This document shows, in pieces, positions 1 to 64,000 of a DNA stretch of 64,000 nucleotides (positions are counted from its first letter, which is position 1; every line of letters begins with the position of its first letter). Origin of the DNA: a virus; IMG/VR virus record IMGVR_UViG_3300032308_002246, positions 109,963 to 173,962 of that record; one strand, 5' to 3'. Both the position numbers and the translations under genes were made by a program. Under the pieces are notes generated by a model. The model had not been told where the DNA came from, ran no database searches, and worked only from the letters and a program-made list of their open reading frames with translations.

Positions 1-36
1 CCTGCAGATGTGGCTGATGGAACATTCCAGTTCTAA
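1..36 (+). CDS. 3' end of upstream gene, possibly major tail (tube) protein (partial)
   Basis: The first 36 bases read in frame as PADVADGTFQF followed by TAA. Only eleven residues are visible, so family assignment rests on position. In tailed phages the gene just before the tail assembly chaperone and tape measure is normally the major tail or tube protein. The gene begins outside the window. Confidence 0.45.
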   Translation, partial: PADVADGTFQF

Positions 37-85
37 ATAAAAAATCATCTGCCATCACACATTAAGCGTGTGCTAGGTTTTGGGC

Positions 86-571
86 ATGACAGAAAAATCA
101 GCTCCTAAAGAAATTCAAGAAGAAACAATCCTCAATCAGTTGAAGTCCGTTATTGCCAAGAAAGTAGAACGGGCAGAAGTTTTTATTGAGGTCCCAGAAC
201 GCATCGGCGTAAAATTGCTGGTTAGCCCAAATGTTACTCAACAACAAATGAGAGCATGGCAGAAGCAGTGTGGCGGAGATTCTCCTAAGGGGATGGACGC
301 AACAAAGTTTGCATGCACAGTTGTTGGACAAACAACAAAGGGTGTTTTTCTAAACGGCGAAGAAGTTCTTGATGATGGTTGGCCATGCACATTTGGTTCA
401 CCAATCATCTTGGAAATGACAGGTACGACAAAAGCAGTTCCAGACGCAGTTCAAAAGTTTTTTGGTCTGGATGCACATGTTGAAGCAGCAGCTCTTGCAA
501 TCATTGAAGCCTGTGGTTTTGGTGACACAATCTCGGCGGAGGCTACCGAAAACCCTACGAAACGGTCATAG
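86..571 (+). CDS. Tail assembly chaperone, short (gpG-like) product
   Basis: A 161-residue acidic protein directly upstream of the tape measure, the conserved position of lambda gpG-type chaperones that hold the tape measure during tail polymerisation. ATG at 86 is preferred to an in-frame TTG at 80. The family is too divergent to recognise by motif. Identification rests on gene order and on the open -1 frame that overlaps its 3' end and carries on to 741. Confidence in the role is high; a specific family name is not claimed. Confidence 0.8.
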   Translation: MTEKSAPKEIQEETILNQLKSVIAKKVERAEVFIEVPERIGVKLLVSPNVTQQQMRAWQKQCGGDSPKGMDATKFACTVVGQTTKGVFLNGEEVLDDGWPCTFGSPIILEMTGTTKAVPDAVQKFFGLDAHVEAAALAIIEACGFGDTISAEATENPTKRS

Positions 572-741
572 AGGAACTTTCCGAAGACCCTCGAGTGGCC
601 GCAGCAGCCAGACTTGGCGAACTGTGGGGAACAGACCCAATCGTAATACTTAACTCGGAGCCAGATGAATGGCTGATTAGGTATGCATGCGCAAAGGTAA
701 TTGAAGCAGACCGTAAACGTGCAGAGAGCGAATCACGCTAA
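86..741 (+). CDS. Tail assembly chaperone, -1 frameshifted long (gpGT-like) product
   Basis: The zero frame stops at TAG 569-571. The -1 frame is open from 526, after a TGA at 523-525, and runs to TAA 739-741. A canonical X XXY YYZ slippery heptamer, A AAC CCT, lies at 550-556. Slippage would join ..ATENP to YETVIEELSEDP and give a protein of about 218 residues. The extension is rich in charged residues and contains a Trp-Leu-Ile-Arg-Tyr segment, as is usual for T domains that bind the tape measure. Frameshift efficiency is unknown. The slip site and the two frames are seen directly; the role is known for this gene pair in many tailed phages. Confidence 0.82.
550..556 (+). promoter_or_regulatory. 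Programmed -1 ribosomal frameshift site (AAACCCT)
   Basis: In zero-frame phase the heptamer reads A AAC CCT. Both tRNAs can re-pair on AAA and CCC after a one-base backward slip, changing only third positions. It sits 13 bases before the zero-frame stop, and the -1 frame downstream is open for 61 more codons. No obvious strong stem-loop was identified by eye just downstream. Confidence 0.75.
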
Positions 742-779
742 ACTAGTTGTGTCCTCCTATTGCTATTCTGAGGTAATCC

Positions 780-3700
780 GTGGCTGACGCACGCGCAACG
801 ATAAAAATAAATGTAATCACAGACAAGAAAGATTTTGCGTCTGCGATTGCACAAATGAACGGGCTAAATAGCGCACTCGGAAACGGCTCAACAAACTCAA
901 ATAAATTCACCCAGTCTCTAAATAAGACAACTACTTCTTTTAAAAGCTACTCTGGTGGCGCAATGGGTGCGGTAAAAGCAACCCGTGGTTTCAATAACCA
1001 AACATTGACTTCACAAAAACTTATTGGTGCATTGAATAAATCCATGAGAGCAATATTCTGGATTGTTATTGCATTGGGTATCGAGTTTGCAATAACAGCA
1101 GCCACGCTTGCATCAGTTAATGCAGCATTTACAGTTGGGAGAATGGCCGTCAAGGCCTACCATGTCTCACTAGGACTGCTCGCCGGCGCTCTAGCTTCAG
1201 TTACAGCAGCCATAGGCGTTGGTCTTGCTGCTTTTCAGGAATACACAGCAGCGATGACTGCGTTTAGCTACAAGGGCGTAAACGAACTTGGTGACGGCAT
1301 GGAACAGTCATCGAGCGCAATGAGAAATTTTGCAAAAGATACATCACTTGCAACCATGGGTGTTGTTGCACTAACTCAAGCTTATTCAACTATGGCAAAA
1401 CAGGCACCTGTTAGTGCCGCTCAAAGAAAAGCACTTGCCGGAGCACTTGACTTTACAACTACTGCAGAAGACCCAAAGAAAGCATTCCAGAGTCTTTCTC
1501 AGTTTATTGGATTAGTAACAAAAGCAAAAAAAGTTGACTCAAAAGCAACAAGAGCAGCTCAATCGGTTAGCCCTGAGTTTGCAAAAGCAGTAGCTGGACA
1601 AAAAGATAAATCAGCTGGAGCAATACTTGCGTCTTTGTCAAGTGGACAGTTGGCCACTTCTGCTGGCGTAAGTGGAAACTACAAGATGCAACAAACACTT
1701 GTTGGTCAATTCCAGTCTTTTTTAACAGACCTAGTTGTTCAGCTAACAGACTTTGGTAGAAAACTTTTAGAGCCAGCAAAAGATGTCCTTGATTCTTTTT
1801 ACAAAAACTTTAGAAATGCATTCAGAAGAACAGAAGGAATAATAAGCGGTTTTGCAACAGGCACAATGATGCCTGGATTGATAACAATCGGAAACACAAT
1901 TGAAGAATTTTCAGTAAAACTCCTAAGAGATTATTTACCAAAAATTAGCGGTGGTGCTGATTGGCTAAGAAAAACATTTAGCGACCTAAAAGCATCATTT
2001 GCTCAATTTGTTAATTCCTTAGACAAATTTAGAGCAGGTTCAAAAATAATTACAGACACCTTTGGAGAACCGTTACTTGCGCTATTTAAAGGATTTGGTA
2101 GAAATGCTGAACAACTTGGTTATCTTGCTGAAGACAACGAAGAAGCATTTTTGAAGTGGGGTAAAGCTCTTGAAGGATTAGTATTCTCAATCTTTGATTT
2201 TTTTGCTGCAATGAAAGTTGCTTTCACAGAGGCACTTCCAGTGCTAACACAAATCGTAAATGGACTAGCGTCGTTGATTCGTGGTTTGTCTGCAGTTATA
2301 AGCCTTACTGGAACTCTTGGTGGCGGTGGAGGAAACAGCGGCACGGTAAATGCAGGAATGGGACCAGTCCTATCAGCGGCGCTTACGATGGGTCTCATGT
2401 ATGGAGGATTTAAAGGTAGACGTCGTTTTGGAAGAGGTGGTGGGATAGGAACAAAAACTGGACCCTCAACTGCAAGCAAATATGGTTATCAGCAAGCCGC
2501 AATGAATCAGCCATTGTCCCAGGCTCTATTTGGGCAGTTGGGTTTTGGTGGAGTTATTGGCAGAACCGGTTCTGCTATCTCAGGGGGAAGGAGTTTTGGT
2601 TCAAAAATTTCCGGAGGGTTTACTGCCATGCTGGGTGGGAATTCACGTTCTGTTGCAAATCAAGGAGCTATAGCAGCTAACACAATGTACAGACAGCAAA
2701 CCGGAAGAAATGCTACAAGCGGTCTTACTATCCCGAAGATTGGGGATTTTGACCCATACACAGGTAAAACCATAACTAGCGCAAAAGATTTGGCAGATGC
2801 AAGAAGGGCACGGCGTTCATTAAACCGGCTGACATATAGAGACCTTTTAAAGACCGCAAGAACTGGCGACGCAAGAAATTTGAGCACAAGTGCCGCTGGT
2901 AGCGGTTTTGCAAAAACAACAGTAGGACGAACAAATCCTCTTACTGGCGCAACAATGAATGCCAGACAAGCTGCAATGTTTGGAATTAGAAGCAAGGTTG
3001 GTGGAGCAATGACTGGCCGAGTTGAGGCTATGCAGGCCGGTCTAAGAGGTTCGTTTACGCCTGGCCTTGGAATGGCTGGTTCACTGATTACGGCTTCTGG
3101 TGTTACCTCAAGGATAGGAAATGAAACAGCTCGTTCTGCTGTTGACATGGGCCTTGCCGGTTCATACTTTGGCAAGCGAGGCGCAATAGTTGGTGCCGGA
3201 CTTGGTGTTATGTCTAAAACAACAAACTATTTAGCTGGTTCCATAGCTGGTGGTGCTACAGGCGCACAAATAGCTGGAGTTATAACAGCGGGCCTACCTC
3301 CACAAGCTCAAGCAATTGGTAAGGCTTTAGGTTTTGCTATTGGTACAGCAGTTGGAATATTTACCGTGCGGGCCAGAAGAACAAAAATAGCAAAAGGTGT
3401 AGCTGACGCAATGGTCCAGCAAACTGGAGCGCGCTCTATTGAAGCTCTGTTAAAAAGTCCAATATTGAGCACTGTTAGCGCCACTGCGCAAATTACCAAA
3501 GACACCAAAATATATGATAAAGCAATAGCTATGTCTAGAGGAGGCACTAGTGATTCTGCGGTAAGAGACTACCTGCTTTCGACCGGAACAATAACCCAAC
3601 AGCAAGCACAAGCAATTGACATGAATGACGGTGGTTTTATTGACCAACTTGAGTCAAATAATCTTGCTTTAAAAATGCAGGGCGAGTCTTACAAAAAATT

Positions 3701-5159
3701 TGAAAATAATATCAACGCATTAACCTTATCAACTGGCAAATCAAGAGCTGAAATATTCAAACTAGCCAAGGAAACAGGCGTTAATCTTTTTGATGCTACG
3801 AAGAGTTTAACTCAGAATTTTTCTGACCTTGGACTATCAATGAGAAAAACTGCAGAAGATATAAAAAATGCCATGCAGGATATAAGAACTTCAGCTTTAA
3901 ACGAGCTAGACAAAGTTCGAGCCAGACGTGAGTCTTTTGAAGCGCTGCAATCAAGCCAAAGAGATTTAGCAGAGCTTGGAGCTGGGGCAACACAAGATGA
4001 TTTTGCAAACTACCAAAGAACAATGTCTGATTTTGTTGCTGCTGCATTTCCAGACGACCCAGCAAAACAAATGGCGGTGTTTAGGGGTTTTGCAAGTGGC
4101 TCCATGTTTACTGACCCGAGCTCTCCATTTTTTGGTAATAAAGGTTTAGAAACAGCATTCAACAGAACTCAAGACATTGGTGGTGGTTTGATGATTAGCG
4201 GCAGAAGCGCTGCTCAAGCTGCCGCAAATACGGCATACCAGGGATACGCTTCGAAAATTGCTACTCCGGGTATAAGCGGAATGTTAAATCTTAGTGGAGC
4301 TCAGTTTGCCAGAGGAGATGTTGCTGGCAATGTTATAAATGAAAGAATTGCAGCTGCAATATCTGGTGGAACATTTAACCAAACAGGTTTTGAAGAATTC
4401 TTAAAAACTGGGGATATGACAAATATTACCAACTCCGCAGAAATAATGAAATTGTTAGAAGGTTTTGGTGTTCAGTTTCAGGCAGGAGACGCAACTGCTC
4501 TTCAAACTCAAAACAACCTAGAAGCAGCAATACTTGCTGGAAGCCTCGATAAAGTAGCAACAGAGCTACATCAACAGTTTCTTGATGCTATAGAAACAGG
4601 TTTTGACTCAACTCCAGAGTGGTGGGAAACACAACCAAAGTGGTGGACTGAAATGCTTGCTGCTGGATTTGTTGGTGGTGACACAACTAGTTCAAGACGT
4701 GGCATGATTGGGGATACATCTACATCTAGAACCCTTGGAAGGACTCTTTCAGCGCATTCACGTTTTGATTCAGCTTTAACTGGTTCAAGAAAAATAACAA
4801 GTGCTTTTAGAACATTCGGTCTTGGTTCACCAAGCTCGGACCATGCTGCCGGAAGAGCGTATGACCTAACTGGACAGAATCTTGGACAATATGCGAAGAT
4901 GATTTCTGACTCTGGAGGATTTGCAGAGTTTCACGGTTCTGCCAGTTCTAGACACCTCCATGTTGTTCCACCACTTGGCGATACTAGCGTTACAAGGGTT
5001 TCTTCAGGTAAGGGTTCCTCTTCAAGTGGTGGGGGAGTGGCATTAGCTCCTGTGACAGTAAATGTTTATGGAGCTGAAAATCAGTCTCCACAAGACATCG
5101 CTAGACAGGTAATTCAGGAAATTGAAAGAGCACAAAGAAATTGGAGAGAAAGGTACTAG
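780..5159 (+). CDS. Tape measure protein with C-terminal M15-like peptidase motif
   Basis: A 1459-residue protein, the second-longest here, placed just after the chaperone pair. It has long helical stretches, several hydrophobic Ala/Gly segments (about residues 95-160 and 770-870) and many Lys/Gln/Phe-rich heptads, all typical of tape measures. These set tail length and pass into the host envelope. At about 0.15 nm per residue it would suit a tail of roughly 220 nm. Near the C-terminus SSDHAAGRAYD (His1355, Asp1362) and SRHLHV (His1394) match the HxxxxxxD...HxH zinc pattern of M15/VanY peptidases, suggesting local peptidoglycan cleavage at entry. The start is GTG with GAGG about 8 bases upstream. 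Confidence 0.93.
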   Translation: MADARATIKINVITDKKDFASAIAQMNGLNSALGNGSTNSNKFTQSLNKTTTSFKSYSGGAMGAVKATRGFNNQTLTSQKLIGALNKSMRAIFWIVIALGIEFAITAATLASVNAAFTVGRMAVKAYHVSLGLLAGALASVTAAIGVGLAAFQEYTAAMTAFSYKGVNELGDGMEQSSSAMRNFAKDTSLATMGVVALTQAYSTMAKQAPVSAAQRKALAGALDFTTTAEDPKKAFQSLSQFIGLVTKAKKVDSKATRAAQSVSPEFAKAVAGQKDKSAGAILASLSSGQLATSAGVSGNYKMQQTLVGQFQSFLTDLVVQLTDFGRKLLEPAKDVLDSFYKNFRNAFRRTEGIISGFATGTMMPGLITIGNTIEEFSVKLLRDYLPKISGGADWLRKTFSDLKASFAQFVNSLDKFRAGSKIITDTFGEPLLALFKGFGRNAEQLGYLAEDNEEAFLKWGKALEGLVFSIFDFFAAMKVAFTEALPVLTQIVNGLASLIRGLSAVISLTGTLGGGGGNSGTVNAGMGPVLSAALTMGLMYGGFKGRRRFGRGGGIGTKTGPSTASKYGYQQAAMNQPLSQALFGQLGFGGVIGRTGSAISGGRSFGSKISGGFTAMLGGNSRSVANQGAIAANTMYRQQTGRNATSGLTIPKIGDFDPYTGKTITSAKDLADARRARRSLNRLTYRDLLKTARTGDARNLSTSAAGSGFAKTTVGRTNPLTGATMNARQAAMFGIRSKVGGAMTGRVEAMQAGLRGSFTPGLGMAGSLITASGVTSRIGNETARSAVDMGLAGSYFGKRGAIVGAGLGVMSKTTNYLAGSIAGGATGAQIAGVITAGLPPQAQAIGKALGFAIGTAVGIFTVRARRTKIAKGVADAMVQQTGARSIEALLKSPILSTVSATAQITKDTKIYDKAIAMSRGGTSDSAVRDYLLSTGTITQQQAQAIDMNDGGFIDQLESNNLALKMQGESYKKFENNINALTLSTGKSRAEIFKLAKETGVNLFDATKSLTQNFSDLGLSMRKTAEDIKNAMQDIRTSALNELDKVRARRESFEALQSSQRDLAELGAGATQDDFANYQRTMSDFVAAAFPDDPAKQMAVFRGFASGSMFTDPSSPFFGNKGLETAFNRTQDIGGGLMISGRSAAQAAANTAYQGYASKIATPGISGMLNLSGAQFARGDVAGNVINERIAAAISGGTFNQTGFEEFLKTGDMTNITNSAEIMKLLEGFGVQFQAGDATALQTQNNLEAAILAGSLDKVATELHQQFLDAIETGFDSTPEWWETQPKWWTEMLAAGFVGGDTTSSRRGMIGDTSTSRTLGRTLSAHSRFDSALTGSRKITSAFRTFGLGSPSSDHAAGRAYDLTGQNLGQYAKMISDSGGFAEFHGSASSRHLHVVPPLGDTSVTRVSSGKGSSSSGGGVALAPVTVNVYGAENQSPQDIARQVIQEIERAQRNWRERY

Positions 5160-5161
5160 TT

Positions 5162-6418
5162 ATGGCCATCTCTAGAATAAGGCGCTCAACTACCACATCA
5201 ATAAAAGTTGGAGAGAGAACACCAGTTACAACTGTTTCCACTGGGACCCTAATACGCTCGATGCAACAAATAAATTTGGGCACCGACACACCACTTCAAT
5301 ACGAGTTTCATTTTGGAATATCAACATTTACTCACGATTCAAGTGGCGTTCTTTATACAGAAATTCCAAGGCCATTAAATCTTCCATTAGTTGATGCAAC
5401 TTCGCAAAAACTTGAAAGATGCAGTTTTGAGTTTTTAATAGCAGTTCCATACGATTCACTTGGCAGTTCAATTGATTCGCATATAACACTTTTGCAAGAT
5501 TTTGCAAATGAAGCACGTCCGGTTCAGTTTTATAATGTGCATTCTGCTTTGGCCACAAAAACATGGAATATAGATTCGATTACATTTCAAGTAACTAGGG
5601 TAAACGAGTCTGGAAAAGCAACCGCAGTTACTTGCAATATGTCATTGGTTGAGTCAATTGCAAGGACCGAAAGATTTATACAACTGCCTAAATTTACATA
5701 CACAATACCCAAGGGTGTTGGTTTAAGTGGCACTACAGGAACTGGACCAACTGGAGACAAAACACCACCAGACGGAACAACTAATAGCATAATTAGAATA
5801 CAAGGAACAAGCGCTGGTATTACAGTTGCAACCACAGCAACCAACCATGGTTTAAAAAGCGGCACATATGTGAAGATAACAATGATGCAATCGCTTTCGC
5901 CATCAATACTTGCGCTAAATGCTGGTGGAGCACCGGTGCAGATAACCGTAAGTTCAGTGACTCCAACAAAATTTACCTATCGCAGTCCTGGTGGTGGATT
6001 TTTAGATGATACAGAAATTGCTGCTGGAGATGCAACATACACTGTTACTTCAGCAGTAGCTTCGTCTAGTGCATGGGTTTTTAGTGCACCTGCAAGCTCA
6101 TATCAAAATACTGGGAATACCGCTGCATCAACAACAAAAACTACAAATACAGCAAGTACGACAAAAAAAACAGACGTAGTTGTTACTCTTGACGCAGAAA
6201 TACTAGCTTACGACGGCGTTGGACCATTAACCAAAGACCAAGTTGCCAAATACCTGTATGGTCTAAAATCTAGCAATCAAGATTTGTACAATAGGGAGAT
6301 AGGCAAAACTGATTCAGCTGCTTATCAAAAAGCAGTATCATACTTAACAAAATTGTGGACAGAATACGGTCAAGACATAAGAAAAGTAACACTTCAAGAA
6401 ATAGTTCAGAATATCTGA
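5162..6418 (+). CDS. Baseplate hub-associated protein (position of the LysM/gp53-like gene)
   Basis: A 418-residue protein. ATG 5162 is chosen because upstream in-frame starts lie inside the tape measure gene. Residues 1-185 form a compact beta-rich domain. They are followed by a Gly/Thr-rich linker, a beta domain around 205-300, a Thr/Lys-rich linker, and a C-terminal helical segment. Its place between tape measure and hub matches the hub-binding or tube-initiator protein of simple contractile-tail baseplates. No diagnostic motif was recognised, so the role is inferred from order alone. Confidence 0.6.
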   Translation: MAISRIRRSTTTSIKVGERTPVTTVSTGTLIRSMQQINLGTDTPLQYEFHFGISTFTHDSSGVLYTEIPRPLNLPLVDATSQKLERCSFEFLIAVPYDSLGSSIDSHITLLQDFANEARPVQFYNVHSALATKTWNIDSITFQVTRVNESGKATAVTCNMSLVESIARTERFIQLPKFTYTIPKGVGLSGTTGTGPTGDKTPPDGTTNSIIRIQGTSAGITVATTATNHGLKSGTYVKITMMQSLSPSILALNAGGAPVQITVSSVTPTKFTYRSPGGGFLDDTEIAAGDATYTVTSAVASSSAWVFSAPASSYQNTGNTAASTTKTTNTASTTKKTDVVVTLDAEILAYDGVGPLTKDQVAKYLYGLKSSNQDLYNREIGKTDSAAYQKAVSYLTKLWTEYGQDIRKVTLQEIVQNI

Positions 6419-6424
6419 TAGCAA

Positions 6425-7924
6425 ATGGCACAATCAATTTATGAAGGATATCCTTCCGAACCAGAACCAATCATCGCTGGAAATATAAATGTACTTGCTA
6501 GGCCCCAGATTAGAACACGAAAAAAAACTGATGGCTCAATCGTAATTGACCCAGCTGGTCCAGATGTTTCAACTCTAATTACAGCTACTTTAACAAAAAG
6601 AATAAACGGCGAACTTCGTGATATAAATTTACCATTATTGAGTTCAGACGGCAGGACTGTTTACACAGAAGCTCAAGCTTGGGCTCAGTATCAAAAAGAT
6701 GGCCTTCATTTGGGCATATTTGAAAAAGTAAAAAAACAGTATAAATCATCAAACGGAGTATTTGAATCAAAACTCATCGCTGTCATAGCTGCCGAAAAGC
6801 TTTCAGAATTAGAACAGGCAAGAGTAAATGCCTTAATCAAATTAAATTCATCTGCATATAATGGAAATGATTATGCAATATCAGATAGAACAGATATACA
6901 AGAAATACTATCAATATTCAACATAACTGGACTTAGGCAAAGTGAATCAGAAACTCTTGCTAGAAGAATGACATCACTGACAGTAAGTTATTCATCCAAT
7001 GCATCAACCGAGGTTTCAGTTCAATATTTAGACACAAACTACAGTATTTTAGAAAATAGATATTTTGACTTAAGAAGAGATGTCCTCTATCGAGGCAGGT
7101 CATACGAGGTTGGCGAGGTTTCAACTTCTCCTGGCTCTGGCGGGTCACCTGTTGTAAGCATTAGGTGTTGGCCAAAAAATGTTCAGCTGATGAAAAGAGA
7201 TAAAAAACCTGAACTTATTGCTGGAACAAATGGTTTTGAATACGCTCAATCTGTTGCAAGACGTTACAGCATGCCTTTTATTGGCCAAAAAACGGGAAAA
7301 CAACAAGCACTTTTTAAGGCAAGGACATCAAGCGGTGCAGACAGTTCGGTGTGGAATGTTCTGGGCGAGGCAGCTGGACAAAACCAGTATCAATTATTTG
7401 AAGTAGATGGGCAGCTAATTTACGGTTCTCTCCAATGGATGCTTTGGAAGTTTGGATTATCTTCAAAACTATCGCCAAAGGGAACAACACAAAAATATAT
7501 TGATTTGGTCTACAACCCGAATCTACCAAATAACGGTGCCGTTGATACTGAAGTGGAAACAACAATATATTCATATTCGCCAACCGGCGGCGGCCCGTCA
7601 TCAATGGTTTATGACGATACTGGAATAGTGGCAGAAAAGTTAATTACAAAAGTAGAGTCAAAAGCTTTTGAGCTGACAACATGGCCAGAAATAAGAAGGT
7701 CAGAAAATGATGGCCTAGAGGGGGATGGTACGGCTACGTTAAAATCTCCAAATGGAAGATTGATACGACCAGGGCACACTGTTTTCTTTTCGGGAATGCC
7801 AGAGTTTTTTAGAGGTGGATATATAGTAAGCGGTGTTTCATTTTCTGAATTTGATTCTCAACCAGTGCAGATAAATTTTAACACTCCACAAAAACCAAAA
7901 GACCAGAAAAAACCAACAGAGTAG
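6425..7924 (+). CDS. Baseplate hub protein (gpD/gp27-like)
   Basis: A 499-residue protein whose central region contains a domain starting TSLTVSYSSNASTEVSVQ and a later segment with FEYAQSVARRYSMPF and WNVLGEAAGQNQYQLFEVDG. Hub proteins of the gpD/gp27 family have this sort of layout, with a beta-barrel followed by a helical 'enter the membrane' type segment. It is followed six bases later by the spike gene, as in Mu/P2-type baseplates. The hub connects tail tube, tape measure and spike at the centre of the baseplate. The assignment combines gene order with this general resemblance. Confidence 0.75.
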   Translation: MAQSIYEGYPSEPEPIIAGNINVLARPQIRTRKKTDGSIVIDPAGPDVSTLITATLTKRINGELRDINLPLLSSDGRTVYTEAQAWAQYQKDGLHLGIFEKVKKQYKSSNGVFESKLIAVIAAEKLSELEQARVNALIKLNSSAYNGNDYAISDRTDIQEILSIFNITGLRQSESETLARRMTSLTVSYSSNASTEVSVQYLDTNYSILENRYFDLRRDVLYRGRSYEVGEVSTSPGSGGSPVVSIRCWPKNVQLMKRDKKPELIAGTNGFEYAQSVARRYSMPFIGQKTGKQQALFKARTSSGADSSVWNVLGEAAGQNQYQLFEVDGQLIYGSLQWMLWKFGLSSKLSPKGTTQKYIDLVYNPNLPNNGAVDTEVETTIYSYSPTGGGPSSMVYDDTGIVAEKLITKVESKAFELTTWPEIRRSENDGLEGDGTATLKSPNGRLIRPGHTVFFSGMPEFFRGGYIVSGVSFSEFDSQPVQINFNTPQKPKDQKKPTE

Positions 7925-7929
7925 GAAAA

Positions 7930-8310
7930 ATGTTAGTACCTTCAACTCCAAGATACTCAGTATCAAACTCTTCTAAAGCAAGCAGTTCTCCATTAATTCC
8001 AAATAGCGTTTTTGTTGGTCGGGTTGTTAGAATAAGTGGAGGAGTTTTTGTAAACGTTCCAAAGCTTGCACAGAACCAGATATTCGGTCCATGTAAAGTT
8101 TTTTCAAAATACCCGTCAATTGGCGACAGTGTTTTGGTGGGTTTTCTTGATGGGGCCAAAACAGAACTTGCAGTTTTTGGTGCTCAGTCAACAAATAAAA
8201 GGATTTCCGGCATTGACGACCCAGTATTAGCATCAGATGCTGCAACAAAAAAATATGTTGATGACGAAATACTTGAGCTAAAAGCCTGGGTTCAAGCAAA
8301 CTTTGATTAA
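7930..8310 (+). CDS. Baseplate central spike, OB-fold protein (gpV/gp5-like)
   Basis: This 126-residue protein contains VFVGRVVRISGGVFVNVP followed by PSIGDSVLVGFLDGAKTELAVFG, the usual pattern of a small OB-fold barrel from the gpV/gp5 N-terminal family. After it come about 40 residues including SDAATKKYVDDEILELKAW, a segment also found at phage fibre and spike ends that likely forms a trimeric coil. It lacks the long beta-helix and lysozyme of T4 gp5, so a separate tip protein may exist. It lies between hub and wedge genes. Confidence 0.75.
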   Translation: MLVPSTPRYSVSNSSKASSSPLIPNSVFVGRVVRISGGVFVNVPKLAQNQIFGPCKVFSKYPSIGDSVLVGFLDGAKTELAVFGAQSTNKRISGIDDPVLASDAATKKYVDDEILELKAWVQANFD

Positions 8311-8328
8311 GAATGAGAGAATGTATAT

Positions 8329-8625
8329 ATGCCTTTGCTAAAATTTCCACTTACATTTGACCAGTCCGGTACAGCTGAGTTAATTGAAGACGGCGACACC
8401 GCACAATACGACCAGGTTATAGCGCTTACAATGCGTACTATCCCAGGTGAACACCCGCTTGAGCCTGCATATGGGACAATTGACCCAACATTTGAAGCCG
8501 GTGAACCGCAGGGTTTTAGACAGTCAATTAATTCTTTTTGGCCCGAAATAATAGTTACGTCAATTGATAGAGGAAGACCAGATTCAAATGGTACAGATAG
8601 AATAAATGTCTCTTATGAATTGTAG
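8329..8625 (+). CDS. Baseplate wedge, gp25/gpW-like lysozyme-fold protein
   Basis: A 98-residue protein. VIALTMRTIPGEHPLEPAYG matches the gp25/gpW core, where an Arg-Thr-x-Pro-Gly-Glu segment is followed by Pro and Gly before an amphipathic helix. These proteins initiate the sheath and join the wedge gpJ/gp6 to the hub. The gene is immediately upstream of gpJ, the standard order. It supports a contractile-type baseplate, although the sheath gene itself is not in this window. Confidence 0.78.
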   Translation: MPLLKFPLTFDQSGTAELIEDGDTAQYDQVIALTMRTIPGEHPLEPAYGTIDPTFEAGEPQGFRQSINSFWPEIIVTSIDRGRPDSNGTDRINVSYEL

Positions 8626-8630
8626 GGAAA

Positions 8631-10133
8631 ATGCCGTCGCCTGACTTTAGTACATACATTGATTTTTCTGGTTTTGACGAACAACCAGCTGCTGTTTATC
8701 AAGATGCTGTTGCGTATGCTCAAACAGCTTTGCCAGAATTCAACCCACGGCCCGGCACGATAGAAGATGCAATTTTGCAGGCCGGAGCGTATGTTGGGGC
8801 ATTGTCAATAGGCGCAATCAACAGACTCCCAAACGGTTTGGTTGAAGGCATTTTAAAAATTATGGGTGTTACCAGAATAGAGTCAACTGCTGGAACGGTT
8901 GATGTAGAAATTGAATTTTTTGATGCAGGGCAAACTGTAGATGCTGGAACACTTTTTGTTTACGATTATTTTGATGGCTCACAAGTAATACAATTGCCTT
9001 TTGTTTTGACTGATGCGGTAACGGCTGCTGAGGCTGAAACAACAGTAACAACAACATTGACATCATTGATAAATGGTGTAATACCATCAATTGCTATAGG
9101 CACACAGTTCTTGCCCGCATCTCCTAGCTCTGTAATATTTTCTTGCACTACGACATCTGTAGTTTCTCAAGGCGATTCAAGCGAAACAGAAACTCAGTTC
9201 CTAAATAGGGCAGCAACATATCTTCAGTCTTTGAGTTCAACACTCAATACAGCAACACAGATTGAAAACTATGTACTTTTAAATTATTCAAATGTAAAAA
9301 GATGCAAAGTTTACGACCTTGTTCGCCCAACCGCTTTTACCGCAACATCTGGAAATGGTTACCACTTAGGCACTTCAGCAAGCGCATATGTAAACCCAGC
9401 TTTTGCTTCATCTGCTTCTGCTCATCCTGGTACTACATATAGGTTTATAACACCAGAGTTCTATGGAGATACAACATACTCCGACACATTCCCAAGCGGT
9501 GTTTACACGACTGTTTCTGACGGCTTAAGTCTAAATGCGGCACAGTCGCTATTAACATACACTGACAATGTTTCATCAACGGCTTCAGTTGGAGAATATG
9601 TTGATGTTGTGATGATGGACACGCTCTTGTCAAGCTATACGGAAAACAACGAAGAGCCTGGATATTTTGCAATTTTTGTAATTGGAGAAGATGGGCTTCC
9701 AGTCGGTAGAGAAACAAAAAATATAATCAAATCAGATATTAAATCACGGGTTTCAGCTGGATTGATTTTTGATGTGATTGACGCATCCGTTTATTATTTA
9801 AATGTTAATGCGACTATTGCAGTAAGGGCTGGTTTTAACTCAACGACAGTTTCTACGGATGTCAAAACAGAGATTGAATCTTTTATTTCTCCCAATCAAT
9901 GGCCTCAATTTGATTCATCCTTAAGAATATTTGACTTAGTTGGTCGAATACTTTCTGTTGAGGGTGTTCAGTATGTTTCGGCAATTAGTACATCAATTCC
10001 AGACTATCCAGATGTGCCGTATGGAAATAATTTATTGGTTCAAGAAATAACAACCGGGGCAACAGTTACATCCTATGAATCCTTATACGTCGGAACCCTG
10101 CCTCAAGCAGTTGTGGAAATTATTGTTTTGTAA
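8631..10133 (+). CDS. Baseplate wedge protein J (gpJ/gp6-like)
   Basis: A 500-residue protein. The N-terminal half contains FNPRPGTIEDAILQAGAYVG, the segment preceding the baseplate-J core. The C-terminal part has VNATIAVRAGFNSTTVSTDV and a helix-strand region ending ILSVEGVQYVSAI, characteristic of gpJ. The protein dimerises around the hub to form the inner baseplate ring and transmits the contraction signal. TAA 10131-10133 overlaps the ATG of gpI by one base, consistent with coupled translation and equimolar assembly. Confidence 0.85.
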   Translation: MPSPDFSTYIDFSGFDEQPAAVYQDAVAYAQTALPEFNPRPGTIEDAILQAGAYVGALSIGAINRLPNGLVEGILKIMGVTRIESTAGTVDVEIEFFDAGQTVDAGTLFVYDYFDGSQVIQLPFVLTDAVTAAEAETTVTTTLTSLINGVIPSIAIGTQFLPASPSSVIFSCTTTSVVSQGDSSETETQFLNRAATYLQSLSSTLNTATQIENYVLLNYSNVKRCKVYDLVRPTAFTATSGNGYHLGTSASAYVNPAFASSASAHPGTTYRFITPEFYGDTTYSDTFPSGVYTTVSDGLSLNAAQSLLTYTDNVSSTASVGEYVDVVMMDTLLSSYTENNEEPGYFAIFVIGEDGLPVGRETKNIIKSDIKSRVSAGLIFDVIDASVYYLNVNATIAVRAGFNSTTVSTDVKTEIESFISPNQWPQFDSSLRIFDLVGRILSVEGVQYVSAISTSIPDYPDVPYGNNLLVQEITTGATVTSYESLYVGTLPQAVVEIIVL

Positions 10134-11374
10134 TGGCTTCAGTTTTTAATCGCCTAACTGGTTCTGCTTCAACCCTTTCCTCACTTGGTGGTTCTGAAGA
10201 GTGGTATGTTTCCGGTGCGTCATACACAAACTTGTTGAATTCAGATATACGAGTTGGAAGTGAATTTAAACAAGTTGAACTAACCCCAACCGCAAGCGCA
10301 TGCTATTTACGAATTGACTCGGTAAACATGGATGCTTCCGACTATCAGTACGCTGCCCAAATGACTTTTGGCGTCAACATGCCAGCTGGTGGAGAAATCA
10401 ATGTAAAAATATTTGATGATGGAAGTCAAATAGAATCTTATGGTTTAACGAATTTTACAATCCCGCCAACAACAAGCTCCCTTTATTCAAGTTCTCTCCA
10501 AAATCCAGCTTGGCGGGTATACAGAACAAACGAAATGTATGTTCCAAGCTACAACGGAGCACATCCAGTAGTTTCAATTGAGATTGAATTCATTCCAGAT
10601 AATCAATCAGACAAGATATATTTTACAAGTCCGATTCTTTGCAGCTCTACTGATGCTGCAAGATTTGGAGAAGCATTGCTTCAGATGGTCAGGCATATTC
10701 CTGTTGAATACCTTGACACAGGAGACATTCAGCAAAATCCCGATTATGCTCTGCAACGTTTTGTTGATGTTGCTTTTGAGGGTCTTGATAGAGCCCTTAA
10801 GCAGTCTTTTTCTTTTCAACACTACGACATCTCTGAGGGCTACGACGAAAACGACATCCGGACAAAAAGTTATCTTGTCAATCCAGATGTAGCAGATACA
10901 GACGAATTAAAGTGGCTTGCTCAATTCGCCGGCACTGAACCAATTTCAAAACTTGAATCAAGCGCTGACCCATCTGACCCATTTATTCTTGGAGAGACTG
11001 AGGGAGATGGATTTAGTACTCTTAACGGTGGAGACGCTTTGAGATTCACCACATCAGCTCTTCTTGAGCCACCCTCAAATACCGCTGAACTACAAAAAGA
11101 GTTTTTGCAATGGCAAGCAACAAATGGGTATTACGGAATTAACGCAGGTTCGATTACAGCTGTTGAAGAAGCGGTAAAAAGATTGATGATTGGAGAGCAA
11201 CAGGTATCAATAACCCTCCAGCATGACGGCCCTTTTACCGTTTTGATAGAGACCCCATGGGAGCAAACATACGGAGCTTCCGAGGAAAAAGTTGGAGAAT
11301 CGCTGAGCGTTGTTGAGGAAGCAATTTCTTATGCAAAGCCAATCGGGGTAAAAGTAACACATGTATTAACATAG
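10133..11374 (+). CDS. Baseplate/tail protein I (gpI-like)
   Basis: A 413-residue protein. The first 170 residues are a beta-rich domain, probably added for fibre or peripheral attachment. The second half contains QMVRHIPVEYLDTGD, helical segments, LKWLAQFAGTEP, and FLQWQATNGYYGINAGSITA before a C-terminal domain with TLQHDGPFTVLIETPW, the pattern of the gpI family that joins gpJ to fibres. The order gp25-gpJ-gpI is conserved in contractile tails. It ends just before a small acidic gene with a good ribosome site. Confidence 0.8.
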   Translation: MASVFNRLTGSASTLSSLGGSEEWYVSGASYTNLLNSDIRVGSEFKQVELTPTASACYLRIDSVNMDASDYQYAAQMTFGVNMPAGGEINVKIFDDGSQIESYGLTNFTIPPTTSSLYSSSLQNPAWRVYRTNEMYVPSYNGAHPVVSIEIEFIPDNQSDKIYFTSPILCSSTDAARFGEALLQMVRHIPVEYLDTGDIQQNPDYALQRFVDVAFEGLDRALKQSFSFQHYDISEGYDENDIRTKSYLVNPDVADTDELKWLAQFAGTEPISKLESSADPSDPFILGETEGDGFSTLNGGDALRFTTSALLEPPSNTAELQKEFLQWQATNGYYGINAGSITAVEEAVKRLMIGEQQVSITLQHDGPFTVLIETPWEQTYGASEEKVGESLSVVEEAISYAKPIGVKVTHVLT

Positions 11375-11381
11375 GGGGCAC

Positions 11382-11636
11382 ATGGAAGAAGATGACAAGA
11401 AAAACATGAAGTACGACTTTGATTCTTTTGTTCGTGACTCTCTTCCCAACAAGCTCGTATCCAATTTTATAATTGTTGCCGAAATAGTAAATGAAGCCGG
11501 AACGGAACTTTCAATATCTTGCTCGACTTCAATGACCCCATGGCTTGCTTCTGGCATGCTCAGGTCAGCCGAGGACATGATATTAAGCGGTGAAAACAGC
11601 TTTATGGATGAAGGCTTTAGTGAAGAAGAAGAGTAG
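11382..11636 (+). CDS. Small acidic hypothetical protein
   Basis: 84 residues, with a charged start (EEDDKKN) and an acidic end (EGFSEEEE). The ATG is preceded by AGGGGGCAC, a strong ribosome-binding site, eight bases after gpI. There is no recognised domain and no membrane segment. The position between gpI and minor virion genes suggests a late protein, perhaps an assembly factor, but nothing in the sequence shows a function. Confidence 0.7.
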   Translation: MEEDDKKNMKYDFDSFVRDSLPNKLVSNFIIVAEIVNEAGTELSISCSTSMTPWLASGMLRSAEDMILSGENSFMDEGFSEEEE

Positions 11637-11659
11637 GTCTAGTCGCCTAAAAAGTGCGA

Positions 11660-11688
11660 TTGTTAATCTAAACTCTTAATAGTAAATA
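11660..11688 (+). promoter_or_regulatory. Candidate promoter before the minor virion genes
   Basis: TTGTTA (11660-11665) and TAAATA (11683-11688) are separated by 17 bases in an AT-rich gap, ahead of a gene with a GGAG ribosome site. It resembles a weak sigma-70-type promoter. The evidence is the base pattern only. Confidence 0.3.
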
Positions 11689-11701
11689 ATTGGAGTACAA
11701 A

Positions 11702-12118
11702 ATGTCAATGGTTGCAGGAAGATACAATATAACTTGTCAGCAGGGTTCTACTTTTGACATGCAGCTGACCCTTCAGTACACAAATCCCGACTATCCAGCT
11801 GAGTGCGCTGATGTCAATGTTTGCCCAGAGTTTCTTGTTTGGGACCTAACCGGATATACAGCAAGAATGCAGGTAAGAAAGTACATTGATTCTGCAACTG
11901 CAATAGCCACACTGAATACGGAAAACCTCTCTAGTTTTAGAATTACTCTTGGTAATCCAGACCCAGAAGATGGGACTATTTCTCTTTTTATGCGCGCCGA
12001 AGACACCAGAGCGATAACCACATCTGGGGTTTATGACATTGAAATAATTGCGCCAAATAACGAAGTTGACAGAATACTCCAAGGCGAATTTATTCTTTCA
12101 CCAGAGGTAACGCGATGA
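11702..12118 (+). CDS. Minor virion protein, beta-rich
   Basis: 138 residues. ATG 11702 follows GGAG at 11692-11695; an upstream in-frame TTG at 11690 overlaps that site and is rejected. The sequence contains YNITCQQGSTFDMQLTLQY, WDLTGYTARMQVR and GVYDIEIIAPN, a beta-sandwich pattern seen in phage baseplate upper proteins and minor tail proteins. Its TGA overlaps the next ATG (ATGA at 12115-12118). A structural role at the baseplate or fibre base is inferred. Confidence 0.65.
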   Translation: MSMVAGRYNITCQQGSTFDMQLTLQYTNPDYPAECADVNVCPEFLVWDLTGYTARMQVRKYIDSATAIATLNTENLSSFRITLGNPDPEDGTISLFMRAEDTRAITTSGVYDIEIIAPNNEVDRILQGEFILSPEVTR

Positions 12119-12549
12119 CCGAAAATGTAGTCCAAGTAATAACTACGGAGACCCCCAACAGGGTTCTTATCACCACAACTCGTGCACCAGCTGTACAACA
12201 GTTCACCTACCAAGTCCAGGTTTTTACCGTTCCAGGAACCCTAAGCGTAGGAACCGGAAGGGCAAAGTTCTATATTCCAGGCCCAATAACACTCGGAAAT
12301 GTCAGAGCTTCTGTGGGCACAGCCCCAACAGGTGCAGACATAACTATAGATGTAAACAAAAACGGAACTACCGTTTTTACAACGCAAACAAACAGGCCAA
12401 AAATTTTTGCTGGCCAAACTCTCGTGTCAACATCTACGCCAAATATTACAGAATTCACTACCGGTGATTTTATAACAGTTGACATTGACTCAATAGGTTC
12501 TCTTAACCCTGGGAGCGACCTAACAGTTCAAATAGAATTTACTCCTTAG
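12115..12549 (+). CDS. Minor virion protein, fibre-associated
   Basis: 144 residues, almost all beta-forming, with TGRAKFYIPGPITLGNVRAS, DITIDVNKNGTTVF and DFITVDIDSIGS. This resembles the small beta domains used on tail fibres and in carbohydrate-binding virion proteins. It is translationally coupled to the preceding gene through ATGA. No catalytic motif is visible. Confidence 0.62.
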   Translation: MTENVVQVITTETPNRVLITTTRAPAVQQFTYQVQVFTVPGTLSVGTGRAKFYIPGPITLGNVRASVGTAPTGADITIDVNKNGTTVFTTQTNRPKIFAGQTLVSTSTPNITEFTTGDFITVDIDSIGSLNPGSDLTVQIEFTP

Positions 12550-12602
12550 GTGTATTCTAGTATCAAGCGGTATTAACCGGTCCCTAGCACAAAGGTGTCA
12601 TC

Positions 12603-12971
12603 ATGACAATTTCAAATTACTTAGAAGACAAACTACTCGACACCTTGCGTGGTTCGGGTTTAGCTTACTCGTCTGATTCTACTTGGCTCAAGCTTCATAT
12701 CGGAGACCCGGGCGAAGATGGTACTGGCAACCCAGCAACAGAGGCAACTCGTAAGGCTGTTTATTTTTCTGCTGCTTCAACAGGTTCAATGAGTTCTTCA
12801 GCAATAGTTGAATGGACTCTTGTTGCTGCAACAGAAACCTACTCACATTGGTCAATGTGGGATGACGAAACAGCAGGAGACTGCCTCTGGTACGGTTCTC
12901 TTTCTGCAAGCGCTTCTGTTACCGCAGGCGACACTTTCGAGATTACTTCTCTTACACTGACACTCGACTAA
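12603..12971 (+). CDS. Minor virion protein with LHIGDPG motif
   Basis: 122 residues beginning MTISNYLEDKLLDTLRG and containing WLKLHIGDPGEDGTGNPA, a signature of a widespread small phage protein found beside fibre genes. The rest is beta-rich, ending in EITSLTLTLD. AAGGTG lies before the ATG. The protein probably belongs to the fibre or baseplate periphery; the biochemical role is not established. Confidence 0.7.
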   Translation: MTISNYLEDKLLDTLRGSGLAYSSDSTWLKLHIGDPGEDGTGNPATEATRKAVYFSAASTGSMSSSAIVEWTLVAATETYSHWSMWDDETAGDCLWYGSLSASASVTAGDTFEITSLTLTLD

Positions 12972-12993
12972 TCCACAAGGGGAGTGACCCCTC

Positions 12994-15900
12994 ATGGATG
13001 AACAAGAGATAATTAGTTTCTCGGAGCCGTTCCGAGGGACGTCGTCGTTCTATGTAGGATTTAAAACAGTATCGGAGGCTGCCTCCGCTGCAGCAAGTGG
13101 TTCTTCGTCTGTATCACAACTTCATACGGCGATAAGAACAGCTTCAGCATCTGCTACATCTGGCCACGCCATTGTCTCTGTTCATATTTCACCACGAGGG
13201 GCCACTGGCTCTGGTTCTGCAACAGCTGGCGACGAAGCAATTGGCTTACATACTGCGCCAAGACAAGCTTCGGCTTCTGCTAATGGAAGCAGCACCTCTA
13301 CTGGTCTACATACAGCACCACGAAGCGCAACAGGAAGTGGAACAGGCTCTTCAAGCAATATAAGTGAAGTAATAACATTCCTTAGAGCTGCAAGCGCATC
13401 AGGTGGTGCAACCGCAAGCGACGAAGCAATTGGCCTTCACACGGCCCCAAGAGGGGCAACTGGTTCTGGTCAGTCTAGTGAATCATCAACAAGAGTTAGA
13501 ACAGCTGTTGTTTCGGCTACCGGTTCTGCAACAAGTGGTTCAACTGCAATTGGTCTGCACACTGCTCCAAGAACAGCAACTGCAGATGGACAGTCAAGTG
13601 AATCTGCAACAAGACTCATCATTTCACCAAGAAGCGTTACTGGTTCAGGAAATGGCGATTCATTTGTTTCCGCCCTTCATACACACCTCAGAACTGCTTC
13701 GGCTAGCGGTTTAGGTACATCCAATAACTCAATCCTTTACTCAAACCTCAGAACTGCTCAAGGTTCAGGTTCCGCAACTGCAGGTGACACTGCATTAATT
13801 CTTCATTCGAGTCTCAGAACTGCCAGTGCTTCTGGAAGCGGTTCTGAAAGTTCATCATCATTCAAGACTTCAGTCAGAACAGGTTCTGCAGCAGGACAAT
13901 CTTCTGAGTCTTCAAATGGTCTGCATACAGCACCACGAACAGCAAGCGGAAATGGTGATGGAGATTCATCGGTTTCTCAACTGTTCACACATCTCAGAAC
14001 TGCATCTGCTTCTGGAGTCGGTTCGTCGAACAACTCAGTTCTTTATTCAAATATCAGAACTGCTCAAGGTTCTGGTTCTGCAACCGCCGGAGATGAAGCA
14101 ACAATTCTTCACTCTTCACTTAGAACAGCATCTGCTAGTGGGGCAGGTTCAGAAACATCTGAAGAAAAGAGCACATTCTTTAGAACGGCTTCAGCTTCTA
14201 GTGATGGTTCTTCAACATCAGAAGAATTGCGAACCATCTTTAGAACTGGTTCGGCGGCAGGACAGTCTGGCTCGCTTGTATCTTTCAGATACGGAAAAAT
14301 CAGAACTGCTTCTGCATCTGGTGGGGCGACCGCTAACGATGAAGCACTCATCCTTCATACCTCAATCCGAACAGCGAGCGGAGATGGTGATGGCTCTTCA
14401 ACCTCGTCTTCGTTTAAGACTCCTCTAAGAACAGCAAGCGCTTCAGGCCAAGGCTCTGATACGGCGCTTGGTCTGCACGTGGCGCCAAGAACTGCTGATG
14501 GCTCAGGTTCTGGAGATTCATCAGCTTCTATCGTCACTACGTTCATCAGAACTGCAACTGGTTCTGGACTTGGTTCATCCAATAACTCGATTCTGTATTC
14601 GAATATCAGGACAGCTCAGGGTTCTGGTTCTGCGACTGCTGGAGACGAAGCACTCACACTCCATTCCAACCTCAGAACAGCGAGCGCATCTGGCGTTGGC
14701 TCATCAAGCGAGTCTTCATTTAAGACTCCTCTTAGAGCAGCGAGTGCTTCTGGTCAGGGTTCTGAAAGTTCAGACGGACTTCATATTGCACCAAGAACTG
14801 CAGATGGTTCTGGCTCTGGAGATTCGTCGACTTCAATTGTTACTACTTTCATCCGTACGGCATCAGCTGCTGGAATTGGTGGTTCAAACAATACCGTTCT
14901 CTACTCGAATATCAGGACTGCAAATGGTTCTGGTTCAGCAACGGCTGGAGACGAAGCAATTGGATTGCATACTGCTCCACGTTCAGCTGATGGTTCAGGA
15001 AGTGGTTCAGAAAATTCCTCATCATTCAAGACCCCTACAAGAACAGCAAGTGCTAGTGGAAATGGTTCAAGTTCGTCTGACGGATTGCATATTGCTCCGC
15101 GAACAGCAAGTGGTTCTGGAGAGGGTGATTCAACTTCGCAGATTGTTACCACGTTCATCAGAACTGCTTTGGGTTCTGGAGTTGGAACTTCTAATAACTC
15201 AATCCTTTATTCAAACCTTAGAACAGCACAAGGCTCGGGTTCGGCAACGGCTGGCGATGAAGCAATTGGCCTGCACATCGCACCTCGAACGGCAACCGGT
15301 GAAGGAACTGGCAGTTCAAGCGCCTCAATCCTTTATAGCAATCTTCGTGCCGCAAGTGCATCCGGTGGCGCAACAGCTGGAGACGAAGCAGTTGGCCTGC
15401 ATACAGCTCCAAGAAGCGCAACTGGTTCTGGAGCTGGCACAGAGAGTACTGATGAGTTCAAGATTCTTTACAGAACATCTGTATCTGCTGGAATATCAAG
15501 TCAAACAGCAACTGGTCTGCACGTTGCACCAAGAGCTGCTACTGGTTCTGGTTCTGCCACAGCTGGAGACACCGCACTTGGACTTCATATTGCACCAAGA
15601 ACGGCAACCGGAAATGGAACAAGCGGTTCAAGCAATACAACTCTCCAAAGCAATCTTCGTTCAGCAACTGCTTCTGGCGGTGCAACTGCAGGTGATGCAG
15701 CAACTGGTCTTCATATTGCACCAAGAACTGCAGATGGAAATGGAGCTGGAGATTCGGCGACATCAATCTTCACAACATTTATCAGAACCGCATCTGGTTC
15801 TGGTTTTGGGAATTCAAACAACACCATCTTGTACTCAAACCTCAGGACAGCTTTGGGTACTGGTTCTGCGACTGCCGGCGATGAAGCAGTTGGATTGCAT

Positions 15901-16329
15901 TCACATCTTCGAAATGCAACCGGCGAAGGAACCAGCGGTCAAAGTGCCTCAAGTCTTCAAAGCAATCTCCGTCAGGCAACAGCATCTGGTGGTGCCACGG
16001 CTGGCGATGAAGCAATTGGTCTACACATTGCGCCGAGAGACGCAAGTGGAGATGGAACTGGTTCTTCATCAATAGGTCAATTGCTGTCAGTTCTAAGAAC
16101 AGCTTCGGCAAACGGTCAAAGCTCGCAGTCAACAACAGAAAGTAGAAGCGTTCCTCTTTCGGCAACTGGAACTGGTGGAGCAACTGCTGGTGACGAGGCG
16201 ATTGGACTACACATCGCACCTAGAACCGCAACTGGAACTGGTGTATCCGGAGGATTTGCAACTTATGACCAAGACCCAGTATCTGGTATTACAGCTGGAT
16301 ACTGGGGTATTCAAGCCCTTGTTAGTTGA
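12994..16329 (+). CDS. Giant 20-22-residue-repeat protein, putative virion adhesin
   Basis: 1111 residues made almost entirely of about 50 tandem units of 20-22 residues. A typical unit is LHTAPRTASGSGSATAGDEA, with the consensus Leu-His/Tyr-x-x-x-Arg-Thr-Ala-x-x-x-Gly followed by Ser/Gly/Ala. The repeated Arg and hydrophobic pair on a fixed period suggest a solenoid or fibrous rod. No catalytic residues or membrane segments are present. The unique ends are short (about 20 and 30 residues). GGGGAGTG precedes the ATG. Its place within the fibre genes argues for a virion-surface fibre. Nothing similar was recognised by family name. Confidence 0.72.
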   Translation: MDEQEIISFSEPFRGTSSFYVGFKTVSEAASAAASGSSSVSQLHTAIRTASASATSGHAIVSVHISPRGATGSGSATAGDEAIGLHTAPRQASASANGSSTSTGLHTAPRSATGSGTGSSSNISEVITFLRAASASGGATASDEAIGLHTAPRGATGSGQSSESSTRVRTAVVSATGSATSGSTAIGLHTAPRTATADGQSSESATRLIISPRSVTGSGNGDSFVSALHTHLRTASASGLGTSNNSILYSNLRTAQGSGSATAGDTALILHSSLRTASASGSGSESSSSFKTSVRTGSAAGQSSESSNGLHTAPRTASGNGDGDSSVSQLFTHLRTASASGVGSSNNSVLYSNIRTAQGSGSATAGDEATILHSSLRTASASGAGSETSEEKSTFFRTASASSDGSSTSEELRTIFRTGSAAGQSGSLVSFRYGKIRTASASGGATANDEALILHTSIRTASGDGDGSSTSSSFKTPLRTASASGQGSDTALGLHVAPRTADGSGSGDSSASIVTTFIRTATGSGLGSSNNSILYSNIRTAQGSGSATAGDEALTLHSNLRTASASGVGSSSESSFKTPLRAASASGQGSESSDGLHIAPRTADGSGSGDSSTSIVTTFIRTASAAGIGGSNNTVLYSNIRTANGSGSATAGDEAIGLHTAPRSADGSGSGSENSSSFKTPTRTASASGNGSSSSDGLHIAPRTASGSGEGDSTSQIVTTFIRTALGSGVGTSNNSILYSNLRTAQGSGSATAGDEAIGLHIAPRTATGEGTGSSSASILYSNLRAASASGGATAGDEAVGLHTAPRSATGSGAGTESTDEFKILYRTSVSAGISSQTATGLHVAPRAATGSGSATAGDTALGLHIAPRTATGNGTSGSSNTTLQSNLRSATASGGATAGDAATGLHIAPRTADGNGAGDSATSIFTTFIRTASGSGFGNSNNTILYSNLRTALGTGSATAGDEAVGLHSHLRNATGEGTSGQSASSLQSNLRQATASGGATAGDEAIGLHIAPRDASGDGTGSSSIGQLLSVLRTASANGQSSQSTTESRSVPLSATGTGGATAGDEAIGLHIAPRTATGTGVSGGFATYDQDPVSGITAGYWGIQALVS
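13060..16240 (+). repeat. Tandem array of about 50 units of 60-66 bp (protein-coding)
   Basis: The DNA inside the repeat gene repeats every 60-66 bases in register with the 20-22-residue protein unit. Blocks such as CATACAGCACCA(C)GAA and GGTTCTGCAACAGCTGGAGACGAAGCA recur with synonymous changes. Units fall into types alternating in longer blocks (for example SNNSxLYSN, then TAGDEAxxLHS, then SSFKTxxR), suggesting whole-block duplications followed by drift. Confidence 0.8.
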
Positions 16330-16352
16330 GATGAAGTAAACTAGGAGTAATC

Positions 16353-19300
16353 ATGGCAGCATATACACGCAAACAATATTCGGGCGCTGCTCGTAATACG
16401 ACTACAACAACACTCTTGACGAATGTTGGAACAACAGTTGACATTACAGCGACCACTGGATGGCCATCTATTGCTGGCATCCCTTTTTATGTTGTAATCA
16501 GCCCATCTTCAATCTACGAAGAAAAGTGTCTTGCAACCATATCTGGCTCAACCCTCACTCTTGATAGAGCAAAAGATGACACTACTGCGTCAGAGCACCC
16601 AATCGGCTCAGTTATTTACCCAGTATTTACCGCAAACGACGCAGATGAAGCAAACGAACTTGTCTCAAAACTTACTACTACAGGCGACCTTCTCACCACG
16701 GACGGAACCAATCTGCTCCGTTTGGGAGTTGGCGAAGATGGCTACTTTCTAAAAGCAAGTAGTTCTGCATCAGCTGGTATCGAGTGGGCCTCAATCCCGA
16801 CAATCAACAACCTCAATGACATTGGCGATGTAACAATCAATGATGTTGAAGAATCAGATTTTCTTGTTTACAAAGCCTCGGCTTCTGCATGGATTAACGA
16901 AACAATCCACTTCATCACCGTCTCCGACACAGAGCCAACTGATGAAATAAGACAAGGCGACCTGTGGTACAACTCAAGTGAACTTGAGCTTTATACCTAT
17001 TACTCAAACAATTGGGTGCAAGTAACCCTCACCCCAGAATTTCTGAAAGTTGAAGAACTTGACAACGTTTACATTGACAACGCAAATGCTGGCGATGTTC
17101 TAACTTTTGACGGCCTTGACTGGTACAACGACAATGTAGTCAGTCTTTTGGGGCCAGATATATCTGCGGAAACCGTAACGGCTTCAGTATTCACTGGAAA
17201 CTTAACTGGAAACTCCGACACGGCAACTGCGTTAGAAACACCACGGACAATATCCCTATCTGGTGATGTTTCTGGCTCGGTTTCTTTTGACGGCTCACAA
17301 GATGTTTCCATATCTGCAACAGTTCAAATAAACTCCATAACCCTTGGAACCGACACAACTGGCAACTATGTAAATGATGTCGTAGCTGGAACCGGAATCT
17401 CAGTTACTCACACACCTGGAGAAGGTTCATCAGCAACTGTCGCAATCAATGCAACACTAGACAACCTTTCAGATGTAACTGTTCCATCTCCAACCTCTGG
17501 AGATTTCTTGAAGTGGAACGGTACGGCTTGGGTTAATGACCCAATCAACCTTGGCACCGATACTGCTGGGAATTACATGTCTGACCTTACACAGGGCACT
17601 GGTGTAACGATTACCCACACACCTGGCGAAGGCTCAAATGCAACTATCGCAATTGGTCAAGCAGTAGCGACTTCTTCGTCAGTACAGTTTGCTGCTGTTA
17701 CTGCGCCACTAGTTGGCAATGCATCAACGGCTTCAGCATTGCAAACAGCACGGGCTATCTCGTTGACTGGCGATGTTTCTGGTTCTGTTTCATTTGATGG
17801 TTCTGCAAATGCAAGCATCACTGCAACGATTCAGCCAAACTCCGTAGCTTTGGGCACGGATACAACTGGCAACTATATGTCTGACCTCACACAAGGCACT
17901 GGTGTAACGATTACGCACACACCTGGGGAAGGTTCCAATGCAACCATTGCGATTGGACAGGCTGTTGCAACTAGTTCTTCAGTTTCGTTTGCAAGACTAG
18001 AAACTACGGGAGATGTTTTAGTCGGCGGAAATTTAACCGTCAATGGAACTACCACGACATTAAACACCGAGACGTTATTGGTTGAAGACAACATAGTTGT
18101 TTTGAACTCTGGAATTACAGGTTCACCAACACTTAACTCTGGAATTGAAGTTGAGCGTGGAACTTCGGATAACGTATCAATGCGTTGGAATGAGTCAACA
18201 GACCGCTGGGAATTCACTAACGACGGAAGTGCATACAATAACGTCCTTCTGAAGAGCGATATCAGCTTGAATGATATCTCTGACACAGTAATTACGTCTG
18301 CGGCAAACGGTCAACTACTCGAATTTGATGGAACAAACTGGGTTAATGCGGTTCGCCCATCCAGCGAGCCGATGGGGCACGAGAATAAAGCTGACAGCGT
18401 AATTTCGTTCAACGAAGGCACAAGAACATTCTCCATAGCACCAGCATCTACCTCTTTTACGGTTTGGTGTGCTGGAAAACGTTTCGTAAAGACAACAACA
18501 GAAACTGTTCAAATTCCAGATACATCTGGTTTGTATTATATCTACTACAACTCAAGCGGAGTGCTTTCATATAGAACTACATACTTCGTTTGGGATACAG
18601 ACGCACCAACTGCTTATGTTTACTGGAATGAAGTAGACAACAAGGCTTACTTCTTTGCTGATGAACGTCACGGTGTAACACTCGATTGGGCAACACACGA
18701 ATACCTGCACAGAACTCGCGGTGCAGCAATCGCTAATGGATTCGGTGCAAATAACTACATTCTTGATGGCAATGGTTCATTAGATTCTCACGCAAAACTA
18801 GATATTGCTAATGGAACATTCTTTGACGAAGACCTTCAAGTTGACATTGCACATTCCGCAACCCCAACAGCAAATACATGGGAACAAGTACTTCAAGGCA
18901 ATGCAGAGATTCCAGTTTTTTACAGACTAAATAATCACTGGGTAAAGGATTCCGCAACTGAATTCCCAATGAAGCAGGGAACCGACAGGCCAAGATATAA
19001 CCTTAATACTGCTGGAACATGGTCAACACCAGATGTAGCGAATAACCACTTTGGTGTGTCTTGGATTATTGCTACGAATAACCTGAATGAACCAGTTATT
19101 GCAATTCTTGGTCAGGGTTCTTACACTAATAACGGTTCAGCGCAAGCGGAGTTTTACGCTTCACTTGATTTAGATGGATTCCCAATCGTTGAGTTTCGCC
19201 CTCTTTACAAGATTATTTATGAGTGCAAGACTTCATACACAAATACCCCAAGCGCACGAATAACGGATGTTATTGACCTAAGAAGCGTCATTTCTTCAGA

Positions 19301-19952
19301 CCAGGGTGTAGGTACAACACCAGTTTCTGACCACGGTTCAATGACTGGTCTTGCTGATGATGACCACACTCAGTATTTAACCGATGCGCGTCATGATGCT
19401 CTTGACCACACAACGGCAATAGGTTCTGCTTCGCTTGACGACATCGGCAATGTCTCGGCTTCAGCTGCTGCTTCTGGAGACTTTTTAAAGTACGACGGAG
19501 CCAATTGGGTTAATGACCCAATCAACCTTGGCACCGACACTGTCGGCAACTATATGGTCAACGTGTCTGCAAGCACCGGACTCTCAATCTCTCACACTCA
19601 GGGTGAAGGTTCGACTGCGACAATTTCAACAACTGGTGTTCAGACGCTTGGCGCAAAGGCCGGCAACTACACGCTTGCTGCTGGTGATGCTGCAGAAACA
19701 ATCATTATTATGGACTCAAGCTCCGCCAACGACTTGACTGTCCCAAGCGCTTCAGCTGTTGCGTTCGGTACTGGCACAAGCATCACCGTTGTTCAGCGAG
19801 GTACTGGCAAGACAAGAATCCTTGCAGGAGCAGGAGTAACGCTCTTGGCAACTCCTGGTCTTTTCCTAAGGGCAAGATACTCTTCATGCACAATAGTCAA
19901 AACAGAAAATGCAAACGAGTGGTTTGTTATAGGTGACTTGGCGGCATCGTGA
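16353..19952 (+). CDS. Long tail fibre protein 1, modular
   Basis: 1199 residues. The N-terminus (MAAYTRKQYSGAARNTTTTT) leads into a beta domain probably used for attachment. Then come at least three copies of a module with LGTDTTGNYMSDLTQGTGV and HTPGEGSNATIAIGQ. A domain containing IEVERGTSDNVSMRWNES follows, then a unique globular region (about 690-960). Next are the fibre motif SMTGLADDDHTQYLTDARH and a tip domain ending TGKTRILAGAGVTLLATPG. This order of phase-variable modules is typical of trimeric receptor-binding fibres. GGAG precedes the ATG. Confidence 0.85.
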   Translation: MAAYTRKQYSGAARNTTTTTLLTNVGTTVDITATTGWPSIAGIPFYVVISPSSIYEEKCLATISGSTLTLDRAKDDTTASEHPIGSVIYPVFTANDADEANELVSKLTTTGDLLTTDGTNLLRLGVGEDGYFLKASSSASAGIEWASIPTINNLNDIGDVTINDVEESDFLVYKASASAWINETIHFITVSDTEPTDEIRQGDLWYNSSELELYTYYSNNWVQVTLTPEFLKVEELDNVYIDNANAGDVLTFDGLDWYNDNVVSLLGPDISAETVTASVFTGNLTGNSDTATALETPRTISLSGDVSGSVSFDGSQDVSISATVQINSITLGTDTTGNYVNDVVAGTGISVTHTPGEGSSATVAINATLDNLSDVTVPSPTSGDFLKWNGTAWVNDPINLGTDTAGNYMSDLTQGTGVTITHTPGEGSNATIAIGQAVATSSSVQFAAVTAPLVGNASTASALQTARAISLTGDVSGSVSFDGSANASITATIQPNSVALGTDTTGNYMSDLTQGTGVTITHTPGEGSNATIAIGQAVATSSSVSFARLETTGDVLVGGNLTVNGTTTTLNTETLLVEDNIVVLNSGITGSPTLNSGIEVERGTSDNVSMRWNESTDRWEFTNDGSAYNNVLLKSDISLNDISDTVITSAANGQLLEFDGTNWVNAVRPSSEPMGHENKADSVISFNEGTRTFSIAPASTSFTVWCAGKRFVKTTTETVQIPDTSGLYYIYYNSSGVLSYRTTYFVWDTDAPTAYVYWNEVDNKAYFFADERHGVTLDWATHEYLHRTRGAAIANGFGANNYILDGNGSLDSHAKLDIANGTFFDEDLQVDIAHSATPTANTWEQVLQGNAEIPVFYRLNNHWVKDSATEFPMKQGTDRPRYNLNTAGTWSTPDVANNHFGVSWIIATNNLNEPVIAILGQGSYTNNGSAQAEFYASLDLDGFPIVEFRPLYKIIYECKTSYTNTPSARITDVIDLRSVISSDQGVGTTPVSDHGSMTGLADDDHTQYLTDARHDALDHTTAIGSASLDDIGNVSASAAASGDFLKYDGANWVNDPINLGTDTVGNYMVNVSASTGLSISHTQGEGSTATISTTGVQTLGAKAGNYTLAAGDAAETIIIMDSSSANDLTVPSASAVAFGTGTSITVVQRGTGKTRILAGAGVTLLATPGLFLRARYSSCTIVKTENANEWFVIGDLAAS

Positions 19953-20911
19953 TTCCGGGCAATCAAGCCAGTGGTGGAAAGTTTATTGACCCACCAGATT
20001 CAATATCTGTAGTTCCAAACGCTCTAGGCGGTGCCAGCGACATAGTTATCAATCACACTGGTTATAAAGGGAAATCTGGGTCAGTTAAATTCAGGGTCAC
20101 TTCAAACACTGGGGTCAGTTCTGTTTCTGAAGCCACAAGTGGAACGTCTAGGTCCATGTCTCTGACTGGATTAAACAATGGCGTTAGCTACACGTTTTCA
20201 GCAGTCACAATTGAGTCTCAGTCTTCTGTCGAATCTTTATCTGCTGTAACTTCATCTTCATCACTTGTTGCAGGAGTTCCAACTGCCCCAGCTCAACCAA
20301 CTGTTTCTGCTGGTAATGGTCAAGTAACTGTATCGTGGAGCGAACCAGCAAATAACGGTGCAGCTATTACTAGTTATATTGTTTACTGGTCAACATCATC
20401 TGCTGCTATTCAAAGTTGGTCAAACTCGGTAAACACTGGTTCGACATCCACGTCTTATACCGTTACTGGATTAAGCAATGGAACCGCATACTATTTTACA
20501 GTTATTGCAGTCAACGCTACTGGTCAGAGTGCAAGGTCAGCTGTTTCAAGTGGAGCAACACCAGTGGTCCCAGGGCCACCACCTCCTCCGCCATGCTCTT
20601 GTGACGGTGTAGCCAGAAGACAGTACGGTTCATTTGCTCATCTCGACCCAGCCGGTTTTGGTTGGACATGTGACGGAACAACGAGCTACGAGTACTACAC
20701 ATATGGAACATGTGTTGGATGCCCTGGTGAAGGTGGTTACAACGGAGCATTAAGAAACGGTGTTTGTGGTTATGTCGCGCCTGCTCCTCCGCCTCCTTCT
20801 CCTCCGCCCCCTTCTCCTCCACCTCCATCGCCGCCACCCGCTCCTCCTCCTTGCTCAATATGCTGCTCTGGATGCTTTATAGACCCAAAGCTTGGACCAA
20901 TTTGTTGTTAG
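19949..20911 (+). CDS. Fibronectin-III adhesin with proline-rich and cysteine-rich C-terminus
   Basis: 320 residues starting at GTG 19949, which overlaps the previous TGA. Residues about 15-110 and 110-205 are two fibronectin type III-like domains (the second with SWSEPANNGAAITSYIVYW). A run of Pro (about 208-214) leads to a Cys-rich domain, then a second proline block around residues 277-301 made of Ser-Pro(3-4) units. It ends in a compact Cys cluster (CSICCSGC..ICC). Ser-Pro4 units are the hydroxylation/glycosylation motif of plant extensins. A prolyl-hydroxylase-like gene lies about 0.8 kb downstream. A surface-exposed virion decoration or adhesin is inferred. Confidence 0.75.
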   Translation: MIPGNQASGGKFIDPPDSISVVPNALGGASDIVINHTGYKGKSGSVKFRVTSNTGVSSVSEATSGTSRSMSLTGLNNGVSYTFSAVTIESQSSVESLSAVTSSSSLVAGVPTAPAQPTVSAGNGQVTVSWSEPANNGAAITSYIVYWSTSSAAIQSWSNSVNTGSTSTSYTVTGLSNGTAYYFTVIAVNATGQSARSAVSSGATPVVPGPPPPPPCSCDGVARRQYGSFAHLDPAGFGWTCDGTTSYEYYTYGTCVGCPGEGGYNGALRNGVCGYVAPAPPPPSPPPPSPPPPSPPPAPPPCSICCSGCFIDPKLGPICC

Positions 20912-20947
20912 TCTAAAAGACAATCAGAGATACAGTAGGATTTAATC

Positions 20948-21478
20948 ATGAGCAACGCTGAAGAAATTTGGATACCGCGAGAACCAACAGAATCAGAATA
21001 TACATTTCAAGGCTGGTTTAATTGGGAAAACAAATTTGGTGAATTTGGTACTCCTGGATACTGGGATTTTGTAGAACAAACAAAAATTCCGTCTGTTTTT
21101 GGGGACGATAATCCTAGAGATGTTTATTTCACGCTCTATAGACAAGACGGAGACGGCCTGCTTCTAGCAGTAATTCTTAGATACCGTGATGAATCAGGGG
21201 AGCTTCATCCACTTTTAATGCTGGTTCATCCAGACCATCGGGGGAAGGGAATTGCAACTCAAGTGCTTCTTCGCATGGAAGAAAAATTTATCAACGAAGA
21301 AGCCCATGTATATGGGTACACGGTAGAGGACTTTCGAGCACTACCAAGAGCAGAACGAGCCGCTTTGGTTATTCCTCCAAAATGGGACGTACCAACCAAT
21401 GAAGCTGGAGCGGGTTTTGCAACCCATGCAAGCAAGATGTTTTATACGGTTGAAAAAGATTTCACAGTAGAGCCGTAA
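20948..21478 (+). CDS. GNAT-family N-acetyltransferase
   Basis: 176 residues. LMLVHPDHRGKGIATQVLLR (about 95-114) is the GNAT motif A with the Q/R-x-x-G-x-G/A acetyl-CoA-binding turn (HRGKGIA). The upstream beta strands (LLLAVILRYRD) fit the fold. The substrate is unknown. It opens a short group with a zinc ribbon and a 2OG oxygenase, set between two fibre regions, so a role in modifying virion or host surface molecules is possible. AGGA precedes the ATG. Confidence 0.8.
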   Translation: MSNAEEIWIPREPTESEYTFQGWFNWENKFGEFGTPGYWDFVEQTKIPSVFGDDNPRDVYFTLYRQDGDGLLLAVILRYRDESGELHPLLMLVHPDHRGKGIATQVLLRMEEKFINEEAHVYGYTVEDFRALPRAERAALVIPPKWDVPTNEAGAGFATHASKMFYTVEKDFTVEP

Positions 21479-21479
21479 G

Positions 21480-21707
21480 ATGTCTGCCTATCAGGAGTGG
21501 AAGAAAAAACTTGGAGATACACGCCCGTGGGATGTTGTTAACCCAAACATAGAAAAAACCACAGATGAAGAGGCAGAAAGAAGATTTTCGATTTGCCGAG
21601 AATGTCCAAGCCTGCTTGCGGTCACCAGCCAGTGCAGAGAATGCGGATGCTTCATGAAGTTAAAGGTGAAGATACAAGAAGCAACGTGCCCCTTGCAAAA
21701 GTGGTAG
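21480..21707 (+). CDS. Small zinc-ribbon protein, copy 1 (CGCFMKLK family)
   Basis: 75 residues. The Cys pairs CRECP and CRECGC, a final Cys in ATCPLQKW, and a conserved core ECGCFMKLKVK point to a structural zinc site. The N-terminal YQEWKKKLGDTRPWD is shared with copy 2 (complement 44925-45152). Copy 3 (complement 45790-45957) keeps only the ribbon. Small proteins ending CPxGKW are frequent in environmental tailed phages; their role is unknown. Two of the three copies sit beside a 2OG oxygenase gene. Confidence 0.78.
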   Translation: MSAYQEWKKKLGDTRPWDVVNPNIEKTTDEEAERRFSICRECPSLLAVTSQCRECGCFMKLKVKIQEATCPLQKW

Positions 21708-21734
21708 CCCCAACCAGAATGTAAGGGTTTTGCA

Positions 21735-22322
21735 ATGAAGTACATCAACGTAAATGGCGTATGTGTTTACAGGAATGCAATTATCAATCCCTCTGAGATA
21801 ATAGAAGCCTCTGAGCTGTTAAGCATCTCGAAAGACAGCCGAGGCGATTGGACCAAATCGACAGTAATTGACACCGAGGGGAAGGTCTTTGTTTCTGAAG
21901 TAAGGACAAACCAGTTGATGTTCACCCCAACGCCAACTCAAAGGGGGGACGAGTCGTCGGCAGAGGTTATGCTGGCGAATAAAATTCACGAATATGTGAT
22001 TCCTTGTGTCCAAAACTTTGCGGCGAAATTTGGTCTTTCAATCAAGTTCCAATCTACAAACGGATATCAAATTCTCAAGTATTCAGTTAACGAACATTAC
22101 GTATCCCACCTTGATGATGGTGAAAAAACCAGACGGTACGCTTCTGCCGTTGCATACCTAAACGACGACTACGAAGGTGGCGAACTATATTTTCAGGATT
22201 TGAATTTCACATATCAGCCGGTAGCCGGGGATGTTGTAATTTTCCCATCTGGAGCACCATTTAGGCATGAGGCAAAACCCGTAATCAGCGGCATAAAGTA
22301 CTCAATAGCTAACTGGTGGTAA
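21735..22322 (+). CDS. 2OG/Fe(II) oxygenase 1, prolyl-4-hydroxylase-like
   Basis: 195 residues with the double-stranded beta-helix pattern. The iron ligands are His125-x-Asp127 (in VSHLDDGE) and His178 (FRHEAKPV), with Lys188 ten residues after the distal His. The core strand AYLNDDYEGGELYF is the P4H signature. Collagen prolyl-4-hydroxylase also uses Lys at His+10 to bind 2-oxoglutarate. The reaction would be Fe(II)/2OG-dependent hydroxylation with release of succinate and CO2. It is placed between fibre genes, just after the SPPPP adhesin, GNAT and zinc ribbon. The substrate is inferred only. Confidence 0.88.
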   Translation: MKYINVNGVCVYRNAIINPSEIIEASELLSISKDSRGDWTKSTVIDTEGKVFVSEVRTNQLMFTPTPTQRGDESSAEVMLANKIHEYVIPCVQNFAAKFGLSIKFQSTNGYQILKYSVNEHYVSHLDDGEKTRRYASAVAYLNDDYEGGELYFQDLNFTYQPVAGDVVIFPSGAPFRHEAKPVISGIKYSIANWW

Positions 22323-22384
22323 AAAGCCAGCGAAAACAACAGACTAGAGCCGATTAAAGACCGTCTTGTGAGATAATTAGCCGT

Positions 22385-22567
22385 ATGCCAATCGTCTTCC
22401 CACAATCGCCGTCAATAAATGACGAATTTTCTGTTGCAGGTAAATCTTGGAGCTGGAACGGGTTCCGTTGGCAAAGATTTAAATCTGCGATAATTGACGG
22501 CGGGTTTGCCAACATTGAAATAAATGTTTCAGACGACGAACTAATTGCTGACGGAGGCGATGCTTAA
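22385..22567 (+). CDS. Small fibre-associated protein
   Basis: 60 residues. FPQSPSINDEFSVAGKSWSW resembles the N-terminus of the fibre gene at 29775 (FPADAQSGDQHVSAGKTWTY), a short fold widespread at the ends of environmental phage fibres. TAA overlaps the ATG of the next, very long fibre gene by one base. It probably forms an attachment or cap piece of that fibre. Confidence 0.65.
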   Translation: MPIVFPQSPSINDEFSVAGKSWSWNGFRWQRFKSAIIDGGFANIEINVSDDELIADGGDA

Positions 22568-25500
22568 TGGCTTATAAGAAAATACTCTTTCGCCGCGATA
22601 CGTCTTCAAATTGGGCTAGCGCAAACCCTATTTTGGCTGCTGGTGAAATCGGTCTTGAGTCCAACACCAACAAGATAAAACTTGGTAATGGCTCGACTAG
22701 ATGGAATGCCCTGTCGTATTTTTACGGAAGTCTTGACACTACTGGAATTGACGCACTTAGCGACGTAGTCATAACAAGTGCACAAAATGGCGATTTTCTT
22801 CGCTGGAACGGAACTGCCTGGGTAAACGACCCGGTCAATCTTGGGGATGACACGGTCGGCAGCTTTGTCCAGAACCTTGTTGCTGGAACCGGCGTAACGC
22901 TAACCAACAACACTGGCGAAAAGGCTACTCCAACCGTGGCTATTGGCCAGGCTGTTGCAACTTCATCTTCTGTACAATTTGCCGCAGTTACTGCACCAGT
23001 TATCGGTAACGCAAGCACCGCAAGCTCGCTGCAAACAGCGCGAACAATTCAAGTTAGCGGCGATGTTTCTGGTTCTGCATCTTTTGATGGTTCACAAAAC
23101 ATAAACATCACTTCGGAAATCCAGCCAAACTCGGTAGCTCTTGGCACTGACACCACTGGTGATTACGTAACCTCACTTGTTGCTGGAACTGGCGTTACCC
23201 TTAGCAATAACTCAGGTGAATCAGCATCACCAACTATTGCAATTGGCCAAGAAGTAGCAACCTCATCATCCGTTACATTTGCTCACATTAATGGAAACGT
23301 AACAGGAAATTTGACAGGAAATGCCTCAACCGCTGCTGCACTACAAACACCTCGAACTATTTCTCTTACTGGTGATTTGTCTGGTTCTGTGTCATTTGAT
23401 GGTTCAAACAATGTTTCAATTACCACTACGATTGAACCAAACTCTGTAGCTCTTGGCACCGACACAACCGGAAACTACATGGCCGAAGTTACTGGTGGCA
23501 CTGGTATAACAGTTACCCACACCCCAGGTGAAGGTTCAAACGCAACAATATCAATCGGGCAGGCTGTAACAACAGCAGATACACCAACTTTTGCTGGAGC
23601 ATACCTAGACGCAATAAGAGTCGGTGTTACAAACGCTAATACGATTGACACTGCATCTGGTGGTTTGACTCTTGACTCAACTGGTGGAACAACAACTGTT
23701 GATGACAACTTGGTAGTTACTGGAACGCTGACAGTATCTGGTTCTGTTGCATACATAAGCACAACCAACTTAGAAGTTGGAGACAGTGTAATTATTCTTA
23801 ATCACGATGAAACTGGGTCTCCATCTCAGAACGCCGGTATAGAGATTGAACGCGGAACATCAACAAATGTCGTTCTTCATTACAACGAAACTTCTGATGT
23901 TTGGGAATTAACCAACAATGGTTCTACTTATTCTCCAATCGAAACTACTTCGACAGTAGAAACAAAGATTAAGCAACAGCTGTGGCTTAATGACGTATAT
24001 GCCGCAACAACTGGCGTGCTTCCAAACTCTCCTACATATACCGCTGGCAGCGCAGACGCAAACGGTGGAACTGGTGTTGGAGCAAAACTCACAGCAACAA
24101 CAAACGGAGAACTATCAATTGACGGCGCTCCAGCCGCTTTGAACTACCGAGTTCTAGTCAAGGACCAAGCCAACAATTTACACAACGGAATCTACAAAGT
24201 AACCGCAGCTGGTTCACCATCTACAACATGGGAACTGACAAGAGCAGCAGACTTTGATAACTCAACATTTGGTCAGGTTACTTACGGAAAATCAGTAAGA
24301 ATAGCGACTGGCGATATAAACATATTGCAAACTTTCATCCTCACGTCGTTTGGTACTGTTTACCTAAACGAGCTTGAGGAAATGGTTCACGTAATTGGGA
24401 CTGACCCAATTTCATGGTCTCAAGCGAGCGGCAAGGCAGTTCTGATTCCAGGCAATGGTTTGGAAATAACAAACAATGTTCTGGCGCTTCCATCAATCAC
24501 TCAGTCGAATACAGCATCAACGTCCGGTGGTTTTAATTTTGTACAGGGCGTAAACGTTGACTCATATGGTCGCTTACTTGGTGTTACAACAAATGATGTT
24601 CTTATTGACTTGGGCATAAATACTCAGGGCGACTATGTACAAAGCGTCTCTGCTTCAGTTAATACTGGCATTACAGTTTCTGGAACTGGCGAGGGCGCAA
24701 CTGTATCTGTTGGTTCAAATGCAACTCCAGACAACACAATTAACGCAATAGTTATGCGTGATGGAAGCGGAAACTTTATTGCTGGGAACATTACAGCAGA
24801 ACTGACTGGAAACGCTTCATCAGCGAACACCCTTTATGCCACACGTTCAATCGGTTTAACCGGAGACCTAAGCGGCTCTGTTTCGTTCGACGGTTCTCAA
24901 GATGTTGTTATAAATGCAATAATTGAATCAAACTCAATCGCTCTTGGTGGTGACACAACTGGCGACTATGTAAGCACGATTACTCAGGGCACTGGTGTAA
25001 CGGTGACTGGCGGTACTGGTGAGACATCAACGCCAACAATCGCAATTGGTCAAGATGTTGGCACCAGCTCTTCCGTAACTTTCGCACAAGTTAATGCACT
25101 TCTTGTCGGAAACGTAAATGGAAACGTAACTGGGAATGTCACTGGAAACGTTAATGGAAACGTCACTGGAACCCTAACTGGAAATGTTTTTGGAAATGTT
25201 ACTGGTAGTTCTGGAACCGTAACCTCAATAGGCACGCATGGACTGGATGCGCTTTCAGACGTAACTGCTCCGTCGCCAGCATCGGGCGAGTTCTTGAAAT
25301 GGAACGGCTCTGCTTGGGTGCCAGATGTAATCGATTTGTCAACAGACACAAGTGGAAACTTTGTTTCCTCAATCAATGCTGGAACTGGTGTTTCGCTTAC
25401 GAACGGTGTTGCCCAAGAAGCTGGAACACCAACCATAAACATTGGTCAGGCTATAGGCACAACAAATTCACCGTCGTTTGCAAACCTTTCAGTAGGTAAT

Positions 25501-26694
25501 GCACAGGTAAACGCAACAAATCTTACCTATAGCGGTGGCACCAACCTTGCTACAGTAACCGCCATTGACCACGGTCTTGCCATTGGGGCAAGGATAACGG
25601 TATCAGGAGCGACTCAAACTGGATACAACGGAACATATTCAATCGTTTCGGTTCCAACTTCTTCAACATTTACATACCAACCAGCAGTTGGTCCATCTGC
25701 AAACATAGCCTCTGGCACATATTTGGTTTATGTTGCTGGCGCTATAACTTTTGAAGGTTCAACTGATGACTCGTTTGAAACAACGATTGTTGCTACAGAC
25801 CCAACGGCAGACAGAATTATTTCTTTGCCAGATGCGACAACTCAATTAGTTGGTAGAGACACAACAGATACTCTTACGAACAAAACTCTAACAAGCCCAA
25901 CTATCACTGGTGTATCACCAGTAATCACTTTGGGTGGAGATTTGAGTGGTTCAGCTACATTCACAGACCTTGGCAACGCAACGCTTACAGCGACAATCGC
26001 TGCAAACTCTGTGGCTCTTGGAACAGATACAACCGGTAGCTACGTTGAAAGCCTTGTACAGGGTACTGGTGTTACAATCATCAACAACTCAGGCGAAAGT
26101 GCAACACCGACAATCTCCATTGGTCAGGCAGTTGGGACCAGTGCATGCGTTCAGTTTGACACTTTGACTGTAACAAACCTGTTTGCAACAAACAGCCAGT
26201 CAAGCAATGCGTCTGAGCTGAATGTTTCGGACAGCAAGATTGTTTTGAATGCAGGAACTACTGGCGCTCCAACGGTTAATGGTTCTATCATCATTGATAG
26301 AGGCTCAAGTGCAAGCGTTGAAATTCGATGGAACGAAACCAGTGACAGATGGGAAGCAACATCTGACGGCACGACATACACTCAAATAGCTGCTGGCGCA
26401 AAAATGACCATTGGAGAAACACCTCCTTCGTCGCCAGCAAATGGTGACTTCTGGTTTGAGTCGGACTCCGCTATCACGTTCGTTTATTACGACTCGTACT
26501 GGGTTCAAATTGGTTCATCCGGAATTGGTGCTGTAACAACGGCATCCGCTCCATCTAACCCTGCAAACGGCCAAATATGGTTCAATAGCACAACCGACGA
26601 AATGTATGTTTATTATGACGGCGCATGGGTCCTGGTAAATAGCGCAACTAACACCAGTGACATAGAAATTGCGTCTATCATGGGAGCGTATTAA
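22567..26694 (+). CDS. Long tail fibre protein 2, modular, Mtd-like N-terminus
   Basis: 1375 residues. The N-terminal 60 residues (YKKILFRRDTSSNWASANPI, LAAGEIGLESNTNKIKLGNG) match the N-terminal domain seen in major tropism determinant-like and environmental phage fibres. Several copies follow of the module ISLTGDLSGSVSFDGS, LGTDTTGNYM, GTGVTxxxNxGE and IGQxVxTSSSVxFA. There are two copies of an IEIERGTSTNVVLHYNET domain, an insert of NGNVTGN repeats, and C-terminal NPANGQIWFNSTTDEMYVYY. Many blocks are shared with fibre 1. It is probably a trimeric receptor-binding fibre. Confidence 0.85.
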   Translation: MAYKKILFRRDTSSNWASANPILAAGEIGLESNTNKIKLGNGSTRWNALSYFYGSLDTTGIDALSDVVITSAQNGDFLRWNGTAWVNDPVNLGDDTVGSFVQNLVAGTGVTLTNNTGEKATPTVAIGQAVATSSSVQFAAVTAPVIGNASTASSLQTARTIQVSGDVSGSASFDGSQNINITSEIQPNSVALGTDTTGDYVTSLVAGTGVTLSNNSGESASPTIAIGQEVATSSSVTFAHINGNVTGNLTGNASTAAALQTPRTISLTGDLSGSVSFDGSNNVSITTTIEPNSVALGTDTTGNYMAEVTGGTGITVTHTPGEGSNATISIGQAVTTADTPTFAGAYLDAIRVGVTNANTIDTASGGLTLDSTGGTTTVDDNLVVTGTLTVSGSVAYISTTNLEVGDSVIILNHDETGSPSQNAGIEIERGTSTNVVLHYNETSDVWELTNNGSTYSPIETTSTVETKIKQQLWLNDVYAATTGVLPNSPTYTAGSADANGGTGVGAKLTATTNGELSIDGAPAALNYRVLVKDQANNLHNGIYKVTAAGSPSTTWELTRAADFDNSTFGQVTYGKSVRIATGDINILQTFILTSFGTVYLNELEEMVHVIGTDPISWSQASGKAVLIPGNGLEITNNVLALPSITQSNTASTSGGFNFVQGVNVDSYGRLLGVTTNDVLIDLGINTQGDYVQSVSASVNTGITVSGTGEGATVSVGSNATPDNTINAIVMRDGSGNFIAGNITAELTGNASSANTLYATRSIGLTGDLSGSVSFDGSQDVVINAIIESNSIALGGDTTGDYVSTITQGTGVTVTGGTGETSTPTIAIGQDVGTSSSVTFAQVNALLVGNVNGNVTGNVTGNVNGNVTGTLTGNVFGNVTGSSGTVTSIGTHGLDALSDVTAPSPASGEFLKWNGSAWVPDVIDLSTDTSGNFVSSINAGTGVSLTNGVAQEAGTPTINIGQAIGTTNSPSFANLSVGNAQVNATNLTYSGGTNLATVTAIDHGLAIGARITVSGATQTGYNGTYSIVSVPTSSTFTYQPAVGPSANIASGTYLVYVAGAITFEGSTDDSFETTIVATDPTADRIISLPDATTQLVGRDTTDTLTNKTLTSPTITGVSPVITLGGDLSGSATFTDLGNATLTATIAANSVALGTDTTGSYVESLVQGTGVTIINNSGESATPTISIGQAVGTSACVQFDTLTVTNLFATNSQSSNASELNVSDSKIVLNAGTTGAPTVNGSIIIDRGSSASVEIRWNETSDRWEATSDGTTYTQIAAGAKMTIGETPPSSPANGDFWFESDSAITFVYYDSYWVQIGSSGIGAVTTASAPSNPANGQIWFNSTTDEMYVYYDGAWVLVNSATNTSDIEIASIMGAY

Positions 26695-26710
26695 ATGACT
26701 GGAGCAATCA

Positions 26711-27016
26711 ATGGCTAATTCAGCTAAAGCACTATTTAGAGGCGCCGCTACGACAAATACAAGCACGACTCTTTACACCGTGCCATCCTCGACTACAACG
26801 ATAGTGACGAACATAATTGTCACAAATACGGCTGCAACGGATGGAACTTTTACGCTGTCGCTAGACGATGTTGCACTTGCATCTGCCGTAGTGGTTCCAG
26901 CAAAGGGTATTTTCACCCTTGACATCAAACAGGTTTTAGCTACAACAGAAACAATTAAGGGTGGCGCTAATGCCACCTCTATCAGCTTCCACATCAGTGG
27001 AATGGAGATTGCATAA
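26711..27016 (+). CDS. Small virion protein, beta-sandwich
   Basis: 101 residues, rich in Thr/Val/Ala with alternating hydrophobic strands: TTIVTNIIVTNTAATDGTFT, then LDIKQVLATTETIKGGANAT. It resembles small decoration-like beta proteins encoded among cyanophage-type fibre genes. GGAG precedes the ATG. Its TAA overlaps the next ATG by one base, indicating co-translation. Confidence 0.65.
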   Translation: MANSAKALFRGAATTNTSTTLYTVPSSTTTIVTNIIVTNTAATDGTFTLSLDDVALASAVVVPAKGIFTLDIKQVLATTETIKGGANATSISFHISGMEIA

Positions 27017-29772
27017 TGGCAGCAAACCAAATCCCTGCAGGTCTGACACCAATAACACCTGAAGAGGTGTTGATTGACCCAGTCCAAAAGCTACGCATCT
27101 CTCAGCCTCAGGCGCTGATTGACACCGACTTTGAATATGGTACCCAGATTTCAAAGTGGGAAAACCATATAAATGTTGGAGCTCGACCATTCGTTTTTGA
27201 CACAGCTTCGCCAATTTCGGGCATAACCGCAATTACAATGAGCACTTCTTCAAGAACTGTAACCGTGTCACTTCCAAGCACTGCAGGCATTGCTGTTGGA
27301 ACTCCAATTTCGGTAAGAGACACATACCTTGCTATTGCAAACGGCAACTACTTGGTTGAGTCTGTTACATCAAACACTTCGTTTACATACACAGGCAAAG
27401 CCGTGAACACTGGCTCAGTTACATCAATTCTTGATGCAAACAAGACGTTAATTTTTACTGGTTCACTTTATTCTGGTGCTCAAATCGGTGGAGCTCCAAC
27501 TGTTTCATACTCTGGAAACGCAGTTACCGTAACAACAACAATCCCCCACGGTTTGTCTCTTGGTAATGAAGTAGCCATCACGGGTATAACAACTTCGGGA
27601 ACAAACCCTCCAAACGGTTCAAACTTCGTTGCAAGAATTATCAGCGCAACTCAATTTGTTGTTTATGTTCCGGCAACACCAACAGGAACACTGACGGCAA
27701 CTTCTGCTGCTGTATATGTCGTTCCGTCTGGTCAGTTTTTGCACAGACCATTTGACGGCGGTGTTATCTTCACGAATAACGGCACTTCAAACTATGAATC
27801 AGCAATTCGTCAAACTCGTCGTTACTTCCGTTACCAGTCAGGTAAGGGTATCCAGATGTCATCTGGAACTCTGTTGAAGCCAGCTCTACAGGTTGACTCA
27901 TTGACTTATTCAGCCGGAACCGGTCTCGTAACTGTACAGACAAAAGAAAAGCACAACCTCTATCCAGGTTCCGTAATCGTTACTTTTGGCGCGACAGAAG
28001 CTGGGTACAACGGTACTTTCTCTGTTTACACAATCACTGGTTATAACACCTTTACATACACCCCTCAATCAACGCCATCAGCAGCAACCGCTTCTGGGCC
28101 ATACTACATAACCGTTACTGGATGGTATGGTAATGAAAACCGACTCGGATTGTTTGATGACCAAAACGGAGTGTTCTTTGAGTTTGACGGTCAGACACTT
28201 TACGCAGTTAAGCGCTCATCAACTTTCCAAATTTCTGGCAAAGTAACGGCCACACTTGGTTCTTGCACCATTACTCAAACAAATGCTGCATTCCCGACAA
28301 GATTTTCAAAACAACTTGTCATCGGAGACAGAATTGTTCTCCGTGGAGCGTCTTACAGAATTACAGACATAGCAAGCGACACCTCAATGACGATTAGTCC
28401 TGCGTATCGTGGAGCAACAACCGACTACGTAATCTGCTCAAGAACCGTAGACGAAAGATACGCACAATCAGAGTGGAACCTTGACAAGCTTGATGGAACC
28501 GGAGCATCTGGTTATAACGTCGACCTTTCCAAGATGCAAATGTTCTATATTGACTACTCTTGGTATGGAGCTGGCGCTATCCGCTGGGGTATGCGTGCAA
28601 CAAATGGCAAGGTAACTTACTGCCACAAGATTGCCAACAACAACACCAACTCTGAAGCGTACATGCGTTCGGGAAACCTTCCAGCAAGATACGAGACGGT
28701 TTCGAATCCTCCGTTTACATACATGGCAGCATCGCTTGCAAATAATGGTGTAACCATGACAGTAAACAGCACAGCTGGGTTTCCTAACTCTGGGACTCTT
28801 GCGTGTTTCAACCAGACACATGGTTACGAATACATCAACTACACAGGCAAAACAGCAACCACGTTCACTGGTTTGACAAGACAGCAAACAGGAAACGCTT
28901 CACTAGCTTTAACAATTGCAGCTGGGTCAAATGATGGAACCGTAGCTTCGACTTCTGGTCTCCAGGTTGGACAAAGAGTTAGCGCAACCGCTGTTCCAGA
29001 CGGAACATTTATCCAGGAAATCAATGGATTGAATGTCAAGTTGAGTGCTGCGGTGACCGGTGCTAACCCAACGGTGAACGTAATCCCAATGGGAACAAAC
29101 GCTGCAATCGCTTGGACCTACTCAGCAACAAACCCAATCGGTGTTGAACTTGCTTTCCCAACATATGCTCCATCCATTTCTCACTGGGGTACTTCAGCAA
29201 TCATGGACGGCCGTTACGACGATGATAAGTCGCTCGTGTTCACATACGGTTCGGCTTCGGCTGTTACTGTAGCTGCTGGCGCAACGAACGCTCTTCTTGC
29301 AATCAGAGTTGCTCCTTCAGCGGATAACGGTACTTCTGCAGCATTTGGCGAAAGAGAACTTATCAACAGAATGCAGTTGGTTCTACGAGCATTGGACGTA
29401 ACAACAACAACGGCTTCGGCAAACTTGTTGATTACTGCTGTGCTAAACGGTGTTCCTTCGGGAGCTAGAACATGGGCCAAGCCATACACTGTTACTTCGT
29501 CACTTGCTCAAGTAGCAGACTATGGTGGTACAACAACAACTGTTTCTGGTGGTGAAGTGACTGGTGGTTTCTTTGTAGGCACTGGTGCAAACTCTATTGA
29601 CCTTGCAGCAGTTAGAGACCTTGGTAACTCAATTCTTGGAGGCGGTGGAACGACGACGACGGCTGGCATCTATCCAGACGGTCCAGACGTCATTCACGTT
29701 CTCGTGCGTAACCTCGGTGCCGCATCGGTAACCGTGTTCGCTCGTCTCTCATGGACTGAAGCACAGGCTTAA
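27016..29772 (+). CDS. Large virion structural protein (YESAIRQTRRYFRYQSGKG family)
   Basis: 918 residues. A conserved block around 255-285 reads RPFDGGVIFTNNG then YESAIRQTRRYFRYQSGKG, well known in virion proteins of marine cyanophages and related environmental phages. Around it lie immunoglobulin-like repeats with VTVxTxxxHxL and YNGTFxVxxI patterns (also present in fibre 2). The protein probably sits at the baseplate periphery or along the fibres. No enzymatic motif was seen. Confidence 0.75.
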   Translation: MAANQIPAGLTPITPEEVLIDPVQKLRISQPQALIDTDFEYGTQISKWENHINVGARPFVFDTASPISGITAITMSTSSRTVTVSLPSTAGIAVGTPISVRDTYLAIANGNYLVESVTSNTSFTYTGKAVNTGSVTSILDANKTLIFTGSLYSGAQIGGAPTVSYSGNAVTVTTTIPHGLSLGNEVAITGITTSGTNPPNGSNFVARIISATQFVVYVPATPTGTLTATSAAVYVVPSGQFLHRPFDGGVIFTNNGTSNYESAIRQTRRYFRYQSGKGIQMSSGTLLKPALQVDSLTYSAGTGLVTVQTKEKHNLYPGSVIVTFGATEAGYNGTFSVYTITGYNTFTYTPQSTPSAATASGPYYITVTGWYGNENRLGLFDDQNGVFFEFDGQTLYAVKRSSTFQISGKVTATLGSCTITQTNAAFPTRFSKQLVIGDRIVLRGASYRITDIASDTSMTISPAYRGATTDYVICSRTVDERYAQSEWNLDKLDGTGASGYNVDLSKMQMFYIDYSWYGAGAIRWGMRATNGKVTYCHKIANNNTNSEAYMRSGNLPARYETVSNPPFTYMAASLANNGVTMTVNSTAGFPNSGTLACFNQTHGYEYINYTGKTATTFTGLTRQQTGNASLALTIAAGSNDGTVASTSGLQVGQRVSATAVPDGTFIQEINGLNVKLSAAVTGANPTVNVIPMGTNAAIAWTYSATNPIGVELAFPTYAPSISHWGTSAIMDGRYDDDKSLVFTYGSASAVTVAAGATNALLAIRVAPSADNGTSAAFGERELINRMQLVLRALDVTTTTASANLLITAVLNGVPSGARTWAKPYTVTSSLAQVADYGGTTTTVSGGEVTGGFFVGTGANSIDLAAVRDLGNSILGGGGTTTTAGIYPDGPDVIHVLVRNLGAASVTVFARLSWTEAQA

Positions 29773-29774
29773 TC

Positions 29775-30554
29775 ATGGCAGCGATTGACTTCCCAGCAGA
29801 TGCTCAATCCGGCGACCAGCACGTAAGCGCTGGCAAGACCTGGACATATAACGGTTCTGGTTGGGTGCTAGTAACTATCCCGACAGCAATGTTTACAGCA
29901 GACTCGGTAAGCGGCTCGTCTCTTGTTGATGGAACCGTTGGGTTGCAAAAAATATTTAACGAAGGAGCAGGTCAGATAATCGTTTTTAACGGTTCTGGAG
30001 TTGCAACTGCAGTTGACTCAACTGGCGATGTGGTGATAAACGCTTCCGGTGTTTCTGCTATTTCTGCAGGAGCAATTGTTAATGCTGACGTAAATGCTTC
30101 TGCGGCAATCGATAAAACAAAGATTGCTGGAACAGCGGTTGTTCTTACGGACTCGTCTGTAGTCACCTCGACAATGATTGCTGACTCAACAATCGTTGAT
30201 GGCGACATCAGTGCTACAGCAAATATTGCTCAGGGAAAAATCGCAGATATCTTGACAAACGCGCAAGCCGCAAGCTACACACTTGTACTCGCCGACAAGA
30301 ATAAGATTGTCGAAATGGGTGTTGGTTCCGCAAACGACTTGACCGTCCCCCCAAACTCATCAGTGGCCTTTCCAATCGGCAGCCAAATTCAGGTTCTCCA
30401 GACAGGGACTGGTAAGACAAGAATTTTGGCAGGCGCTGGTGTCACCGTGAACGCAACTCCAGGAGTGTTCATGAGGGCGCAGTGGTCAGCTGTTACGCTA
30501 CTAAAGAGAGCATCAGATACTTGGGTGGCAACGGGAGACCTTTCGGCTTCATAA
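29775..30554 (+). CDS. Short tail fibre protein
   Basis: 259 residues: a short N-terminal cap (FPADAQSGDQHVSAGKTWTY), a middle made of alternating phrases such as VNADVNASAAIDKTKI and VDGDISATANIAQGKI, and a tip domain with NDLTVPPNSSVAFPIGSQI and TGKTRILAGAGVTVNATPG. The same tip closes fibre 1 and appears twice in the minus-strand fibre at 46914-48107, a clear sign of domain exchange. Trimeric receptor-binding function is likely. Confidence 0.78.
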   Translation: MAAIDFPADAQSGDQHVSAGKTWTYNGSGWVLVTIPTAMFTADSVSGSSLVDGTVGLQKIFNEGAGQIIVFNGSGVATAVDSTGDVVINASGVSAISAGAIVNADVNASAAIDKTKIAGTAVVLTDSSVVTSTMIADSTIVDGDISATANIAQGKIADILTNAQAASYTLVLADKNKIVEMGVGSANDLTVPPNSSVAFPIGSQIQVLQTGTGKTRILAGAGVTVNATPGVFMRAQWSAVTLLKRASDTWVATGDLSAS

Positions 30555-30557
30555 CTT

Positions 30558-31592
30558 ATGGCAGTTTCAAGCAACAACCAAATCGATTCTGGAGGTAAAG
30601 CCCCTTCAGCGCCAACGATTGGTACCCCACTGCTTGCAACAGGAACTTCAGCAAGCGTAGTTTTCACCCCATCGACATATATTGGTAAAGGCACAGTAAC
30701 CTACAGAGCCGCTGCAGACTCCGGTCAAACTGCTACTGGTAATAGCAGCCCAATTGTTATCACTGGGTTGACGCAGGGTTCAACAAGAACATTTACTGTT
30801 ACGGCTGTTTCGTCAAACGGAGTTGAAACATCTTCCGAAGTAAGTGCCTCGCTGGTTATGGGAGTTGGTCCATCTGCACCAACAATCGGAACAGCAGTCA
30901 TAGTTCAGAACGTGGACAGAGCAATTGATGTTCCGTACACCGCAGGAGCAACTGGGACAAACCCAACAGTAACCTATACGGCAACATCAAGTCCTAGTGG
31001 ATTAACCGCTACCGGTGCAAGCCCAATACGCATAACTGGACTCACGGCAGGAACCGCATACACATTTACGGTTTCAGCTTCTACGGAATTTGGAACTGCA
31101 ACTTCCGCCGCTTCCAACTCGGTGACAGCTGGAAATAGACCTGGTGCTCCGACTATTGGTACCGCTACTGGCGGAAACGCTCAAGCGACTGTCACATACA
31201 CCGCAGGAGCTGCTGGGACGGGCGCTACGACATTTACGGCCATTTCATCTCCAGGGAACGTTCAGGCCTCTGGAGCGTCTCCTATCACCGTTACAGGCCT
31301 CACCAACGGCCAAGCATACACTTTCACTGTAAGAGCAACCAACTCCTATGGATTTCAGACCTCTGGGTCTTCAAACTCCGTAACACCAGTTGCCCCTCCG
31401 TACTTCCCACCGTTCTTTCCGCCGTTTTTCCCACCTTACTTTCCGCCGTTTTTCCCACCATTTTTCCCTCCGTATTTCCCACCATTCTTTCCTCCTTTCT
31501 TTCCTCCTTATTTCCCACCCTTCTTCCCGCCTTTCTTTCCACCATTCTTTCCGCCATTCTTCCCGCCGTACTTCCCTCCGAGGTTCAAGTAG
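30558..31592 (+). CDS. Triple fibronectin-III adhesin ending in a PPYF/PPFF repeat tail
   Basis: 344 residues. Three fibronectin type III-like domains lie at about 15-100, 105-190 and 195-278, each ending in an xITGLTxGxxxTFTVxA strand. From residue 280 the protein is only sixteen Pro-Pro-aromatic-Phe tetrapeptides (PPYF or PPFF), closing with PPRFK. No phage family with this tail is known to me. The tail would form a stiff polyproline-like rod with an aromatic face. Directly downstream starts the peroxidase/oxygenase cluster, so the prolines are plausible substrates of the P4H-like enzymes; this is inference. Confidence 0.75.
   Translation: MAVSSNNQIDSGGKAPSAPTIGTPLLATGTSASVVFTPSTYIGKGTVTYRAAADSGQTATGNSSPIVITGLTQGSTRTFTVTAVSSNGVETSSEVSASLVMGVGPSAPTIGTAVIVQNVDRAIDVPYTAGATGTNPTVTYTATSSPSGLTATGASPIRITGLTAGTAYTFTVSASTEFGTATSAASNSVTAGNRPGAPTIGTATGGNAQATVTYTAGAAGTGATTFTAISSPGNVQASGASPITVTGLTNGQAYTFTVRATNSYGFQTSGSSNSVTPVAPPYFPPFFPPFFPPYFPPFFPPFFPPYFPPFFPPFFPPYFPPFFPPFFPPFFPPFFPPYFPPRFK
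31395..31586 (+). repeat. Sixteen-unit 12-bp coding repeat (PP-Y/F-F)
   Basis: Sixteen tandem 12-base units encode PP[Y/F]F (the last is PPRF). Tyr units occur at positions 1, 4, 7, 10 and 15, giving a 36-base higher-order period (PPYF-PPFF-PPFF) over the first ten units. Codons vary (CCT, CCG, CCA; TTC, TTT), so the array is not a fresh slippage product. Confidence 0.9.
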
Positions 31593-31595
31593 AAA

Positions 31596-32174
31596 ATGAA
31601 ATCAATTTATGACATTGACTTGAAGTCATGGGATGGCGAACGAGATGTCCTCAAAGACTGTGAAGGTAAAGTCACACTAATAATCAATACAACTGGTCAT
31701 TGTGGAAATGCGCCACAGTTTGGGATTATTGAGGGTCTTTACCAAAAGTACAAAGACCTTGGATTCAATGTTGTCGCTGTTCCTACAAATGACTTTTGCG
31801 GCAATGGAGTCACTTACGGAGAATACGCAGACGGCGTAAAAGATGCAAAGCACGCTCGAGATTATGGTGTCAATGAATGGAACGCTTCGTTTGATTTTTC
31901 GGAGCTAGTTGTATCTTGGCATGAAAAGCTAGAGGAAAAGCAAAATACCCCCCATGAGCTTTACCAAAATCTTATGACCAATGAGGAAAAAAGACTAAAG
32001 CAAGACATGACTGGGAACTTTGAAAAGTTTTTAATCAACAAAAAAGGAGAAAGAGTAGCAAGACTCACCAACGGTGTACTACTTGAATATGCGTACAATG
32101 ACGGTTATTGCGAGTCTCCAGAAGTTGAGCTTGAAAAACTATCTAAAATGATTGAAGACGAGTTGGCAAAATGA
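31596..32174 (+). CDS. Glutathione-peroxidase-like protein 1
   Basis: 192 residues with a thioredoxin fold of the GPx type. GKVTLIINTTGHCGNAPQFG (25-44) aligns with the GPx active-site block, giving peroxidatic Cys36. FNVVAVPTNDFCGN aligns with the NQF block, where Gln is replaced by Asp and an extra Cys68 could act as resolving Cys. NFEKFLINKKGERVAR matches the GPx C-terminal strand. It may reduce peroxides, or protect or regulate the Fe(II) enzymes encoded next to it. ATGA couples it to copy 2. Confidence 0.78.
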   Translation: MKSIYDIDLKSWDGERDVLKDCEGKVTLIINTTGHCGNAPQFGIIEGLYQKYKDLGFNVVAVPTNDFCGNGVTYGEYADGVKDAKHARDYGVNEWNASFDFSELVVSWHEKLEEKQNTPHELYQNLMTNEEKRLKQDMTGNFEKFLINKKGERVARLTNGVLLEYAYNDGYCESPEVELEKLSKMIEDELAK

Positions 32175-33064
32175 CGACAATTGACACATATCTAAAAGGT
32201 GACTACAAAAAAGCTTACGAAGTTATTCACCCCATTTCCCTTTATGACATCCCTATTGCTTCTGCGGATGGAAAAGTAACAGATTTATTTGCTGACAGAA
32301 AAGGCAAAGTAACGCTTATATTCAACTGTGCTGCTGGTTGCGGAAATATCCCACAGCACGGAGTTATTGAGCAGCTGAACCAGCGCTATGCAAATGAAAA
32401 AGACTTTGACATCATTGCAGTAGTTGTTGATGACTTTCAGTGCCACGGATACAAAGAATTCCAAGATGGGATTGCCTCGTACTGTCAAACAGTTGGCCTT
32501 GACATGTCGGTTGGTGAATTTGCCAAAAAGTATGCTGAGGAAAATTTTGGCACCACTTTTGAGTTCTCAGAACTCACAAATGCCAGATTTGACAAAGTTA
32601 CATATGAATCAGATTTTGCGCCAAATACGAGCATAAACCAAACACAAAATTCTCTTTGGTACTACCTAACCGAGGGCTATAAGGCAACAGTTAACAAACT
32701 TGGCATACCCTACACAGGAGAAGTTGTTCCTTGGTCAAACGGACAAGAGGAGTACCTAGGTGGAGATGCTACAAAAGCATTCCCAATAACAGGAAATTTT
32801 ACAAAATTTTTGATTGATAGAACCGGAACTAAAACAAAGCGATACTCCAACGGCTTTCTTCTTGGAGAGCGAGATGTTGATGGCGAAATTTATCCTTGGC
32901 TAAACGAAAAGCTTTTAGATGATGGCAAAAAAGACTGGAAACCGTTTACAGGCAAAAAAGAAAACGGTGAGCCATGGGTCGAACCAAGCGCCAAAGGACA
33001 AGGCGTTGAATTATCGCTTGATTTGATTAGCCGTGACATTGAAGATTACCTAGCTCAACAGTAA
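32171..33064 (+). CDS. Glutathione-peroxidase-like protein 2, extended
   Basis: 297 residues, longer than normal GPx (about 160-200). RKGKVTLIFNCAAGCGNIPQ places a Cys57 at the peroxidatic position. NFTKFLIDRTGTKTKRYSNG is the later conserved strand. A large insertion (about 95-205) lies between these blocks and has no recognised motif. It overlaps the preceding gene by four bases (ATGA). Peroxidase activity is likely but the insertion may change substrate or partner. Confidence 0.72.
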   Translation: MTTIDTYLKGDYKKAYEVIHPISLYDIPIASADGKVTDLFADRKGKVTLIFNCAAGCGNIPQHGVIEQLNQRYANEKDFDIIAVVVDDFQCHGYKEFQDGIASYCQTVGLDMSVGEFAKKYAEENFGTTFEFSELTNARFDKVTYESDFAPNTSINQTQNSLWYYLTEGYKATVNKLGIPYTGEVVPWSNGQEEYLGGDATKAFPITGNFTKFLIDRTGTKTKRYSNGFLLGERDVDGEIYPWLNEKLLDDGKKDWKPFTGKKENGEPWVEPSAKGQGVELSLDLISRDIEDYLAQQ

Positions 33065-33088
33065 TTAAAAACAATGTAGTCTGAGTAC

Positions 33089-33706
33089 ATGGAATCACCA
33101 TGGAAAATACAGCCTGGATTTTTTGGAACTGGTCCTGAAAACATTCATGTAATTAAGGATTTCATTGATAAAAAAGATGTTGAAACCATATCCTCATTTG
33201 CAAAAACCATAAATGAGTGGTCAAACGGCTCAGACGAAGACATCTTTGATGAAAACGGTGTATGCACTTATAGCGCTGCATACTGGAATGACAGGCAGTG
33301 TACTTGGGAAATTCTGCAAAGAATAAATAAAGATGTCTATGATTTGATTGATTTCTATTTAGACAAAATGGCTGTTACTGCAGGCGAAATTTTTGGATGC
33401 AAACTACAGAAACGACCCCCCTGCATTGTTAGATGGTTCAAGGGTATTGAACAACGTCCTCATGCTGACAAGCAAATGAACGATGGGTCCCCAAATCCTT
33501 TCCCCACATACGATATAAACTCGCTTTTCTACTGGAATAATGACTTTGAAGGTGGCGAGCTTTATTACCCACAGCACGATGTTGTCGTGAAGCCAGAGCC
33601 TGGGCTAGCCGTAATCCACCCCGGAGACATAAACTATCTACACGGTGTCAAGCTCGTTACGAGCGGGGAGCGATACACCTCTCCGGCATTCTTTACAGTG
33701 GAGTGA
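33089..33706 (+). CDS. 2OG/Fe(II) oxygenase 2
   Basis: 205 residues. Predicted ligands are His125-x-Asp127 (RPHADKQ) and His185 (YLHGVKLV), with Arg195 at His+10 for 2-oxoglutarate. The strand WNNDFEGGELYYP is the P4H-type core. An N-terminal helical cap covers about residues 15-100. It opens the run of oxygenase genes and is followed two bases later by another. The substrate is unknown. Confidence 0.87.
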   Translation: MESPWKIQPGFFGTGPENIHVIKDFIDKKDVETISSFAKTINEWSNGSDEDIFDENGVCTYSAAYWNDRQCTWEILQRINKDVYDLIDFYLDKMAVTAGEIFGCKLQKRPPCIVRWFKGIEQRPHADKQMNDGSPNPFPTYDINSLFYWNNDFEGGELYYPQHDVVVKPEPGLAVIHPGDINYLHGVKLVTSGERYTSPAFFTVE

Positions 33707-33707
33707 C

Positions 33708-34370
33708 ATGGGACAAGAACCGCGTTTTATAAATACTCCAAGAATTGGATTGTTTGTTGATTACTTGCCAAAAGAAGAATGGGAAGTAGTAAAAGAATAC
33801 TGCGAAAACAATGAGGCAAAATTTGAGTTCGTTGGGCACAATCCTGAAATTGGATGGAAAAAGAAAACACACTCACGTCACCCAGAGATAACTTTTCAAA
33901 CATCTTTTCTCCCAACCAAAGAGGAAATTGACTCCGGTGGTTACATGACCAATGGCGATAACTACAAGATTTCCATGCATGAACCAGCAGACGAGCAGGT
34001 TAAAAAAATATTGCTATGGATGTTGATAAATGTTAGAGACACAATAAAAACAACCTACGGCAATAAAACATACTTTGAAAGCGGCCCATGGTTGTCAATG
34101 GCCAAAGAAGGCGACAACATGGGGTTGCACTGCGATGGCGTGTTTCTGGACAAAGTTGGAGCTGTTACTGATTTTTCATGCGTTTACTATGTGAACGACG
34201 AATATGAAGGCGGAGAAATTTACATGCCAATTCTTGGCGTAGCTATTAAACCTAAAGCCAATTCTCTTCTAATTTGGTCTCACACTTGGCATGAAGACAT
34301 GGCTCACGGAGTTAGGCCAATCATTTCTGGAACTCGTTATATGTCGCAAGGGTTCTTTACCACTGTATAG
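33708..34370 (+). CDS. 2OG/Fe(II) oxygenase 3
   Basis: 220 residues. ATG 33708 with GGAG just upstream is preferred; earlier in-frame starts lie inside the preceding gene. The ligands are His141-x-Asp143 (GLHCDGV) and His200 (MAHGVRPI), with Arg210 for 2OG. The core strand is VNDEYEGGEIYMP. The N-terminal 130 residues differ from those of its neighbours, suggesting another substrate. It is part of a co-directional set with spacing of 1-10 bases. Confidence 0.87.
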   Translation: MGQEPRFINTPRIGLFVDYLPKEEWEVVKEYCENNEAKFEFVGHNPEIGWKKKTHSRHPEITFQTSFLPTKEEIDSGGYMTNGDNYKISMHEPADEQVKKILLWMLINVRDTIKTTYGNKTYFESGPWLSMAKEGDNMGLHCDGVFLDKVGAVTDFSCVYYVNDEYEGGEIYMPILGVAIKPKANSLLIWSHTWHEDMAHGVRPIISGTRYMSQGFFTTV

Positions 34371-34379
34371 ACTGTTGGC

Positions 34380-35045
34380 ATGAAAACAGAAATACTTAGT
34401 GACCCGCGCCTTGGGGTTCTTGTATACAAGAATGCACTGCCTAAAGAACTGGACATCATAAATAGGCTTGAGTCAACTATCGGAGACAGCACGACGATGC
34501 CTTTCATGTGGTGCGAGGCTCTTGTTGGTTATTCACAAAAGATGCCAGAGTATCGAGACTGTGTTGACTGCAAAATTGGACAGGTCCACATGGACCATCT
34601 GCACCATTACCCACAGTTCGCAGAGCTAAAGAACATTTACAACGACACGGCGAATGCAATCCGCGCATGCATGAATGATTATCAAAGCCGCTACAACATA
34701 AATATGGAGTATATGGAGGCAATTAACTTCGTTCGATACGGAGCGAATCAGCACTTCCAGGTCCACACTGACCACGGGTTTTCTTATACTTGCACAGTTT
34801 CTTCTGTCGTCTACTTCAATGACGACTATGAAGGCGGTGAGCTCTGGTTCCCTTACCTAGATTTGACATTCAAACCAGAAACTGGGGACATAGTGATGTT
34901 CCCGTCAACATTTATTTATGCACATGCTGCAAAACCAGTTACCAGCGGCGTTAAGTACTCTGGAGTAACGATGTTTGATTACAACGACAGGAATCACGAC
35001 ATCAAGGGAAGCTACGACGGAGTAAAGGCTCCAGCTGCTCAGTAG
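34380..35045 (+). CDS. 2OG/Fe(II) oxygenase 4, Lys-type
   Basis: 221 residues. The ligands are His129-x-Asp131 (QVHTDHG) and His182 (YAHAAKPV). The 2OG anchor is Lys192, as in collagen prolyl-4-hydroxylase and in oxygenase 1, not Arg as in most neighbours. The core is FNDDYEGGELWFP. Residues 45-77 contain a Cys/His-rich stretch (CVDCKIGQVHMDHLHH) that could bind a second metal. TAG overlaps the next GTG by one base. Confidence 0.87.
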   Translation: MKTEILSDPRLGVLVYKNALPKELDIINRLESTIGDSTTMPFMWCEALVGYSQKMPEYRDCVDCKIGQVHMDHLHHYPQFAELKNIYNDTANAIRACMNDYQSRYNINMEYMEAINFVRYGANQHFQVHTDHGFSYTCTVSSVVYFNDDYEGGELWFPYLDLTFKPETGDIVMFPSTFIYAHAAKPVTSGVKYSGVTMFDYNDRNHDIKGSYDGVKAPAAQ

Positions 35046-35593
35046 TGGCTGTTGTAGGCATCTACTCTCCGGGGGCTATGGGTTCTACCCTTGCTTATTC
35101 CTGTTCTGTAAATGGCCACAAAACAATATGGGCATCAGAGGGTCGTTCTGAAAAAACATTAATCCGTGCAAAAAAATTTGGCATAGAAGATGTCGTTTCA
35201 CTTGAAAACCTTTTGGGAAAAAGCGATTTTATATTCTCGATTGCCAGCAACTTTGACGCATTTGAATTTGCTCGTGTTATTGCATCAATGAGTTTCAAAG
35301 GAATCTATGTTGACTTCAATACCATGTATACAGATACCGACGGAACCGAACTTGAGAACATACTCACCCCAAATAAAATAAAGTACGTTGAAGGCGCACT
35401 TCGTGGCTGGCCAGTAAAAGAACCAGGAGAAGAAATAACCAGCGAGAAAACAATGTATCTATCTGGTCTACATGCGAATACAGTAAAAGAACTATTTGGA
35501 AATTTTTGGAGAATAAGAACCATGCCCAAATCAGCAAAATTGTTAAACCGAGTACTTGCAGAGGAGTTGGCGATTATCTATGGTCAAGGTTAA
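35045..35593 (+). CDS. Truncated NAD(P)-binding dehydrogenase (6PGDH/HIBDH-like Rossmann domain)
   Basis: 182 residues. VGIYSPGAMGSTLAYSCSVN gives a GxxxPGxMG dinucleotide loop like that of 6-phosphogluconate/3-hydroxyisobutyrate dehydrogenases. Asp-rich strands follow (KSDFIFSIAS, GIYVDFNTMY). Family enzymes are about 290-300 residues with a C-terminal helical catalytic/dimerisation domain. Here only the Rossmann half and a short tail remain. It may work with a partner or serve as a cofactor-binding protein. The GTG start overlaps the previous stop. Confidence 0.72.
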   Translation: MAVVGIYSPGAMGSTLAYSCSVNGHKTIWASEGRSEKTLIRAKKFGIEDVVSLENLLGKSDFIFSIASNFDAFEFARVIASMSFKGIYVDFNTMYTDTDGTELENILTPNKIKYVEGALRGWPVKEPGEEITSEKTMYLSGLHANTVKELFGNFWRIRTMPKSAKLLNRVLAEELAIIYGQG

Positions 35594-36284
35594 TCTAAAG
35601 AGAACATACGATAATCCACCAGAAATAAGACAGTCACGAATAAACCGTGACTGGATGGATGAAACATATAAAAAGCACGCATACCAGTGCTTGCCAATGA
35701 CTTTTGCAAATGTATACGGATGGGAGCTAGTGCTCCCGCAGACAGTTATTGCTCAATGGGACGGCGGCAACACTGTTCCTACGATTCTTGAGGGCGAATC
35801 ATACGGTGGCAGACAGTTGGCCTACGGCGGAATAATAGGCATGGTTTCATTCTCTACAGGGTGGATTTTTGGGACAGACACTGGATACGAAACATTTATT
35901 GGTGGCTCACCCAACTATGTTAGAGAAGATGCACAGGCACTATCCGCAATCATTCCGAGTAGCTGGTGGCCAGATGAGTTCCAAATGAACTGGAAGATAA
36001 ACAAAGTAGGAGAACCAGTTGTTTTTGAAGCCGGTATGCCTTTTATGTTTTTTTCAATATTTGAAAGCAATGTATTAGAAAATGTAGATTTCACTGTTGA
36101 TAACCTTTGGGATGATAAAGAGCTAATGGATTCTCGACAAAAATACGGTGACTTGAAAATGAAGAACAATCAAGAGCAGCCATGGACCTGGACAAAAGGC
36201 ATAAAAACAGGACTTGATGCTGACGGCAACAAGATTGGTCCAACATTTACAGGGATGCCAAAACTGCAAATTCCAGGACAATAA
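35580..36284 (+). CDS. DUF6065-like protein
   Basis: 234 residues. ATG 35580 overlaps the end of the dehydrogenase gene by 14 bases. It contains HAYQCLPMTFANVYGWELVL, FSTGWIFGTDTGYETFIGG and GEPVVFEAGMPFMFFSIFES. These match my memory of the DUF6065 family, found in biosynthetic clusters and phages beside 2OG oxygenases; function unknown. No signal or membrane segment is seen. It sits between a dehydrogenase and an oxygenase, suggesting a shared modification task. Confidence 0.68.
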   Translation: MVKVNLKRTYDNPPEIRQSRINRDWMDETYKKHAYQCLPMTFANVYGWELVLPQTVIAQWDGGNTVPTILEGESYGGRQLAYGGIIGMVSFSTGWIFGTDTGYETFIGGSPNYVREDAQALSAIIPSSWWPDEFQMNWKINKVGEPVVFEAGMPFMFFSIFESNVLENVDFTVDNLWDDKELMDSRQKYGDLKMKNNQEQPWTWTKGIKTGLDADGNKIGPTFTGMPKLQIPGQ

Positions 36285-36286
36285 CA

Positions 36287-36904
36287 ATGTCAATGCTTGA
36301 CTATAAAAATCTACTGCTTAAAAACATACATGTTATTGATAATTTTGCAACTGGTGAAGAATTATCAAAAATTCTTGATAGGTGTTATGAATTCTCAGAA
36401 TGGGACAACACCTGGCAGGAGTATGTAGGCGGTCAGGGATATACCGAAAGACCAGATTGCCAAGAAAGAAAAGACGTATCTTCTAGGGCATTGTCTTTGG
36501 TTTCCGCAACAGTCGGCAGGAGATTGTGTTTTCTTTATGAACCATACCTAAGAAAATACCCACCTGGCTCTTATCTAAAAATGCATGCGGATGCAGAGGG
36601 TTATTATGGAAGCAATCCAGAACCACTGAAAAACTACGACCCCACAAACCAAATGTCAGAAGTTCTAAATGAATGTTCATCAATTCTTTACCTGAATGAA
36701 GACTACGAAGGTGGAGAATTGTACTTTGAAGAATTTGACATGTTGATTAAACCCAAAGCCAATCAGCTGGTTTTCTTTCCAAGTGGCTCCGAATTTAGAC
36801 ATGAAGTGAAGCCGGTAATTAGTGGTGATAGATACACACTTGCGTCTTTTTATACGACTGATAAGCTGGTTGGCCTTCACGAGAAAATACGAGAACTTAT
36901 ATGA
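36287..36904 (+). CDS. 2OG/Fe(II) oxygenase 5, prolyl-4-hydroxylase-like
   Basis: 205 residues. The ligands are His100-x-Asp102 (LKMHADAEG) and His172 (FRHEVKPV), with Arg182 at His+10. The core is LNEDYEGGELYF. Around the distal His it is close to oxygenase 1 (RHEVKPVISG against RHEAKPVISG) but with Arg replacing Lys. The end (LVGLHEKIRELI) overlaps the next ATG (ATGA). Confidence 0.88.
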   Translation: MSMLDYKNLLLKNIHVIDNFATGEELSKILDRCYEFSEWDNTWQEYVGGQGYTERPDCQERKDVSSRALSLVSATVGRRLCFLYEPYLRKYPPGSYLKMHADAEGYYGSNPEPLKNYDPTNQMSEVLNECSSILYLNEDYEGGELYFEEFDMLIKPKANQLVFFPSGSEFRHEVKPVISGDRYTLASFYTTDKLVGLHEKIRELI

Positions 36905-37116
36905 AACTTGGAAAATACGACTCTCTTATGGCAAAAAACAGAGCTGCGCGATTCTTGGCTGCGTCAATAGGGGAGACGAGCCAGTTGATGACTCTCGAGA
37001 ATATGTCTCTTGTCTATTCTGGGGAAAACCCATATGAAGAAGGAACCATAGAGCACAATGCCTTCAGGCTGTTGTCTAGCGAGTATTCAGCATTGGAAGC
37101 CCTAAAAAATGGATGA
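36901..37116 (+). CDS. Small hypothetical protein
   Basis: 71 residues, mostly helical (MAKNRAARFLAASIG, NAFRLLSSEYSALEALKNG). It overlaps both neighbours (ATGA upstream, 8 bases downstream), so translation is coupled to oxygenase 5. No recognised domain. It may be a small partner or regulator. Confidence 0.6.
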   Translation: MKLGKYDSLMAKNRAARFLAASIGETSQLMTLENMSLVYSGENPYEEGTIEHNAFRLLSSEYSALEALKNG

Positions 37117-37297
37117 GCCACAGGATTTTAAAATGAGCACCAGAAAAGGTGAAGCCATAACAGACACCGAAGAGTGGGATAACGAGATTATTGAATGGGA
37201 CCCAAGCACTGGTGTTTACTATGTTGCTGGTAAGCCGGTATCAATGTGTCAGGGTGTAGCAATGTTTGATGTTAAGGATAATGATGAGCAAGTATGA
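37109..37297 (+). CDS. Small acidic hypothetical protein
   Basis: 62 residues, strongly acidic (DTEEWDNEIIEWDPSTG). It overlaps the preceding gene by 8 bases and the next by 14. There is no recognised motif. The tight packing and good codon phase argue that it is real, but nothing shows its function. Confidence 0.55.
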   Translation: MDEPQDFKMSTRKGEAITDTEEWDNEIIEWDPSTGVYYVAGKPVSMCQGVAMFDVKDNDEQV

Positions 37298-37565
37298 CCC
37301 TGTTGCTGATTTAGAGTATCGCTCCGAGCAGCTAGCAGCATATCTATTCATTCTTGGATTTGATGAATCACGCTTTGACGAGGTCACGATTGACGACTGT
37401 ATTAATGCGATTAGAGATAGGTACCGCTACGACCATGACACGGAAATCGATTCAGATGTAAAAGACTACATAAAAAGACAGAACATTACACTTACAAGAA
37501 ATGTCCGTCGTGCTTGGTTTGATGTACAAGTAGCATTGCATGAGGTGCAAAATGGAACAAAGTAA
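37284..37565 (+). CDS. Hypothetical helical protein
   Basis: 93 residues. ATG 37284 is chosen because AAGGA at 37274-37278 gives normal spacing; ATG 37281 is possible. It contains EQLAAYLFILGFDESRF and CINAIRDRYRYDHDTE, and is predicted helical. It overlaps the following gene by 14 bases. No family was recognised. Confidence 0.58.
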   Translation: MSKYDPVADLEYRSEQLAAYLFILGFDESRFDEVTIDDCINAIRDRYRYDHDTEIDSDVKDYIKRQNITLTRNVRRAWFDVQVALHEVQNGTK

Positions 37566-38286
37566 AAGATACGAACCAGAGGTTTCTTTTGACTTCAGTT
37601 CACTGCAGTTTGACTGGGAACAATATGCAGACCAGTGCAACCGCGAGGATGGTGGGCATTCTGTTGCTATAGCTGAATATCTTTTTAACAAGGTTGGCAT
37701 TGATAGGAGAAACATTGCCACAGGTGGAGCAAGCGACTACGAGTTTGTAGTTCACTACCCAAGACCAAACCTGTCAAGTGCTTATGGTCAAGCTCAATGG
37801 ATGTCCATCCTCATGATTCTCGGCATCATGGATATATCCAAAAAGAAAAATGTATTGGCAGTTTCTGGTGGTTTAGATAGATTTAGGCTGAAGGTGTTCA
37901 AGTCGCTACACGGCGCAAACATCACATTTCTGAATAACAAAAAACTTAGTTTGTACGAAAAATTCCAAGACCCTATTGACGACTACAACGTTGTAACTAT
38001 GCAGGATTTTGAGAAACACCCAAACAACAAGTACGACATGATGCTTTCGTGGTCTCAGGACATGGAGAATCCACTGATTCCAATAAGTTCTTTTGTAGAC
38101 AGACTTGAAGACAATGGAATTCTGATAATTCAAAACACATCTGACAGCATGTTTTTATACAACAATCACACCAAAGCAACACCAATTTGGGGATATCACG
38201 AAGCTCTTAAAAATATTGGCGGCTGCAGTGTCTACCATATTCCAGTTTTTTACGGAATCACAATCGTTGTAAAGAGCGCAACATGA
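37552..38286 (+). CDS. Putative class I methyltransferase-like protein
   Basis: 244 residues. ATG 37552 follows GAGGTG. KKKNVLAVSGGLDRFRLKVF resembles the strand-loop-helix of a Rossmann-like nucleotide-binding core, although the usual GxGxG is reduced to SGG. Later strands (KYDMMLSWSQDMENP, DNGILIIQNTS, HIPVFYGITIVVK) follow the order of SAM-dependent methyltransferases. This is a fold guess. It lies inside the oxygenase cluster and overlaps oxygenase 6 by ATGA. Confidence 0.5.
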   Translation: MEQSKRYEPEVSFDFSSLQFDWEQYADQCNREDGGHSVAIAEYLFNKVGIDRRNIATGGASDYEFVVHYPRPNLSSAYGQAQWMSILMILGIMDISKKKNVLAVSGGLDRFRLKVFKSLHGANITFLNNKKLSLYEKFQDPIDDYNVVTMQDFEKHPNNKYDMMLSWSQDMENPLIPISSFVDRLEDNGILIIQNTSDSMFLYNNHTKATPIWGYHEALKNIGGCSVYHIPVFYGITIVVKSAT

Positions 38287-38957
38287 TTATAAAAGATAAT
38301 GCACTAGCTGATTCTTTATATCAAGAACTGCTATCAGATGATGCTTTTTTCCCTGAGTCAATGGGTTCTGACGAGAGATTAGCAACAGAGCTCAATTCAT
38401 ATCACTACGAAAAATCTAGTTGTTTTGCTCCCTATATGTTTTGGGATGGATGGTGGGCAACCCCAGCAAACACATTGAGGAAGAAAGTTGTTCAAGCAAT
38501 TTGGGAAGACAACCTCCCATGCGATACAAGCGAAATACTTGGAATCGAGTATTGGACAAGAACTTATCTACCTGGCCAGTATCTGGATGTGCATGTTGAT
38601 GAGGATACATTTCTTTATCAGGAATCAAAAACATTTAGCGGTCCGTTGACAGGCTCAATACTCTACGGAGTAGATAATGACAATGGTGGTTTTGTAGAAA
38701 TATACAACAAAGCAGTTTTGAAAGATGGAGAAAAATTAGCTATTGAAGCAGAAAGCATAAACTCTTTGTTGGTTCCGGTAGAAGAGCGAGAGAGAATAGC
38801 CTACAAAGGGAACCGTGTAATTATTTTTGATACCGGCCATGTGGTTCATGGAACAACTCCAGCAAAGAGTGGAATCAGGCAAGTAATGGTAACAAATGTA
38901 TGGCATCGCAACAATCCCCCAACAGCTCTAAAGTTGGGAGAATTTTTTTATGAGTGA
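38283..38957 (+). CDS. 2OG/Fe(II) oxygenase 6
   Basis: 224 residues. The ligands are His104-x-Asp106 (LDVHVDEDT) and His189 (HVVHGTTPA), with Arg199 at His+10. The usual EGGE strand is replaced by DNDNGGFVEIY, and there is an insertion of about 30 residues before the distal His, so it belongs to a different branch from its neighbours. It overlaps the genes on both sides (ATGA and 8 bases). Confidence 0.82.
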   Translation: MIIKDNALADSLYQELLSDDAFFPESMGSDERLATELNSYHYEKSSCFAPYMFWDGWWATPANTLRKKVVQAIWEDNLPCDTSEILGIEYWTRTYLPGQYLDVHVDEDTFLYQESKTFSGPLTGSILYGVDNDNGGFVEIYNKAVLKDGEKLAIEAESINSLLVPVEERERIAYKGNRVIIFDTGHVVHGTTPAKSGIRQVMVTNVWHRNNPPTALKLGEFFYE

Positions 38958-39852
38958 TGTTAAAAAGGTAAACCTTTTATCAATTGACATATTTAAAACA
39001 AAAATTAATGACATTGACAACCAGCGGCTGTTGCAAGAGATTTTAAAATCAACCAATGATATTGATGATTCATTTATTGAAAATAAATATCATACTTATT
39101 ATGAAGACAAAAGGTATCCGTTTGGTTCTGCTGAGTCGGAAAAACTAATAAACAAGTTGGCAGAAGCAGTTTCTGGTTCTTTAAACAAAGAAATGGTGCT
39201 TAGTAGCATTTGGACACTAACTCTTGGTTATGGACAGTCGGTATCTGCTCACTCGCATAAATCAAACACTCACCTTCGTCCAGAAGAGTACTTTTCAATT
39301 GCCTATTACCCAAGCGCCCCCAAGGGAAGCGCAGACTTGATATTTATGGTTAATGCCGGAAACACTATAGAAAAGTCTGTTGAACTAACACCGGAAACTG
39401 GTGACCTAATTATTTTCAACTCTTATTTAATGCATATGACCAATAGGCACGGCAATAAAGAAGAACCTCGAGTCGTTATAAGCGCAAATTTTTCTCCGAA
39501 ATACCCGAATTCAACACCAACTCAGGATTGGAGCGCTTACGCAAGACACCCAGAGGACAGTGAAATTATCTACGATAAACGTTACTCATTAACGATACGT
39601 ACTCCCTTTGGCAAGGAAGATGCAACACTTGGAATCAAAGGTGATATTGCGGAAATATTTAATCCAACCGGAAAATACTTTATAGAAAAATTTATTGAAA
39701 CAGAAGATTCATTCAGTTCTGAATTTTCTGTTGATGTGCCAATGGTTACCACTGTTAGTATTCAGTTGTCGTTTACTGAAAACAGGGCCATTGAGGGCTC
39801 TATTTTTATTGGTGAATTTGCTAAATACCATGTGAGTGGGGTGGTGTTGTGA
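38950..39852 (+). CDS. 2OG/Fe(II) oxygenase 7 (2OG-FeII_Oxy_5-like)
   Basis: 300 residues. SVSAHSHKSNTHLRPEEYFS provides His101/His103, and ETGDLIIFNSYLMHMTN with PRVVISANF gives the distal His162 and Arg174. This order (His motif, short strand, G-D-L-I-I-F-x-S, His, Arg-x-x-I-S) is the hallmark of the putative 2OG oxygenase family common in T4-like and marine phages. About 110 residues follow as a beta-rich C-terminal domain. The proximal Asp is not clear, so activity is less certain than for the others. Confidence 0.7.
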   Translation: MSDVKKVNLLSIDIFKTKINDIDNQRLLQEILKSTNDIDDSFIENKYHTYYEDKRYPFGSAESEKLINKLAEAVSGSLNKEMVLSSIWTLTLGYGQSVSAHSHKSNTHLRPEEYFSIAYYPSAPKGSADLIFMVNAGNTIEKSVELTPETGDLIIFNSYLMHMTNRHGNKEEPRVVISANFSPKYPNSTPTQDWSAYARHPEDSEIIYDKRYSLTIRTPFGKEDATLGIKGDIAEIFNPTGKYFIEKFIETEDSFSSEFSVDVPMVTTVSIQLSFTENRAIEGSIFIGEFAKYHVSGVVL

Positions 39853-40460
39853 GCGAGTCTATTTACAACATCCCAATAAATTCAATTGACGGAGATAAAG
39901 ATATGCTATCAGGCCTCAATGGAATGGTTACATTGTTCTTCCCTTTTGCTTCAAAAGCTGGGTATGAGCCAAAATGCAGCCGTGTTTGGTCTTATGCTAG
40001 AACTTCCAGAAAGCTCTGGGAGATGCAAAAGCTGCACGAAATGTTTGAAAACTTCTCTGTTGTTGGGGTACCAACAAATCAGTTTTGGAACATGGAGCCT
40101 TTGGAAAATGAACAGATATCAAAATTTATAAAAGAAACATACCCATTCGTCAAGTTTCCAATTACTGAAAAAGTGGTTATAAACGGAGATGACGAGCATG
40201 CAATCTGTTCGCATATGAAGGGTTATACCAAGCGACTTGTTGACGACACAAAAGCTGGTAACAGCTTTGCTGCATCACAGGGTCAAAATCTTGCTGGTGG
40301 AGCTGTACACAAAATACCCGCTTATTACGAAAAGTTTGTAGTCAGCAAAGAAGGTCGACAGGTCTACAGATTTGGGTTTGCTACTAAACCCTTGGCAGAC
40401 AGGGTTGAAACCACTGACATGGATATGACTGTAATTCAGGCAGTACAATCATTACTATGA
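39849..40460 (+). CDS. Glutathione-peroxidase-like protein 3, catalytic Cys missing
   Basis: 203 residues starting at GTG. The GPx framework is clear: PFASKAGYEPK aligns with the active-site ASKCG block, VVGVPTNQF with the NQF block, and FVKFPITEKVVINGD with the FPxxxKxxVNG strand. FEKFVVSKEGRQVYRF closes the fold. The peroxidatic Cys is replaced by Ala37; Cys43 lies six residues later. It is probably inactive as a classical peroxidase and may bind a partner or use another Cys. Confidence 0.75.
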   Translation: MSESIYNIPINSIDGDKDMLSGLNGMVTLFFPFASKAGYEPKCSRVWSYARTSRKLWEMQKLHEMFENFSVVGVPTNQFWNMEPLENEQISKFIKETYPFVKFPITEKVVINGDDEHAICSHMKGYTKRLVDDTKAGNSFAASQGQNLAGGAVHKIPAYYEKFVVSKEGRQVYRFGFATKPLADRVETTDMDMTVIQAVQSLL

Positions 40461-41317
40461 GCGATTTCAACTTCAAACCAGAGCATCTTGGTGGCGGAAC
40501 AGTAATTTTTAAGGATGCAATTAATGTTCCACAAAAAGAGGCATTTGAACATCTTGACCGGATGAAAGATGAAGCATTCAGTAACTCATACACAATCGTT
40601 AAGAATGAAGAAGGTAATCCACTCCACGCAATAAACAAAGGCGGGTTCATATATGACCTTGAAGATATGGATAGAGCTCCAATACGAATTGGCAACTTGG
40701 ATATTCCATTCTTTCAAGAATGTGAAAAAGCAATTTACGGTGCCCTACTTCGCTACATCGAGATGTTTCCAGCTGTACTGCAGTGCCTTTGGTGGAAGAG
40801 CCCTGGCCATGTTTTGCGTTATGCCAAGAGCGGTGGACTTGGTTTTCATGCAGACAATGATGTCAACTATAGATATGGGAGAGAACCCAAAGAGCAACAC
40901 GCAACCAGAAATGTGTTATCAGCTCTCGTGTATCTAAACGACTGCACCGATGATGAATCTATTGAGTACTCATTTTCCGGAGGTCACATGACGATTCCAT
41001 ACTTTGATATTGACCTAGCTCCATCAACTGGGGCAATAGTTCTTATGCCTGCAAACTATATTGGCGCTCATCAAATCCACGAAGTAACTAGGGGTGTTAG
41101 ATATTCATACTTGACATGGTTTGCTCAAGGCTCCGAAGACCCAGAACGCGGGTGTTCTCCGGCTCACCCAGAAGAGACCATGTTCCAGAACAACGGGCAA
41201 TGGTGGCTTCCATCAATTCTCAAGGATTACGAAAACTACATAATTGAAAAGTACGGTTCTTTGTTAAATGCCCCACAGGAAAAAGTAGATTACCTGAGCA
41301 GGGCCAACGACCACTAA
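40457..41317 (+). CDS. 2OG/Fe(II) oxygenase 8 (LGGG subfamily)
   Basis: 286 residues. It is the first of four related long oxygenases that begin with a HLGGGxxxF or similar strand. The ligands are His131-x-Asp133 (GFHADND) and His205 (GAHQIHEV), with Arg215 at His+10. An insertion YRYGREPKEQHATRN after the first His motif and a C-terminal extension of about 60 residues distinguish the subfamily. Its stop overlaps the stop of a minus-strand gene by four bases. Confidence 0.86.
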   Translation: MSDFNFKPEHLGGGTVIFKDAINVPQKEAFEHLDRMKDEAFSNSYTIVKNEEGNPLHAINKGGFIYDLEDMDRAPIRIGNLDIPFFQECEKAIYGALLRYIEMFPAVLQCLWWKSPGHVLRYAKSGGLGFHADNDVNYRYGREPKEQHATRNVLSALVYLNDCTDDESIEYSFSGGHMTIPYFDIDLAPSTGAIVLMPANYIGAHQIHEVTRGVRYSYLTWFAQGSEDPERGCSPAHPEETMFQNNGQWWLPSILKDYENYIIEKYGSLLNAPQEKVDYLSRANDH

Positions 41318-41637
41318 ATCTTTTTTGTAAACATCTTTTCAGTTACAAATAAATGCTTTGCAAGAGTACTTGATGAGTGAATTATCCCAAGTGGATTTGG
41401 AACATTAAATTCGTTGAGGATGTCTGCCATCTTCCCGTTTGCAATGTCATCCCAAAAAGCCATCATTGCTTCCGCTCCAGTGCGGCCAGCTATGTAGTAT
41501 TTTTCTTCAATTTGACCCGGGAGAACATTGTCTGCCCAGTGGTTGTAACCATCTTTTTCTACCATGTTTGGCAGCTTGGCAAACTCCTGGACCATAATTT
41601 CTGTCCACCGATTGAATGCGTCGTTCTTTTCGCTCAT
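41314..41637 (-). CDS. Hypothetical protein on the minus strand within the oxygenase cluster
   Basis: 107 residues with ATG at 41637, just 18 bases from the divergent ATG at 41656. The sequence is helical (FNRWTEIMVQEFAKLPNM, GAEAMMAFWDDIANGKMADI) with no recognised family. A longer upstream frame would run into the oxygenase and is rejected. It is the only minus-strand gene between 20.9 and 43.2 kb, so it may be an insertion into the cluster or separately regulated. Confidence 0.68.
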   Translation of the reverse strand: MSEKNDAFNRWTEIMVQEFAKLPNMVEKDGYNHWADNVLPGQIEEKYYIAGRTGAEAMMAFWDDIANGKMADILNEFNVPNPLGIIHSSSTLAKHLFVTEKMFTKKI

Positions 41638-41655
41638 TCGGCTATCATACACCGT

Positions 41656-42528
41656 ATGAATCAAGAGCATAAGTTCAACGATGTAGAGCCACATCACCTC
41701 GGTGGTGGGGTTGTCGTTTTCCGTGGAGCTATTTCATTTGATAACAAATGGGCAAGCTCCTTTGCTGAGAAGCAGGTATCCAAAGAACGTTCTCAGATGT
41801 ACGACGAGGCGGTAGACCCAGAGACGGGGGAGCCCGCATTTATAAACAGGAGCGGGTATTACTTTGATGCTGAGGGAATGAACCAGATGCCTCGACGTGG
41901 TTCACAAATACACATGGATGCGGATGAAGAAGTTAGAGGTTTCTTGGATTTTATTGAGAAATCAAAAGACTCATATCTCCTGAAGTACTTTTACCTTTTC
42001 CCTCTGGCATACAAAAATGTTTGGTGGAAAGTAAAGGGGCATCTTGTCTCGTACTCCGTTGAAAACGGCGGAAAGTTTTTGGGCCCACACTCCGACACGA
42101 GTGCTGACTATGCTTACGGTTTCCCCCATCCGCACGACCAGCTAGCTACTAGAAACACAATCTCATGCATTGTTTATCTAAATGATGATTTTGAGGGCGG
42201 ACATCACTACTTCAATTATCTTGAAATTGACTATAAGCCTTCTGCTGGTGACATTTTGATGTTTCCATCAAACTACATGGCAGCTCATGAAGTAAAGGAA
42301 ACAACGGGTGGAAGTCGATACACATATCTTGGTTGGTATTCGCACGGCACGCCAAATAAAGAGGTCAATGAGCATATAGTTGACCCAGTTGAGTTTCCAG
42401 AAATGGCAAAAACTGCAACCAATGTTTATATGCCAACGCTTCGTTATGATTTTGCCGAATACCTTAACAAAGTTGACCCAGGCAAAACATCATTTGGGCA
42501 CAGTCTGGTAGAAAGTATGCACTCATGA
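41656..42528 (+). CDS. 2OG/Fe(II) oxygenase 9 (LGGG subfamily)
   Basis: 290 residues. ATG 41656 is chosen because the sequence from there (MNQEHKFNDVEPHHLGGGVV) aligns with oxygenase 8; the longer frame reads through the minus-strand gene. The ligands are His145-x-Asp147 (GPHSDTS) and His211 (AAHEVKET), with Arg221. The core is LNDDFEGGHHYF. The insertion YGFPHPHDQLATRN matches that of oxygenase 8. It overlaps oxygenase 10 by ATGA. Confidence 0.87.
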   Translation: MNQEHKFNDVEPHHLGGGVVVFRGAISFDNKWASSFAEKQVSKERSQMYDEAVDPETGEPAFINRSGYYFDAEGMNQMPRRGSQIHMDADEEVRGFLDFIEKSKDSYLLKYFYLFPLAYKNVWWKVKGHLVSYSVENGGKFLGPHSDTSADYAYGFPHPHDQLATRNTISCIVYLNDDFEGGHHYFNYLEIDYKPSAGDILMFPSNYMAAHEVKETTGGSRYTYLGWYSHGTPNKEVNEHIVDPVEFPEMAKTATNVYMPTLRYDFAEYLNKVDPGKTSFGHSLVESMHS

Positions 42529-43259
42529 TAGTAAAACATCTTGGGAATGGAATAATGCTTTTTGAAGATGTATTAGACACATCCCCCCTTGAGTCGTATC
42601 TTGAAAGAATTTTTGCAGAAAATTCAAGCGCTACAAACGGAGTCAATATTGACTCATCTCAAAATGACGGTGGATACACCGTACAGGAAGCTCATATTTC
42701 AGAATTACCAATTAGGTTTCACGGACTCTCCGGTAGTTCTGAATTTACAAAAGACGTCACAAAATCAATTGATGATGCGTTGTACAAGTGCTTAGTTGAG
42801 TACTGTCGAGTTTTCCCTTTAGCAATTGACTGTATAAAGTGGAGAACTAGCGGCCAGATTGCATCTTACTCGGTAGGGCAGAACATTGGCCCACATAGCG
42901 ACTGCGCGCTTCCGTATGATGCCGATGGCAATGTTTTAAACTCATTCCCTCTTCACAACACTCTTACTGGCTCAATGGTTTTAAGTGAAAATCACGAGGG
43001 TGGAGCAATAAAATTTAGACCCTGGGGGATAACTTCAAATCCAAAAATTGGCTCAGTTTTGATTTACCCATCATCTTTCATGGGTTGTCATGAAGTTGAG
43101 CAAGTAACTTCTGGTGTTAGAAATGTTTATCTGCAGTGGTTCTGTCAAGGAAAACCAGAGATGCAAATTTTAGAAAATAACAAATTGGACAATCTTGCAA
43201 CCGACGCAAAAAACTGCGGACAAGGCTATGTTCATGTTGGAATTATTCAACAGAATTAA
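42525..43259 (+). CDS. 2OG/Fe(II) oxygenase 10 (LGGG subfamily)
   Basis: 244 residues, beginning MIVKHLGNGIMLFEDVLDTS. The ligands are His124-x-Asp126 (GPHSDCA) and His189 (GCHEVEQV), with Arg199. The core strand is changed to SENHEGGAIKF. The end WFCQG corresponds to WFAQG and FFSQG in its relatives. It converges with oxygenase 11; the two stop codons share the bases TTAA. Confidence 0.86.
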   Translation: MIVKHLGNGIMLFEDVLDTSPLESYLERIFAENSSATNGVNIDSSQNDGGYTVQEAHISELPIRFHGLSGSSEFTKDVTKSIDDALYKCLVEYCRVFPLAIDCIKWRTSGQIASYSVGQNIGPHSDCALPYDADGNVLNSFPLHNTLTGSMVLSENHEGGAIKFRPWGITSNPKIGSVLIYPSSFMGCHEVEQVTSGVRNVYLQWFCQGKPEMQILENNKLDNLATDAKNCGQGYVHVGIIQQN

Positions 43260-44326
43260 TACAAACTGTTGTGTTCTTTGCCGCGTTGCTCGTTATCGTA
43301 TACCACCTGAGAATGTGAGTAGGCTTTCTTTAGACCGTTTTCACCCTCAAGTGTTCTATTTTGGTAAACAGGGTTTGCCTTAAACATCCCGTTTGCGTCT
43401 TTTGCCGCATCGCCATTTCCCATGAATTCAGTTTTTAGGCAGTAATACTTGTAGTCATCGTACAGGTTGTCTATGAAGTGTGGTCTACACCATCCATCGT
43501 TGTCTTCAGGTTCAGAAATGTTGATTCCTACGTCGTCATGACTGCTTCCTTGACTAAAGAATTCAAGGTACCCATACCGGACACCCTTCTTTACTGGTTC
43601 AACACCGTGGGTGGCCATAAAGTTTGCTGGGAAAATAACCACATCACCAGTCTTTGGGACATTCTTTATTCCCAAGTAAGGGAATACAAGCTCTCCTCCG
43701 GTGTAGTTTTCTCCGTTTAGCTCTGATTCGTCTTCTACGCAGTCATTGAGATAGAGCATTACTGCTAGCACTTGGCGCATTTGTATTTGTCCGCGTGGAA
43801 CAAAACGCTCGCCGTTTGTTGCTCTGTAATTTGAGTCGTTGTCGTTGTGTATTCCAAGGAAAGCACCCTCGTCGTATCTCATGGCGTGACCCTTTGTGCG
43901 CCACCATATTGTTCCCAAAACCATAGGGAATTCATCAACATATCTAAGAAGACACTTGTAAATCATGTCTTCCCAGTACCTGAATACCTCAATCATTTCT
44001 GGTTTTGTTTCAGAGTTGACCACTTCAAGAAGTCTTACTGGGACCATCTGGACTTGTTCTGGCGAAAACTTATTACCGTCTTCATTAATGGCGTATAGAT
44101 TTCCCTCTTCGTCATGGTCCCATGTCCAGCGCTGTTCATGAGCTGATTTTGAATGTTCGTCAATGTACGGAAGAAGCGTACTTCTATCAATGTTTACTAC
44201 GCCGGGGAACCTGAGTACGCCGCCACCGAGGTCTTCGTATGGCATGTTAAAGATTTCAGAGACAGCTTCGTTGTTACGGACATCAGGTGTGGTTCCGTAA
44301 AATCTGTTGTCTTTTATCTTTTCCAT
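43256..44326 (-). CDS. 2OG/Fe(II) oxygenase 11 (LGGG subfamily)
   Basis: 356 residues. ATG 44326 lies two bases after the upstream stop; an earlier TTG at 44341 is rejected. The LGGGVLRF motif, His160-x-Asp162 (GIHNDND), His240 (ATHGVEPV) and Arg250 define the enzyme. A loop near FVPRGQIQMRQVLAV parallels the ATRN insert of oxygenases 8 and 9. A C-terminal extension of about 100 residues, with a Tyr/Lys-rich end, is unique. It is the longest of the twelve. Confidence 0.86.
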   Translation of the reverse strand: MEKIKDNRFYGTTPDVRNNEAVSEIFNMPYEDLGGGVLRFPGVVNIDRSTLLPYIDEHSKSAHEQRWTWDHDEEGNLYAINEDGNKFSPEQVQMVPVRLLEVVNSETKPEMIEVFRYWEDMIYKCLLRYVDEFPMVLGTIWWRTKGHAMRYDEGAFLGIHNDNDSNYRATNGERFVPRGQIQMRQVLAVMLYLNDCVEDESELNGENYTGGELVFPYLGIKNVPKTGDVVIFPANFMATHGVEPVKKGVRYGYLEFFSQGSSHDDVGINISEPEDNDGWCRPHFIDNLYDDYKYYCLKTEFMGNGDAAKDANGMFKANPVYQNRTLEGENGLKKAYSHSQVVYDNEQRGKEHNSLY

Positions 44327-44328
44327 AG

Positions 44329-44946
44329 CTACTCTCGCCAAAATTGAATCAAACTGAATCTAGCACCTGCAGTCACTTCCGTAATTCCATGGTAGTTCAA
44401 GTCAGCGTTGAATATAAGTGCTTCTCCAGCTTTGAGTTTGATGTCTATGTCAATATTGGGGTTCTCCATCGTCCCCGTCAAATAGAACTGCGTGTGGCCG
44501 CCTTCGTAATCGTCGTTTAAGCATATAGCCGACGAGTAGAGAATCCTGCCCATGCCGTAATCGCCATCTCCACCGTCCGTATGAACCTTGTGGGATTGAC
44601 CAGTAGTTTGGCTTTTAATCGTGAAGCCTGGGTTTGGGAAAAACGGAACATCCAAGTTTATTCCTGTTTTAAGCATGTACTCGCTGGTTAGTCTTCTGTA
44701 TACCGCAGAGAGTATTGAAGCAAGCTTAAAGCCCCCAACGCTCGAAGAATTGCTCATTAAGTAGGTGGGAAAAATGTTGCGCTCATCACTGGAAGGACTT
44801 TTATATTCCAGCGAGTTTACAGAACTCATAATTTTTGATAAGAGTCGACCACTTATTAGTTGTCCTAGGTAAATTCCAGAACCATTTGGGCCTATTTCTT
44901 TCAACATTTCTACATTATCCGTCTTTACCACTTTCCAAGCGGGCAT
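44329..44946 (-). CDS. 2OG/Fe(II) oxygenase 12
   Basis: 205 residues if started at ATG 44946, which overlaps the end of the zinc-ribbon gene by 22 bases. The ligands are His122-x-Asp124 (KVHTDGGDG) and His186 (NYHGITEV), with Arg196. The core is LNDDYEGGHTQFY. An N-terminal helical domain of about 100 residues precedes the core. The overlap with the zinc ribbon indicates coupled expression, repeating the zinc-ribbon/oxygenase neighbourhood at 21.5 kb. Confidence 0.85.
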   Translation of the reverse strand: MPAWKVVKTDNVEMLKEIGPNGSGIYLGQLISGRLLSKIMSSVNSLEYKSPSSDERNIFPTYLMSNSSSVGGFKLASILSAVYRRLTSEYMLKTGINLDVPFFPNPGFTIKSQTTGQSHKVHTDGGDGDYGMGRILYSSAICLNDDYEGGHTQFYLTGTMENPNIDIDIKLKAGEALIFNADLNYHGITEVTAGARFSLIQFWRE

Positions 44947-45152
44947 GTAGCGGCCTGAAGTTTTACTTTCAGTTTCATAAAACAACCACACTCTTTACAT
45001 TGCTTTGTTAAAGCCAACAAGCTTGGGCATGACTCGCAAATAGAATATCTACTAGAAGAAACTTCATCTGAAACGTGCTTTGCATTTGGATTCACTGCAT
45101 CCCAAGGGCGTGTTGTACCAAGTTTTTTCTTGTACTCCTGCCATGGCGTCAT
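44925..45152 (-). CDS. Small zinc-ribbon protein, copy 2
   Basis: 75 residues. It is close to copy 1: WQEYKKKLGTTRPWDAVNPN, CESCPSLLALTKQC, KECGCFMKLKVKLQAATCPL. Five to six Cys form a probable zinc ribbon. The start is ATG 45152. It lies between a small VHTS-type gene and oxygenase 12 on the minus strand. Its conserved coupling to oxygenases suggests a partner or maturation role, not proven. Confidence 0.77.
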   Translation of the reverse strand: MTPWQEYKKKLGTTRPWDAVNPNAKHVSDEVSSSRYSICESCPSLLALTKQCKECGCFMKLKVKLQAATCPLGKW

Positions 45153-45156
45153 TTTT

Positions 45157-45471
45157 TTATTGATTCCTAGCTTCCTCGATTGAATCATTGTACTGTTTAT
45201 AAGCAACCTGACAAACTGAACGGTAGTTCATTAAAGCTGAAATGTAAGCCATGACTGGGTCTATTGAGAGTTCTTCAAATTCATCTATTTGTCGAATAAA
45301 CTCTTCAACATTTTCTTTTAGTTTATTGATAATTTCCGTTTTCAAAGTTTCCAAAACGCTATTGTCATCTTCCAAAAAACCAAATATGCGAATAGCTTCC
45401 TGTTGGGCGAGAGGAATCATCTCGTCGTTTTCTTCAAAAAAAACACCCTGTGATGTATGTACGATTCTCAT
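45157..45471 (-). CDS. Small VHTS-type protein, copy B
   Basis: 104 residues, ATG 45471 with an excellent AGGAGA site. It begins MRIVHTSQGVFFEENDEMI and ends with MAYISALMNYRSVCQVAYKQ. The next gene upstream has the same layout (VVHTSTAVLIKYGDEYI and VYIKALTAYSYSVNNNYTKY), so the two are tandem paralogues. Predicted helical in the C-terminal half. No known family. Confidence 0.68.
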   Translation of the reverse strand: MRIVHTSQGVFFEENDEMIPLAQQEAIRIFGFLEDDNSVLETLKTEIINKLKENVEEFIRQIDEFEELSIDPVMAYISALMNYRSVCQVAYKQYNDSIEEARNQ

Positions 45472-45485
45472 GCTTTTCTCCTAAT

Positions 45486-45800
45486 TTATTGTTGCGATTT
45501 TGCAATTTTGTATTTGGTGTAGTTGTTGTTTACAGAATACGAATAGGCTGTCAATGCTTTAATGTACACGTCAAGATTGCTCATATCAAGATTTCCGTGT
45601 TTATGAAATTCTTGTGCAGTTTTATTGGCAGAATCAGCAAAACCGACAGCAAGCTCATTTATTAATTCGCTAACGAACCATGGAAATTCATCAAAGATAG
45701 GAAATAATTTTTTATCTTCCGAAACATATATGTATTCATCACCGTATTTTATTAATACTGCAGTTGAAGTATGTACGACCGAAGGTTTTTTAGCGTTCAT
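45486..45800 (-). CDS. Small VHTS-type protein, copy A
   Basis: 104 residues starting at ATG 45800, overlapping the end of the upstream zinc ribbon by 11 bases; an in-frame TTG at 45821 is rejected. A short beta segment (HTSTAVLIKYGDEYIYVSED) is followed by helices. It is paralogous to copy B downstream. Together with zinc ribbons on each side it forms the module zinc-VHTS-VHTS-zinc. Confidence 0.67.
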   Translation of the reverse strand: MNAKKPSVVHTSTAVLIKYGDEYIYVSEDKKLFPIFDEFPWFVSELINELAVGFADSANKTAQEFHKHGNLDMSNLDVYIKALTAYSYSVNNNYTKYKIAKSQQ

Positions 45801-45957
45801 TTTCTTTGCCCCATTTGCCAATAGGGCATTCAGCTGATTTTACATGTGTTTTTATTCTCATAAAACAACCGCACTCTTTGCATGTATATGTTCTCTTAAA
45901 GAGTCTTGGACACTGAGAACATATATCGAGTCTTTTTTTGGCGTAATCTATTTCCAT
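45790..45957 (-). CDS. Small zinc-ribbon protein, copy 3
   Basis: 55 residues. It contains CSQCPRLFKRTYTCKECGC, then FMRIKTHVKSAECPIGKWG, the same core as copies 1 and 2 but without the WxxYKKKLG N-terminus. ATG 45957 follows the stop of the upstream fibre gene by 12 bases. Its TAA overlaps the ATG of the VHTS gene. It probably binds one zinc ion through four Cys; function unknown. Confidence 0.74.
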   Translation of the reverse strand: MEIDYAKKRLDICSQCPRLFKRTYTCKECGCFMRIKTHVKSAECPIGKWGKENER

Positions 45958-45969
45958 AAGCAATGATTA

Positions 45970-46917
45970 CTATAGCGGCTGATAGTCGAAATCGTCAACA
46001 GTCGAGGCCTGGGTCCCATTTGTAACCGGGTAAAGCGTTATTCCGTATGCTTTTGCTTTTGCCGCCGTTGCGAGACTTACATCGTGGGTTGTCGCTGCAT
46101 CACCGTTTAGAACTGATTGAATTCGCACGGTCTCTGAAGATGGTGTATCTGTACTCACTTGAACATAATCGAAGTATCTAGAAGAGCTTGTAGTGTCTGC
46201 TTTGCTTGTGCTATTTACAACCGTAACAGTTCCGCCACTTGATTTAATTGTTCTAATCCAATATCTGTAGTATGTAGTTGTTCCGGAAACAGTGTAAGAG
46301 TATGAACCAACACCTACCTGCGTATTATTTTCACATTGACAGGCAAGGCCATTGTTAACAAAATAACACCCACCACCGCATACATTTGCACATCCACCTC
46401 CAGTGGATTGACCATTACATGATGGGTCAGGTCCACATGAGCCGCATGGGCTGGAGCATGGCTGATAAAAAGCGCACGGTCCACTTCCCCCAGTACATGC
46501 ATTGTTTGAGCATGTGCAAGTTGGGTATCCTGAACAAACCGAATAACCACCAGGGCAACCATTGCAGGCATATTCAGTATAGCTATATGGGACTCCATAT
46601 GTGTCTCTATCAGTTACCGCGGCATACCAATTATTTGAGTTTTCAACCCAAAATGCAGCACCCCAGCCAAATTGGCCTGTTGTTCCGTATCCTATGCGCG
46701 TTCTTGCATACGTAACACCAGTTTTAATGGAGGCCAAAGGATATGAAGACGCTGCAGTAGCTGTTGATGCCCTGTTGCTTGATACACCCCATGTGCCTCG
46801 AGTATTTTGCCAAGACTTTGTGCCTGTCCCTACAAGCGTACTTCCGCTGTCTGTTCTATTGAAATTATCAATAAAAGCTTTTAATTTTGTAACAATAGAT
46901 ACAATTCCAGGAATCAT
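45970..46917 (-). CDS. Adhesin-like virion protein with a cysteine-rich insertion
   Basis: 315 residues starting at ATG 46917 in an ATGA overlap with the fibre gene. The framework (FIDNFNRTDSGSTLVGTGTK, FGWGAAFWVENSNNWYAAVT and DYVQVSTDTP) is a lectin-like beta-sandwich found in phage tail proteins and secreted actinobacterial proteins. Between about 125 and 205 an insertion carries about twenty Cys in pairs and CxC/CxxC spacings, with Gly and Asn. It may be disulfide-rich or metal-binding. The insertion resembles no family I know. Confidence 0.7.
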   Translation of the reverse strand: MIPGIVSIVTKLKAFIDNFNRTDSGSTLVGTGTKSWQNTRGTWGVSSNRASTATAASSYPLASIKTGVTYARTRIGYGTTGQFGWGAAFWVENSNNWYAAVTDRDTYGVPYSYTEYACNGCPGGYSVCSGYPTCTCSNNACTGGSGPCAFYQPCSSPCGSCGPDPSCNGQSTGGGCANVCGGGCYFVNNGLACQCENNTQVGVGSYSYTVSGTTTYYRYWIRTIKSSGGTVTVVNSTSKADTTSSSRYFDYVQVSTDTPSSETVRIQSVLNGDAATTHDVSLATAAKAKAYGITLYPVTNGTQASTVDDFDYQPL

Positions 46918-48107
46918 GTTGTAAGGTTCCCTACCGCCACCCATGTATTTGTTGCTCGCTTAATCAATGTAGCACAAGCCCATTGACCCTGAAGTTTTAG
47001 ACCAGAATCATAAGCATTTATGGTTACGCCACTTCCCTGCAGTGTTACCAAATATGTGCCGGTTGTTTGAAGAACATCGACTCTGTCGCCAATAGCAAAG
47101 TTGGCGTCATTTGCCGATGTTATTGTGACAGTAACATTTGCTGATGTCGGGCCAACTTCAATAAGTTTTCCGAGGTCGGCAACAAGTATGTTGTAATTAT
47201 TCGATGTTAGAGTTACCGCTGTTCCAGCACCAGTTGACCTAAAACCAGCGCGCGCCGCTCCAGCAGCAAGGTCTGTTGTGGAAACAGAGTTTGCTAAGTT
47301 TAATTTTGAATACGAAATTGATGCTGACGCACTAATATCGGAATCAACAATAACACTGGCTGAAATCGCTGTAACACCAGTGTCTGAAATTGTTACATCT
47401 CCAGACTCCGCAACGGCAGTCGGAACGCCAGAAGAGTTGTAGACAATAATGTTTCCAGCAGTGCTTGTTGCCAATTTTGACAAAGCAATAGACGCAGATG
47501 CGCTTATGTCTTCGTTGACAATAGTTCCATTTACTATATTTGCTGATGCAATAGTTATTGCGGTTGGGAGTGCCCCTGTAGCAAGTTTTGACAAATCAAT
47601 AGACGCAGAAGCATTTATATCAGCATTGACAATTGTTCCGTCAAGAATTTTATCACTTGTAACTGAACCAGTTGCAAGTTTTGCTTCTGTTATAGCGCCG
47701 TCTTCAACTTCAGCTGTTTGAACTTCTCCTGAACCACCGGTTATGACCCAATCATCGCTTGTTCTTTTAATTAAGGTTACTCTTGTCCATTGAGATGAGA
47801 TTGTCGTTAGACCGCCCTCGGCTGCAACTGTTACGCCTGGTGCACCAGCAATACTCAATGAACCTGTAGAAACGAGAAGAACATCAACCCTGTCTCCAAT
47901 TTCAAAAGTAACAGCGGCGTTGGTCGGTATTGTCAGAGTAATTGACCCAGAGTTTGAGAACTCCAAAAGCTTTCCTCTGTCGGTAGCTACAAGTGTGTAG
48001 CTTGTTCCAGTCTGGACATTTTTTGTAAAATTAAAATCGCTTGCCTGGAGCGTATTCATCTGTGAGGCCGTTAGTGTCTGGCCAGCTGCAAACGTCTGAA
48101 TTGTCAT
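46914..48107 (-). CDS. Tail fibre protein 3, with two copies of the tip domain
   Basis: 397 residues. The N-terminus MTIQTFAAGQTLTASQMNTL is a common fibre start. A tip domain (YTLVATDRGKLLEF ... TLIKRTSDDWVITG) lies at about 35-125, and a second copy (YNILVADLGKLIEVG ... TLIKRATNTWVAVG) ends the protein. Between them are repeated phrases such as VNADINASASIDLSKLATG, as in the fibre at 29775. GAGGAAA precedes the ATG. Being on the other strand from the other fibres, it may be separately timed or invertible. Confidence 0.78.
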   Translation of the reverse strand: MTIQTFAAGQTLTASQMNTLQASDFNFTKNVQTGTSYTLVATDRGKLLEFSNSGSITLTIPTNAAVTFEIGDRVDVLLVSTGSLSIAGAPGVTVAAEGGLTTISSQWTRVTLIKRTSDDWVITGGSGEVQTAEVEDGAITEAKLATGSVTSDKILDGTIVNADINASASIDLSKLATGALPTAITIASANIVNGTIVNEDISASASIALSKLATSTAGNIIVYNSSGVPTAVAESGDVTISDTGVTAISASVIVDSDISASASISYSKLNLANSVSTTDLAAGAARAGFRSTGAGTAVTLTSNNYNILVADLGKLIEVGPTSANVTVTITSANDANFAIGDRVDVLQTTGTYLVTLQGSGVTINAYDSGLKLQGQWACATLIKRATNTWVAVGNLTT

Positions 48108-48313
48108 TTTTTTCCTCTGTCAAGAGTTGCGATAGTGCAAAAGATTTCTTGGCTTGACTTACATATTAACACTGTAACCAATTTTTATAGATAGAAAGAA
48201 AAATGCATCTCTGTAAATTGGCGTGCTTGCTACCATTTTACTATGTTTTGCATATTTTTTGTAGCTACTAAAAAATGCTAGAATTGGAGGCATTTTTTCA
48301 CCCTGGAGGATAG
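48108..48313. promoter_or_regulatory. Divergent intergenic control region
   Basis: This 206-base AT-rich gap separates the minus-strand fibre from the plus-strand exported protein. It contains an extended -10 (TGCTAGAAT, 48276-48284) facing right, 30 bases before the ATG, which itself follows CTGGAGG. Just upstream is an imperfect palindrome, TTTTTTGTAGCTACTAAAAA (48255-48274), a candidate operator. A leftward promoter is expected but no single convincing pair of boxes was found. Confidence 0.45.
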
Positions 48314-51300
48314 ATGTTTGGTCAGCGACGACGCATAAACAAGCCCGCAGCCATCATGGCTGTTCCATCTGTATTTTTTTTGCTTATTGGAATTTTTGGT
48401 TTTTCTGCCCCGGTGCAAGCAACATTTACCACAAATACACAAATATCCAATGGACAAGCATTCCTTCAGGGAGAATTTGCTGAAGTAGGCGTACGAGCGA
48501 ACGGCGCATTTGGCTCAACAAGTGTTCCTTCTGGCTTTCATGCCAACCCACCAAACTGTCTTGGTTTCCGTGTTGACCGTGAAATGGACGGATGGGGAGC
48601 CACAACAGACGACGGCGACTACTTCTGTCCAGGCTCACCGTTTGAGGGCTGGCAAATGAAGGTTGCTGGGAGTATTGGCAAAAACGACCACGGTCAAACA
48701 GGTATTGCAGGTGCAGTTTCTGACATCCAAGACTCTGGCTCATCTCAGTGCGTTTCTTGGAACAGCGCAAGCCCATACAACGGTGTGAGCGTCTCGCAAA
48801 GATACTGCGTGCCTACAGCAGGGCAAGCACTTCATACGGATGTGACTCTCACCAACACGACTGGCTCTGCAATAGAAAATGTTTTTTTCGGTCGAGGCTT
48901 TGACCCAGACAACGCAACTGGTTCTGGCGCTATGACTTGTGCTGGTGGAACTGTTAGTACATCAATGTTCCAGTCCTGCAACGGCGTAACTGGCCAGGGA
49001 ACGGAAGCACAGGCTACAGCAAGGTGGGGAAATAACGCATTTATTGCACTTCAATCATTTGATGCTCGTGCTCGTGTTGCCCGACAAGCTGGTGGATTTT
49101 CTTCCCCAGACCCTGCTGATATTTGGAACGCTGGAAACACACTTGCAACTAGCGGAACATACCTCGGCAATGTTGGTGAAATGTATGCAGACGCTGGAAT
49201 ATACGTTGCCTTGAATGTGCCAACACTTGGTGCTGGCTCTTCAACATCGTTCCGCATTAGCTATGTGCTTTCAGCAGATGGGAACAATGCTCCAGTTCTT
49301 GGCTCACCGGTTGTGAGTGGCATTGGCCAGACATCTGCAACTGTTGCCTCAACAGTCAACCCAAAGGGTTTTTCTACTACAGCAGAATTGGTCTACTCAA
49401 CTGACCCAGATTTTGGAACTTCTAGCACAGTGTCAATGGGAACTTTTAGTGGCTCAGATGAAGTAGCTATTAATGCAGAGATTACTGGTCTTGACCCAAG
49501 CGAAATCTACTATGCAAAGATTGTTGCAACCAACGAGACTGGTGAAACAGAATCTGCAGTATTTGAATTTGAGACCCTTGCGGCTACTGCCCCAATAGTC
49601 TCTTCCGAAGAGCCAACGGTAACTGTTGATGACGGCCCTGTAACCCTATCTGGAACCTTGAACCCCAATGGATTTAGTTCTACAGCTGTATTTCAATACA
49701 GCACGACGGCTGACTTCTCTGGAACTGTCGTTGACATTCCGGTCTCTGGAACTTTTACTGGGACATCTCTTTCAACTGTATCGACTGTAGTTTCTGGTTT
49801 GACTAGCTCGACCACTTATTACTTCAGACTAAAAGTAACCAATGCTTCAGGTTCGGCGTATGGTTCAACTATTTCTTTTGTTCCTGCCGACATCCCTGCA
49901 CCAACATCGTTGGTTGTGACAAGACTTGAAGATACGACTGCTAATGGGACTCTGCGTTGGGCAATAACGCAAGCAAACGCTACTGCTGGAGGTATATACG
50001 ACTCAATCACATTTAGTATTGATGGGACAATATCTCTTGCTAGTGCACTACCACAGATAACTCAAAATGTGACAATTACCGGCAACGGAAGAACGCAAAC
50101 CATCATTGATGGAAACAACCTGTACCGCATATTTAATGTTCCATCTGGCAGAAGCCTAACCGTATCCGATATGACTCTTAAACAAGGACAAAATGTTTAC
50201 GGTGGACTTATATATAATTCCCAAGGAACGGTTGTTGCAACAAATATCAGATTTACAGCAATGACTGGTGGTAGCGCTGTTTGGAATAATGCTGCTGGCT
50301 CAACAGCAACATACACCAACTCAACATTTGACTACCTGAGCATCGGTATTGGTGGAGACCACGGCTCAACCCCACAGCTTCCGGCTGGAGTTACAACTTG
50401 GGCAGACCAAACAGATTCTGCTTTCCAAAACAAAACATATGTAAATAATTGCGTATTTAGCAATAACGGTTCTGGTATAAACACCCAGCGCTTTACAAAA
50501 GTGCAAAACTCAACATTTACAAATAACTCTTATGGAGCAAACATTCAAGGCTTGAATCGTGGTCAGGTTTTAAATTCAACATTTACAAACAATGGAATCG
50601 GCGTTTATCATAACGGTTGGATACCAACTACATTCAATATGGGAACCGACAACCGACTAATTAGTGGAAATACTTTTACAACAAACGGAATAGCCATTTA
50701 TCTTGACGACACATACAACAATGGTCAAAAGAACCAAAGTTGGTCAACAGTAATTGGCAACTCGTGGGATGCTTCAGGTGTATGGATTCGTCACTATCAA
50801 TGGAATGGAACTACCCAAGTTGAAGGGACTGCTCGTCCATATACAACTGGAACAGTGTTTACACAAAGCTCCAATGCTTTCCCTGACACAATTGGCGCCC
50901 CATCAAACCTAACGGCAACTGATACTGGTTCTGGAATCCTCCTTGACTGGGATGCGCCTACATCTGGTGGATACTTGCCTGAACGCTATGCCGTTAGTTG
51001 GTCAGGAAGTCTTGGCGGTGGTGGAATAGCAACAGGAAACGTTGGTGGCGCAAATGCCTTGAATACATCTATCGAAATCCCGTACTCAACCATATATTCA
51101 TTTGGTGAACAAGGAGAAACATTCCCGTTCTACATTCGTTCCGATAACGACACATTCTCAAAGTATTCAGCTAATTCAAATACTGTGTCAATCCAGGTTG
51201 GTGTTTCTTCAAGCACTACGACTACTAGTAGTTCAGTTCCTACAAGTAGTTTAGTTCCTACAAGTAGTTCGTTGCCAGTGGCACCAGAAGAATCGACAAC

Positions 51301-52558
51301 GACCACAGAGCCAGAGGTAGTTGTCGTCCCTGTATCGCCTGAGCCAGGCACCACAGTCCCAGAAGACACCACCCCAGAAACAGAAGAGACGCTGCCTGAA
51401 GAAACAGAAACAACAGAGACACTGCCAGATACGACAGATGAAACAGTGCCATCAGAAACAGAAACGGAAACAGAATCAGGTCCATCTGAAGAGTCTACCC
51501 CTGAATCAGAGGAGGTTGCAATTGTTATTGACAGCCTTCCAGATGATGCAACACCAGAAGAAATCGCAGAAGCAGTATTTGAGGCCATAGATGGGGCCAC
51601 AGCAGAAGAAATCGGTGCAGTTCTTGAGTCCGTATTTGAGGAAGCAACATCTGACGAGGTGGTTGCAATTCTTTCTACTGTATTTGAAGATGCTTCGTCT
51701 GCAGAAATCGTATCAATACTCTCCGAAACATTTGTCGATGGTGCCACTGACGAAGAAGTAGCAGCCGTTACTGAAGCACTTCTATCTGATGGAATAACTG
51801 AAGAAGCTGTATCAACGCTTATTGATGTTCTCGAGAGTGGAGTGATTGATGAATCACAGGTTGAGGCTGTTGTTGAAGCAATTCTCGCAGAGGAAATAAG
51901 CGAAGAAGTAGCCACCGAACTTGCGACAAGCGCTGCTGTTATTCAGAACATTACGGCAGAACAAGCAACTGACATCTTCCAATCAGTTCCGGTTGGGGAA
52001 CTGTCTGCAGAAGATGGTTCAGCAATCGTTGATGCAGTTCAAGACGCCCCCACCGAGGTTAAGGAATCGTTCGAAGAGGAAATCAACATCTTCACTGGAG
52101 TGTTTGACGACTATGTCCCACTTGATTCAACGATAGATGTTGGAACAAGAAGAAGCGTTATTGCTGTAAACTTGGTAACCAGCACTGTGGCTTTGGCTTC
52201 AGCTGCGGGTGGATTGCCAACCCCATCTTCATCAACCTCAACCCCTAAGCAAGACCTGGCTGCTCGTAAGCCGGAGGACGAAGAGACTGAAGAAGGTGGA
52301 GCAATCGAAGGCGAAGGCCCAGATTGGATAAAACGGATATCTATTTACAAATACGAAGATGGAGTAAGAGTTATGGACTGGAAAAACTTTGCAAGAAAGT
52401 TTGTTTACGGAATTATGGCATCTGGATTTACACTTGCTGGCGCGACGGTCATGTACTTCACGCTGTCTGGTTTGACCCAACAAATTGCCCTTTGGGGAAC
52501 ACTTCTTGCTTTCACTGGCTCAATGTATCTGCATATGAAAGAACCAGATAGCGAGTAG
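48314..52558 (+). CDS. Large exported, membrane-anchored surface protein
   Basis: 1414 residues. An N-terminal Sec signal (basic start, then VPSVFFLLIGIFGFSAPVQA) leads to a beta-rich domain with several Cys. Two fibronectin-III-like domains (about 325-530) and a right-handed beta-helix (about 545-850; LRWAITQANAT, ITITGNGRTQTIIDGN-type rungs) follow, then a further fibronectin-III domain. Next come a Ser/Thr/Glu linker (about 960-1070), five or six acidic helical repeats (TxEEIxxVLESVFEEA-type), and a C-terminal membrane pair (about 1360-1405). This layout is that of a host-envelope protein, not a virion part. It may alter the host surface or exclude other phages. Confidence 0.72.
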   Translation: MFGQRRRINKPAAIMAVPSVFFLLIGIFGFSAPVQATFTTNTQISNGQAFLQGEFAEVGVRANGAFGSTSVPSGFHANPPNCLGFRVDREMDGWGATTDDGDYFCPGSPFEGWQMKVAGSIGKNDHGQTGIAGAVSDIQDSGSSQCVSWNSASPYNGVSVSQRYCVPTAGQALHTDVTLTNTTGSAIENVFFGRGFDPDNATGSGAMTCAGGTVSTSMFQSCNGVTGQGTEAQATARWGNNAFIALQSFDARARVARQAGGFSSPDPADIWNAGNTLATSGTYLGNVGEMYADAGIYVALNVPTLGAGSSTSFRISYVLSADGNNAPVLGSPVVSGIGQTSATVASTVNPKGFSTTAELVYSTDPDFGTSSTVSMGTFSGSDEVAINAEITGLDPSEIYYAKIVATNETGETESAVFEFETLAATAPIVSSEEPTVTVDDGPVTLSGTLNPNGFSSTAVFQYSTTADFSGTVVDIPVSGTFTGTSLSTVSTVVSGLTSSTTYYFRLKVTNASGSAYGSTISFVPADIPAPTSLVVTRLEDTTANGTLRWAITQANATAGGIYDSITFSIDGTISLASALPQITQNVTITGNGRTQTIIDGNNLYRIFNVPSGRSLTVSDMTLKQGQNVYGGLIYNSQGTVVATNIRFTAMTGGSAVWNNAAGSTATYTNSTFDYLSIGIGGDHGSTPQLPAGVTTWADQTDSAFQNKTYVNNCVFSNNGSGINTQRFTKVQNSTFTNNSYGANIQGLNRGQVLNSTFTNNGIGVYHNGWIPTTFNMGTDNRLISGNTFTTNGIAIYLDDTYNNGQKNQSWSTVIGNSWDASGVWIRHYQWNGTTQVEGTARPYTTGTVFTQSSNAFPDTIGAPSNLTATDTGSGILLDWDAPTSGGYLPERYAVSWSGSLGGGGIATGNVGGANALNTSIEIPYSTIYSFGEQGETFPFYIRSDNDTFSKYSANSNTVSIQVGVSSSTTTTSSSVPTSSLVPTSSSLPVAPEESTTTTEPEVVVVPVSPEPGTTVPEDTTPETEETLPEETETTETLPDTTDETVPSETETETESGPSEESTPESEEVAIVIDSLPDDATPEEIAEAVFEAIDGATAEEIGAVLESVFEEATSDEVVAILSTVFEDASSAEIVSILSETFVDGATDEEVAAVTEALLSDGITEEAVSTLIDVLESGVIDESQVEAVVEAILAEEISEEVATELATSAAVIQNITAEQATDIFQSVPVGELSAEDGSAIVDAVQDAPTEVKESFEEEINIFTGVFDDYVPLDSTIDVGTRRSVIAVNLVTSTVALASAAGGLPTPSSSTSTPKQDLAARKPEDEETEEGGAIEGEGPDWIKRISIYKYEDGVRVMDWKNFARKFVYGIMASGFTLAGATVMYFTLSGLTQQIALWGTLLAFTGSMYLHMKEPDSE

Positions 52559-52592
52559 ATACTTTATTTAGTAGCCTAATTTTATGCGACTT

Positions 52593-52620
52593 TTGTTGTA
52601 AAATTTAGGAGCGCTATACG
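52593..52620 (+). promoter_or_regulatory. Candidate lysis-gene promoter
   Basis: TTGTTG (52593-52598) and TATACG (52615-52620), spaced 16 bases, lie in the gap before the endolysin, whose start follows AAAAGAG. This is a sigma-70-like pattern only; no other support. Confidence 0.35.
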
Positions 52621-52653
52621 GCGTTTCTAGCAATTTTACGAAAAGAGTTGACA

Positions 52654-53418
52654 ATGAGTAAATTAGCTTGGGACTATATCGTTCCGGTCGTTCTTCCAAA
52701 AGACCTTAAGGGCATTGAGCCGGGCAAACTTCCAGCAAACCTTTTGCGGGCTGTTCCAGGTGGCGGGAAGATGCATTGGATTGCCGCGTCTGCGTGGACG
52801 GCAATGGTTGAAAAAGCAAAAGCCGCAGGAATTGAACTAAAACCCACGTCAAGCGGTGACACATATCGAGATTACGAAAGCCAAAAAAGAGGCTTCCTCA
52901 CCAGATACCAACTTGAACCAGTGGCTGGGACTAGCACCAAAACATTTGAGGGCAAAACTTGGTACCTCAAGAAAGGTATGGCTATGTTGGCCACGCCTGG
53001 TAAGTCGCAGCACAACCTTGGGTTGGCTGTCGATGTTCATTCAGCTTCAGAACCAAAACGTCTTAACTGGTTGATTGCAAATGTAAAAGAATTTGGTTTC
53101 TCGTGGGAAGTTGTTCCTTCTGAACCATGGCATCTTCGATATGTAAATGGCGATAATGTTCCAGCATCTGTGAAAGCATGGATGGATGCAAACGGGGTTG
53201 TTGCTCCAGCAGCAGGAGCACCCGTAACAGCAGCAGGAGCTCGTGGAGAGCACACGGCACTCCAGGAAGCTCTAAAGGCTAAAGGTTTCTATAAGGGCAA
53301 TATAGATGGAGCTATGTCCCCAGCTTTGCAAGAAGCCGTCAAAGCTTTCAAGGTTGCAAACAAGCTTGCAGCTGACTCAGTCGTAGGTCCAAAAGTAAAA
53401 GAATTGCTTGGACTGTAA
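52654..53418 (+). CDS. Endolysin: M15 (VanY-type) peptidase with peptidoglycan-binding domain
   Basis: 254 residues. The zinc ligands are His120 and Asp127 in KSQHNLGLAVDVH, and His160 in EPWHLRYV with catalytic Glu157, the M15B D-Ala-D-Ala carboxypeptidase/endopeptidase signature. After an Ala/Pro linker (about 183-197) residues 200-254 form a peptidoglycan-binding_1 repeat (LQEALKAKGFYKGNIDGAMS). It cleaves cell-wall peptides at the end of infection. ATG 52654 is preferred to TTG 52648. There is no signal peptide, so export depends on a holin, several candidates for which follow. Confidence 0.92.
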   Translation: MSKLAWDYIVPVVLPKDLKGIEPGKLPANLLRAVPGGGKMHWIAASAWTAMVEKAKAAGIELKPTSSGDTYRDYESQKRGFLTRYQLEPVAGTSTKTFEGKTWYLKKGMAMLATPGKSQHNLGLAVDVHSASEPKRLNWLIANVKEFGFSWEVVPSEPWHLRYVNGDNVPASVKAWMDANGVVAPAAGAPVTAAGARGEHTALQEALKAKGFYKGNIDGAMSPALQEAVKAFKVANKLAADSVVGPKVKELLGL

Positions 53419-53423
53419 GAGCC

Positions 53424-53672
53424 ATGACCGAGATAATCGTTGCCGCTGTTGGCGTTATTGGATTAATCGCCGTTGCTTTAATCGAACAGGGCAGGCGTTC
53501 TTCTAAAACAATGTGGGAAGAAAATAAAGCAGACCACAATTATGTTGTAGAAAAAATTGAAAGTCTAGGGAAAAACCTTGGGCGCTCAATAGATAGAACA
53601 AATAAATCAGTTGAGCGTATCGAGGACAAGCTTGATACGCATATTCGAGACCATGCAGTAGGAGACCTCTAA
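53424..53672 (+). CDS. Small membrane protein in lysis cassette, single N-terminal TM
   Basis: 82 residues. IIVAAVGVIGLIAVALIEQG forms one membrane helix (about 4-22). It is followed by a charged, probably coiled-coil cytoplasmic part with regular leucine/isoleucine spacing (VVEKIESLGKNLGRSIDRTN). This layout resembles small holin-associated or DUF2746-type proteins in actinophages. It starts five bases after the endolysin stop. Confidence 0.7.
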   Translation: MTEIIVAAVGVIGLIAVALIEQGRRSSKTMWEENKADHNYVVEKIESLGKNLGRSIDRTNKSVERIEDKLDTHIRDHAVGDL

Positions 53673-53905
53673 TGGCAAGCGGAAAACCAGCTAAAAGAAA
53701 TGTATCTAATACAACTGTTTCAGCACCAAAAATTGATGACGGAATAAATGTTCTTTATGTTGGAGCTGGTAAGTCTGTATTTCATAAATGCCCAGAATGC
53801 TCTAGGTCTACCGGTAAGGGGATTGTAAGAGAGTATAAAAATGAGCTTTACTGCTCACGTAGTTGCGTTATGTCGCATAAGTCAAAAGTGGAAGTTCCAG
53901 TATGA
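53672..53905 (+). CDS. Small zinc-finger-like protein
   Basis: 77 residues with two Cys pairs, CPECSRS and CSRSC, flanked by His (FHKC, MSHKSK). This suggests one structural zinc. It overlaps its upstream neighbour by a base and the next by ATGA. No known family. Its presence within the lysis cassette is unexplained. Confidence 0.65.
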   Translation: MASGKPAKRNVSNTTVSAPKIDDGINVLYVGAGKSVFHKCPECSRSTGKGIVREYKNELYCSRSCVMSHKSKVEVPV

Positions 53906-54174
53906 AGAAAGATTTGTTAGTAAATGTATTACTTAGAATTCTTGCTACTTTTGCTGCATCCGGTTTGGGAGTTATCGGTGCAGGAACTATTGCTGGTGTT
54001 CCAGTACTCAAAGCTGTCTTCATGGCTGGAATTGCAGGGGTTGCGGTAGTAATCGAAGGCCTCTCTAGGGCATTCCTAGAGGATGGGAAGCTTTCAAGTT
54101 CTGAAATAAACGATGTCTTTAACAAGGTTGACAAGAAAGCGCCAGCAAAGGCGAAGGCGAATGAAACGGCTTAG
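53902..54174 (+). CDS. Putative holin, two membrane helices
   Basis: 90 residues. It has a short basic N-terminus, two hydrophobic segments (LLRILATFAASGLGVIGAG and VLKAVFMAGIAGVAVVIEG), and a charged Lys/Ala-rich end (KKAPAKAKANETA). This is the classic small holin layout. It lies in the lysis cassette after the endolysin, and would form membrane lesions that release the endolysin, timed with other membrane proteins here. Confidence 0.72.
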   Translation: MKKDLLVNVLLRILATFAASGLGVIGAGTIAGVPVLKAVFMAGIAGVAVVIEGLSRAFLEDGKLSSSEINDVFNKVDKKAPAKAKANETA

Positions 54175-54379
54175 TCTTGTACTTGTATCCATGCTTGCTC
54201 TTGCTTCTTGTGGTTATGACGGAAAGTATCGCTATCCATGCCAAGACCCAGAAAATTGGGGTACCAGTGAATGCGAGCCACCGGAATGCATGGTAGATGG
54301 CGCGTGCACAGAAACGCTGCTTGGATGGGACCCGAACGAAGTAACAGAAACAACAGTGGAAGGAACAATCGCACCATGA
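54161..54379 (+). CDS. Small lipoprotein in lysis cassette
   Basis: 72 residues. ATG 54161 starts MKRLSLVLVSMLALASC with a lipobox LASC at residues 14-17, so Cys17 should be lipidated. The mature part has five further Cys in a short acidic region (CQDPENWG, CEPPECMVDGAC), then a Thr/Glu-rich end. It overlaps the putative holin gene by 14 bases and the next gene by ATGA. In a monoderm-like actinobacterium a spanin is not expected, so it may act in envelope disruption or as a superinfection-exclusion factor. Confidence 0.72.
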   Translation: MKRLSLVLVSMLALASCGYDGKYRYPCQDPENWGTSECEPPECMVDGACTETLLGWDPNEVTETTVEGTIAP

Positions 54380-54657
54380 AACCACGTTTAACATCAGCGG
54401 AATTAGATGCACGCCTTAAGTTTGTTATTGGCTGCATGCTTGGGTTTGTTCTCCTCATTACAACCGTTGGAGTCCTCTGGGCACTCGTATTCGTGACACA
54501 GCCGATTGGAGCACAGGCCGAAAACGACAAGATGTTCTTTGGGGTTCTGTCCTCAGTTGCCACCTTTATTACTGGTACTCTGGCCGGACTGATGATTTCA
54601 ACTGGAAGAAATGCTGAAGACAAAAATGGAAACGGCATCCCAGACAGCGAAGAATAG
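54376..54657 (+). CDS. Second holin-like membrane protein with Ca-binding-like tail
   Basis: 93 residues. Two hydrophobic segments (FVIGCMLGFVLLITTVGVLW and FFGVLSSVATFITGTLAGLM) are followed by a short tail containing EDKNGNGIPDSEE. The tail has the D-x-N-G-N-G-x-x-D pattern of thrombospondin-3/dockerin-type calcium loops. With the gene at 53902 it may form a holin/antiholin pair. It overlaps the lipoprotein gene by ATGA. Confidence 0.68.
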   Translation: MKPRLTSAELDARLKFVIGCMLGFVLLITTVGVLWALVFVTQPIGAQAENDKMFFGVLSSVATFITGTLAGLMISTGRNAEDKNGNGIPDSEE

Positions 54658-54668
54658 GATGTAGCGTC

Positions 54669-55196
54669 ATGAAAATAGAAAATTTAAGAATTGGAGATAA
54701 AGGTCCTGCAGGTGGAATAATTTTTATCAATCCCACCACACATGGGAATAAGACTGGTTTGTGGTTTGAGGCAGGTCCATGCAGAAACCCAGATTTTGTT
54801 CAAATTCCATGGGCATCCCAATATGGAGATTCTGGTGCTTCTGGAACGACTATTGGCACAGGCAAAAGTAATACAAAACTCATCGCAGCCATGAGCGGAA
54901 ATACAAAAGATAACTGCGCAGCCTCGTATTGCGTTAATTATTCGTGGAACGGATTTTCAGATTGGTTTTTGCCATCAGACAACGAGATGGACCATTTGTT
55001 TGCTCATCGAGACATAGTTGGTGGCTTTGATGATGGCAACTCCTACTGGAGCTCAACGCAGGGTGTTCCAGGCGTGGACTTTACATACGAAAGCGCACAT
55101 GTGCAGATTTTTAGCGCAATTGGGTCTGGTGGATACAATGTAAGCAAGGACAGATTGTACTTTGTCCGCCCAGTTCGCTCTTTTGACAACGAATAA
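54669..55196 (+). CDS. DUF1566-like protein
   Basis: 175 residues. GDKGPAGGIIFINPTTHG begins the family often found in surface proteins of environmental actinobacteria. NGFSDWFLPSDNEMDHLF and SYWSSTQG match the DUF1566 W-x-LP-x-xxE-xxxL pattern and its later Y-W-S-S motif. It has no signal peptide or membrane helix. It may be a virion or lysis-associated binding domain. It overlaps the ferredoxin by one base. Confidence 0.72.
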   Translation: MKIENLRIGDKGPAGGIIFINPTTHGNKTGLWFEAGPCRNPDFVQIPWASQYGDSGASGTTIGTGKSNTKLIAAMSGNTKDNCAASYCVNYSWNGFSDWFLPSDNEMDHLFAHRDIVGGFDDGNSYWSSTQGVPGVDFTYESAHVQIFSAIGSGGYNVSKDRLYFVRPVRSFDNE

Positions 55197-55441
55197 TGAG
55201 AGTATGGATTGACCAGGACTTATGCACTGGAGATGGTCTTTGCGCGGAGATAGCCCCAGATGTTTTTCATATGATGCCGGACGGTCTTGCGTATGTAAAA
55301 GAAGGGGACAAGATTTATGCGGCCGCTGTGGGGAACCCAGAAGGCGCAGCTGGATTGGCTTCTTTCGCAGACGACAGGCTGGCTGATGTAATTGATGCAG
55401 CCGAAGAATGCCCCGGCGAATGCATCTTTATTGAGCCTTAA
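55196..55441 (+). CDS. Small ferredoxin, 3Fe-4S/4Fe-4S single-cluster type
   Basis: 81 residues. WIDQDLCTGDGLCAEIAPDV gives Cys-x5-Cys, and ECPGECIFIE gives the C-terminal Cys-Pro. This is the pattern of small ferredoxins that supply electrons to cytochromes P450 in actinobacteria (cysteines at three or four positions, Pro after the last). No P450 or reductase gene is in this window. Possible roles are reduction of Fe(II)-enzymes or host metabolism. It converges with a minus-strand gene through a shared TTAA. Confidence 0.85.
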   Translation: MRVWIDQDLCTGDGLCAEIAPDVFHMMPDGLAYVKEGDKIYAAAVGNPEGAAGLASFADDRLADVIDAAEECPGECIFIEP

Positions 55442-55653
55442 CGACCTAGTCGTTCCCTCTCAAAGTTAATCCATTCCTGCTTAGCTGTACTGCTTCCGTA
55501 TGAGTCGTAACCATTTACGGAATTCATGATGAATTTATGGACCAAAAGAATCGCTATTGATGAAAGTATGATGAATGTGAGCATCTGACTATTATGGCAA
55601 TCAATCTCACAAAAAGATGCAACTATGCTTAGTATCTCAAAATTAGATACCAT
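55438..55653 (-). CDS. Small membrane protein
   Basis: 71 residues. ATG 55653 follows AAGAGA. One hydrophobic segment (MLTFIILSSIAILLVHKFI) sits in the middle, with a Cys-containing N-terminus and a hydrophilic C-terminus (KQEWINFERERLGR). A later ATG just before the membrane helix is possible but lacks a ribosome site. The role is unknown. Confidence 0.6.
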   Translation of the reverse strand: MVSNFEILSIVASFCEIDCHNSQMLTFIILSSIAILLVHKFIMNSVNGYDSYGSSTAKQEWINFERERLGR

Positions 55654-55662
55654 CAATCTCTT

Positions 55663-56271
55663 TTATCGAATATACATTCCTAATCTTTCGTCTTCATCAT
55701 CATCGTCATCTTTTATAAAAACATAACCATTTGGTGGCTCTATTGGAGAGCCTTTCCATACCGGTATTACCTCTGAATTGCCATGAGAAAAATCAGGGTT
55801 GTTTCTTAAATGTATTTCTATCAATTTTCCGCCTATGAACTCACAGTTCAACGTTTTATACCTCAGTGGGATTAGCCCGATGAATTGTGGCAACGGATGC
55901 GTTTTTTCAGTTTTAACCCATTTTGTAAATTTTTTGTATGGGTCCTTTTCGTCTTTATCTCCAATAACTGAAAGTATTGGGTTGTATTTTTTGTAATCAA
56001 CACTTATGTGCTCACCTTCAAAAACTTCACACCAGAACTCCCCAGGGTGTAAAGCAGATGTGCCTTTTTCTAGATACTCAACCCTTGCAAATAGACCCAT
56101 GCCGTACATGTTGGATATTGGCTTTACAAAATAGTTTCCTGGTTTTGGAACGTCCATCCCCCTTGGGCCGCAAATATAGCCAGCCTTTCTTGAAACTATT
56201 AGTTTGTCAAAAATCCACAAGTCCTCAAGAGCGCAATTCTTCCATGCGTTTATTTCCTGGGTGTGTTCCAT
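55663..56271 (-). CDS. Conserved-looking phage protein, possibly ATP-grasp-like
   Basis: 202 residues. Segments YFVKPISNMYGMGLFARVEY, GEFWCEVFEGEHISVDY and GKLIEIHLRNNPDF recall the lysine strand, Gly-rich loop and E-x-H/N-x-R end of ATP-grasp enzymes. The match is partial, so this is only a fold suggestion. It ends in an Asp-rich tract (KDDDDDEDERLG). It is in an operon with the small membrane protein downstream. Confidence 0.5.
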   Translation of the reverse strand: MEHTQEINAWKNCALEDLWIFDKLIVSRKAGYICGPRGMDVPKPGNYFVKPISNMYGMGLFARVEYLEKGTSALHPGEFWCEVFEGEHISVDYKKYNPILSVIGDKDEKDPYKKFTKWVKTEKTHPLPQFIGLIPLRYKTLNCEFIGGKLIEIHLRNNPDFSHGNSEVIPVWKGSPIEPPNGYVFIKDDDDDEDERLGMYIR

Positions 56272-56413
56272 TATCTAATTTTACCTTATATCACAAATGT
56301 TTTGAAAGCTAAACAAATTACATTTCTTAGAACATTGATGCATGGGATAGACTAATCATGTAGGCCCATGTAAAGAGTTGGGTCATTTTTTTTAGATTTA
56401 TCTCAGGTGGAAA
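56272..56413. other. Divergent intergenic region
   Basis: 142 AT-rich bases between divergent genes. On the minus strand a TATAAG box (about 56281-56286) is near the ATG but no good -35 was found. On the plus side only a T-run and GGTGG before the ATG are clear. No hairpin is convincing. Confidence 0.3.
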
Positions 56414-56773
56414 ATGTCTGAATCAACAATGACATGGCACGAAGACGGCCACTCATTCTGCGTAACGATTGATAAGTCTTTTGCTATGCCAAGCATGTTT
56501 CATTGTCCGAACAGGCTTGATGAAACAGCAGCTTGCATGCATGAAGGTGATTGCATTGTTGAACACTTTGTAAATGTTTATGGTTTTGAATGCAATGTTG
56601 GAGTAACTGAAGTTTCTGGTCCAGTAGAAGTTGCATGGACGATTGTCGGAGATATTAGCGACCCGGATAATTGCCAGGTTTGGATTATCCCTGTGCAGGA
56701 CGAATTCTTCTCTGCTTGGGCAACAGGGCAAAAAACCGTTGCAGAAACAGGCGAACAAGGCATCTCTGAGTAA
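56414..56773 (+). CDS. Hypothetical protein
   Basis: 119 residues. It contains TWHEDGHSFCVTIDKSF, CPNRLDETAACMHEGDCIVE, and a beta-rich end (GPVEVAWTIVGDISDPDNCQ, VWIIPVQDEFFSAW). Five Cys and several His could bind metal. GGTGG is upstream. The family is not recognised. It begins a short plus-strand group with a DNA-binding-like gene. Confidence 0.62.
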   Translation: MSESTMTWHEDGHSFCVTIDKSFAMPSMFHCPNRLDETAACMHEGDCIVEHFVNVYGFECNVGVTEVSGPVEVAWTIVGDISDPDNCQVWIIPVQDEFFSAWATGQKTVAETGEQGISE

Positions 56774-56801
56774 AAGCTTTTCGTCTAGTAATGTTCAAAT
56801 T

Positions 56802-57176
56802 ATGAACAAATCGCAAATCAAATGGGACATGTACGTAAGAGCTCTTAGAGAATTCATAGCTACTAACAACCATTCAGAAGTTCCTTCTGGTTTTGTTTAC
56901 GAGCTAGATGGAAACAGTTTGAAGCTCGGAGCTTGGGTTGGTTATATTCGAGCAAGAGGAAGAACCAACAATCTTTCAACAGCAAAGCACCAAGAGCTTT
57001 CTTCTATTGATACATGGTTTTGGGACCAACGCAAGCCTGGCCCATATGGCGACAAGAATAGAGATGTTTCAATTCTCGAAGCCAGAAAGTCTGGCAAAAG
57101 CCTTCAGTCAATCGCAAACGAATGGAATCTCTCTAGACAAAGAGTGCACCAGATTGTCCGGAGGTTGGACAAGTGA
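56802..57176 (+). CDS. Helicase-associated domain plus HTH protein
   Basis: 124 residues. Residues 5-70 fit the helicase-associated (HA) domain: WDMYVRALREFIATNNHSEV, then GNSLKLGAWVGYIRARGR. The C-terminus SGKSLQSIANEWNLSRQRVH is a sigma-4-like helix-turn-helix. It probably binds DNA as a small regulator or accessory replication protein. ATG 56802 is chosen because earlier in-frame starts overlap the preceding gene. It overlaps the next gene by GTGA. Confidence 0.7.
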   Translation: MNKSQIKWDMYVRALREFIATNNHSEVPSGFVYELDGNSLKLGAWVGYIRARGRTNNLSTAKHQELSSIDTWFWDQRKPGPYGDKNRDVSILEARKSGKSLQSIANEWNLSRQRVHQIVRRLDK

Positions 57177-57382
57177 AACTTTTTGCCGGCTTTGTAACGC
57201 TTCTTGTAATTACTGGGATATACAACATATCCCTGCAGGTATTTTTGTTTATCATGAGAAGCGCAGATATAACTGCTATTGACATACCGACATCCCACTC
57301 ATATGCAGCCATACTCATTTTGATGTTTTGCAGACTGGTTGATAGAGCTTCTTACGGTCGAATCAAACCGGACCTCGGTTAG
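57173..57382 (+). CDS. Small two-helix membrane protein
   Basis: 69 residues starting at GTG in a GTGA overlap. Two hydrophobic segments (FAGFVTLLVITGIYNISLQV and SYAAILILMFCRLV) frame a short polar loop. No motif beyond this. It converges with the following minus-strand gene through a shared TTAG. Confidence 0.58.
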   Translation: MKLFAGFVTLLVITGIYNISLQVFLFIMRSADITAIDIPTSHSYAAILILMFCRLVDRASYGRIKPDLG

Positions 57383-58041
57383 TTCAAGCTTTTTGTAATC
57401 AACGGCATATTTTTATCAAGGGCATCAGCTGAACCTTTTGATACAGATGTGAACATATCGTTCAAGCATTGCCCCCACTTATCGTCTGAATCAATGTTTT
57501 GTGTGTCCACATCTGCTTCGCCGTACTCAATCATTTCGCCGTCGTGATATGTCTCCCACACAGCAAACATATTCATTTGCTCTATTGCGTGAATACCAAT
57601 CAAGACAGATGGAAAAAGAGATGAAACTTTAGCCATGAGCCCTGGGCATGTGCACCACGGGCTCTCAAATTTGAAAGAAAATGAGTCTGAGCAATTAGAA
57701 AGCGCTTCCTCGTCAATCTGAATGTAAGAAGCTCCCCATTTTGTTCCATAGTTCTTGATTTGCCATTCAAACCAGTCCCTTGCTCCAAACTTGGCCAAAT
57801 TTTCTTCTTGTTTGTTCTTAAGCCATAAGTCTTTTTCCTCTTGGCTCCATTCAGGGATAATCGAAGCGTGCGGGGTTTCTGCCAGCTCGTCCGGAACTGG
57901 GAACAGTTGATTGATATCCCAACCACTTTCTTCTTCATACTTCCCACGCGTGGACTTATCAACCCTAAACGAATTTATCATTCGCTTAATTTCTTTTTCT
58001 TCTCCGCGGACTTCAACGAATTGCGAGCACCAAGTTGGCAT
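57379..58041 (-). CDS. Api92/DUF1281-like ferredoxin-fold protein
   Basis: 220 residues. It starts MPTWCSQFVEVRGEEKEI (the family start PxWCxNxLxVxG). It also contains WQIKNYGTKWGASYIQID and FKFESPWCTCPGLMAKVSSL, both characteristic of the Api92-like ferredoxin-fold family found in plasmids and phages, usually in early regions. Function is not established. A strong AAGGGAG ribosome site overlaps a tiny upstream ORF. Confidence 0.75.
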   Translation of the reverse strand: MPTWCSQFVEVRGEEKEIKRMINSFRVDKSTRGKYEEESGWDINQLFPVPDELAETPHASIIPEWSQEEKDLWLKNKQEENLAKFGARDWFEWQIKNYGTKWGASYIQIDEEALSNCSDSFSFKFESPWCTCPGLMAKVSSLFPSVLIGIHAIEQMNMFAVWETYHDGEMIEYGEADVDTQNIDSDDKWGQCLNDMFTSVSKGSADALDKNMPLITKSLN

Positions 58042-58053
58042 TTTATTTCTCCC

Positions 58054-58101
58054 TTACGAAAATACACAAAAAACAATAAGAATTGCAACTACAGCTGCCA
58101 T
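58054..58101 (-). CDS. Tiny hydrophobic peptide (15 residues)
   Basis: MAAVVAILIVFCVFS, a single short membrane-like peptide. Its ATG overlaps the TGA of the preceding gene (TGATG). Its stop sits within the ribosome site of the following gene, which favours translational coupling. Too short to judge by composition; possibly only a coupling leader. Confidence 0.4.
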   Translation of the reverse strand: MAAVVAILIVFCVFS

Positions 58102-58517
58102 CAGACTTCCTTTCCCTCTACCCACTTGCCGTTATCTGCTACATAGTAATTCACGCCCTTAGTTGGTGCAAGTTTTCCTTCTTCGTCCATTTTGTACTGG
58201 CCAAACGACTCAGTACCCTTCCATGCCCAGTTGCAACAAGGGGCATCACTCTCGCACGGGTGCAAAGCCTTGCCGATTGATTTATGCAATCGAGGAAAAA
58301 GCTGAAGAAATTTAACCACACAGTCATGGCACAGAATCCACTGCCTGCTCTCTTCTTTATTGAACAGCCAATCAATGTTGTCGTCAAATCCGCCGTAGTA
58401 ACCAAACGAGTCAAAAGGCATGACCCATCCGTTGTCCGGATAGTTTTCTTGTTGGGTTGCTAAACAGCTACTCCCGCATCCAGAGCATTCAATATTTTTG
58501 TGTTTTGATGCACTCAC
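58101..58517 (-). CDS. Cys-rich small hypothetical protein
   Basis: 138 residues starting at GTG in a GTGA overlap. The N-terminus (CSGCGSSC) and CHDC, with a later HPCESDAPCCNWAW, form a probable zinc-binding protein. Middle residues are aromatic (FDSFGYYGGFDDNIDWLFN). Similar proteins occur in actinophage early regions; the role is unknown. Confidence 0.62.
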   Translation of the reverse strand: MSASKHKNIECSGCGSSCLATQQENYPDNGWVMPFDSFGYYGGFDDNIDWLFNKEESRQWILCHDCVVKFLQLFPRLHKSIGKALHPCESDAPCCNWAWKGTESFGQYKMDEEGKLAPTKGVNYYVADNGKWVEGKEV

Positions 58518-58876
58518 CTGTCATCCCTCGTTCCTGCTCCAACCATCCAGCAGCCATCATCAATGAGTGACTCAGCAAGCCACCCAACGATTGAGACCAA
58601 CTGTTTTTCTGTAATTTCCCAATCCCTACACTGTTGCACAAAATATCCATCGGCGATTTCCGACCAGATATTTGCCACAGCATCAGCCCCGGTTACGCCG
58701 AGTGTGTAGTAGTTCTCACGCAAGATTTCAAAAATCTCGTAGTGCTCCGTTTCTTTCTCTAATGAGTTTTTGATTTTTCCTTTGAGCTCGGCAATCTCTC
58801 GTCGAAGACTGTCGTTTTCTCCACGCACAAAGTTGTACGAGTTTGTAAGTGTGGCCAAAGCTTCTTTGGTTTTCAC
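58514..58876 (-). CDS. Coiled-coil-containing hypothetical protein
   Basis: 120 residues. GTG 58876 is preferred because it overlaps the preceding TGA (GTGA) and lies five bases from GAGGAG. An earlier GTG at 58882 is too close. Residues 15-50 are a coiled coil (RGENDSLRREIAELKGKIKN). The C-terminal part is a helical domain with Trp/Cys. No family. Confidence 0.6.
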   Translation of the reverse strand: MKTKEALATLTNSYNFVRGENDSLRREIAELKGKIKNSLEKETEHYEIFEILRENYYTLGVTGADAVANIWSEIADGYFVQQCRDWEITEKQLVSIVGWLAESLIDDGCWMVGAGTRDDR

Positions 58877-59205
58877 TTGCACTCCTCAAAAACTTGGCCG
58901 CCGTCAGTCATCCGTAATTCACAGCTTGGATGAGTAGGAAGATAAACGGTGTCTCCAATTGTCAAATCTGTGCCATAGACATTTACAAGTTTGTCTACGA
59001 CATTCCTCGTATTGCCTTCGCAGTGTTCACGTGCAATCCAGTAGAGCGTGTCGCCCTCTTTGATTGTGATTGGTGCACCATCACAGAAGAACTCGTTGTC
59101 TTTGATTGACAGTTGCTCCATGTATGAGTAAGCAAAAAAAAAGCTGCTCAGTGCTGAAAAAATAATTACCAGCGACTTGAAAAGTCGGTACGAATTTTCG
59201 CTCAT
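58873..59205 (-). CDS. LysM-domain protein with N-terminal membrane anchor
   Basis: 110 residues. A hydrophobic segment (FKSLVIIFSALSSFFFAYS) is followed by a LysM-like domain, ITIKEGDTLYWIAREHCEGN and LTIGDTVYLP. LysM binds the glycan of peptidoglycan, so the protein is likely membrane-tethered and faces the wall. Phage early genes of this type may affect wall synthesis or superinfection. GGAG lies before the ATG. Confidence 0.75.
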   Translation of the reverse strand: MSENSYRLFKSLVIIFSALSSFFFAYSYMEQLSIKDNEFFCDGAPITIKEGDTLYWIAREHCEGNTRNVVDKLVNVYGTDLTIGDTVYLPTHPSCELRMTDGGQVFEECK

Positions 59206-59207
59206 TA

Positions 59208-59489
59208 TTAGAACTCTCCTTCTGTGGCCTTGCCACCGTTTTTCTTGTAGTGCTCCACGGCATCGCCAATCATCTTGAAGTACGAACCGGACTCGACTAC
59301 TACGCCTTCTGGACGCTCAACAATCGTCCAGACAACATACTTAGAGTATGCGTCCTTGAGAAGAAGAAACACACCAATGTGGTACGGGTATGTGCCATCT
59401 CCCCCATCACTTTTTTTTGTTGAGGCAATGAGCAGGGCATCTTGCTTCTCCATCAGCATTCCAGGTTCAACCAGCTTGATTGTTTCCAT
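59208..59489 (-). CDS. Hypothetical protein
   Basis: 93 residues. ATG 59489 follows GGAGAG by a few bases; an upstream extension overlaps the next gene and is rejected. It contains KQDALLIASTKKSDGGDGTY, YPYHIGVFLLLKDAYSKYVV, and GSYFKMIGDAVEHYKKNGGK, a mixed alpha/beta domain. No recognised motif. Confidence 0.6.
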   Translation of the reverse strand: METIKLVEPGMLMEKQDALLIASTKKSDGGDGTYPYHIGVFLLLKDAYSKYVVWTIVERPEGVVVESGSYFKMIGDAVEHYKKNGGKATEGEF

Positions 59490-59491
59490 GA

Positions 59492-59902
59492 TTACTCTCC
59501 GTCCTCTTCTTGTCCAATTTTTGCAACGCACACAGACACGACTTCTTTGACGCTTGTTGCCTCGTCGGCGATTGACTGCTCAATCATTCCGATTGAGACG
59601 GCGCTCTCAAAAAGCTCGCTATCAATGGTTGTCTTTGTGACCTTGCGAAGCTGAGTCGGCTTCAAGAGCTTTGAGAGAACATCAAGGCTGTAGCTAGAGC
59701 GCATTGCGCGACGGATATAGACCTTGACGGTGCTCTGAGAGGTGATTACCTGCTCAACACCCTCTCGTGCACACGCTTCCATGAAAGCTGCTTCTGCGTC
59801 ACGCTTTTCACGGTTTGCTTTTTCTGCAACTGCACGCTTCTGCACAAGCTCGGATGCGGCTTGGGCTGCACTGAGTTTTGATGGTTTTTTGGTGGTTTTC
59901 AT
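59492..59902 (-). CDS. Hypothetical helical protein
   Basis: 136 residues. The Lys/Ala-rich N-terminus (MKTTKKPSKLSAAQAASELV) passes into a helical charged region (ANREKRDAEAAFMEACAREG) and a helix-rich C-terminus. AAGGA precedes the ATG. It may bind nucleic acid, judged only from composition. No known family. Confidence 0.6.
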   Translation of the reverse strand: MKTTKKPSKLSAAQAASELVQKRAVAEKANREKRDAEAAFMEACAREGVEQVITSQSTVKVYIRRAMRSSYSLDVLSKLLKPTQLRKVTKTTIDSELFESAVSIGMIEQSIADEATSVKEVVSVCVAKIGQEEDGE

Positions 59903-59923
59903 TTTGTTCCTTTTTGGGTTTGA

Positions 59924-60181
59924 TTATTTGGTTTTCTTAGATACGCACGTTGGGCAAAATGCGTGAACTGTGCTGAGCTTGTCTTTGATAACAAACTCCC
60001 ACTTGCCGTAGAAGTGCTGGTCGTCAGCCATGTCGAGGATGAGCGAGTCAACATCTGTGTAGCAATATGCACCTGAGTTATCGCAGGTATAGCAATGAGC
60101 CCTAACAACTTTTTCGCTGCCGGCCATTTCTGCCCTGAGGCTTGCACCGTTGAATCGTGCGCTTGCGTAGAGACTCTTCAT
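59924..60181 (-). CDS. Small zinc-binding protein
   Basis: 85 residues. ATG 60181 follows GGAAAG; earlier in-frame codons are rejected. The Cys pairs CYTCDNSGAYC and CPTC fit a single zinc site. The middle (DMADDQHFYGKWEFVIKDK) is a beta strand. It is the first gene of the minus-strand block and follows the predicted promoter at 60247-60275. Confidence 0.65.
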   Translation of the reverse strand: MKSLYASARFNGASLRAEMAGSEKVVRAHCYTCDNSGAYCYTDVDSLILDMADDQHFYGKWEFVIKDKLSTVHAFCPTCVSKKTK

Positions 60182-60246
60182 TGACTTTCCTTTTGCTAAT
60201 AGTGGTGCCTTGAAATGTACAAGGGCCAAGGGGGAATTGCAACTAC

Positions 60247-60275
60247 TAAATAAAATTTGTTTAATATTTATTCAA
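60247..60275 (-). promoter_or_regulatory. Promoter of the minus-strand gene block
   Basis: On the minus strand TTGAAT (60275-60270) and TATTTA (60252-60247) are separated by 17 bases. This leaves a leader of about 60 bases before ATG 60181. The block 60181 to 57379 is closely packed with mostly overlapping genes, so one promoter could serve it. Confidence 0.5.
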
Positions 60276-60278
60276 TTG

Positions 60279-60290
60279 GTGATATATCAC
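60279..60290. promoter_or_regulatory. Perfect palindrome GTGATATATCAC, candidate operator
   Basis: Twelve-base perfect dyad three bases upstream of the -35 of the minus-strand promoter, at the 3' end of the regulator gene. Its centre would place a bound dimer next to RNA polymerase. It is not the same sequence as the palindrome in the divergent promoter at 60742. Confidence 0.4.
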
Positions 60291-60724
60291 TAAAATGGGG
60301 TGTCTTCCTCAAAAGATGCGCTGAATATGGTCGAGAATCGCATGATATCGGGCAGCTTTTTTAGCTCAGAATAGTTGATTGAGAGCACGTTCCGACCTGC
60401 CACTTTTGTCTTTGCTATTAAACCCGCGGAAACAAGCTGTGAAATGCACTTTTGGACCGCCCCCTCGGTTACGCCAAGGTAGATGGACAGGGCTCGCTGG
60501 GTGGTGTGGGGGTTCTCTGAAATGGCCACCAGAGTCCTGCCTAGGGCGTTTAGGAGTCCGATTTCGTCTGGCCGGGCGTACGATATCAGCCGGTGCTTCT
60601 GGAGCTCGTCCATAACGGCAAGCTTGACCTCGTCAGCCATCTTGGGGTCTATCAGCTTATTGATTGATTCAACGAGCGCATCAGCAATGACGTGGCGCTT
60701 GTACTTGTTCTCATCCTGGTCCAC
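60290..60724 (-). CDS. Winged-helix transcriptional regulator
   Basis: 144 residues starting at GTG 60724, which is five bases from AAGGAG; an earlier ATG at 60751 is inside the divergent promoter. Residues about 60-125 form a MarR/ArsR-type winged helix: GRTLVAISENPHTTQRALSI, then YLGVTEGAVQKCISQLVSAG and LIAKTKVAGRNVLSINYS. It probably binds the nearby palindromes to regulate itself and the divergent operon, as is common for early phage regulators. Confidence 0.8.
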   Translation of the reverse strand: MDQDENKYKRHVIADALVESINKLIDPKMADEVKLAVMDELQKHRLISYARPDEIGLLNALGRTLVAISENPHTTQRALSIYLGVTEGAVQKCISQLVSAGLIAKTKVAGRNVLSINYSELKKLPDIMRFSTIFSASFEEDTPF

Positions 60725-60733
60725 AGCTACTCC

Positions 60734-60761
60734 TTGACACGAATTACACATGTGTTATTAT
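60734..60761 (+). promoter_or_regulatory. Strong sigma-70-like promoter with internal operator palindrome
   Basis: TTGACA (60734-60739) and TATTAT (60756-60761) at 16 bases spacing form a near-consensus promoter for the rightward genes from 60800. An 18-base dyad AATTACACATGTGTTATT (60742-60759; one pair mismatched) fills the spacer, so a repressor bound there would block polymerase. The divergent winged-helix regulator is the natural candidate. Confidence 0.65.
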
Positions 60762-60799
60762 TTGACAACAACAACAACAGAGTCAAATGGGGAGACCAC

Positions 60800-61084
60800 A
60801 TGACAGTGTTAGGTGACAGGTTAGCAAAGCTTTCTACATCAAACAAGCACATACCTTGTCCGATGGCAAAGCTTCTAAAAAGTTTGGATACAGATACGGC
60901 TGTTGCTCTTATTGATGTCATGTCAAAAGAAGAGATACCAACACGCACAATCCACCAAGAGCTTCACAATGCCGGCATCCCGATAGCCAGGGAATCAATC
61001 CAGGTGTTCAGGAAGAACAATTGCGCATGTGCAAATGAAGATAAGTGCAACATCAATGAAATAACCAATGGGGGAACAAAGTGA
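60800..61084 (+). CDS. Small hypothetical protein, possible regulator
   Basis: 94 residues. ATG 60800 follows GGGGAG. It contains CPMAKLLKSLDTDTAVALID and EEIPTRTIHQELHNAGIPIA, a helical layout resembling a DNA-binding HTH. It ends in a Cys-rich segment (CACANEDKC). It overlaps the phosphoesterase gene by GTGA, so the two are co-translated. Confidence 0.58.
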   Translation: MTVLGDRLAKLSTSNKHIPCPMAKLLKSLDTDTAVALIDVMSKEEIPTRTIHQELHNAGIPIARESIQVFRKNNCACANEDKCNINEITNGGTK

Positions 61085-62298
61085 CTAAACCAAACAACAA
61101 AATCGCAACTGGTGTTAACAAGATAAAACAAGACCACCAGAAAAAAGAATCAAGCAAGAAGATGCTTAACGCAATCGAGCAGATGATATCTAAGAAGGGA
61201 ATTGACTTTGACAGTATCGGAAGCATAGACAGAATCTCTTTGTACCAGACTGTCACCAAGGACGAAGAGGGCAACACGGAGATTCACGACCTCCAAGCTG
61301 TTCAGCTTTCTCCAACATGGGACAGCGGTCCACAGTGGAAACTCCCAGAACCAGGGCCTCTGTTACAAATACAAAAGTCAACAGTTGCTCCGAAGAAGAA
61401 CACAAGCCTAAAAATGGCACTGATAGTTCCTGATATCCAGTTCGGTTATTACCGTGATAGAGACTTGAACTTAGTGCCTACTCATGACGAGCGTGCTATC
61501 GCTATTGTTCTTGCTGTTGCAAAGCGATACCAACCAGACCAAATAATTTGCCTGGGAGACAATCTTGACTTGCCAGAAATGAGCAAGTACAGACTGAGCC
61601 CGGCTTTTGCAAACACAACGCAGGCATCAATTGATAGAGCGACAACATTCTGCGCAGAGATGCGAGAAGCTGCTCCTCACGCAAAGATAGTTTGGCTTGC
61701 CGGCAACCACGAAGAGCGTTTGACGAATTACTTGCTTGATAATGCAAAGGCGGCATTCGGAATCAACCGTGGCAATACTCCTGAGGGCTGGCCAGACCTT
61801 TCTGTTCCAAACCTCTTGCGTATGGATGAGTATGGCGTGCAATATCTCGATGGGTACCCAACTGGTTACTACCTCATCAATGACCAGCTTGCATGTATAC
61901 ACGGAGACAAGGTTCGCTCTAACGGGTCAACTGCTCACATGTATCTAAACGCAGAGAAGCTTTCAGTTATCTACGGCCACATCCATAGAAACGAAATGGC
62001 TTACAAAACACGACGCGACCACGACGGCCCTAGAACAATCATGGCCGCATCGCCTGGAACACTCGCACGAGTTGACGGAGCGGTGCCATCCACAAAGGGT
62101 GGGATAGACGTCTATGGACGACCAAAGACAGTCGTAGAGAATTGGCAACAAGGGTTCGCTCTTGTCCACTTCCAATCAACTGGCAAGCAGTTCTTCAACT
62201 ACGAGCCGGCGATGATATACGACGGTTGGTGCATCTTCCGTGGAGAAGAGTTTGACGGCAGAAAGTCAAAAGCTCCTACCCTGAAGCCGGTTAAATAA
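61081..62298 (+). CDS. Calcineurin-like metallophosphoesterase
   Basis: 405 residues. The conserved blocks are VPDIQFG (Asp118; Gln120 replaces the usual His), LGDNLD (159-163), AGNHEER (GNHE 208-211), IHGD (His274), and YGHIHRN (His300, His302), binding two metal ions. The N-terminal 110 residues are helical and basic, perhaps for DNA binding. Phage members are often tied to DNA metabolism. The enzyme is likely a phosphodiesterase or nuclease; the substrate is not known. The D-x-Q variant occurs in several phage enzymes. Confidence 0.85.
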   Translation: MTKPNNKIATGVNKIKQDHQKKESSKKMLNAIEQMISKKGIDFDSIGSIDRISLYQTVTKDEEGNTEIHDLQAVQLSPTWDSGPQWKLPEPGPLLQIQKSTVAPKKNTSLKMALIVPDIQFGYYRDRDLNLVPTHDERAIAIVLAVAKRYQPDQIICLGDNLDLPEMSKYRLSPAFANTTQASIDRATTFCAEMREAAPHAKIVWLAGNHEERLTNYLLDNAKAAFGINRGNTPEGWPDLSVPNLLRMDEYGVQYLDGYPTGYYLINDQLACIHGDKVRSNGSTAHMYLNAEKLSVIYGHIHRNEMAYKTRRDHDGPRTIMAASPGTLARVDGAVPSTKGGIDVYGRPKTVVENWQQGFALVHFQSTGKQFFNYEPAMIYDGWCIFRGEEFDGRKSKAPTLKPVK

Positions 62299-62365
62299 CC
62301 TCGTTAGATAAACGGCGCGTAATCCAATCCATGTTTCTTAGACCCTGCTTATAAGAAAGCTCTAT

Positions 62366-62989
62366 ATGACGACAATACTGGCAATACAGGGAGACGGCTT
62401 CTGCATGGTAGCCACAGACTCTCGCATAGTGGATATAGACAGCTCAGGTGTAGGTTCAGCCTCGGTATTAGGGGACAACATCAAGAAGGTCGTGCAGAAC
62501 GGACCGTACTTGATAGGAGCAGCTGGAGATGTTCGAGCAATCAACATTGTCTCGTTTGCCTTCAATCCCCCGATACCCAAGGTAACGCTCAAAGGGAACT
62601 TATTGGATAAGTTCATTACCAATGAGTTCATACCAGCACTCCGTAAGTGCTTTGAGGAAGCTGGATACGCAACATCGGCGAATGAGTCCACAAAGCTAGC
62701 TGAGTTTGATTCCCAGATACTCGTTGTTGTTAATGGGCAGGCTTATGTGATTGGTGGGGACTACTCATGGGCAAGCGACTCTAACGGGTTGTATGCACTG
62801 GGGTCTGGAGCTGCTTATGCGATGGGAGCGATGCTGGCAATAGTTCCCACAAAGAGGCACAACATAGCCTGCAAGAACTTCCTCCTTAAAGCTTTAGGCA
62901 TAGCCACAAAGTGTGACCCGTTCACCGGACCTCCGTATCACACACTGATACAAGAGCGCCAGCAAATCAGGACGCGCACTAAAAAGTAG
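62366..62989 (+). CDS. Proteasome/HslV-like Ntn hydrolase
   Basis: 207 residues. It starts MTTILAIQGDGFCMVATDSR. After Met removal the nucleophile would be Thr1, and Asp17 is at the position of the proteasome's catalytic Asp17. DNIKKV gives a Lys equivalent to Lys33, and GLYALGSGAAYAMGAMLA matches the G-S-G-x-x-x-A-x-G region of beta subunits. No propeptide and no ATPase partner are seen nearby. It may cut phage proteins or act with host Pup-proteasome factors; this is inferred. Confidence 0.82.
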   Translation: MTTILAIQGDGFCMVATDSRIVDIDSSGVGSASVLGDNIKKVVQNGPYLIGAAGDVRAINIVSFAFNPPIPKVTLKGNLLDKFITNEFIPALRKCFEEAGYATSANESTKLAEFDSQILVVVNGQAYVIGGDYSWASDSNGLYALGSGAAYAMGAMLAIVPTKRHNIACKNFLLKALGIATKCDPFTGPPYHTLIQERQQIRTRTKK

Positions 62990-62997
62990 CCATAATA

Positions 62998-63027
62998 GTT
63001 TCTACACAAAAGAATAGGGGTAGAAAC
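62998..63027 (+). promoter_or_regulatory. Hairpin in the whiB leader, holding the ribosome site in its loop
   Basis: GTTTCTAC (62998-63005) and GTAGAAAC (63020-63027) are perfect 8-base inverted repeats with a 14-base loop. The loop contains AATAGGG, and GGGG with part of the SD lies at the loop/stem edge, two bases before the ATG at 63030. A fold here would probably modulate translation of whiB. Confidence 0.5.
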
Positions 63028-63029
63028 AT

Positions 63030-63416
63030 ATGAGCGAAATTGAATCAGAAAATGTATCTATAGAGACTAAAGAGGAAAGAGACTCTAAGAATAAAAGTGT
63101 AAGAAGAAATTTACAAGACATAGCTAGTGGTATTGCTATACAAAGATACGACTGGATGGACCTAGCAAGATGCAAGGGACGTACAGAAGACATGTTTCCC
63201 AAAGGGCATAAGGACATTAGCTACATTCAGGGGGCTAGAGAGATGTGCTCGTACTGCACCGTTCGACCACAGTGCCTGGAGTATGCACTAGAGTTTCCAC
63301 CTGCTGACATGCACGGGGTATGGGCAGGGATGACATCAAGACAGTTAGCGGCCGAACAACGAAGGAGAGGAATCACACCGACTAAGCCAACGCTTAGCCA
63401 GATGTGGAACGACTAA
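63030..63416 (+). CDS. whiB: WhiB-family transcriptional regulator
   Basis: 128 residues. Cys48, Cys73, Cys76 and Cys82 (RCKG..MCSYCTVRPQC) form the WhiB [4Fe-4S] site. GVWAG (96-100) is the characteristic turn, followed by a basic DNA-binding helix region (RQLAAEQRRRG). WhiB proteins are almost exclusive to actinobacteria and their phages, where they can modify host gene expression. This is the strongest host marker here. It is followed by a one-base stop/start overlap. Confidence 0.93.
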   Translation: MSEIESENVSIETKEERDSKNKSVRRNLQDIASGIAIQRYDWMDLARCKGRTEDMFPKGHKDISYIQGAREMCSYCTVRPQCLEYALEFPPADMHGVWAGMTSRQLAAEQRRRGITPTKPTLSQMWND

Positions 63417-63658
63417 TGAGTAAGAAGAATCATGTGGTGCCAGTAGTGATGAATGAGTACCAGTACAAGATGATGTGCCGGCTACTAACTGGGAAGATGG
63501 CTGAGCTCAAGATGAGCCAGAGGGTTGGAACAACGGAGTACAACGAGACGAAGGAGACTCTGGAGCGACTTCAGAACGCTTATGAGAAGACGCTCGAGTT
63601 TGAACAGAAGAACTGGAGACTGCAGTTTGTACGACCAGATGGGATGCCGAGCAAGTAA
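63416..63658 (+). CDS. Small hypothetical protein downstream of whiB
   Basis: 80 residues with ATG 63416, whose A is shared with the stop of whiB. It is helical and rich in charged residues (YQYKMMCRLLTGKMAELKMS and ERLQNAYEKTLEFEQKNWRL), perhaps a short coiled coil. There is no recognised domain. Coupled expression with whiB is likely. Confidence 0.6.
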   Translation: MSKKNHVVPVVMNEYQYKMMCRLLTGKMAELKMSQRVGTTEYNETKETLERLQNAYEKTLEFEQKNWRLQFVRPDGMPSK

Positions 63659-63796
63659 AGACGAATTGGGGGCAAAAAAGTAAGCCGCCGTGTCAGATTT
63701 TTGTTGCTGACCCCTCGTTTTGTATTTGCATTTTGTGTGCGAATAAATCTATGCGACAATAAGTGCACGTCGTAATAAATCTACGTGAGGAAAAGT
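63659..63796. other. Intergenic region with candidate terminator and repeat
   Basis: 138 bases. GTCAG (63695-63699) and CTGAC (63710-63714) can pair with a ten-base loop and are followed by a short T-run, giving a weak terminator candidate. Twelve-base near-repeats AATAAATCTATG (63743-63754) and AATAAATCTACG (63774-63785) follow, with an AT-rich stretch that may contain a promoter for the small ORF or tRNA region. Confidence 0.4.
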
Positions 63797-63877
63797 ATGC
63801 TGCTTCCAGGATTGCCATGCAGGTGCCCGTTCATACCGGTTCATCCTGTGTGCGGTGAGAAAGAAGAAGAAGACTGA
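63797..63877 (+). CDS. Mini-protein (26 residues), Cys-containing
   Basis: MLLPGLPCRCPFIPVHPVCG followed by an acidic end (EKEEED). GAGGAAAA lies upstream at normal spacing. Three Cys (CRC..C) suggest a metal or disulfide. Too short to be sure; the ribosome site and the tidy start after two AT-rich repeats are in its favour. Confidence 0.4.
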   Translation: MLLPGLPCRCPFIPVHPVCGEKEEED

Positions 63878-63878
63878 G

Positions 63879-63950
63879 AGCCCGCTCTCGGGATTGAACC
63901 GAGGACCACTGCATTACAAGTGCAGAGCTCTACCACTGAGCTAAACGGGC
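63879..63950 (-). tRNA. tRNA-Thr (anticodon TGT)
   Basis: The minus strand folds as a complete tRNA. The acceptor arms GCCCGTT and AGCGGGC pair (one GT pair); the D-arm contains AGCTCAGTGGTAGAGCT. The anticodon stem-loop CTGCACTTGTAATGCAG has TGT at positions 34-36, and the T-arm has GGTTCAATCCC. No CCA is encoded. It reads ACA (and other Thr) codons, useful for the Thr-rich fibre proteins of this phage. Confidence 0.88.
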
Positions 63951-63954
63951 TTGT

Positions 63955-64000
63955 CACGCAGTCCGGGAGTCGAACCCAGAGACCGTCCGTTAGATTCCAC
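63955..64000 (-). tRNA. Partial second tRNA (3' half, possibly tRNA-Ser)
   Basis: The minus strand ends with T-arm CTGGGTTCGACTCCCGG and acceptor 3' strand ACTGCGT plus discriminator G. The 5' half lies outside the window. If TGTGGAATC-type loop phasing holds, the anticodon would be GGA (Ser). G at the discriminator agrees with tRNA-Ser, but the variable arm looks short, so identity is uncertain. Confidence 0.6.

What the first reader, a model, noticed from the sequence alone, without database searches (positions are those of the whole stretch)
21735..44946. Twelve 2OG/Fe(II) oxygenases in a single phage window
Twelve separate genes (start positions 21735, 33089, 33708, 34380, 36287, 38283, 38950, 40457, 41656, 42525, and on the minus strand 44326 and 44946) show the double-stranded beta-helix pattern. 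Eleven have a clear HxD, distal His and Arg/Lys at His+10. Phages with one to a few P4H-like oxygenases are known; this many, of at least three subfamilies, is exceptional. It implies a dedicated hydroxylation programme with several substrates.
Basis: partly seen in the sequence, partly recalled or inferred. Interest (0 to 1): 0.93.

Follow-up and report, generated by a model that had tools for sequence, protein, structure and literature searches.

The report
Phage hydroxylase cluster behind proline-repeat tail fibre
This phage carries a conserved run of twelve iron-dependent hydroxylase genes, most of them directly behind a tail-fibre gene ending in an unusual Phe/Tyr-Phe-Pro-Pro repeat; the same pairing recurs in many other virus lineages, which suggests that such phages chemically modify their own tail tips, an idea that appears new and is testable.

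Summary
All twelve ORFs match 2OG/Fe(II) oxygenase families; eleven have HxD...H and Arg/Lys at His+10, and one AlphaFold model is a prolyl-hydroxylase fold. The cluster is syntenic in other contigs and under purifying selection, so it is no chimera. The number is not unprecedented: cyanophage S-SCSM1 was published with 24, mostly scattered.

The new result is the neighbour. The gene just upstream (30558-31592) is a fibronectin-III tail protein ending in 15 [FY]FPP units. A scan for this repeat gave 120+ viral contigs. 70 of 110 loci have a 2OG gene within 4 kb, against 5 of 115 PTPT-repeat controls; within one fibre family 23/26 against 10/51. The nearest oxygenase lies downstream of the repeat gene in 69/70. 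Its family matches prolyl 3-/4-hydroxylases by sequence and fold. DUF6065 travels with them (53/110 against 1/115).

Best explanation: a virion-fibre modification cassette in which P4H-like enzymes hydroxylate aromatic-proline repeats at fibre tips. Linkage and fold are shown; substrate and chemistry are inferred. I found no publication describing the repeat or module. Host and biological effect are unknown, and why so many oxygenases are needed is unresolved.

The parts
30558..31592 (+). Proposed substrate: FN3-type tail-fibre protein, 344 aa, C-terminus (from residue 280) of 15 [FY]FPP units ending ...YFPPRFK
   Evidence: fn3 44.5 bits; repeat and mixed synonymous codons; present in all 7 cluster-bearing records and absent from 19 terminase-lineage records without the large cluster
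31596..32174 (+). Glutathione-peroxidase/thioredoxin-fold protein 1 (phrog_5295), Cys36 at the peroxidatic position
   Evidence: GSHPx 44.1 bits
32171..33064 (+). GPx-like protein 2 (Cys57)
   Evidence: GSHPx 25.2 bits, below cut-off; phrog_5295
33089..33706 (+). 2OG oxygenase ox2: best candidate prolyl hydroxylase for the XFPP repeat
   Evidence: profile hits P3H1 1.9e-8 and bacterial P4H 1.3e-6; AF2 pLDDT 93; Foldseek PHD2/vCPH/P3H1/Cr-P4H-1; ox2-like ORFs in 19 of 44 repeat-locus groups
33708..34370 (+). 2OG oxygenase ox3
   Evidence: PF13640 38.1 bits; HxD, H, +10 R
34380..35045 (+). 2OG oxygenase ox4
   Evidence: PF13640 48.0 bits; ox4-like ORFs in 22 of 44 repeat-locus groups
35045..35593 (+). 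NAD-binding beta-hydroxyacid-dehydrogenase-like protein
   Evidence: PF02826, below cut-off
35583..36284 (+). DUF6065 protein, conserved partner of the repeat/oxygenase module
   Evidence: PF19541 147.8 bits; in 53/110 XFPP loci against 1/115 controls; AF2 pLDDT 87; dUTPase-like beta fold
36287..36904 (+). 2OG oxygenase ox5
   Evidence: PF13640 51.9 bits
37540..38286 (+). Conserved cluster protein of unknown function (possible Rossmann/methyltransferase fold by eye only)
   Evidence: no family hit above cut-off; conserved in G001, G003, G005
38283..38957 (+). 2OG oxygenase ox6
   Evidence: PF13640 23.7 bits, below cut-off; HxD, H, +10 R
38950..39852 (+). 2OG oxygenase ox7, PF13759 type, without HxD
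   Evidence: PF13759 29.8 bits
39849..40460 (+). GPx-like protein 3, lacking the usual peroxidatic Cys
   Evidence: GSHPx 52.7 bits
40457..41317 (+). 2OG oxygenase ox8
   Evidence: PF13640 38.1 bits; paralogue of ox11
41656..42528 (+). 2OG oxygenase ox9
   Evidence: PF13640 51.0 bits
42525..43259 (+). 2OG oxygenase ox10
   Evidence: PF13640 32.5 bits
43256..44341 (-). 2OG oxygenase ox11
   Evidence: PF13640 44.1 bits
44329..44946 (-). 2OG oxygenase ox12
   Evidence: PF13640 37.3 bits; weak Tet_JBP 20.5 bits
19949..20911 (+). Second Pro-rich fibre (FN3, SPPPP repeats, Cys-rich tip), upstream of a GNAT gene and ox1; possible second substrate
   Evidence: fn3 63.2 bits; Pro-rich tip of changing type in relatives
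20948..21478 (+). GNAT acetyltransferase between the second fibre and ox1
   Evidence: PF00583 27.7 bits
21735..22322 (+). 2OG oxygenase ox1
   Evidence: PF13640 57.3 bits

Best explanation
A virion-fibre modification cassette. The gene at 30558 makes a tail-fibre subunit whose C-terminus is an aromatic-proline repeat, ([FYHW]FPP)n, probably exposed. The P4H/P3H-like 2OG oxygenases made from the genes behind it, with ox2 (33089) and ox4 (34380) the prime candidates, hydroxylate the repeat during virion maturation, most likely on proline; other oxygenases may act on Phe/Tyr or on other fibres. DUF6065 and the GPx-like proteins are helpers (scaffold, redox protection or disulfide chemistry). The likely outcome is a stiffened polyproline-II-like, hydroxyl-bearing adhesive tip, or a platform for further decoration. 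Shown: the genes, the catalytic residues, the fold of ox2, purifying selection, the recurrent linkage and gene order. Inferred: the substrate, the residue hydroxylated, the helper roles and the effect on adsorption.
For: (1) Independent scan with the repeat: 70/110 loci with a 2OG gene within 4 kb against 5/115 PTPT controls, Fisher 3e-23; 24/29 against 3/28 where at least 3 kb is held on both sides. (2) Of 16 repeat loci without a 2OG gene nearby in the held stretch but on longer contigs, 13 records carry PF13640, against 3 of 31 control records. (3) Matched control in one fibre family: aromatic-Pro repeat present, 23/26 with 2OG; absent, 10/51; p = 1e-8. (4) The nearest 2OG gene is downstream of the repeat gene in 69/70, same strand in 55. 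(5) Reciprocal: DUF6065 loci with at least 5 kb on both sides, 33/34 have the repeat; ox2-type loci 27/27; PTPT controls 0/120. (6) The ox2 family matches prolyl hydroxylases by profile and fold, with the triad and 2OG Arg invariant in 44/44; 203/217 repeat-adjacent oxygenases keep HxD...H+10R/K. (7) Repeats show position-specific residues (F, Y, H or W, then FPP) with mixed codons, so the protein sequence is what is conserved. (8) Repeat proteins carry fn3 domains, and some end in Peptidase_S74 or Hint-like domains, as tail fibres do.
Against: No biochemistry. Oxygenases also occur next to fibres with no clear aromatic-Pro repeat (10/51) and throughout cyanophage genomes: no XFPP repeat was found in about 199 kb of S-SCSM1. 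A single repeat does not obviously need eleven enzymes. In the fibre-family control, loci over 12 kb alone gave no significance with the strict XFPP definition; the strongest p-value came with a broader aromatic-Pro definition chosen after seeing the variants. Loci are not independent: they collapse into 44 groups, 25 of them with a 2OG gene within 4 kb.
Confidence: 0.6

Rival explanations
1. A small-molecule or capsule/polysaccharide pathway: the oxygenases, dehydrogenase-like, GPx-like and other enzymes make or decorate a metabolite or surface glycan, as proposed for cyanophage clusters with halogenases, carbamoyltransferases and 2OG enzymes.
For: Published reading of such cyanophage clusters (PMC7824862); the cluster also has NAD-binding and GPx-like genes.
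Against: No carbamoyltransferase, assembly-line or sugar-nucleotide gene was identified among the cluster ORFs scanned. The conserved neighbour is a structural repeat protein, and the adjacent enzyme resembles peptidyl-prolyl hydroxylases.
Confidence: 0.15
2. Metabolic draw-down: the enzymes consume 2-oxoglutarate to steer host nitrogen signalling and succinate supply.
For: Proposed for cyanophages (PMC3037559).
Against: Does not explain the tail-fibre linkage, the fixed order downstream of the repeat gene or the diversity of the enzymes; one enzyme would do.
Confidence: 0.05
3. Modification of other virion or host proteins, or of nucleic acid, the repeat gene being only a genomic neighbour in a variable tail-fibre region that collects cargo genes.
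For: Tail-fibre regions are variable; two enzymes have weak Tet_JBP hits; S-SCSM1 has oxygenases beside fibres without XFPP.
Against: PTPT-repeat loci, and relatives of the same fibre family lacking aromatic-Pro repeats, have far fewer 2OG genes; the order is fixed; DUF6065 follows the pair.
Confidence: 0.2

Closest known systems
PBCV-1 viral collagen prolyl hydroxylase vCPH (PDB 5c5t)
   Same: Virus-encoded P4H-fold enzyme; second-ranked Foldseek hit of ox2
   Different: Annotated as a collagen prolyl hydroxylase of an algal virus; here a tailed phage, aromatic-Pro repeats and a dozen enzymes
Prolyl 3-hydroxylase 1, EGLN/PHD and Chlamydomonas P4H-1
   Same: Fold and active-site residues; best sequence match of the ox2 profile is P3H1
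   Different: Eukaryotic; 13-19% identity in the Foldseek alignments; substrate motifs differ
Cyanophage S-SCSM1 2OG gene set (24 genes, PMC9602691)
   Same: Many 2OG genes in one myovirus, two small groups beside fibres
   Different: Mostly dispersed; no XFPP repeat in the 199 kb read
Cyanophage halogenase/2OG clusters (PMC7824862)
   Same: Several 2OG enzymes in one phage cluster
   Different: Described there with carbamoyltransferases and a halogenase, read as secondary metabolism or capsule decoration
Mimivirus collagen and collagen-modifying enzymes (PMC9546862)
   Same: A large virus that encodes both a repeat protein and enzymes that modify it (abstract)
   Different: Collagen rather than aromatic-Pro repeats; glycosylation of hydroxylysine; eukaryotic host

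Membership tests
2OG-Fe(II) oxygenase superfamily (PF13640/PF13759) | Profile match | tested here: met
   9 over the PF13640 cut-off, 1 over PF13759, 2 just below PF13640
2OG-Fe(II) oxygenase superfamily (PF13640/PF13759) | HxD...H facial triad and Arg/Lys for 2OG | tested here: met
   11 of 12; 38950 lacks HxD
2OG-Fe(II) oxygenase superfamily (PF13640/PF13759) | Double-stranded beta-helix fold | tested here: met
   AF2 plus Foldseek for ox2 only; the other eleven by profile
2OG-Fe(II) oxygenase superfamily (PF13640/PF13759) | 2OG turnover | not testable with these tools
   needs assay
Peptidyl-prolyl hydroxylase (P4H/P3H/PHD) | Closest structural relatives are prolyl hydroxylases | tested here: met
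   ox2; not done for the other eleven
Peptidyl-prolyl hydroxylase (P4H/P3H/PHD) | Hydroxylates proline in a polypeptide | not testable with these tools
   genomic linkage to Pro-rich repeats only
Collagen/collagen-hydroxylase pair | Gly-X-Y repeat substrate | tested here: not met
   repeat is [FYHW]FPP, no Gly
Glutathione peroxidase | Peroxidatic Cys/Sec | tested here: inconclusive
   Cys in proteins 1 and 2, absent in 3
dUTPase (DUF6065 fold match) | dUTPase activity motifs | not tested
   fold match only, best E 8e-5, about 8-16% identity

The most novel reading that the evidence does not exclude
A widespread, undescribed class of phage tail-tip polymer: aromatic-proline (XFPP/FFxPP) repeats made functional by a dedicated multi-enzyme hydroxylation line with DUF6065, comparable to collagen or extensin maturation but on a phage virion.
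Probability: 0.4. Interest if true: 0.92.

Novelty: new variant of a known kind. Interest (0 to 1): 0.8.

Why it matters
The function of the abundant 2OG oxygenases in phages is an open question, usually answered with host metabolism. A candidate substrate in the same gene cluster, in many lineages, makes it directly testable by mass spectrometry, and would give phages a eukaryote-like repertoire of hydroxylated structural repeats. The repeats hold almost no trypsin sites, so routine virion proteomics would tend to miss them.

Tried and rejected
Chimera or misassembly: rejected by synteny in other contigs and the closed contig ends. Chance or broken genes: rejected. 'Record number': rejected by literature. 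A DNA-modification programme: only weak Tet_JBP hits below cut-off. Host assignment: terminase is nearest Gordonia phages at about 43% identity, not enough to name a host. The FN3 part of the repeat protein has no match in named phages. Repeat in cellular genomes: 12 contigs, about four true repeats, all in MAG contigs; the three MAGs behind these carry DUF6065, which is otherwise rare (2 of 274 genomes of one class). Literature for FFPPFFPP, DUF6065 and phage tail prolyl hydroxylation: nothing relevant.

Full report
What was checked. The window is bases 109963-173962 of a 173,962-base virus record. The record ends carry a 123-bp exact direct repeat, as expected of a closed contig. It encodes a contractile-tail phage: sheath, terminase, major head protein. 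Eleven show HxD, a distal His and Arg/Lys ten residues on; 38950, a PF13759 member, does not show HxD. A thirteenth gene lies outside the window.

It is not a chimera. Six other IMG/VR contigs carry the cluster; in five of them the genes are in largely the same order, mostly at 60-97% identity, and in the sixth, G006, at 25-55% with a rearranged order. Synonymous sites are often saturated while proteins stay mostly 60-97% identical, giving dN/dS of 0.01-0.14 where computable. Enzymes kept under this constraint are very unlikely to be decaying.

The number is not new. Synechococcus phage S-SCSM1 was published with 24 such genes (PMC9602691), most of them scattered, and T4-like cyanophages usually have 1-5. 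What differs here is compactness: eleven oxygenases in about 12 kb, interleaved with three GPx/thioredoxin-fold genes, a dehydrogenase-like gene and DUF6065.

The key neighbour. Directly upstream, 30558-31592 encodes an FN3 tail protein whose last 65 residues or so are fifteen [FY]FPP units ending in RFK. Codons vary freely between units, so the protein sequence is conserved rather than the DNA. All seven cluster-bearing records searched have it; nineteen records of the same terminase lineage without the large cluster lack it, including contigs of 84-138 kb. The reversed pattern gives no hits.

Independent test. 110 are in frame. A 2OG gene lies within 4 kb in 70, against 5 of 115 loci with a PTPTPT repeat, found the same way (Fisher 3e-23). 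Where at least 3 kb is held on both sides it is 24/29 against 3/28. Of sixteen repeat loci without a 2OG gene nearby in the held stretch but on longer contigs, thirteen have PF13640 in the record, against three of thirty-one control records. The nearest oxygenase is downstream of the repeat gene in 69 of 70. The loci fall into 44 groups by shared proteins, 25 with a 2OG gene within 4 kb, so this is not one phage counted many times, but the counts are not independent either.

Matched and reciprocal controls. The PTPT control is not matched for habitat. I therefore took relatives of another fibre gene (46917-48107), chosen without regard to repeat or oxygenase. With the strict repeat, 15/18 have a 2OG gene; without, 18/59 (p = 1e-4), but not significant among loci over 12 kb. 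Inspection of six of the exceptions showed in three of them variant tips, FFxPP and FGPSF repeats, again at the C-terminus and again directly upstream of oxygenases. With a broader aromatic-proline definition it is 23/26 against 10/51, p = 1e-8; that definition was made after seeing the variants. Conversely, loci fetched by DUF6065 have the repeat in 33/34, and those fetched by ox2 in 27/27, when at least 5 kb is held on both sides; PTPT controls 0/120. Those queries were built from repeat-bearing loci, so this reciprocal test is biased towards agreement.

What the adjacent enzyme is. The ox2 family profile matches prolyl 3-hydroxylase 1 (1.9e-8) and a bacterial prolyl 4-hydroxylase (1.3e-6) in the PDB. 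The AlphaFold model (pLDDT 93) finds PHD2, chlorella-virus collagen prolyl hydroxylase, P3H1 and Chlamydomonas P4H-1 among its best folds. The triad and the 2OG arginine are invariant in 44 homologues, and 203 of 217 repeat-adjacent oxygenases keep the full motif.

DUF6065. It is in 53/110 repeat loci against 1/115 controls, always with an oxygenase in the same locus, and rare in one bacterial class (2/274, one of them the genome with the repeat contig). Its model resembles the dUTPase beta fold at about 8-16% identity; I infer a binding or scaffold role, without test.

Mechanism. Shown: genes, motifs, the fold of ox2, selection, linkage and order. Inferred from established P4H/P3H chemistry: Fe(II), O2 and 2OG hydroxylate residues of the repeat, most likely proline. 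Further inference: hydroxylated polyproline-II-like tips stiffen the fibre, aid adhesion or accept further groups. The minus-strand pair ox12/ox11 and the FN3-SPPPP fibre/GNAT/ox1 block at 19949-22322 suggest separate fibre-linked sets, which would help explain the number of enzymes; this is a reading of gene order, not a test.

Limits. No biochemical evidence, host unknown, the repeat scan was truncated at 120 stretches, and fragmentary contigs limit absence claims. No paper in the library describes the repeat or the module, but most subscription journals and all bioRxiv preprints are outside it.

Noticed in passing
window 19949-20911 and orthologues in G003 (59927-60973), G004 (12286-13248): FN3 fibre whose Pro-rich tip changes type between relatives: SPPPP here, poly-Pro in G003, PTPTPT in G004, followed by Cys-rich ends.
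   Followed up: partly
L177, L217 (and by motif L148, L165, L191, L204, L210, L216, L218, L223, L238): Hint/intein-like domains directly after aromatic-Pro repeats in fibre proteins, suggesting self-cleavage or attachment of the tip; the profile matches are weak.
   Followed up: partly
L562 5500-5913, L572 8626-9006, L556 8571-9413: Variant C-terminal repeats FFxPP and FGPSF ending in FK, immediately upstream of 2OG genes.
   Followed up: partly
genome 50217-66254 (-) and 85085-94657 (-), outside the window: Giant ORFs of 5345 and 3190 aa.
   Followed up: no
window 63878-63950 and genome 1-73: tRNA-Thr(TGT) inside a 123-bp exact terminal repeat, consistent with a complete circular or terminally redundant genome.
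   Followed up: partly
window 55196-55441: Phage-encoded 4Fe-4S ferredoxin (PF13459 64 bits), a possible electron donor.
   Followed up: no
G006 20893-22365, G015 124422-125903, G018 46165-47670: FAD-binding (tryptophan-halogenase-like by N-terminal motif only) ORFs close to 2OG genes in related phages.
   Followed up: no
window 44928-45206 (-): DUF6171 zinc-ribbon-like small protein beside ox12; a similar-looking small Cys-rich family recurs near XFPP repeats in 7 locus groups (homology judged by eye).
   Followed up: partly

Follow-up and report, generated by a model that had tools for sequence, protein, structure and literature searches.

A tail-region protein encoded in the window, which is a 64-kb stretch of a 174-kb IMG/VR virus record, ends in a tandem array of the four-residue unit PP-aromatic-F, and both here and in many other uncultured phages genes for 2OG-Fe(II) oxygenases (2OG genes) lie downstream of such arrays and almost never upstream. 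We consider it fairly probable that the array is a proline-rich rod or tip and that it is the substrate of prolyl hydroxylases encoded just downstream of it.

Results

The array gene lies in front of a cluster of 2OG genes

The array gene belongs to a block of virion or tail genes (Table 1), as the initial annotation had proposed; the protein encoded two genes upstream in the same block matches cyanophage virion structural proteins, and served as an independent anchor in the analyses described below. Behind the array gene there are two GSHPx-like genes followed by the 2OG genes, eleven of which are found at 33089-44991, with another at 21735. The downstream genes combine a PF13640 (2OG-FeII_Oxy_3) match with the residues HxD...H and a Lys or Arg, those at 33089 and 38283 scoring slightly under the cut-off; the exception is 38950-39852, which matches PF13759. 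This prolyl-hydroxylase-like cluster is the most informative part of the region, and it was missed by the initial annotation.

Table 1. Features of the window that are relevant to the array and its neighbours.
Feature	Coordinates	Strand	Evidence
Proline-rich tail-type protein, PPPPS linker, Cys-rich end	19949..20911	+	
2OG-Fe(II) oxygenase near the PPPPS protein	21735..22322	+	PF13640 57 bits; PHROG_61 3.5e-28
Virion structural protein	27016..29772	+	PHROG_5838 898 bits; cyanophage virion structural proteins 41-44% identical
Minor-tail/virion-type protein, directly upstream of array gene	29775..30554	+	PHROG_8780 minor tail protein 8e-25
Array protein: FN3-like domains and C-terminal PP-aromatic-F array	30558..31592	+	344 aa
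PP[YF]F/PPRF array	31395..31586	+	16 tetrads: 15 PP[YF]F, last PPRF, then K-stop
2OG-Fe(II) oxygenase, candidate prolyl hydroxylase	33089..33706	+	PF13640 25 bits (cut-off 27); PHROG_61 7.5e-16; HxD...H...K
2OG-Fe(II) oxygenase	33645..34370	+	PF13640; HxD...H...R
2OG-Fe(II) oxygenase, prolyl-hydroxylase fold in model	34380..35045	+	PF13640; PDB; Foldseek
2OG-Fe(II) oxygenase	36287..36904	+	PF13640; best PDB match prolyl 3-hydroxylase 1, 1.2e-7
2OG-Fe(II) oxygenase-like	38283..38957	+	PF13640 23.7 bits, below cut-off
2OG-Fe(II) oxygenase-like (2OG-FeII_Oxy_5)	38950..39852	+	PF13759; HxD...H motif pattern not found
2OG-Fe(II) oxygenase	40457..41317	+	PF13640
2OG-Fe(II) oxygenase	41377..42528	+	PF13640
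2OG-Fe(II) oxygenase	42525..43259	+	PF13640
2OG-Fe(II) oxygenase	43256..44341	-	PF13640
2OG-Fe(II) oxygenase	44329..44991	-	PF13640, weak Tet_JBP

Several other genes of the window were noted. Genes of the glutathione-peroxidase fold (PF00255) are interspersed with the 2OG genes (31596-32174, 32171-33064 and 39849-40460, the first two directly behind the array gene), and a DUF6065 (PF19541) gene is placed inside the cluster (35556-36284). A 1375-aa protein (22567-26694) carries an Mtd_N (major tropism determinant N-terminal) domain and a tandem GNVT-type repeat (25108-25205), and a 1414-aa protein (48314-52558) shows weak FN3 matches and is followed by a VanY/PG_binding_1 peptidase (52648-53418) that is probably the endolysin. 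No psbA, which would suggest a cyanophage host, was found in G000; a Pfam search of G000 for Gp23 gave no match, and its control also matched nowhere.

The array is old and has been conserved as protein

In the C-terminus of ORF 30558-31592 the array follows the residues SVTPVA, with Tyr (PPYF) in units 1, 4, 7, 10 and 15, and PPFF in the others up to the final PPRF. The sixteen PP-aromatic-Phe units described initially are thus off by one, since the sixteenth has Arg in the aromatic position, and the reported occurrence of Tyr every third unit in the first ten is correct. In the DNA, TRF scored 12-, 24- and 36-bp arrays at this place, and the repeat goes far past what chance would produce. 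Codon positions 1 and 2 are identical across all 15 PP[YF]F units, the Y/F switch excepted, and the third positions agree in 31-46% at every lag, i.e. they are saturated; this pattern denotes an old array under long selection at the protein level, and argues against a recent DNA expansion, a mis-assembly or an untranslated tract. In independent contigs the array of the orthologues is the same column for column, with whole-protein identity going down to 61-69%. On these two grounds an assembly artefact and a recent expansion were rejected; an assembly artefact and an untranslated tail are the two outcomes that the initial annotation had named as fatal to its reading. Within the clade of the window the array length differs by one whole 3-unit block (L140 versus the window). 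A general rule of Tyr every third unit, which would mark one face of a PPII helix, was considered and discarded because the lag-3 periodicity is weak among 47 distinct arrays (z 2.6); the period of three is a trait of the clade.

The protein as a whole matches fn3 (PF00041, 1.8e-11, 44.5 bits with a cut-off of 25), no single stretch being significant alone, and Pfam together with AlphaFold2 place the FN3-like part at about residues 16-280, modelled as a beta-sandwich (beta-strands, pLDDT mostly >85); the FN3 assignment made initially is in agreement with these results. The array tail was modelled with a pLDDT of about 50 and no secondary structure, so that of the rigid polyproline rod suggested before, the plausible chemistry is what stands. 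The window array has no Gly, hence no Gly in every third position as in collagen, and no Ser, hence no Ser-Pro(3-5) blocks as in extensins; the protein ends in PPRFK-stop, with no C-terminal Peptidase_S74. In the proteins scanned, no Pfam or PHROG model matched the PP-aromatic array, and no named family was found for it; the earlier remark that the sequence is unlike collagen, extensin or elastin is supported.

PP-aromatic arrays are frequent in uncultured phages

The initial annotation knew of no phage protein with such a tail, but the protein is not singular: when IMG/VR was scanned with a degenerate DNA pattern of three PP-x-F units, at least 120 stretches matched, and PP-aromatic arrays are encoded by at least 120 contigs of uncultured phages. 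Applied to 84,980 genomes of bacteria and archaea, this pattern yielded four stretches, three of them in bacterial MAGs (which may be phage contigs) and one antisense-looking (L131). With four matches in so many genomes, an origin of the array in host genomes was rejected, and the array is essentially confined to phages. It was absent, even in a relaxed version, from five cultured phages examined whole, and searches of the cultured-phage collection with the array proteins (tblastn, blastn) gave no usable match, within the limit that low-complexity masking sets to such searches.

Among the matches listed, the longest translated arrays have 35 units, the sequence ahead of the array defines 19-25 array families, and the residues at position x, counted over 63 distinct pure tetrad arrays, are F (564), Y (263), H (69), W (9) and I (1). 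In some variants one Pro is dropped (FFP mixed with FFPP), and in others the unit has six residues, PPxFF[S/A]. The carrier proteins include FN3, PASTA (over the Pfam cut-off in L101, under it in L013) and putative Ig (L035) domains, as well as proteins with no match. Many tetrad arrays form the very C-terminal end of their protein, frequently with ...FK as the last residues. In a relative of the window protein, which itself lacks this domain, a Peptidase_S74 chaperone domain stands directly after the array (L034:1085-1771, PPAFK|SDVRDK); after autocleavage the array would thus be the mature C-terminus, as in the relatives that end in ...FK. In the hexad loci (among them L064:3043-5565, L053:2128-3858 and L186:6421-8085) several arrays run directly into a Hint/intein-like domain that starts at Cys and in some cases ends in HN; the Pfam matches are weak and stay under the cut-offs (L064, Hint_2, 8e-4; L053, intein-splicing, 2e-3). 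Autoprocessing by such a domain could expose the array end or attach it covalently.

2OG genes are linked to the arrays on the downstream side

PF13640 was found in 75 of 82 whole array-carrying records, often in 5-11 copies, a count that joins two scans with different E-value limits. Such linkage could also arise if the array were an unmodified structural or receptor-contact element, either a PPII rod whose surface is aromatic, as the initial annotation had proposed with a tentative role in binding glycans or membranes, or a motif for trimerisation or packing at the C-terminus, and the 2OG genes were unrelated cargo in the variable region behind the tail genes. This alternative, which we consider unlikely, is consistent with the fact that many unrelated proteins carry the array at their C-terminus or close to it, in some cases ahead of S74 or Hint-like domains, and that 2OG genes are common cargo of aquatic phages; cultured cyanophages carry 5-8 scattered 2OG genes and no array, so these genes also do other things.

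The polarity of the linkage argues against unrelated cargo. In loci of at least 8 kb, 94 arrays share their locus with any 2OG gene, and for 82 of them a 2OG gene lies within 1.5 kb downstream (median distance 140 bp) versus a single case upstream; after dereplication at 80% the figures are 46/65 downstream and 1/57 upstream, whereas other ORFs of those loci, taken as control, gave 36% downstream and 43% upstream. Where there is room on both sides, downstream-only exceeds upstream-only by 33:0 at 80% identity (39 families), and this strict polarity extends across unrelated array families (9:0 at 50% identity, p 0.004; 7:0 at 30%, p 0.016). The array families L007, L035, L057, L059 and L068 have no 2OG gene nearby, and none was found in four array records of 30-39 kb; both facts speak for an unmodified element and against hydroxylation.

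The 918-aa structural protein was used to fetch 80 loci independently of the array. All 39 loci with an array (30 tetrad, 9 hexad) have 2OG genes, with a mean of 4.7, versus 11 of the 41 loci without an array (mean 0.46), the remaining 30 having none; that sister loci with other slot proteins have almost no 2OG genes speaks against unrelated cargo. The Fisher p of 3.8e-13 for these loci has to be discounted because the counts are not independent: the anchor-protein tree shows only some three changes of array state, one of which falls in a truncated contig (L187), and it offers only three independent pairs, two or three of which agree and none of which disagrees. That array state tracks so few clades weighs against the hydroxylation reading and would suit an unmodified element.

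Of the 11 loci that have 2OG genes but no array, seven (L165, L168, L170, L171, L176, L177, L213) hold a glycine-rich G-x-Pro protein in the array slot, with a 2OG gene 13-645 bp downstream; Pfam Collagen matches it above the cut-off in L168 and just below it in L165. The exchange of the array for G-x-Pro repeats while the 2OG gene stays favours hydroxylation over an unmodified element; L209, which is rich in G-x-Pro in a locus with no 2OG gene, is a counterexample. The slot proteins at L165:14076-17168, L168:14082-15980 and L176:14310-15701 are glycine-rich with GNP triplets and long His-rich loops, and we take them to be reminiscent of gp38-like adhesins.

In the reverse direction, 80 loci were fetched with a profile built from 31 enzymes, namely 30 that adjoin an array and that at 34380 of the window; 61 of these loci show a strict array upstream. 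In 58 loci the upstream sequence reaches 3 kb or more, and a PP-aromatic tail is present there in 57 (49 by the strict pattern, 8 as variants recognized by inspection) and lacking only in L252, again not as expected of unrelated cargo; being the query's closest relatives, the fetched loci do not sample phage 2OG genes at random.

The gene pair 19949-20911 and 21735-22322 is probably a second, parallel association of a proline-rich protein with a 2OG gene. Eight slot proteins with PPPS, PTPT or poly-P linkers, including that of the window, have a 2OG gene 481-800 bp downstream, and four proteins of the orthologous slot with PFFPFF, PAPT or PVDPGF linkers have no such gene. In orthologues the PPPPS linker is replaced by PTPT, poly-P, PAPT or PFFPFF. 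Three loci (L201, L209, L214) have Pro-rich genes and no 2OG gene, a result that counts against the hydroxylation reading.

The enzymes resemble prolyl hydroxylases

When the 31-enzyme profile was compared with all PDB sequences, the best matches were Bacillus anthracis prolyl 4-hydroxylase (P4H; 8e-14) and prolyl 3-hydroxylase 1 (3e-12), followed by LH3 (3e-9) and then PiuC and PHD2; 34380-35045 alone has B. anthracis P4H as its best PDB match (6e-6). The Fe triad is intact, with H129, D131 and H182 invariant across the 31 sequences. The model of 34380-35045, the one enzyme for which the fold was compared, has a pLDDT of 89 (AlphaFold2) and is nearest to prolyl hydroxylases, the top Foldseek matches being PHD2, PBCV-1 vCPH, Chlamydomonas P4H with a (Ser-Pro)5 peptide, and bacterial P4Hs. 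Membership in PF13640 does not fix the substrate. That the enzymes modify the array protein at Phe, Tyr, His or Lys, or catalyse another oxidation such as cross-linking, seems to us quite improbable: the lysyl hydroxylase LH3 among the PDB matches, an x position that is always aromatic or His (one Ile excepted) and the many different 2OG paralogues per record, which suggest several reactions, would agree with it, but proline is what the tetrad, hexad, FFP, PPPS/PTPT and G-x-Pro partners have in common, Lys is nearly absent from the array, and prolyl hydroxylases are the top structural matches.

Discussion

The downstream polarity, the anchor loci, the G-x-Pro replacements, the reverse test, and the relatives and Fe triad of the enzymes all point to hydroxylation of the array, presumably at proline. 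In the mechanism that we propose, the phage would express the array protein together with one or more enzymes of prolyl-hydroxylase type, these would hydroxylate prolines of the array, and the resulting hydroxyproline would make the C-terminal rod stiffer, lock it or give it a function, either ahead of assembly or in its course, as P4Hs do for collagen and extensin. A tail-region protein would thus end in a hydroxyproline/aromatic rod that is stiff and more polar; this rod may be PPII-like, may be present in the virion, and may have a role in adsorption or assembly. The PPII helix has three residues per turn; in this geometry, which we do not take as evidence, a four-residue unit turns the aromatics by 120 degrees per unit and a six-residue unit keeps them on one face.

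The broader proposal, that PP-aromatic virion arrays matured by dedicated co-encoded clusters of one to about a dozen prolyl-hydroxylase paralogues constitute a widespread undescribed phage system, has in our judgement about an even chance of being right. If true, phages would make hydroxyproline-containing fibres of a non-collagen type, and some of the 2OG-Fe(II) oxygenases that abound in aquatic phages would be explained; this would bear on the mechanics of phage fibres, on how infection depends on oxygen and on the annotation of many genes filed as metabolic. Phage 2OG oxygenases have been treated as metabolic, 2OG-level or DNA-repair genes (PMC3037559, PMC9602691), and a structural survey reports that phage 2OG proteins resemble a human prolyl hydroxylase and, in the part considered, proposes no substrate (PMC12774648); none of the three, the survey in that part, proposes a structural protein as substrate. 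The one-sided pairing with proline-rich tail repeats provides a concrete substrate hypothesis for these oxygenases. The string PPFFPPFF is absent from the open-licence literature searched, in which nothing was found on the motif or on prolyl hydroxylation of phage fibres either; earlier descriptions may exist.

The array proteins share domain types and gene neighbourhood with phage tail proteins that have FN3, PASTA or S74 ends, and differ from them in the array itself. The 2OG oxygenases of cultured cyanophages and pelagiphages (PHROG_61) belong to the same superfamily and also occur in several copies per genome; in contrast, the array-linked enzymes form clusters behind a single type of gene, and their nearest cultured-phage relatives are about 30% identical. 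Plant and algal extensins and other hydroxyproline-rich glycoproteins combine a proline-dense repeat that includes aromatic residues with P4H-type enzymes. The phage system is similar in its proline-dense repeat with aromatics, and the Chlamydomonas P4H is a structural match; unlike extensins, the array has no Ser-Pro(3-5), and no glycosyltransferase family was found among the neighbouring window genes scanned. The collagen/P4H systems (animal; B. anthracis P4H; PBCV-1 vCPH) likewise pair a proline-rich tandem repeat with PF13640-type hydroxylases, and G-x-Pro repeats take the array slot in related phages, whereas the array has no Gly-X-Y, its unit is PP-aromatic-F, and a single tail-type gene can have as many as about a dozen hydroxylase paralogues next to it. 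If the proposal is true, hydroxyproline maturation of the collagen and extensin kind acts here on a new repeat.

What the first reader, a model, noticed from the sequence alone, without database searches (positions are those of the whole stretch)
48314..52558. Phage-encoded giant host-envelope protein
Sec signal, beta-helix, fibronectin domains, Ser/Thr linker, acidic helical repeats and C-terminal membrane anchor make a typical secreted, anchored surface protein, not a virion component. It is the second-longest or longest accessory gene here. It may change the host surface, block other phages, or alter grazing and attachment of infected cells.
Basis: partly seen in the sequence, partly recalled or inferred. 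Interest (0 to 1): 0.72.

Follow-up and report, generated by a model that had tools for sequence, protein, structure and literature searches.

The report
Phage lectin displayed on infected cells
A large virus of freshwater actinobacteria encodes a giant secreted, membrane-anchored protein whose relatives swap different sugar-binding heads on one conserved anchor next to the cell-bursting genes, which suggests that viruses re-decorate the surface of the cells they infect; the same head domain occurs in phages of other bacterial groups with other export tails.

Summary
The ORF at 48314-52558 (1,414 aa) is real and under strong purifying selection (dN/dS about 0.04-0.12 in its globular parts). 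It reads: Sec signal, 294-aa cysteine-containing head ("cap", predicted supersandwich fold of carbohydrate-active enzymes), two Fn3-like domains, beta-helix, Fn3, Ser/Thr-acidic linker, acidic helical stalk, C-terminal membrane anchor. The virus (174 kb, four WhiB genes) infects Actinobacteria. (1) Signal and anchor are conserved in a large family of actinophages, while ectodomains are exchanged; non-cap heads include L-type, C-type and SUEL lectins and PA14 domains. (2) The gene sits at the head of the lysis cassette: VanY endolysin within 300 bp downstream in 37 of 61 distinct loci and within 4.5 kb in 51. (3) The same cap occurs in unrelated phages on other export tails: a T9SS sorting domain in a 642-kb megaphage, and autotransporter-like barrels inside curli cassettes of T4-like phages. 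Best explanation: a phage-encoded, membrane-anchored lectin displayed late on the infected cell. The leading purpose is masking receptors against re-adsorption and superinfection; adhesion or sibling capture is the main rival. Display is well supported by sequence; sugar binding and purpose are inferred. No experiment exists.

The parts
48314..48421 (+). Sec signal peptide (residues 1-36), conserved in family members with unrelated heads
48422..49303 (+). N-terminal cap domain (residues 37-330), 6 Cys; predicted beta-supersandwich, similar to N-domains of GH94 phosphorylases and galactose-mutarotase-like folds
49304..49894 (+). two Fn3-like domains (331-527)
   Evidence: weak Pfam matches; sequence pattern
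49895..50881 (+). right-handed beta-helix-like domain (528-856)
   Evidence: sequence motif; weak PDB matches; exchanged as a module
50882..51193 (+). third Fn3 domain (857-960)
   Evidence: PF00041; shared with DSL-LC01
51194..51553 (+). Ser/Thr-rich, acidic linker (961-1080), least constrained part (dN/dS 0.32-0.79)
51554..52093 (+). acidic helical repeat stalk (1081-1260)
52094..52558 (+). conserved C-terminal anchor: VGxRR motif, hydrophobic helix, Gly/Ser-acidic linker, KKF...FTLAG...TLSG helical hairpin
52654..53418 (+). VanY-type endolysin with peptidoglycan-binding domain: first gene of the adjacent lysis cassette
   Evidence: PF02557 5.2e-16, PF01471 2.8e-10; synteny
53902..54174 (+). 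holin-like gene of the lysis cassette
   Evidence: phrog_443 1e-06; synteny

Best explanation
The protein is a phage-encoded lectin-type display protein. The host Sec system exports it. The C-terminal helices hold it in the cytoplasmic membrane, the acidic helical stalk and Ser/Thr linker carry it through the peptidoglycan, and the cap/Fn3/beta-helix head stands outside and binds glycan. It is made late, with or just before the lysis genes it heads. Most likely purpose: the head occupies or covers cell-surface glycans that tailed phages use, so infected cells and their debris no longer adsorb released progeny or rival phages. Shown from sequence: signal, anchor, modular head exchange, lectin relatives, lysis synteny, the same cap on other export tails. 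Inferred: surface location, late expression (from synteny), sugar binding of the cap, and receptor masking.
For: Signal and anchor conserved while ectodomains are swapped: N-terminal heads fall into 8 clusters among 43 distinct full-length ORFs. Among 44 non-cap ectodomains Pfam finds SUEL lectin in 4, PA14 in 4, C-type lectin in 3, L-type lectin in 2 (L-type 1e-40). Of 61 distinct loci with at least 3 kb downstream, 37 have VanY within 300 bp and 51 within 4.5 kb. The cap is found with a T9SS sorting domain in megaphage LR756502 (CHU_C 7.2e-17, TIGR04131 1e-13) and with C-terminal barrels in 8 contigs (Autotransporter 2.7e-19 in L163), all 8 carrying CsgF and 7 also CsgG. Cap homology is reciprocal by HMM. 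Four WhiB genes point to an actinobacterial host. Phage HTVC008M gp018 carries a signal, curlin-like repeats and a domain 34% identical to the PA14 region of L092.
Against: No expression, localisation or binding data. The cap model is weak (pLDDT 52, pTM 0.63), and the fold match (Z 8.3) shows no function. The anchor helices are only moderately hydrophobic. The cap is also fused to an S8 protease without a recognisable signal in the structural block of a T4-like phage (L164), and lectin domains are common on tail fibres. Only one variant (L005/L014) shares a stretch with a predicted tail protein, so competition for the same receptor is thinly supported. Masking receptors only around lysis would protect for a short time.
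Confidence: 0.6

Rival explanations
1. Adhesin for capture: the displayed lectin binds glycans of neighbouring uninfected siblings or of particles, so that infected cells aggregate and released phage finds new hosts nearby ('sibling capture', as proposed for the curli genes of pelagimyophages).
For: All eight cap-barrel contigs found have curli genes beside the cap gene, and sibling capture was proposed for phage curli genes (PMC7029224). Lectin heads on long stalks are typical of adhesins.
Against: Melnitz infections showed no clumping (PMC9004378). Display just before lysis gives little time for capture.
Confidence: 0.28
2. Lysis-associated envelope factor: the anchored protein helps to time or complete lysis by acting on the wall or envelope, without a role in recognition.
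For: Position at the head of the VanY/holin cassette. In cyanophage DSL-LC03 an autotransporter barrel also follows two endolysins. A lysis role was proposed for the phage curli pore (PMC9004378).
Against: No catalytic wall domain was found. Exchange of lectin heads is not expected of a lysis factor.
Confidence: 0.12
3. Virion component such as a fibre or head decoration.
For: Tail-fibre-like genes lie just upstream on the opposite strand. Lectins are common on fibres. The cap sits on an S8 protease in a structural block in L164. L005/L014 share a stretch with a tail protein.
Against: Sec-like signal in all 46 ORFs analysed; conserved C-terminal anchor; no tail or head family match except a weak scaffold hit to the acidic stalk; not in the structural operon; cap relatives carry secretion tails.
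Confidence: 0.08
4. Display of the lectin to change grazing or attachment of infected cells.
For: Follows from surface display.
Against: No data; benefit to a lytic phage at lysis is unclear.
Confidence: 0.04

Closest known systems
Phage curli (CsgG/CsgF/curlin) cassettes of pelagimyophages and Melnitz (PMC7029224, PMC9004378)
   Same: Phage-encoded surface-export cassette; relatives in other T4-like phages carry the same cap domain inside it
   Different: Here an actinobacterial host, one giant protein, no CsgG pore, membrane anchor in place of outer-membrane export
Surface superinfection-exclusion and receptor-masking proteins (for example T5 Llp, phi80 Cor; from memory)
   Same: Proposed effect: block adsorption from the infected cell's own envelope
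   Different: Those are small lipoproteins; this is 1,414 aa with interchangeable lectin heads; the effect is untested here
Bacterial T9SS type B and autotransporter surface adhesins
   Same: Same cap linked to these export tails in other phages
   Different: The window protein has neither; it uses its own anchor
Actinomycetia phage DSL-LC01 protein WJZ48438 ('hypothetical protein')
   Same: Signal, Fn3, acidic region and anchor align
   Different: Other N-terminal heads; different phage family, GC 53.6%
Host-surface modification in jumbo phages (PMC7824862)
   Same: Concept that phages alter the host surface against rivals
   Different: There by glycan-modifying enzymes; lectins are discussed as virion parts, not as anchored host-surface proteins

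Membership tests
Fibronectin type III proteins | PF00041 match over cut-off | tested here: met
   26.3 bits against cut-off 25, residues 862-898; only the third copy, and marginal
Sortase-anchored surface proteins | LPXTG motif before a C-terminal hydrophobic segment and positive tail | tested here: not met
   no LPXTG in the sequence; C-terminus MYLHMKEPDSE
Autotransporters (T5SS) | C-terminal beta-barrel | tested here: not met
   no match in the window protein; met only in the cap relative L163
T9SS cargo | CHU_C/TIGR04131 sorting domain | tested here: not met
   absent from the window protein; present in the megaphage relative
Known lectin families | Pfam lectin domain in the protein itself | tested here: not met
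   none in P0001; found in other proteins bearing the same anchor
Galactose-mutarotase-like/supersandwich fold (cap) | fold match covering the domain | tested here: inconclusive
   Foldseek 5.9e-06, VIA Z 8.3, rmsd 4.7 over 177 residues, on a low-confidence model
Virion structural protein | match to tail or head families, or place in the structural operon | tested here: not met
   only phrog_1018 scaffold at 0.0022 over the acidic part; lysis-cassette position
Virion structural protein | presence in virions | not testable with these tools
   needs proteomics
Superinfection-exclusion proteins | blocks adsorption or entry of phages | not testable with these tools
   needs expression and adsorption tests
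Anchored actinophage display family (this report) | signal plus VGxRR...KKF...TLSG anchor | tested here: met

The most novel reading that the evidence does not exclude
Lectin display on infected cells is a general strategy: phages of Actinobacteria, Bacteroidetes and Proteobacteria draw on a shared pool of sugar-binding heads and mount them on whatever export and anchoring route suits their host (own membrane anchor, T9SS, autotransporter or curli), and turn the dying cell's surface into a phage-controlled adhesive or masked surface.
Probability: 0.45. Interest if true: 0.85.

Novelty: new variant of a known kind. Interest (0 to 1): 0.72.

Why it matters
Freshwater actinobacteria are among the most abundant lake bacteria and their large phages are barely studied. 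If right, a whole family of phages installs exchangeable lectins on infected cells just before lysis. That would add a protein-based way of changing host surfaces, beside the known glycan-modifying enzymes and the unexplained phage curli genes, and gives one testable explanation that could cover both. The natural head-swaps on a constant anchor allow the function to be read from head specificity.

Tried and rejected
Virion protein: no structural family match apart from a weak scaffold hit to the acidic stalk. Sortase substrate: no LPXTG. Cellular origin of the anchor: the pattern scan of 84,980 species genomes gave one hit, a contig in a gammaproteobacterial MAG that carries the same VanY, holin-like and phosphoesterase genes as the phages, hence probably phage DNA binned with it. 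The patterns were strict, and actinobacterial genomes could not be searched by profile, so a diverged host source is not excluded. No plasmid match for cap or anchor. The stalk has no significant PDB fold match. No PDB sequence relative for the cap. Promoter and terminator scans were at chance level. Literature searches for phage-encoded anchored lectins, T9SS or autotransporter display found no prior description in the held library, which lacks most subscription journals. The first family search, with a collagen model, only served to identify the record.

Full report
Observation. The ORF 48314-52558 encodes 1,414 aa from an ATG preceded by GGAGG. It lies in a 173,962-base virus record (window = bases 109,963-173,962) with four WhiB genes, an actinobacterial hallmark. 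It has 45 relatives found by a first viral scan, and dN/dS of 0.04-0.12 in cap, beta-helix, stalk and anchor in nearly all comparisons, close to the neighbouring endolysin. Exceptions are the stalk (0.24) and first Fn3 pair (0.17) against L010. The linker is relaxed (0.32-0.79).

Anatomy. Signal 1-36; cap 37-330 with six cysteines; Fn3-like 331-527; beta-helix 528-856; Fn3 857-960; Ser/Thr-acidic linker; acidic stalk; anchor from about 1261. AlphaFold gives a confident series of short helices for the stalk (pLDDT about 85-92), a disordered linker and three C-terminal helices at pLDDT about 65-70. The anchor keeps VGxRR, KKF, FTLAG-like and TLSG motifs across the family. The membrane topology is inference.

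One chassis, many heads. Two anchor scans matched 243 and 133 stretches of viral contigs (overlapping sets, so the numbers must not be added). In 43 distinct full-length proteins the N-terminal heads form 8 clusters, 16 proteins having the cap. Pfam recognises sugar-binding heads in proteins with the same anchor: L-type lectin (1e-40), SUEL lectin (1.8e-8), C-type lectin (6.5e-5), PA14 (1.3e-8); over 44 distinct non-cap ectodomains SUEL 4, PA14 4, C-type 3, L-type 2. Most of the other heads have no Pfam match. Between the window and L001 synonymous divergence is 1.36 in the cap, 0.29 in the beta-helix and 1.66 in the stalk; with L005 it is 0.45, 1.83 and 1.68. Such jumps within one gene are the mark of recombination of modules.

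Place. Of 69 distinct anchor ORFs, 61 have at least 3 kb downstream. A VanY endolysin on the same strand follows within 300 bp in 37, within 1.5 kb in 42 and within 4.5 kb in 51. Upstream lie fibre genes on the other strand. The gene therefore stands between host-recognition and lysis genes, and late expression is likely but not shown.

The same head on other tails. A tblastn search found the cap in the 642-kb megaphage LR756502. That protein ends in a type IX secretion sorting domain (PF13585 7.2e-17; TIGR04131 1e-13), as used by Bacteroidetes; the host of that phage is not recorded. A scan with the cap alignment found divergent relatives. Eight contigs encode signal, cap, Thr-rich linker and what looks like a C-terminal barrel ending in Phe (one of the eight, L165, is cut off before its end); one is recognised as Autotransporter (2.7e-19), while the others tested had no Pfam barrel match. 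All eight carry CsgF beside the cap gene and seven CsgG, the eighth being cut off. A neighbour gene, an adenylate/guanylate cyclase, matches Pelagibacter phage HTVC008M and Methylophilales phage Melnitz, whose curli cassettes are known but unexplained. Cap homology is reciprocal: the actinophage HMM finds the megaphage at 6e-17 and the barrel group at 1e-7 to 2e-5; the barrel-group HMM finds actinophage caps at 5e-9 to 5e-5 and the window protein itself at only 0.002. In HTVC008M, gp018 combines a signal, a domain 34% identical to the PA14 region of the actinophage protein L092, and curlin-like repeats. An exception is L164, where the cap is fused to a subtilisin-like protease in a structural block.

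Fold of the cap. The model is of low confidence (pLDDT 52, pTM 0.63). It matches N-terminal supersandwich domains of GH94 and related phosphorylases and, lower down, galactose mutarotases (Foldseek 5.9e-6; VIA Z 8.3, rmsd 4.7 over 177 residues). This agrees with a carbohydrate-related fold but does not show binding.

Interpretation. The protein is best read as a lectin-type display protein anchored in the membrane of the infected cell. The purpose most consistent with heads, stalk and late position is masking of surface glycans against re-adsorption of progeny and against superinfection. Adhesion or sibling capture is the chief rival, and the two are not exclusive. In one variant (L005/L014) the ectodomain shares 50-110 residues with a predicted tail protein (window 30558-31592 and relatives), a first hint that head and tail may address the same receptor.

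Novelty and limits. Phage changes of host surfaces are known, and phage curli cassettes are published. A family of anchored, head-swapping lectins linked to lysis genes, and one head shared across three export routes, was not found in the held literature. That library is incomplete. Cellular actinobacterial genomes could not be searched by profile, so a host origin of anchor or cap stays open.

Noticed in passing
L173:6679-8001 (Pelagibacter phage HTVC008M gp018, YP_007517884): Annotated hypothetical, but has a signal peptide, a PA14-like domain and curlin-like repeats: possibly a fibre subunit with a sugar-binding tip in the phage curli cassette.
   Followed up: partly
L164:4849-7236: Cap domain fused to a subtilisin-like S8 protease beside tail sheath, terminase and portal genes of a T4-like phage.
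   Followed up: partly
L014/L005 giant protein, residues about 845-955; window 30558-31592: Ectodomain stretch shared with a predicted tail protein of related phages.
   Followed up: partly
L175:1600-4792 (cyanophage DSL-LC03): An autotransporter barrel protein lies directly after two endolysin genes, again a surface protein beside lysis genes.
   Followed up: no
window 41377-44991: Cluster with several 2OG-Fe(II) oxygenase-like genes on both strands.
   Followed up: no
window 22567-26694: 1,375-aa fibre-like protein with a major tropism determinant N-terminal domain (Mtd_N, 1.7e-11).
   Followed up: no
window 45970-46944: 324-aa protein with a very Cys/Gly-rich middle and no family match.
   Followed up: no
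window 55196-55441 and 61081-62298: Ferredoxin-like gene and a metallophosphoesterase gene that recur downstream of the giant gene in many related phages.
   Followed up: partly
window 63153-63344: One of four WhiB-family genes of this virus.
   Followed up: partly
L046 (JAURLY010000091.1): Contig in a gammaproteobacterial MAG that looks like actinophage DNA, probably misbinned.
   Followed up: partly
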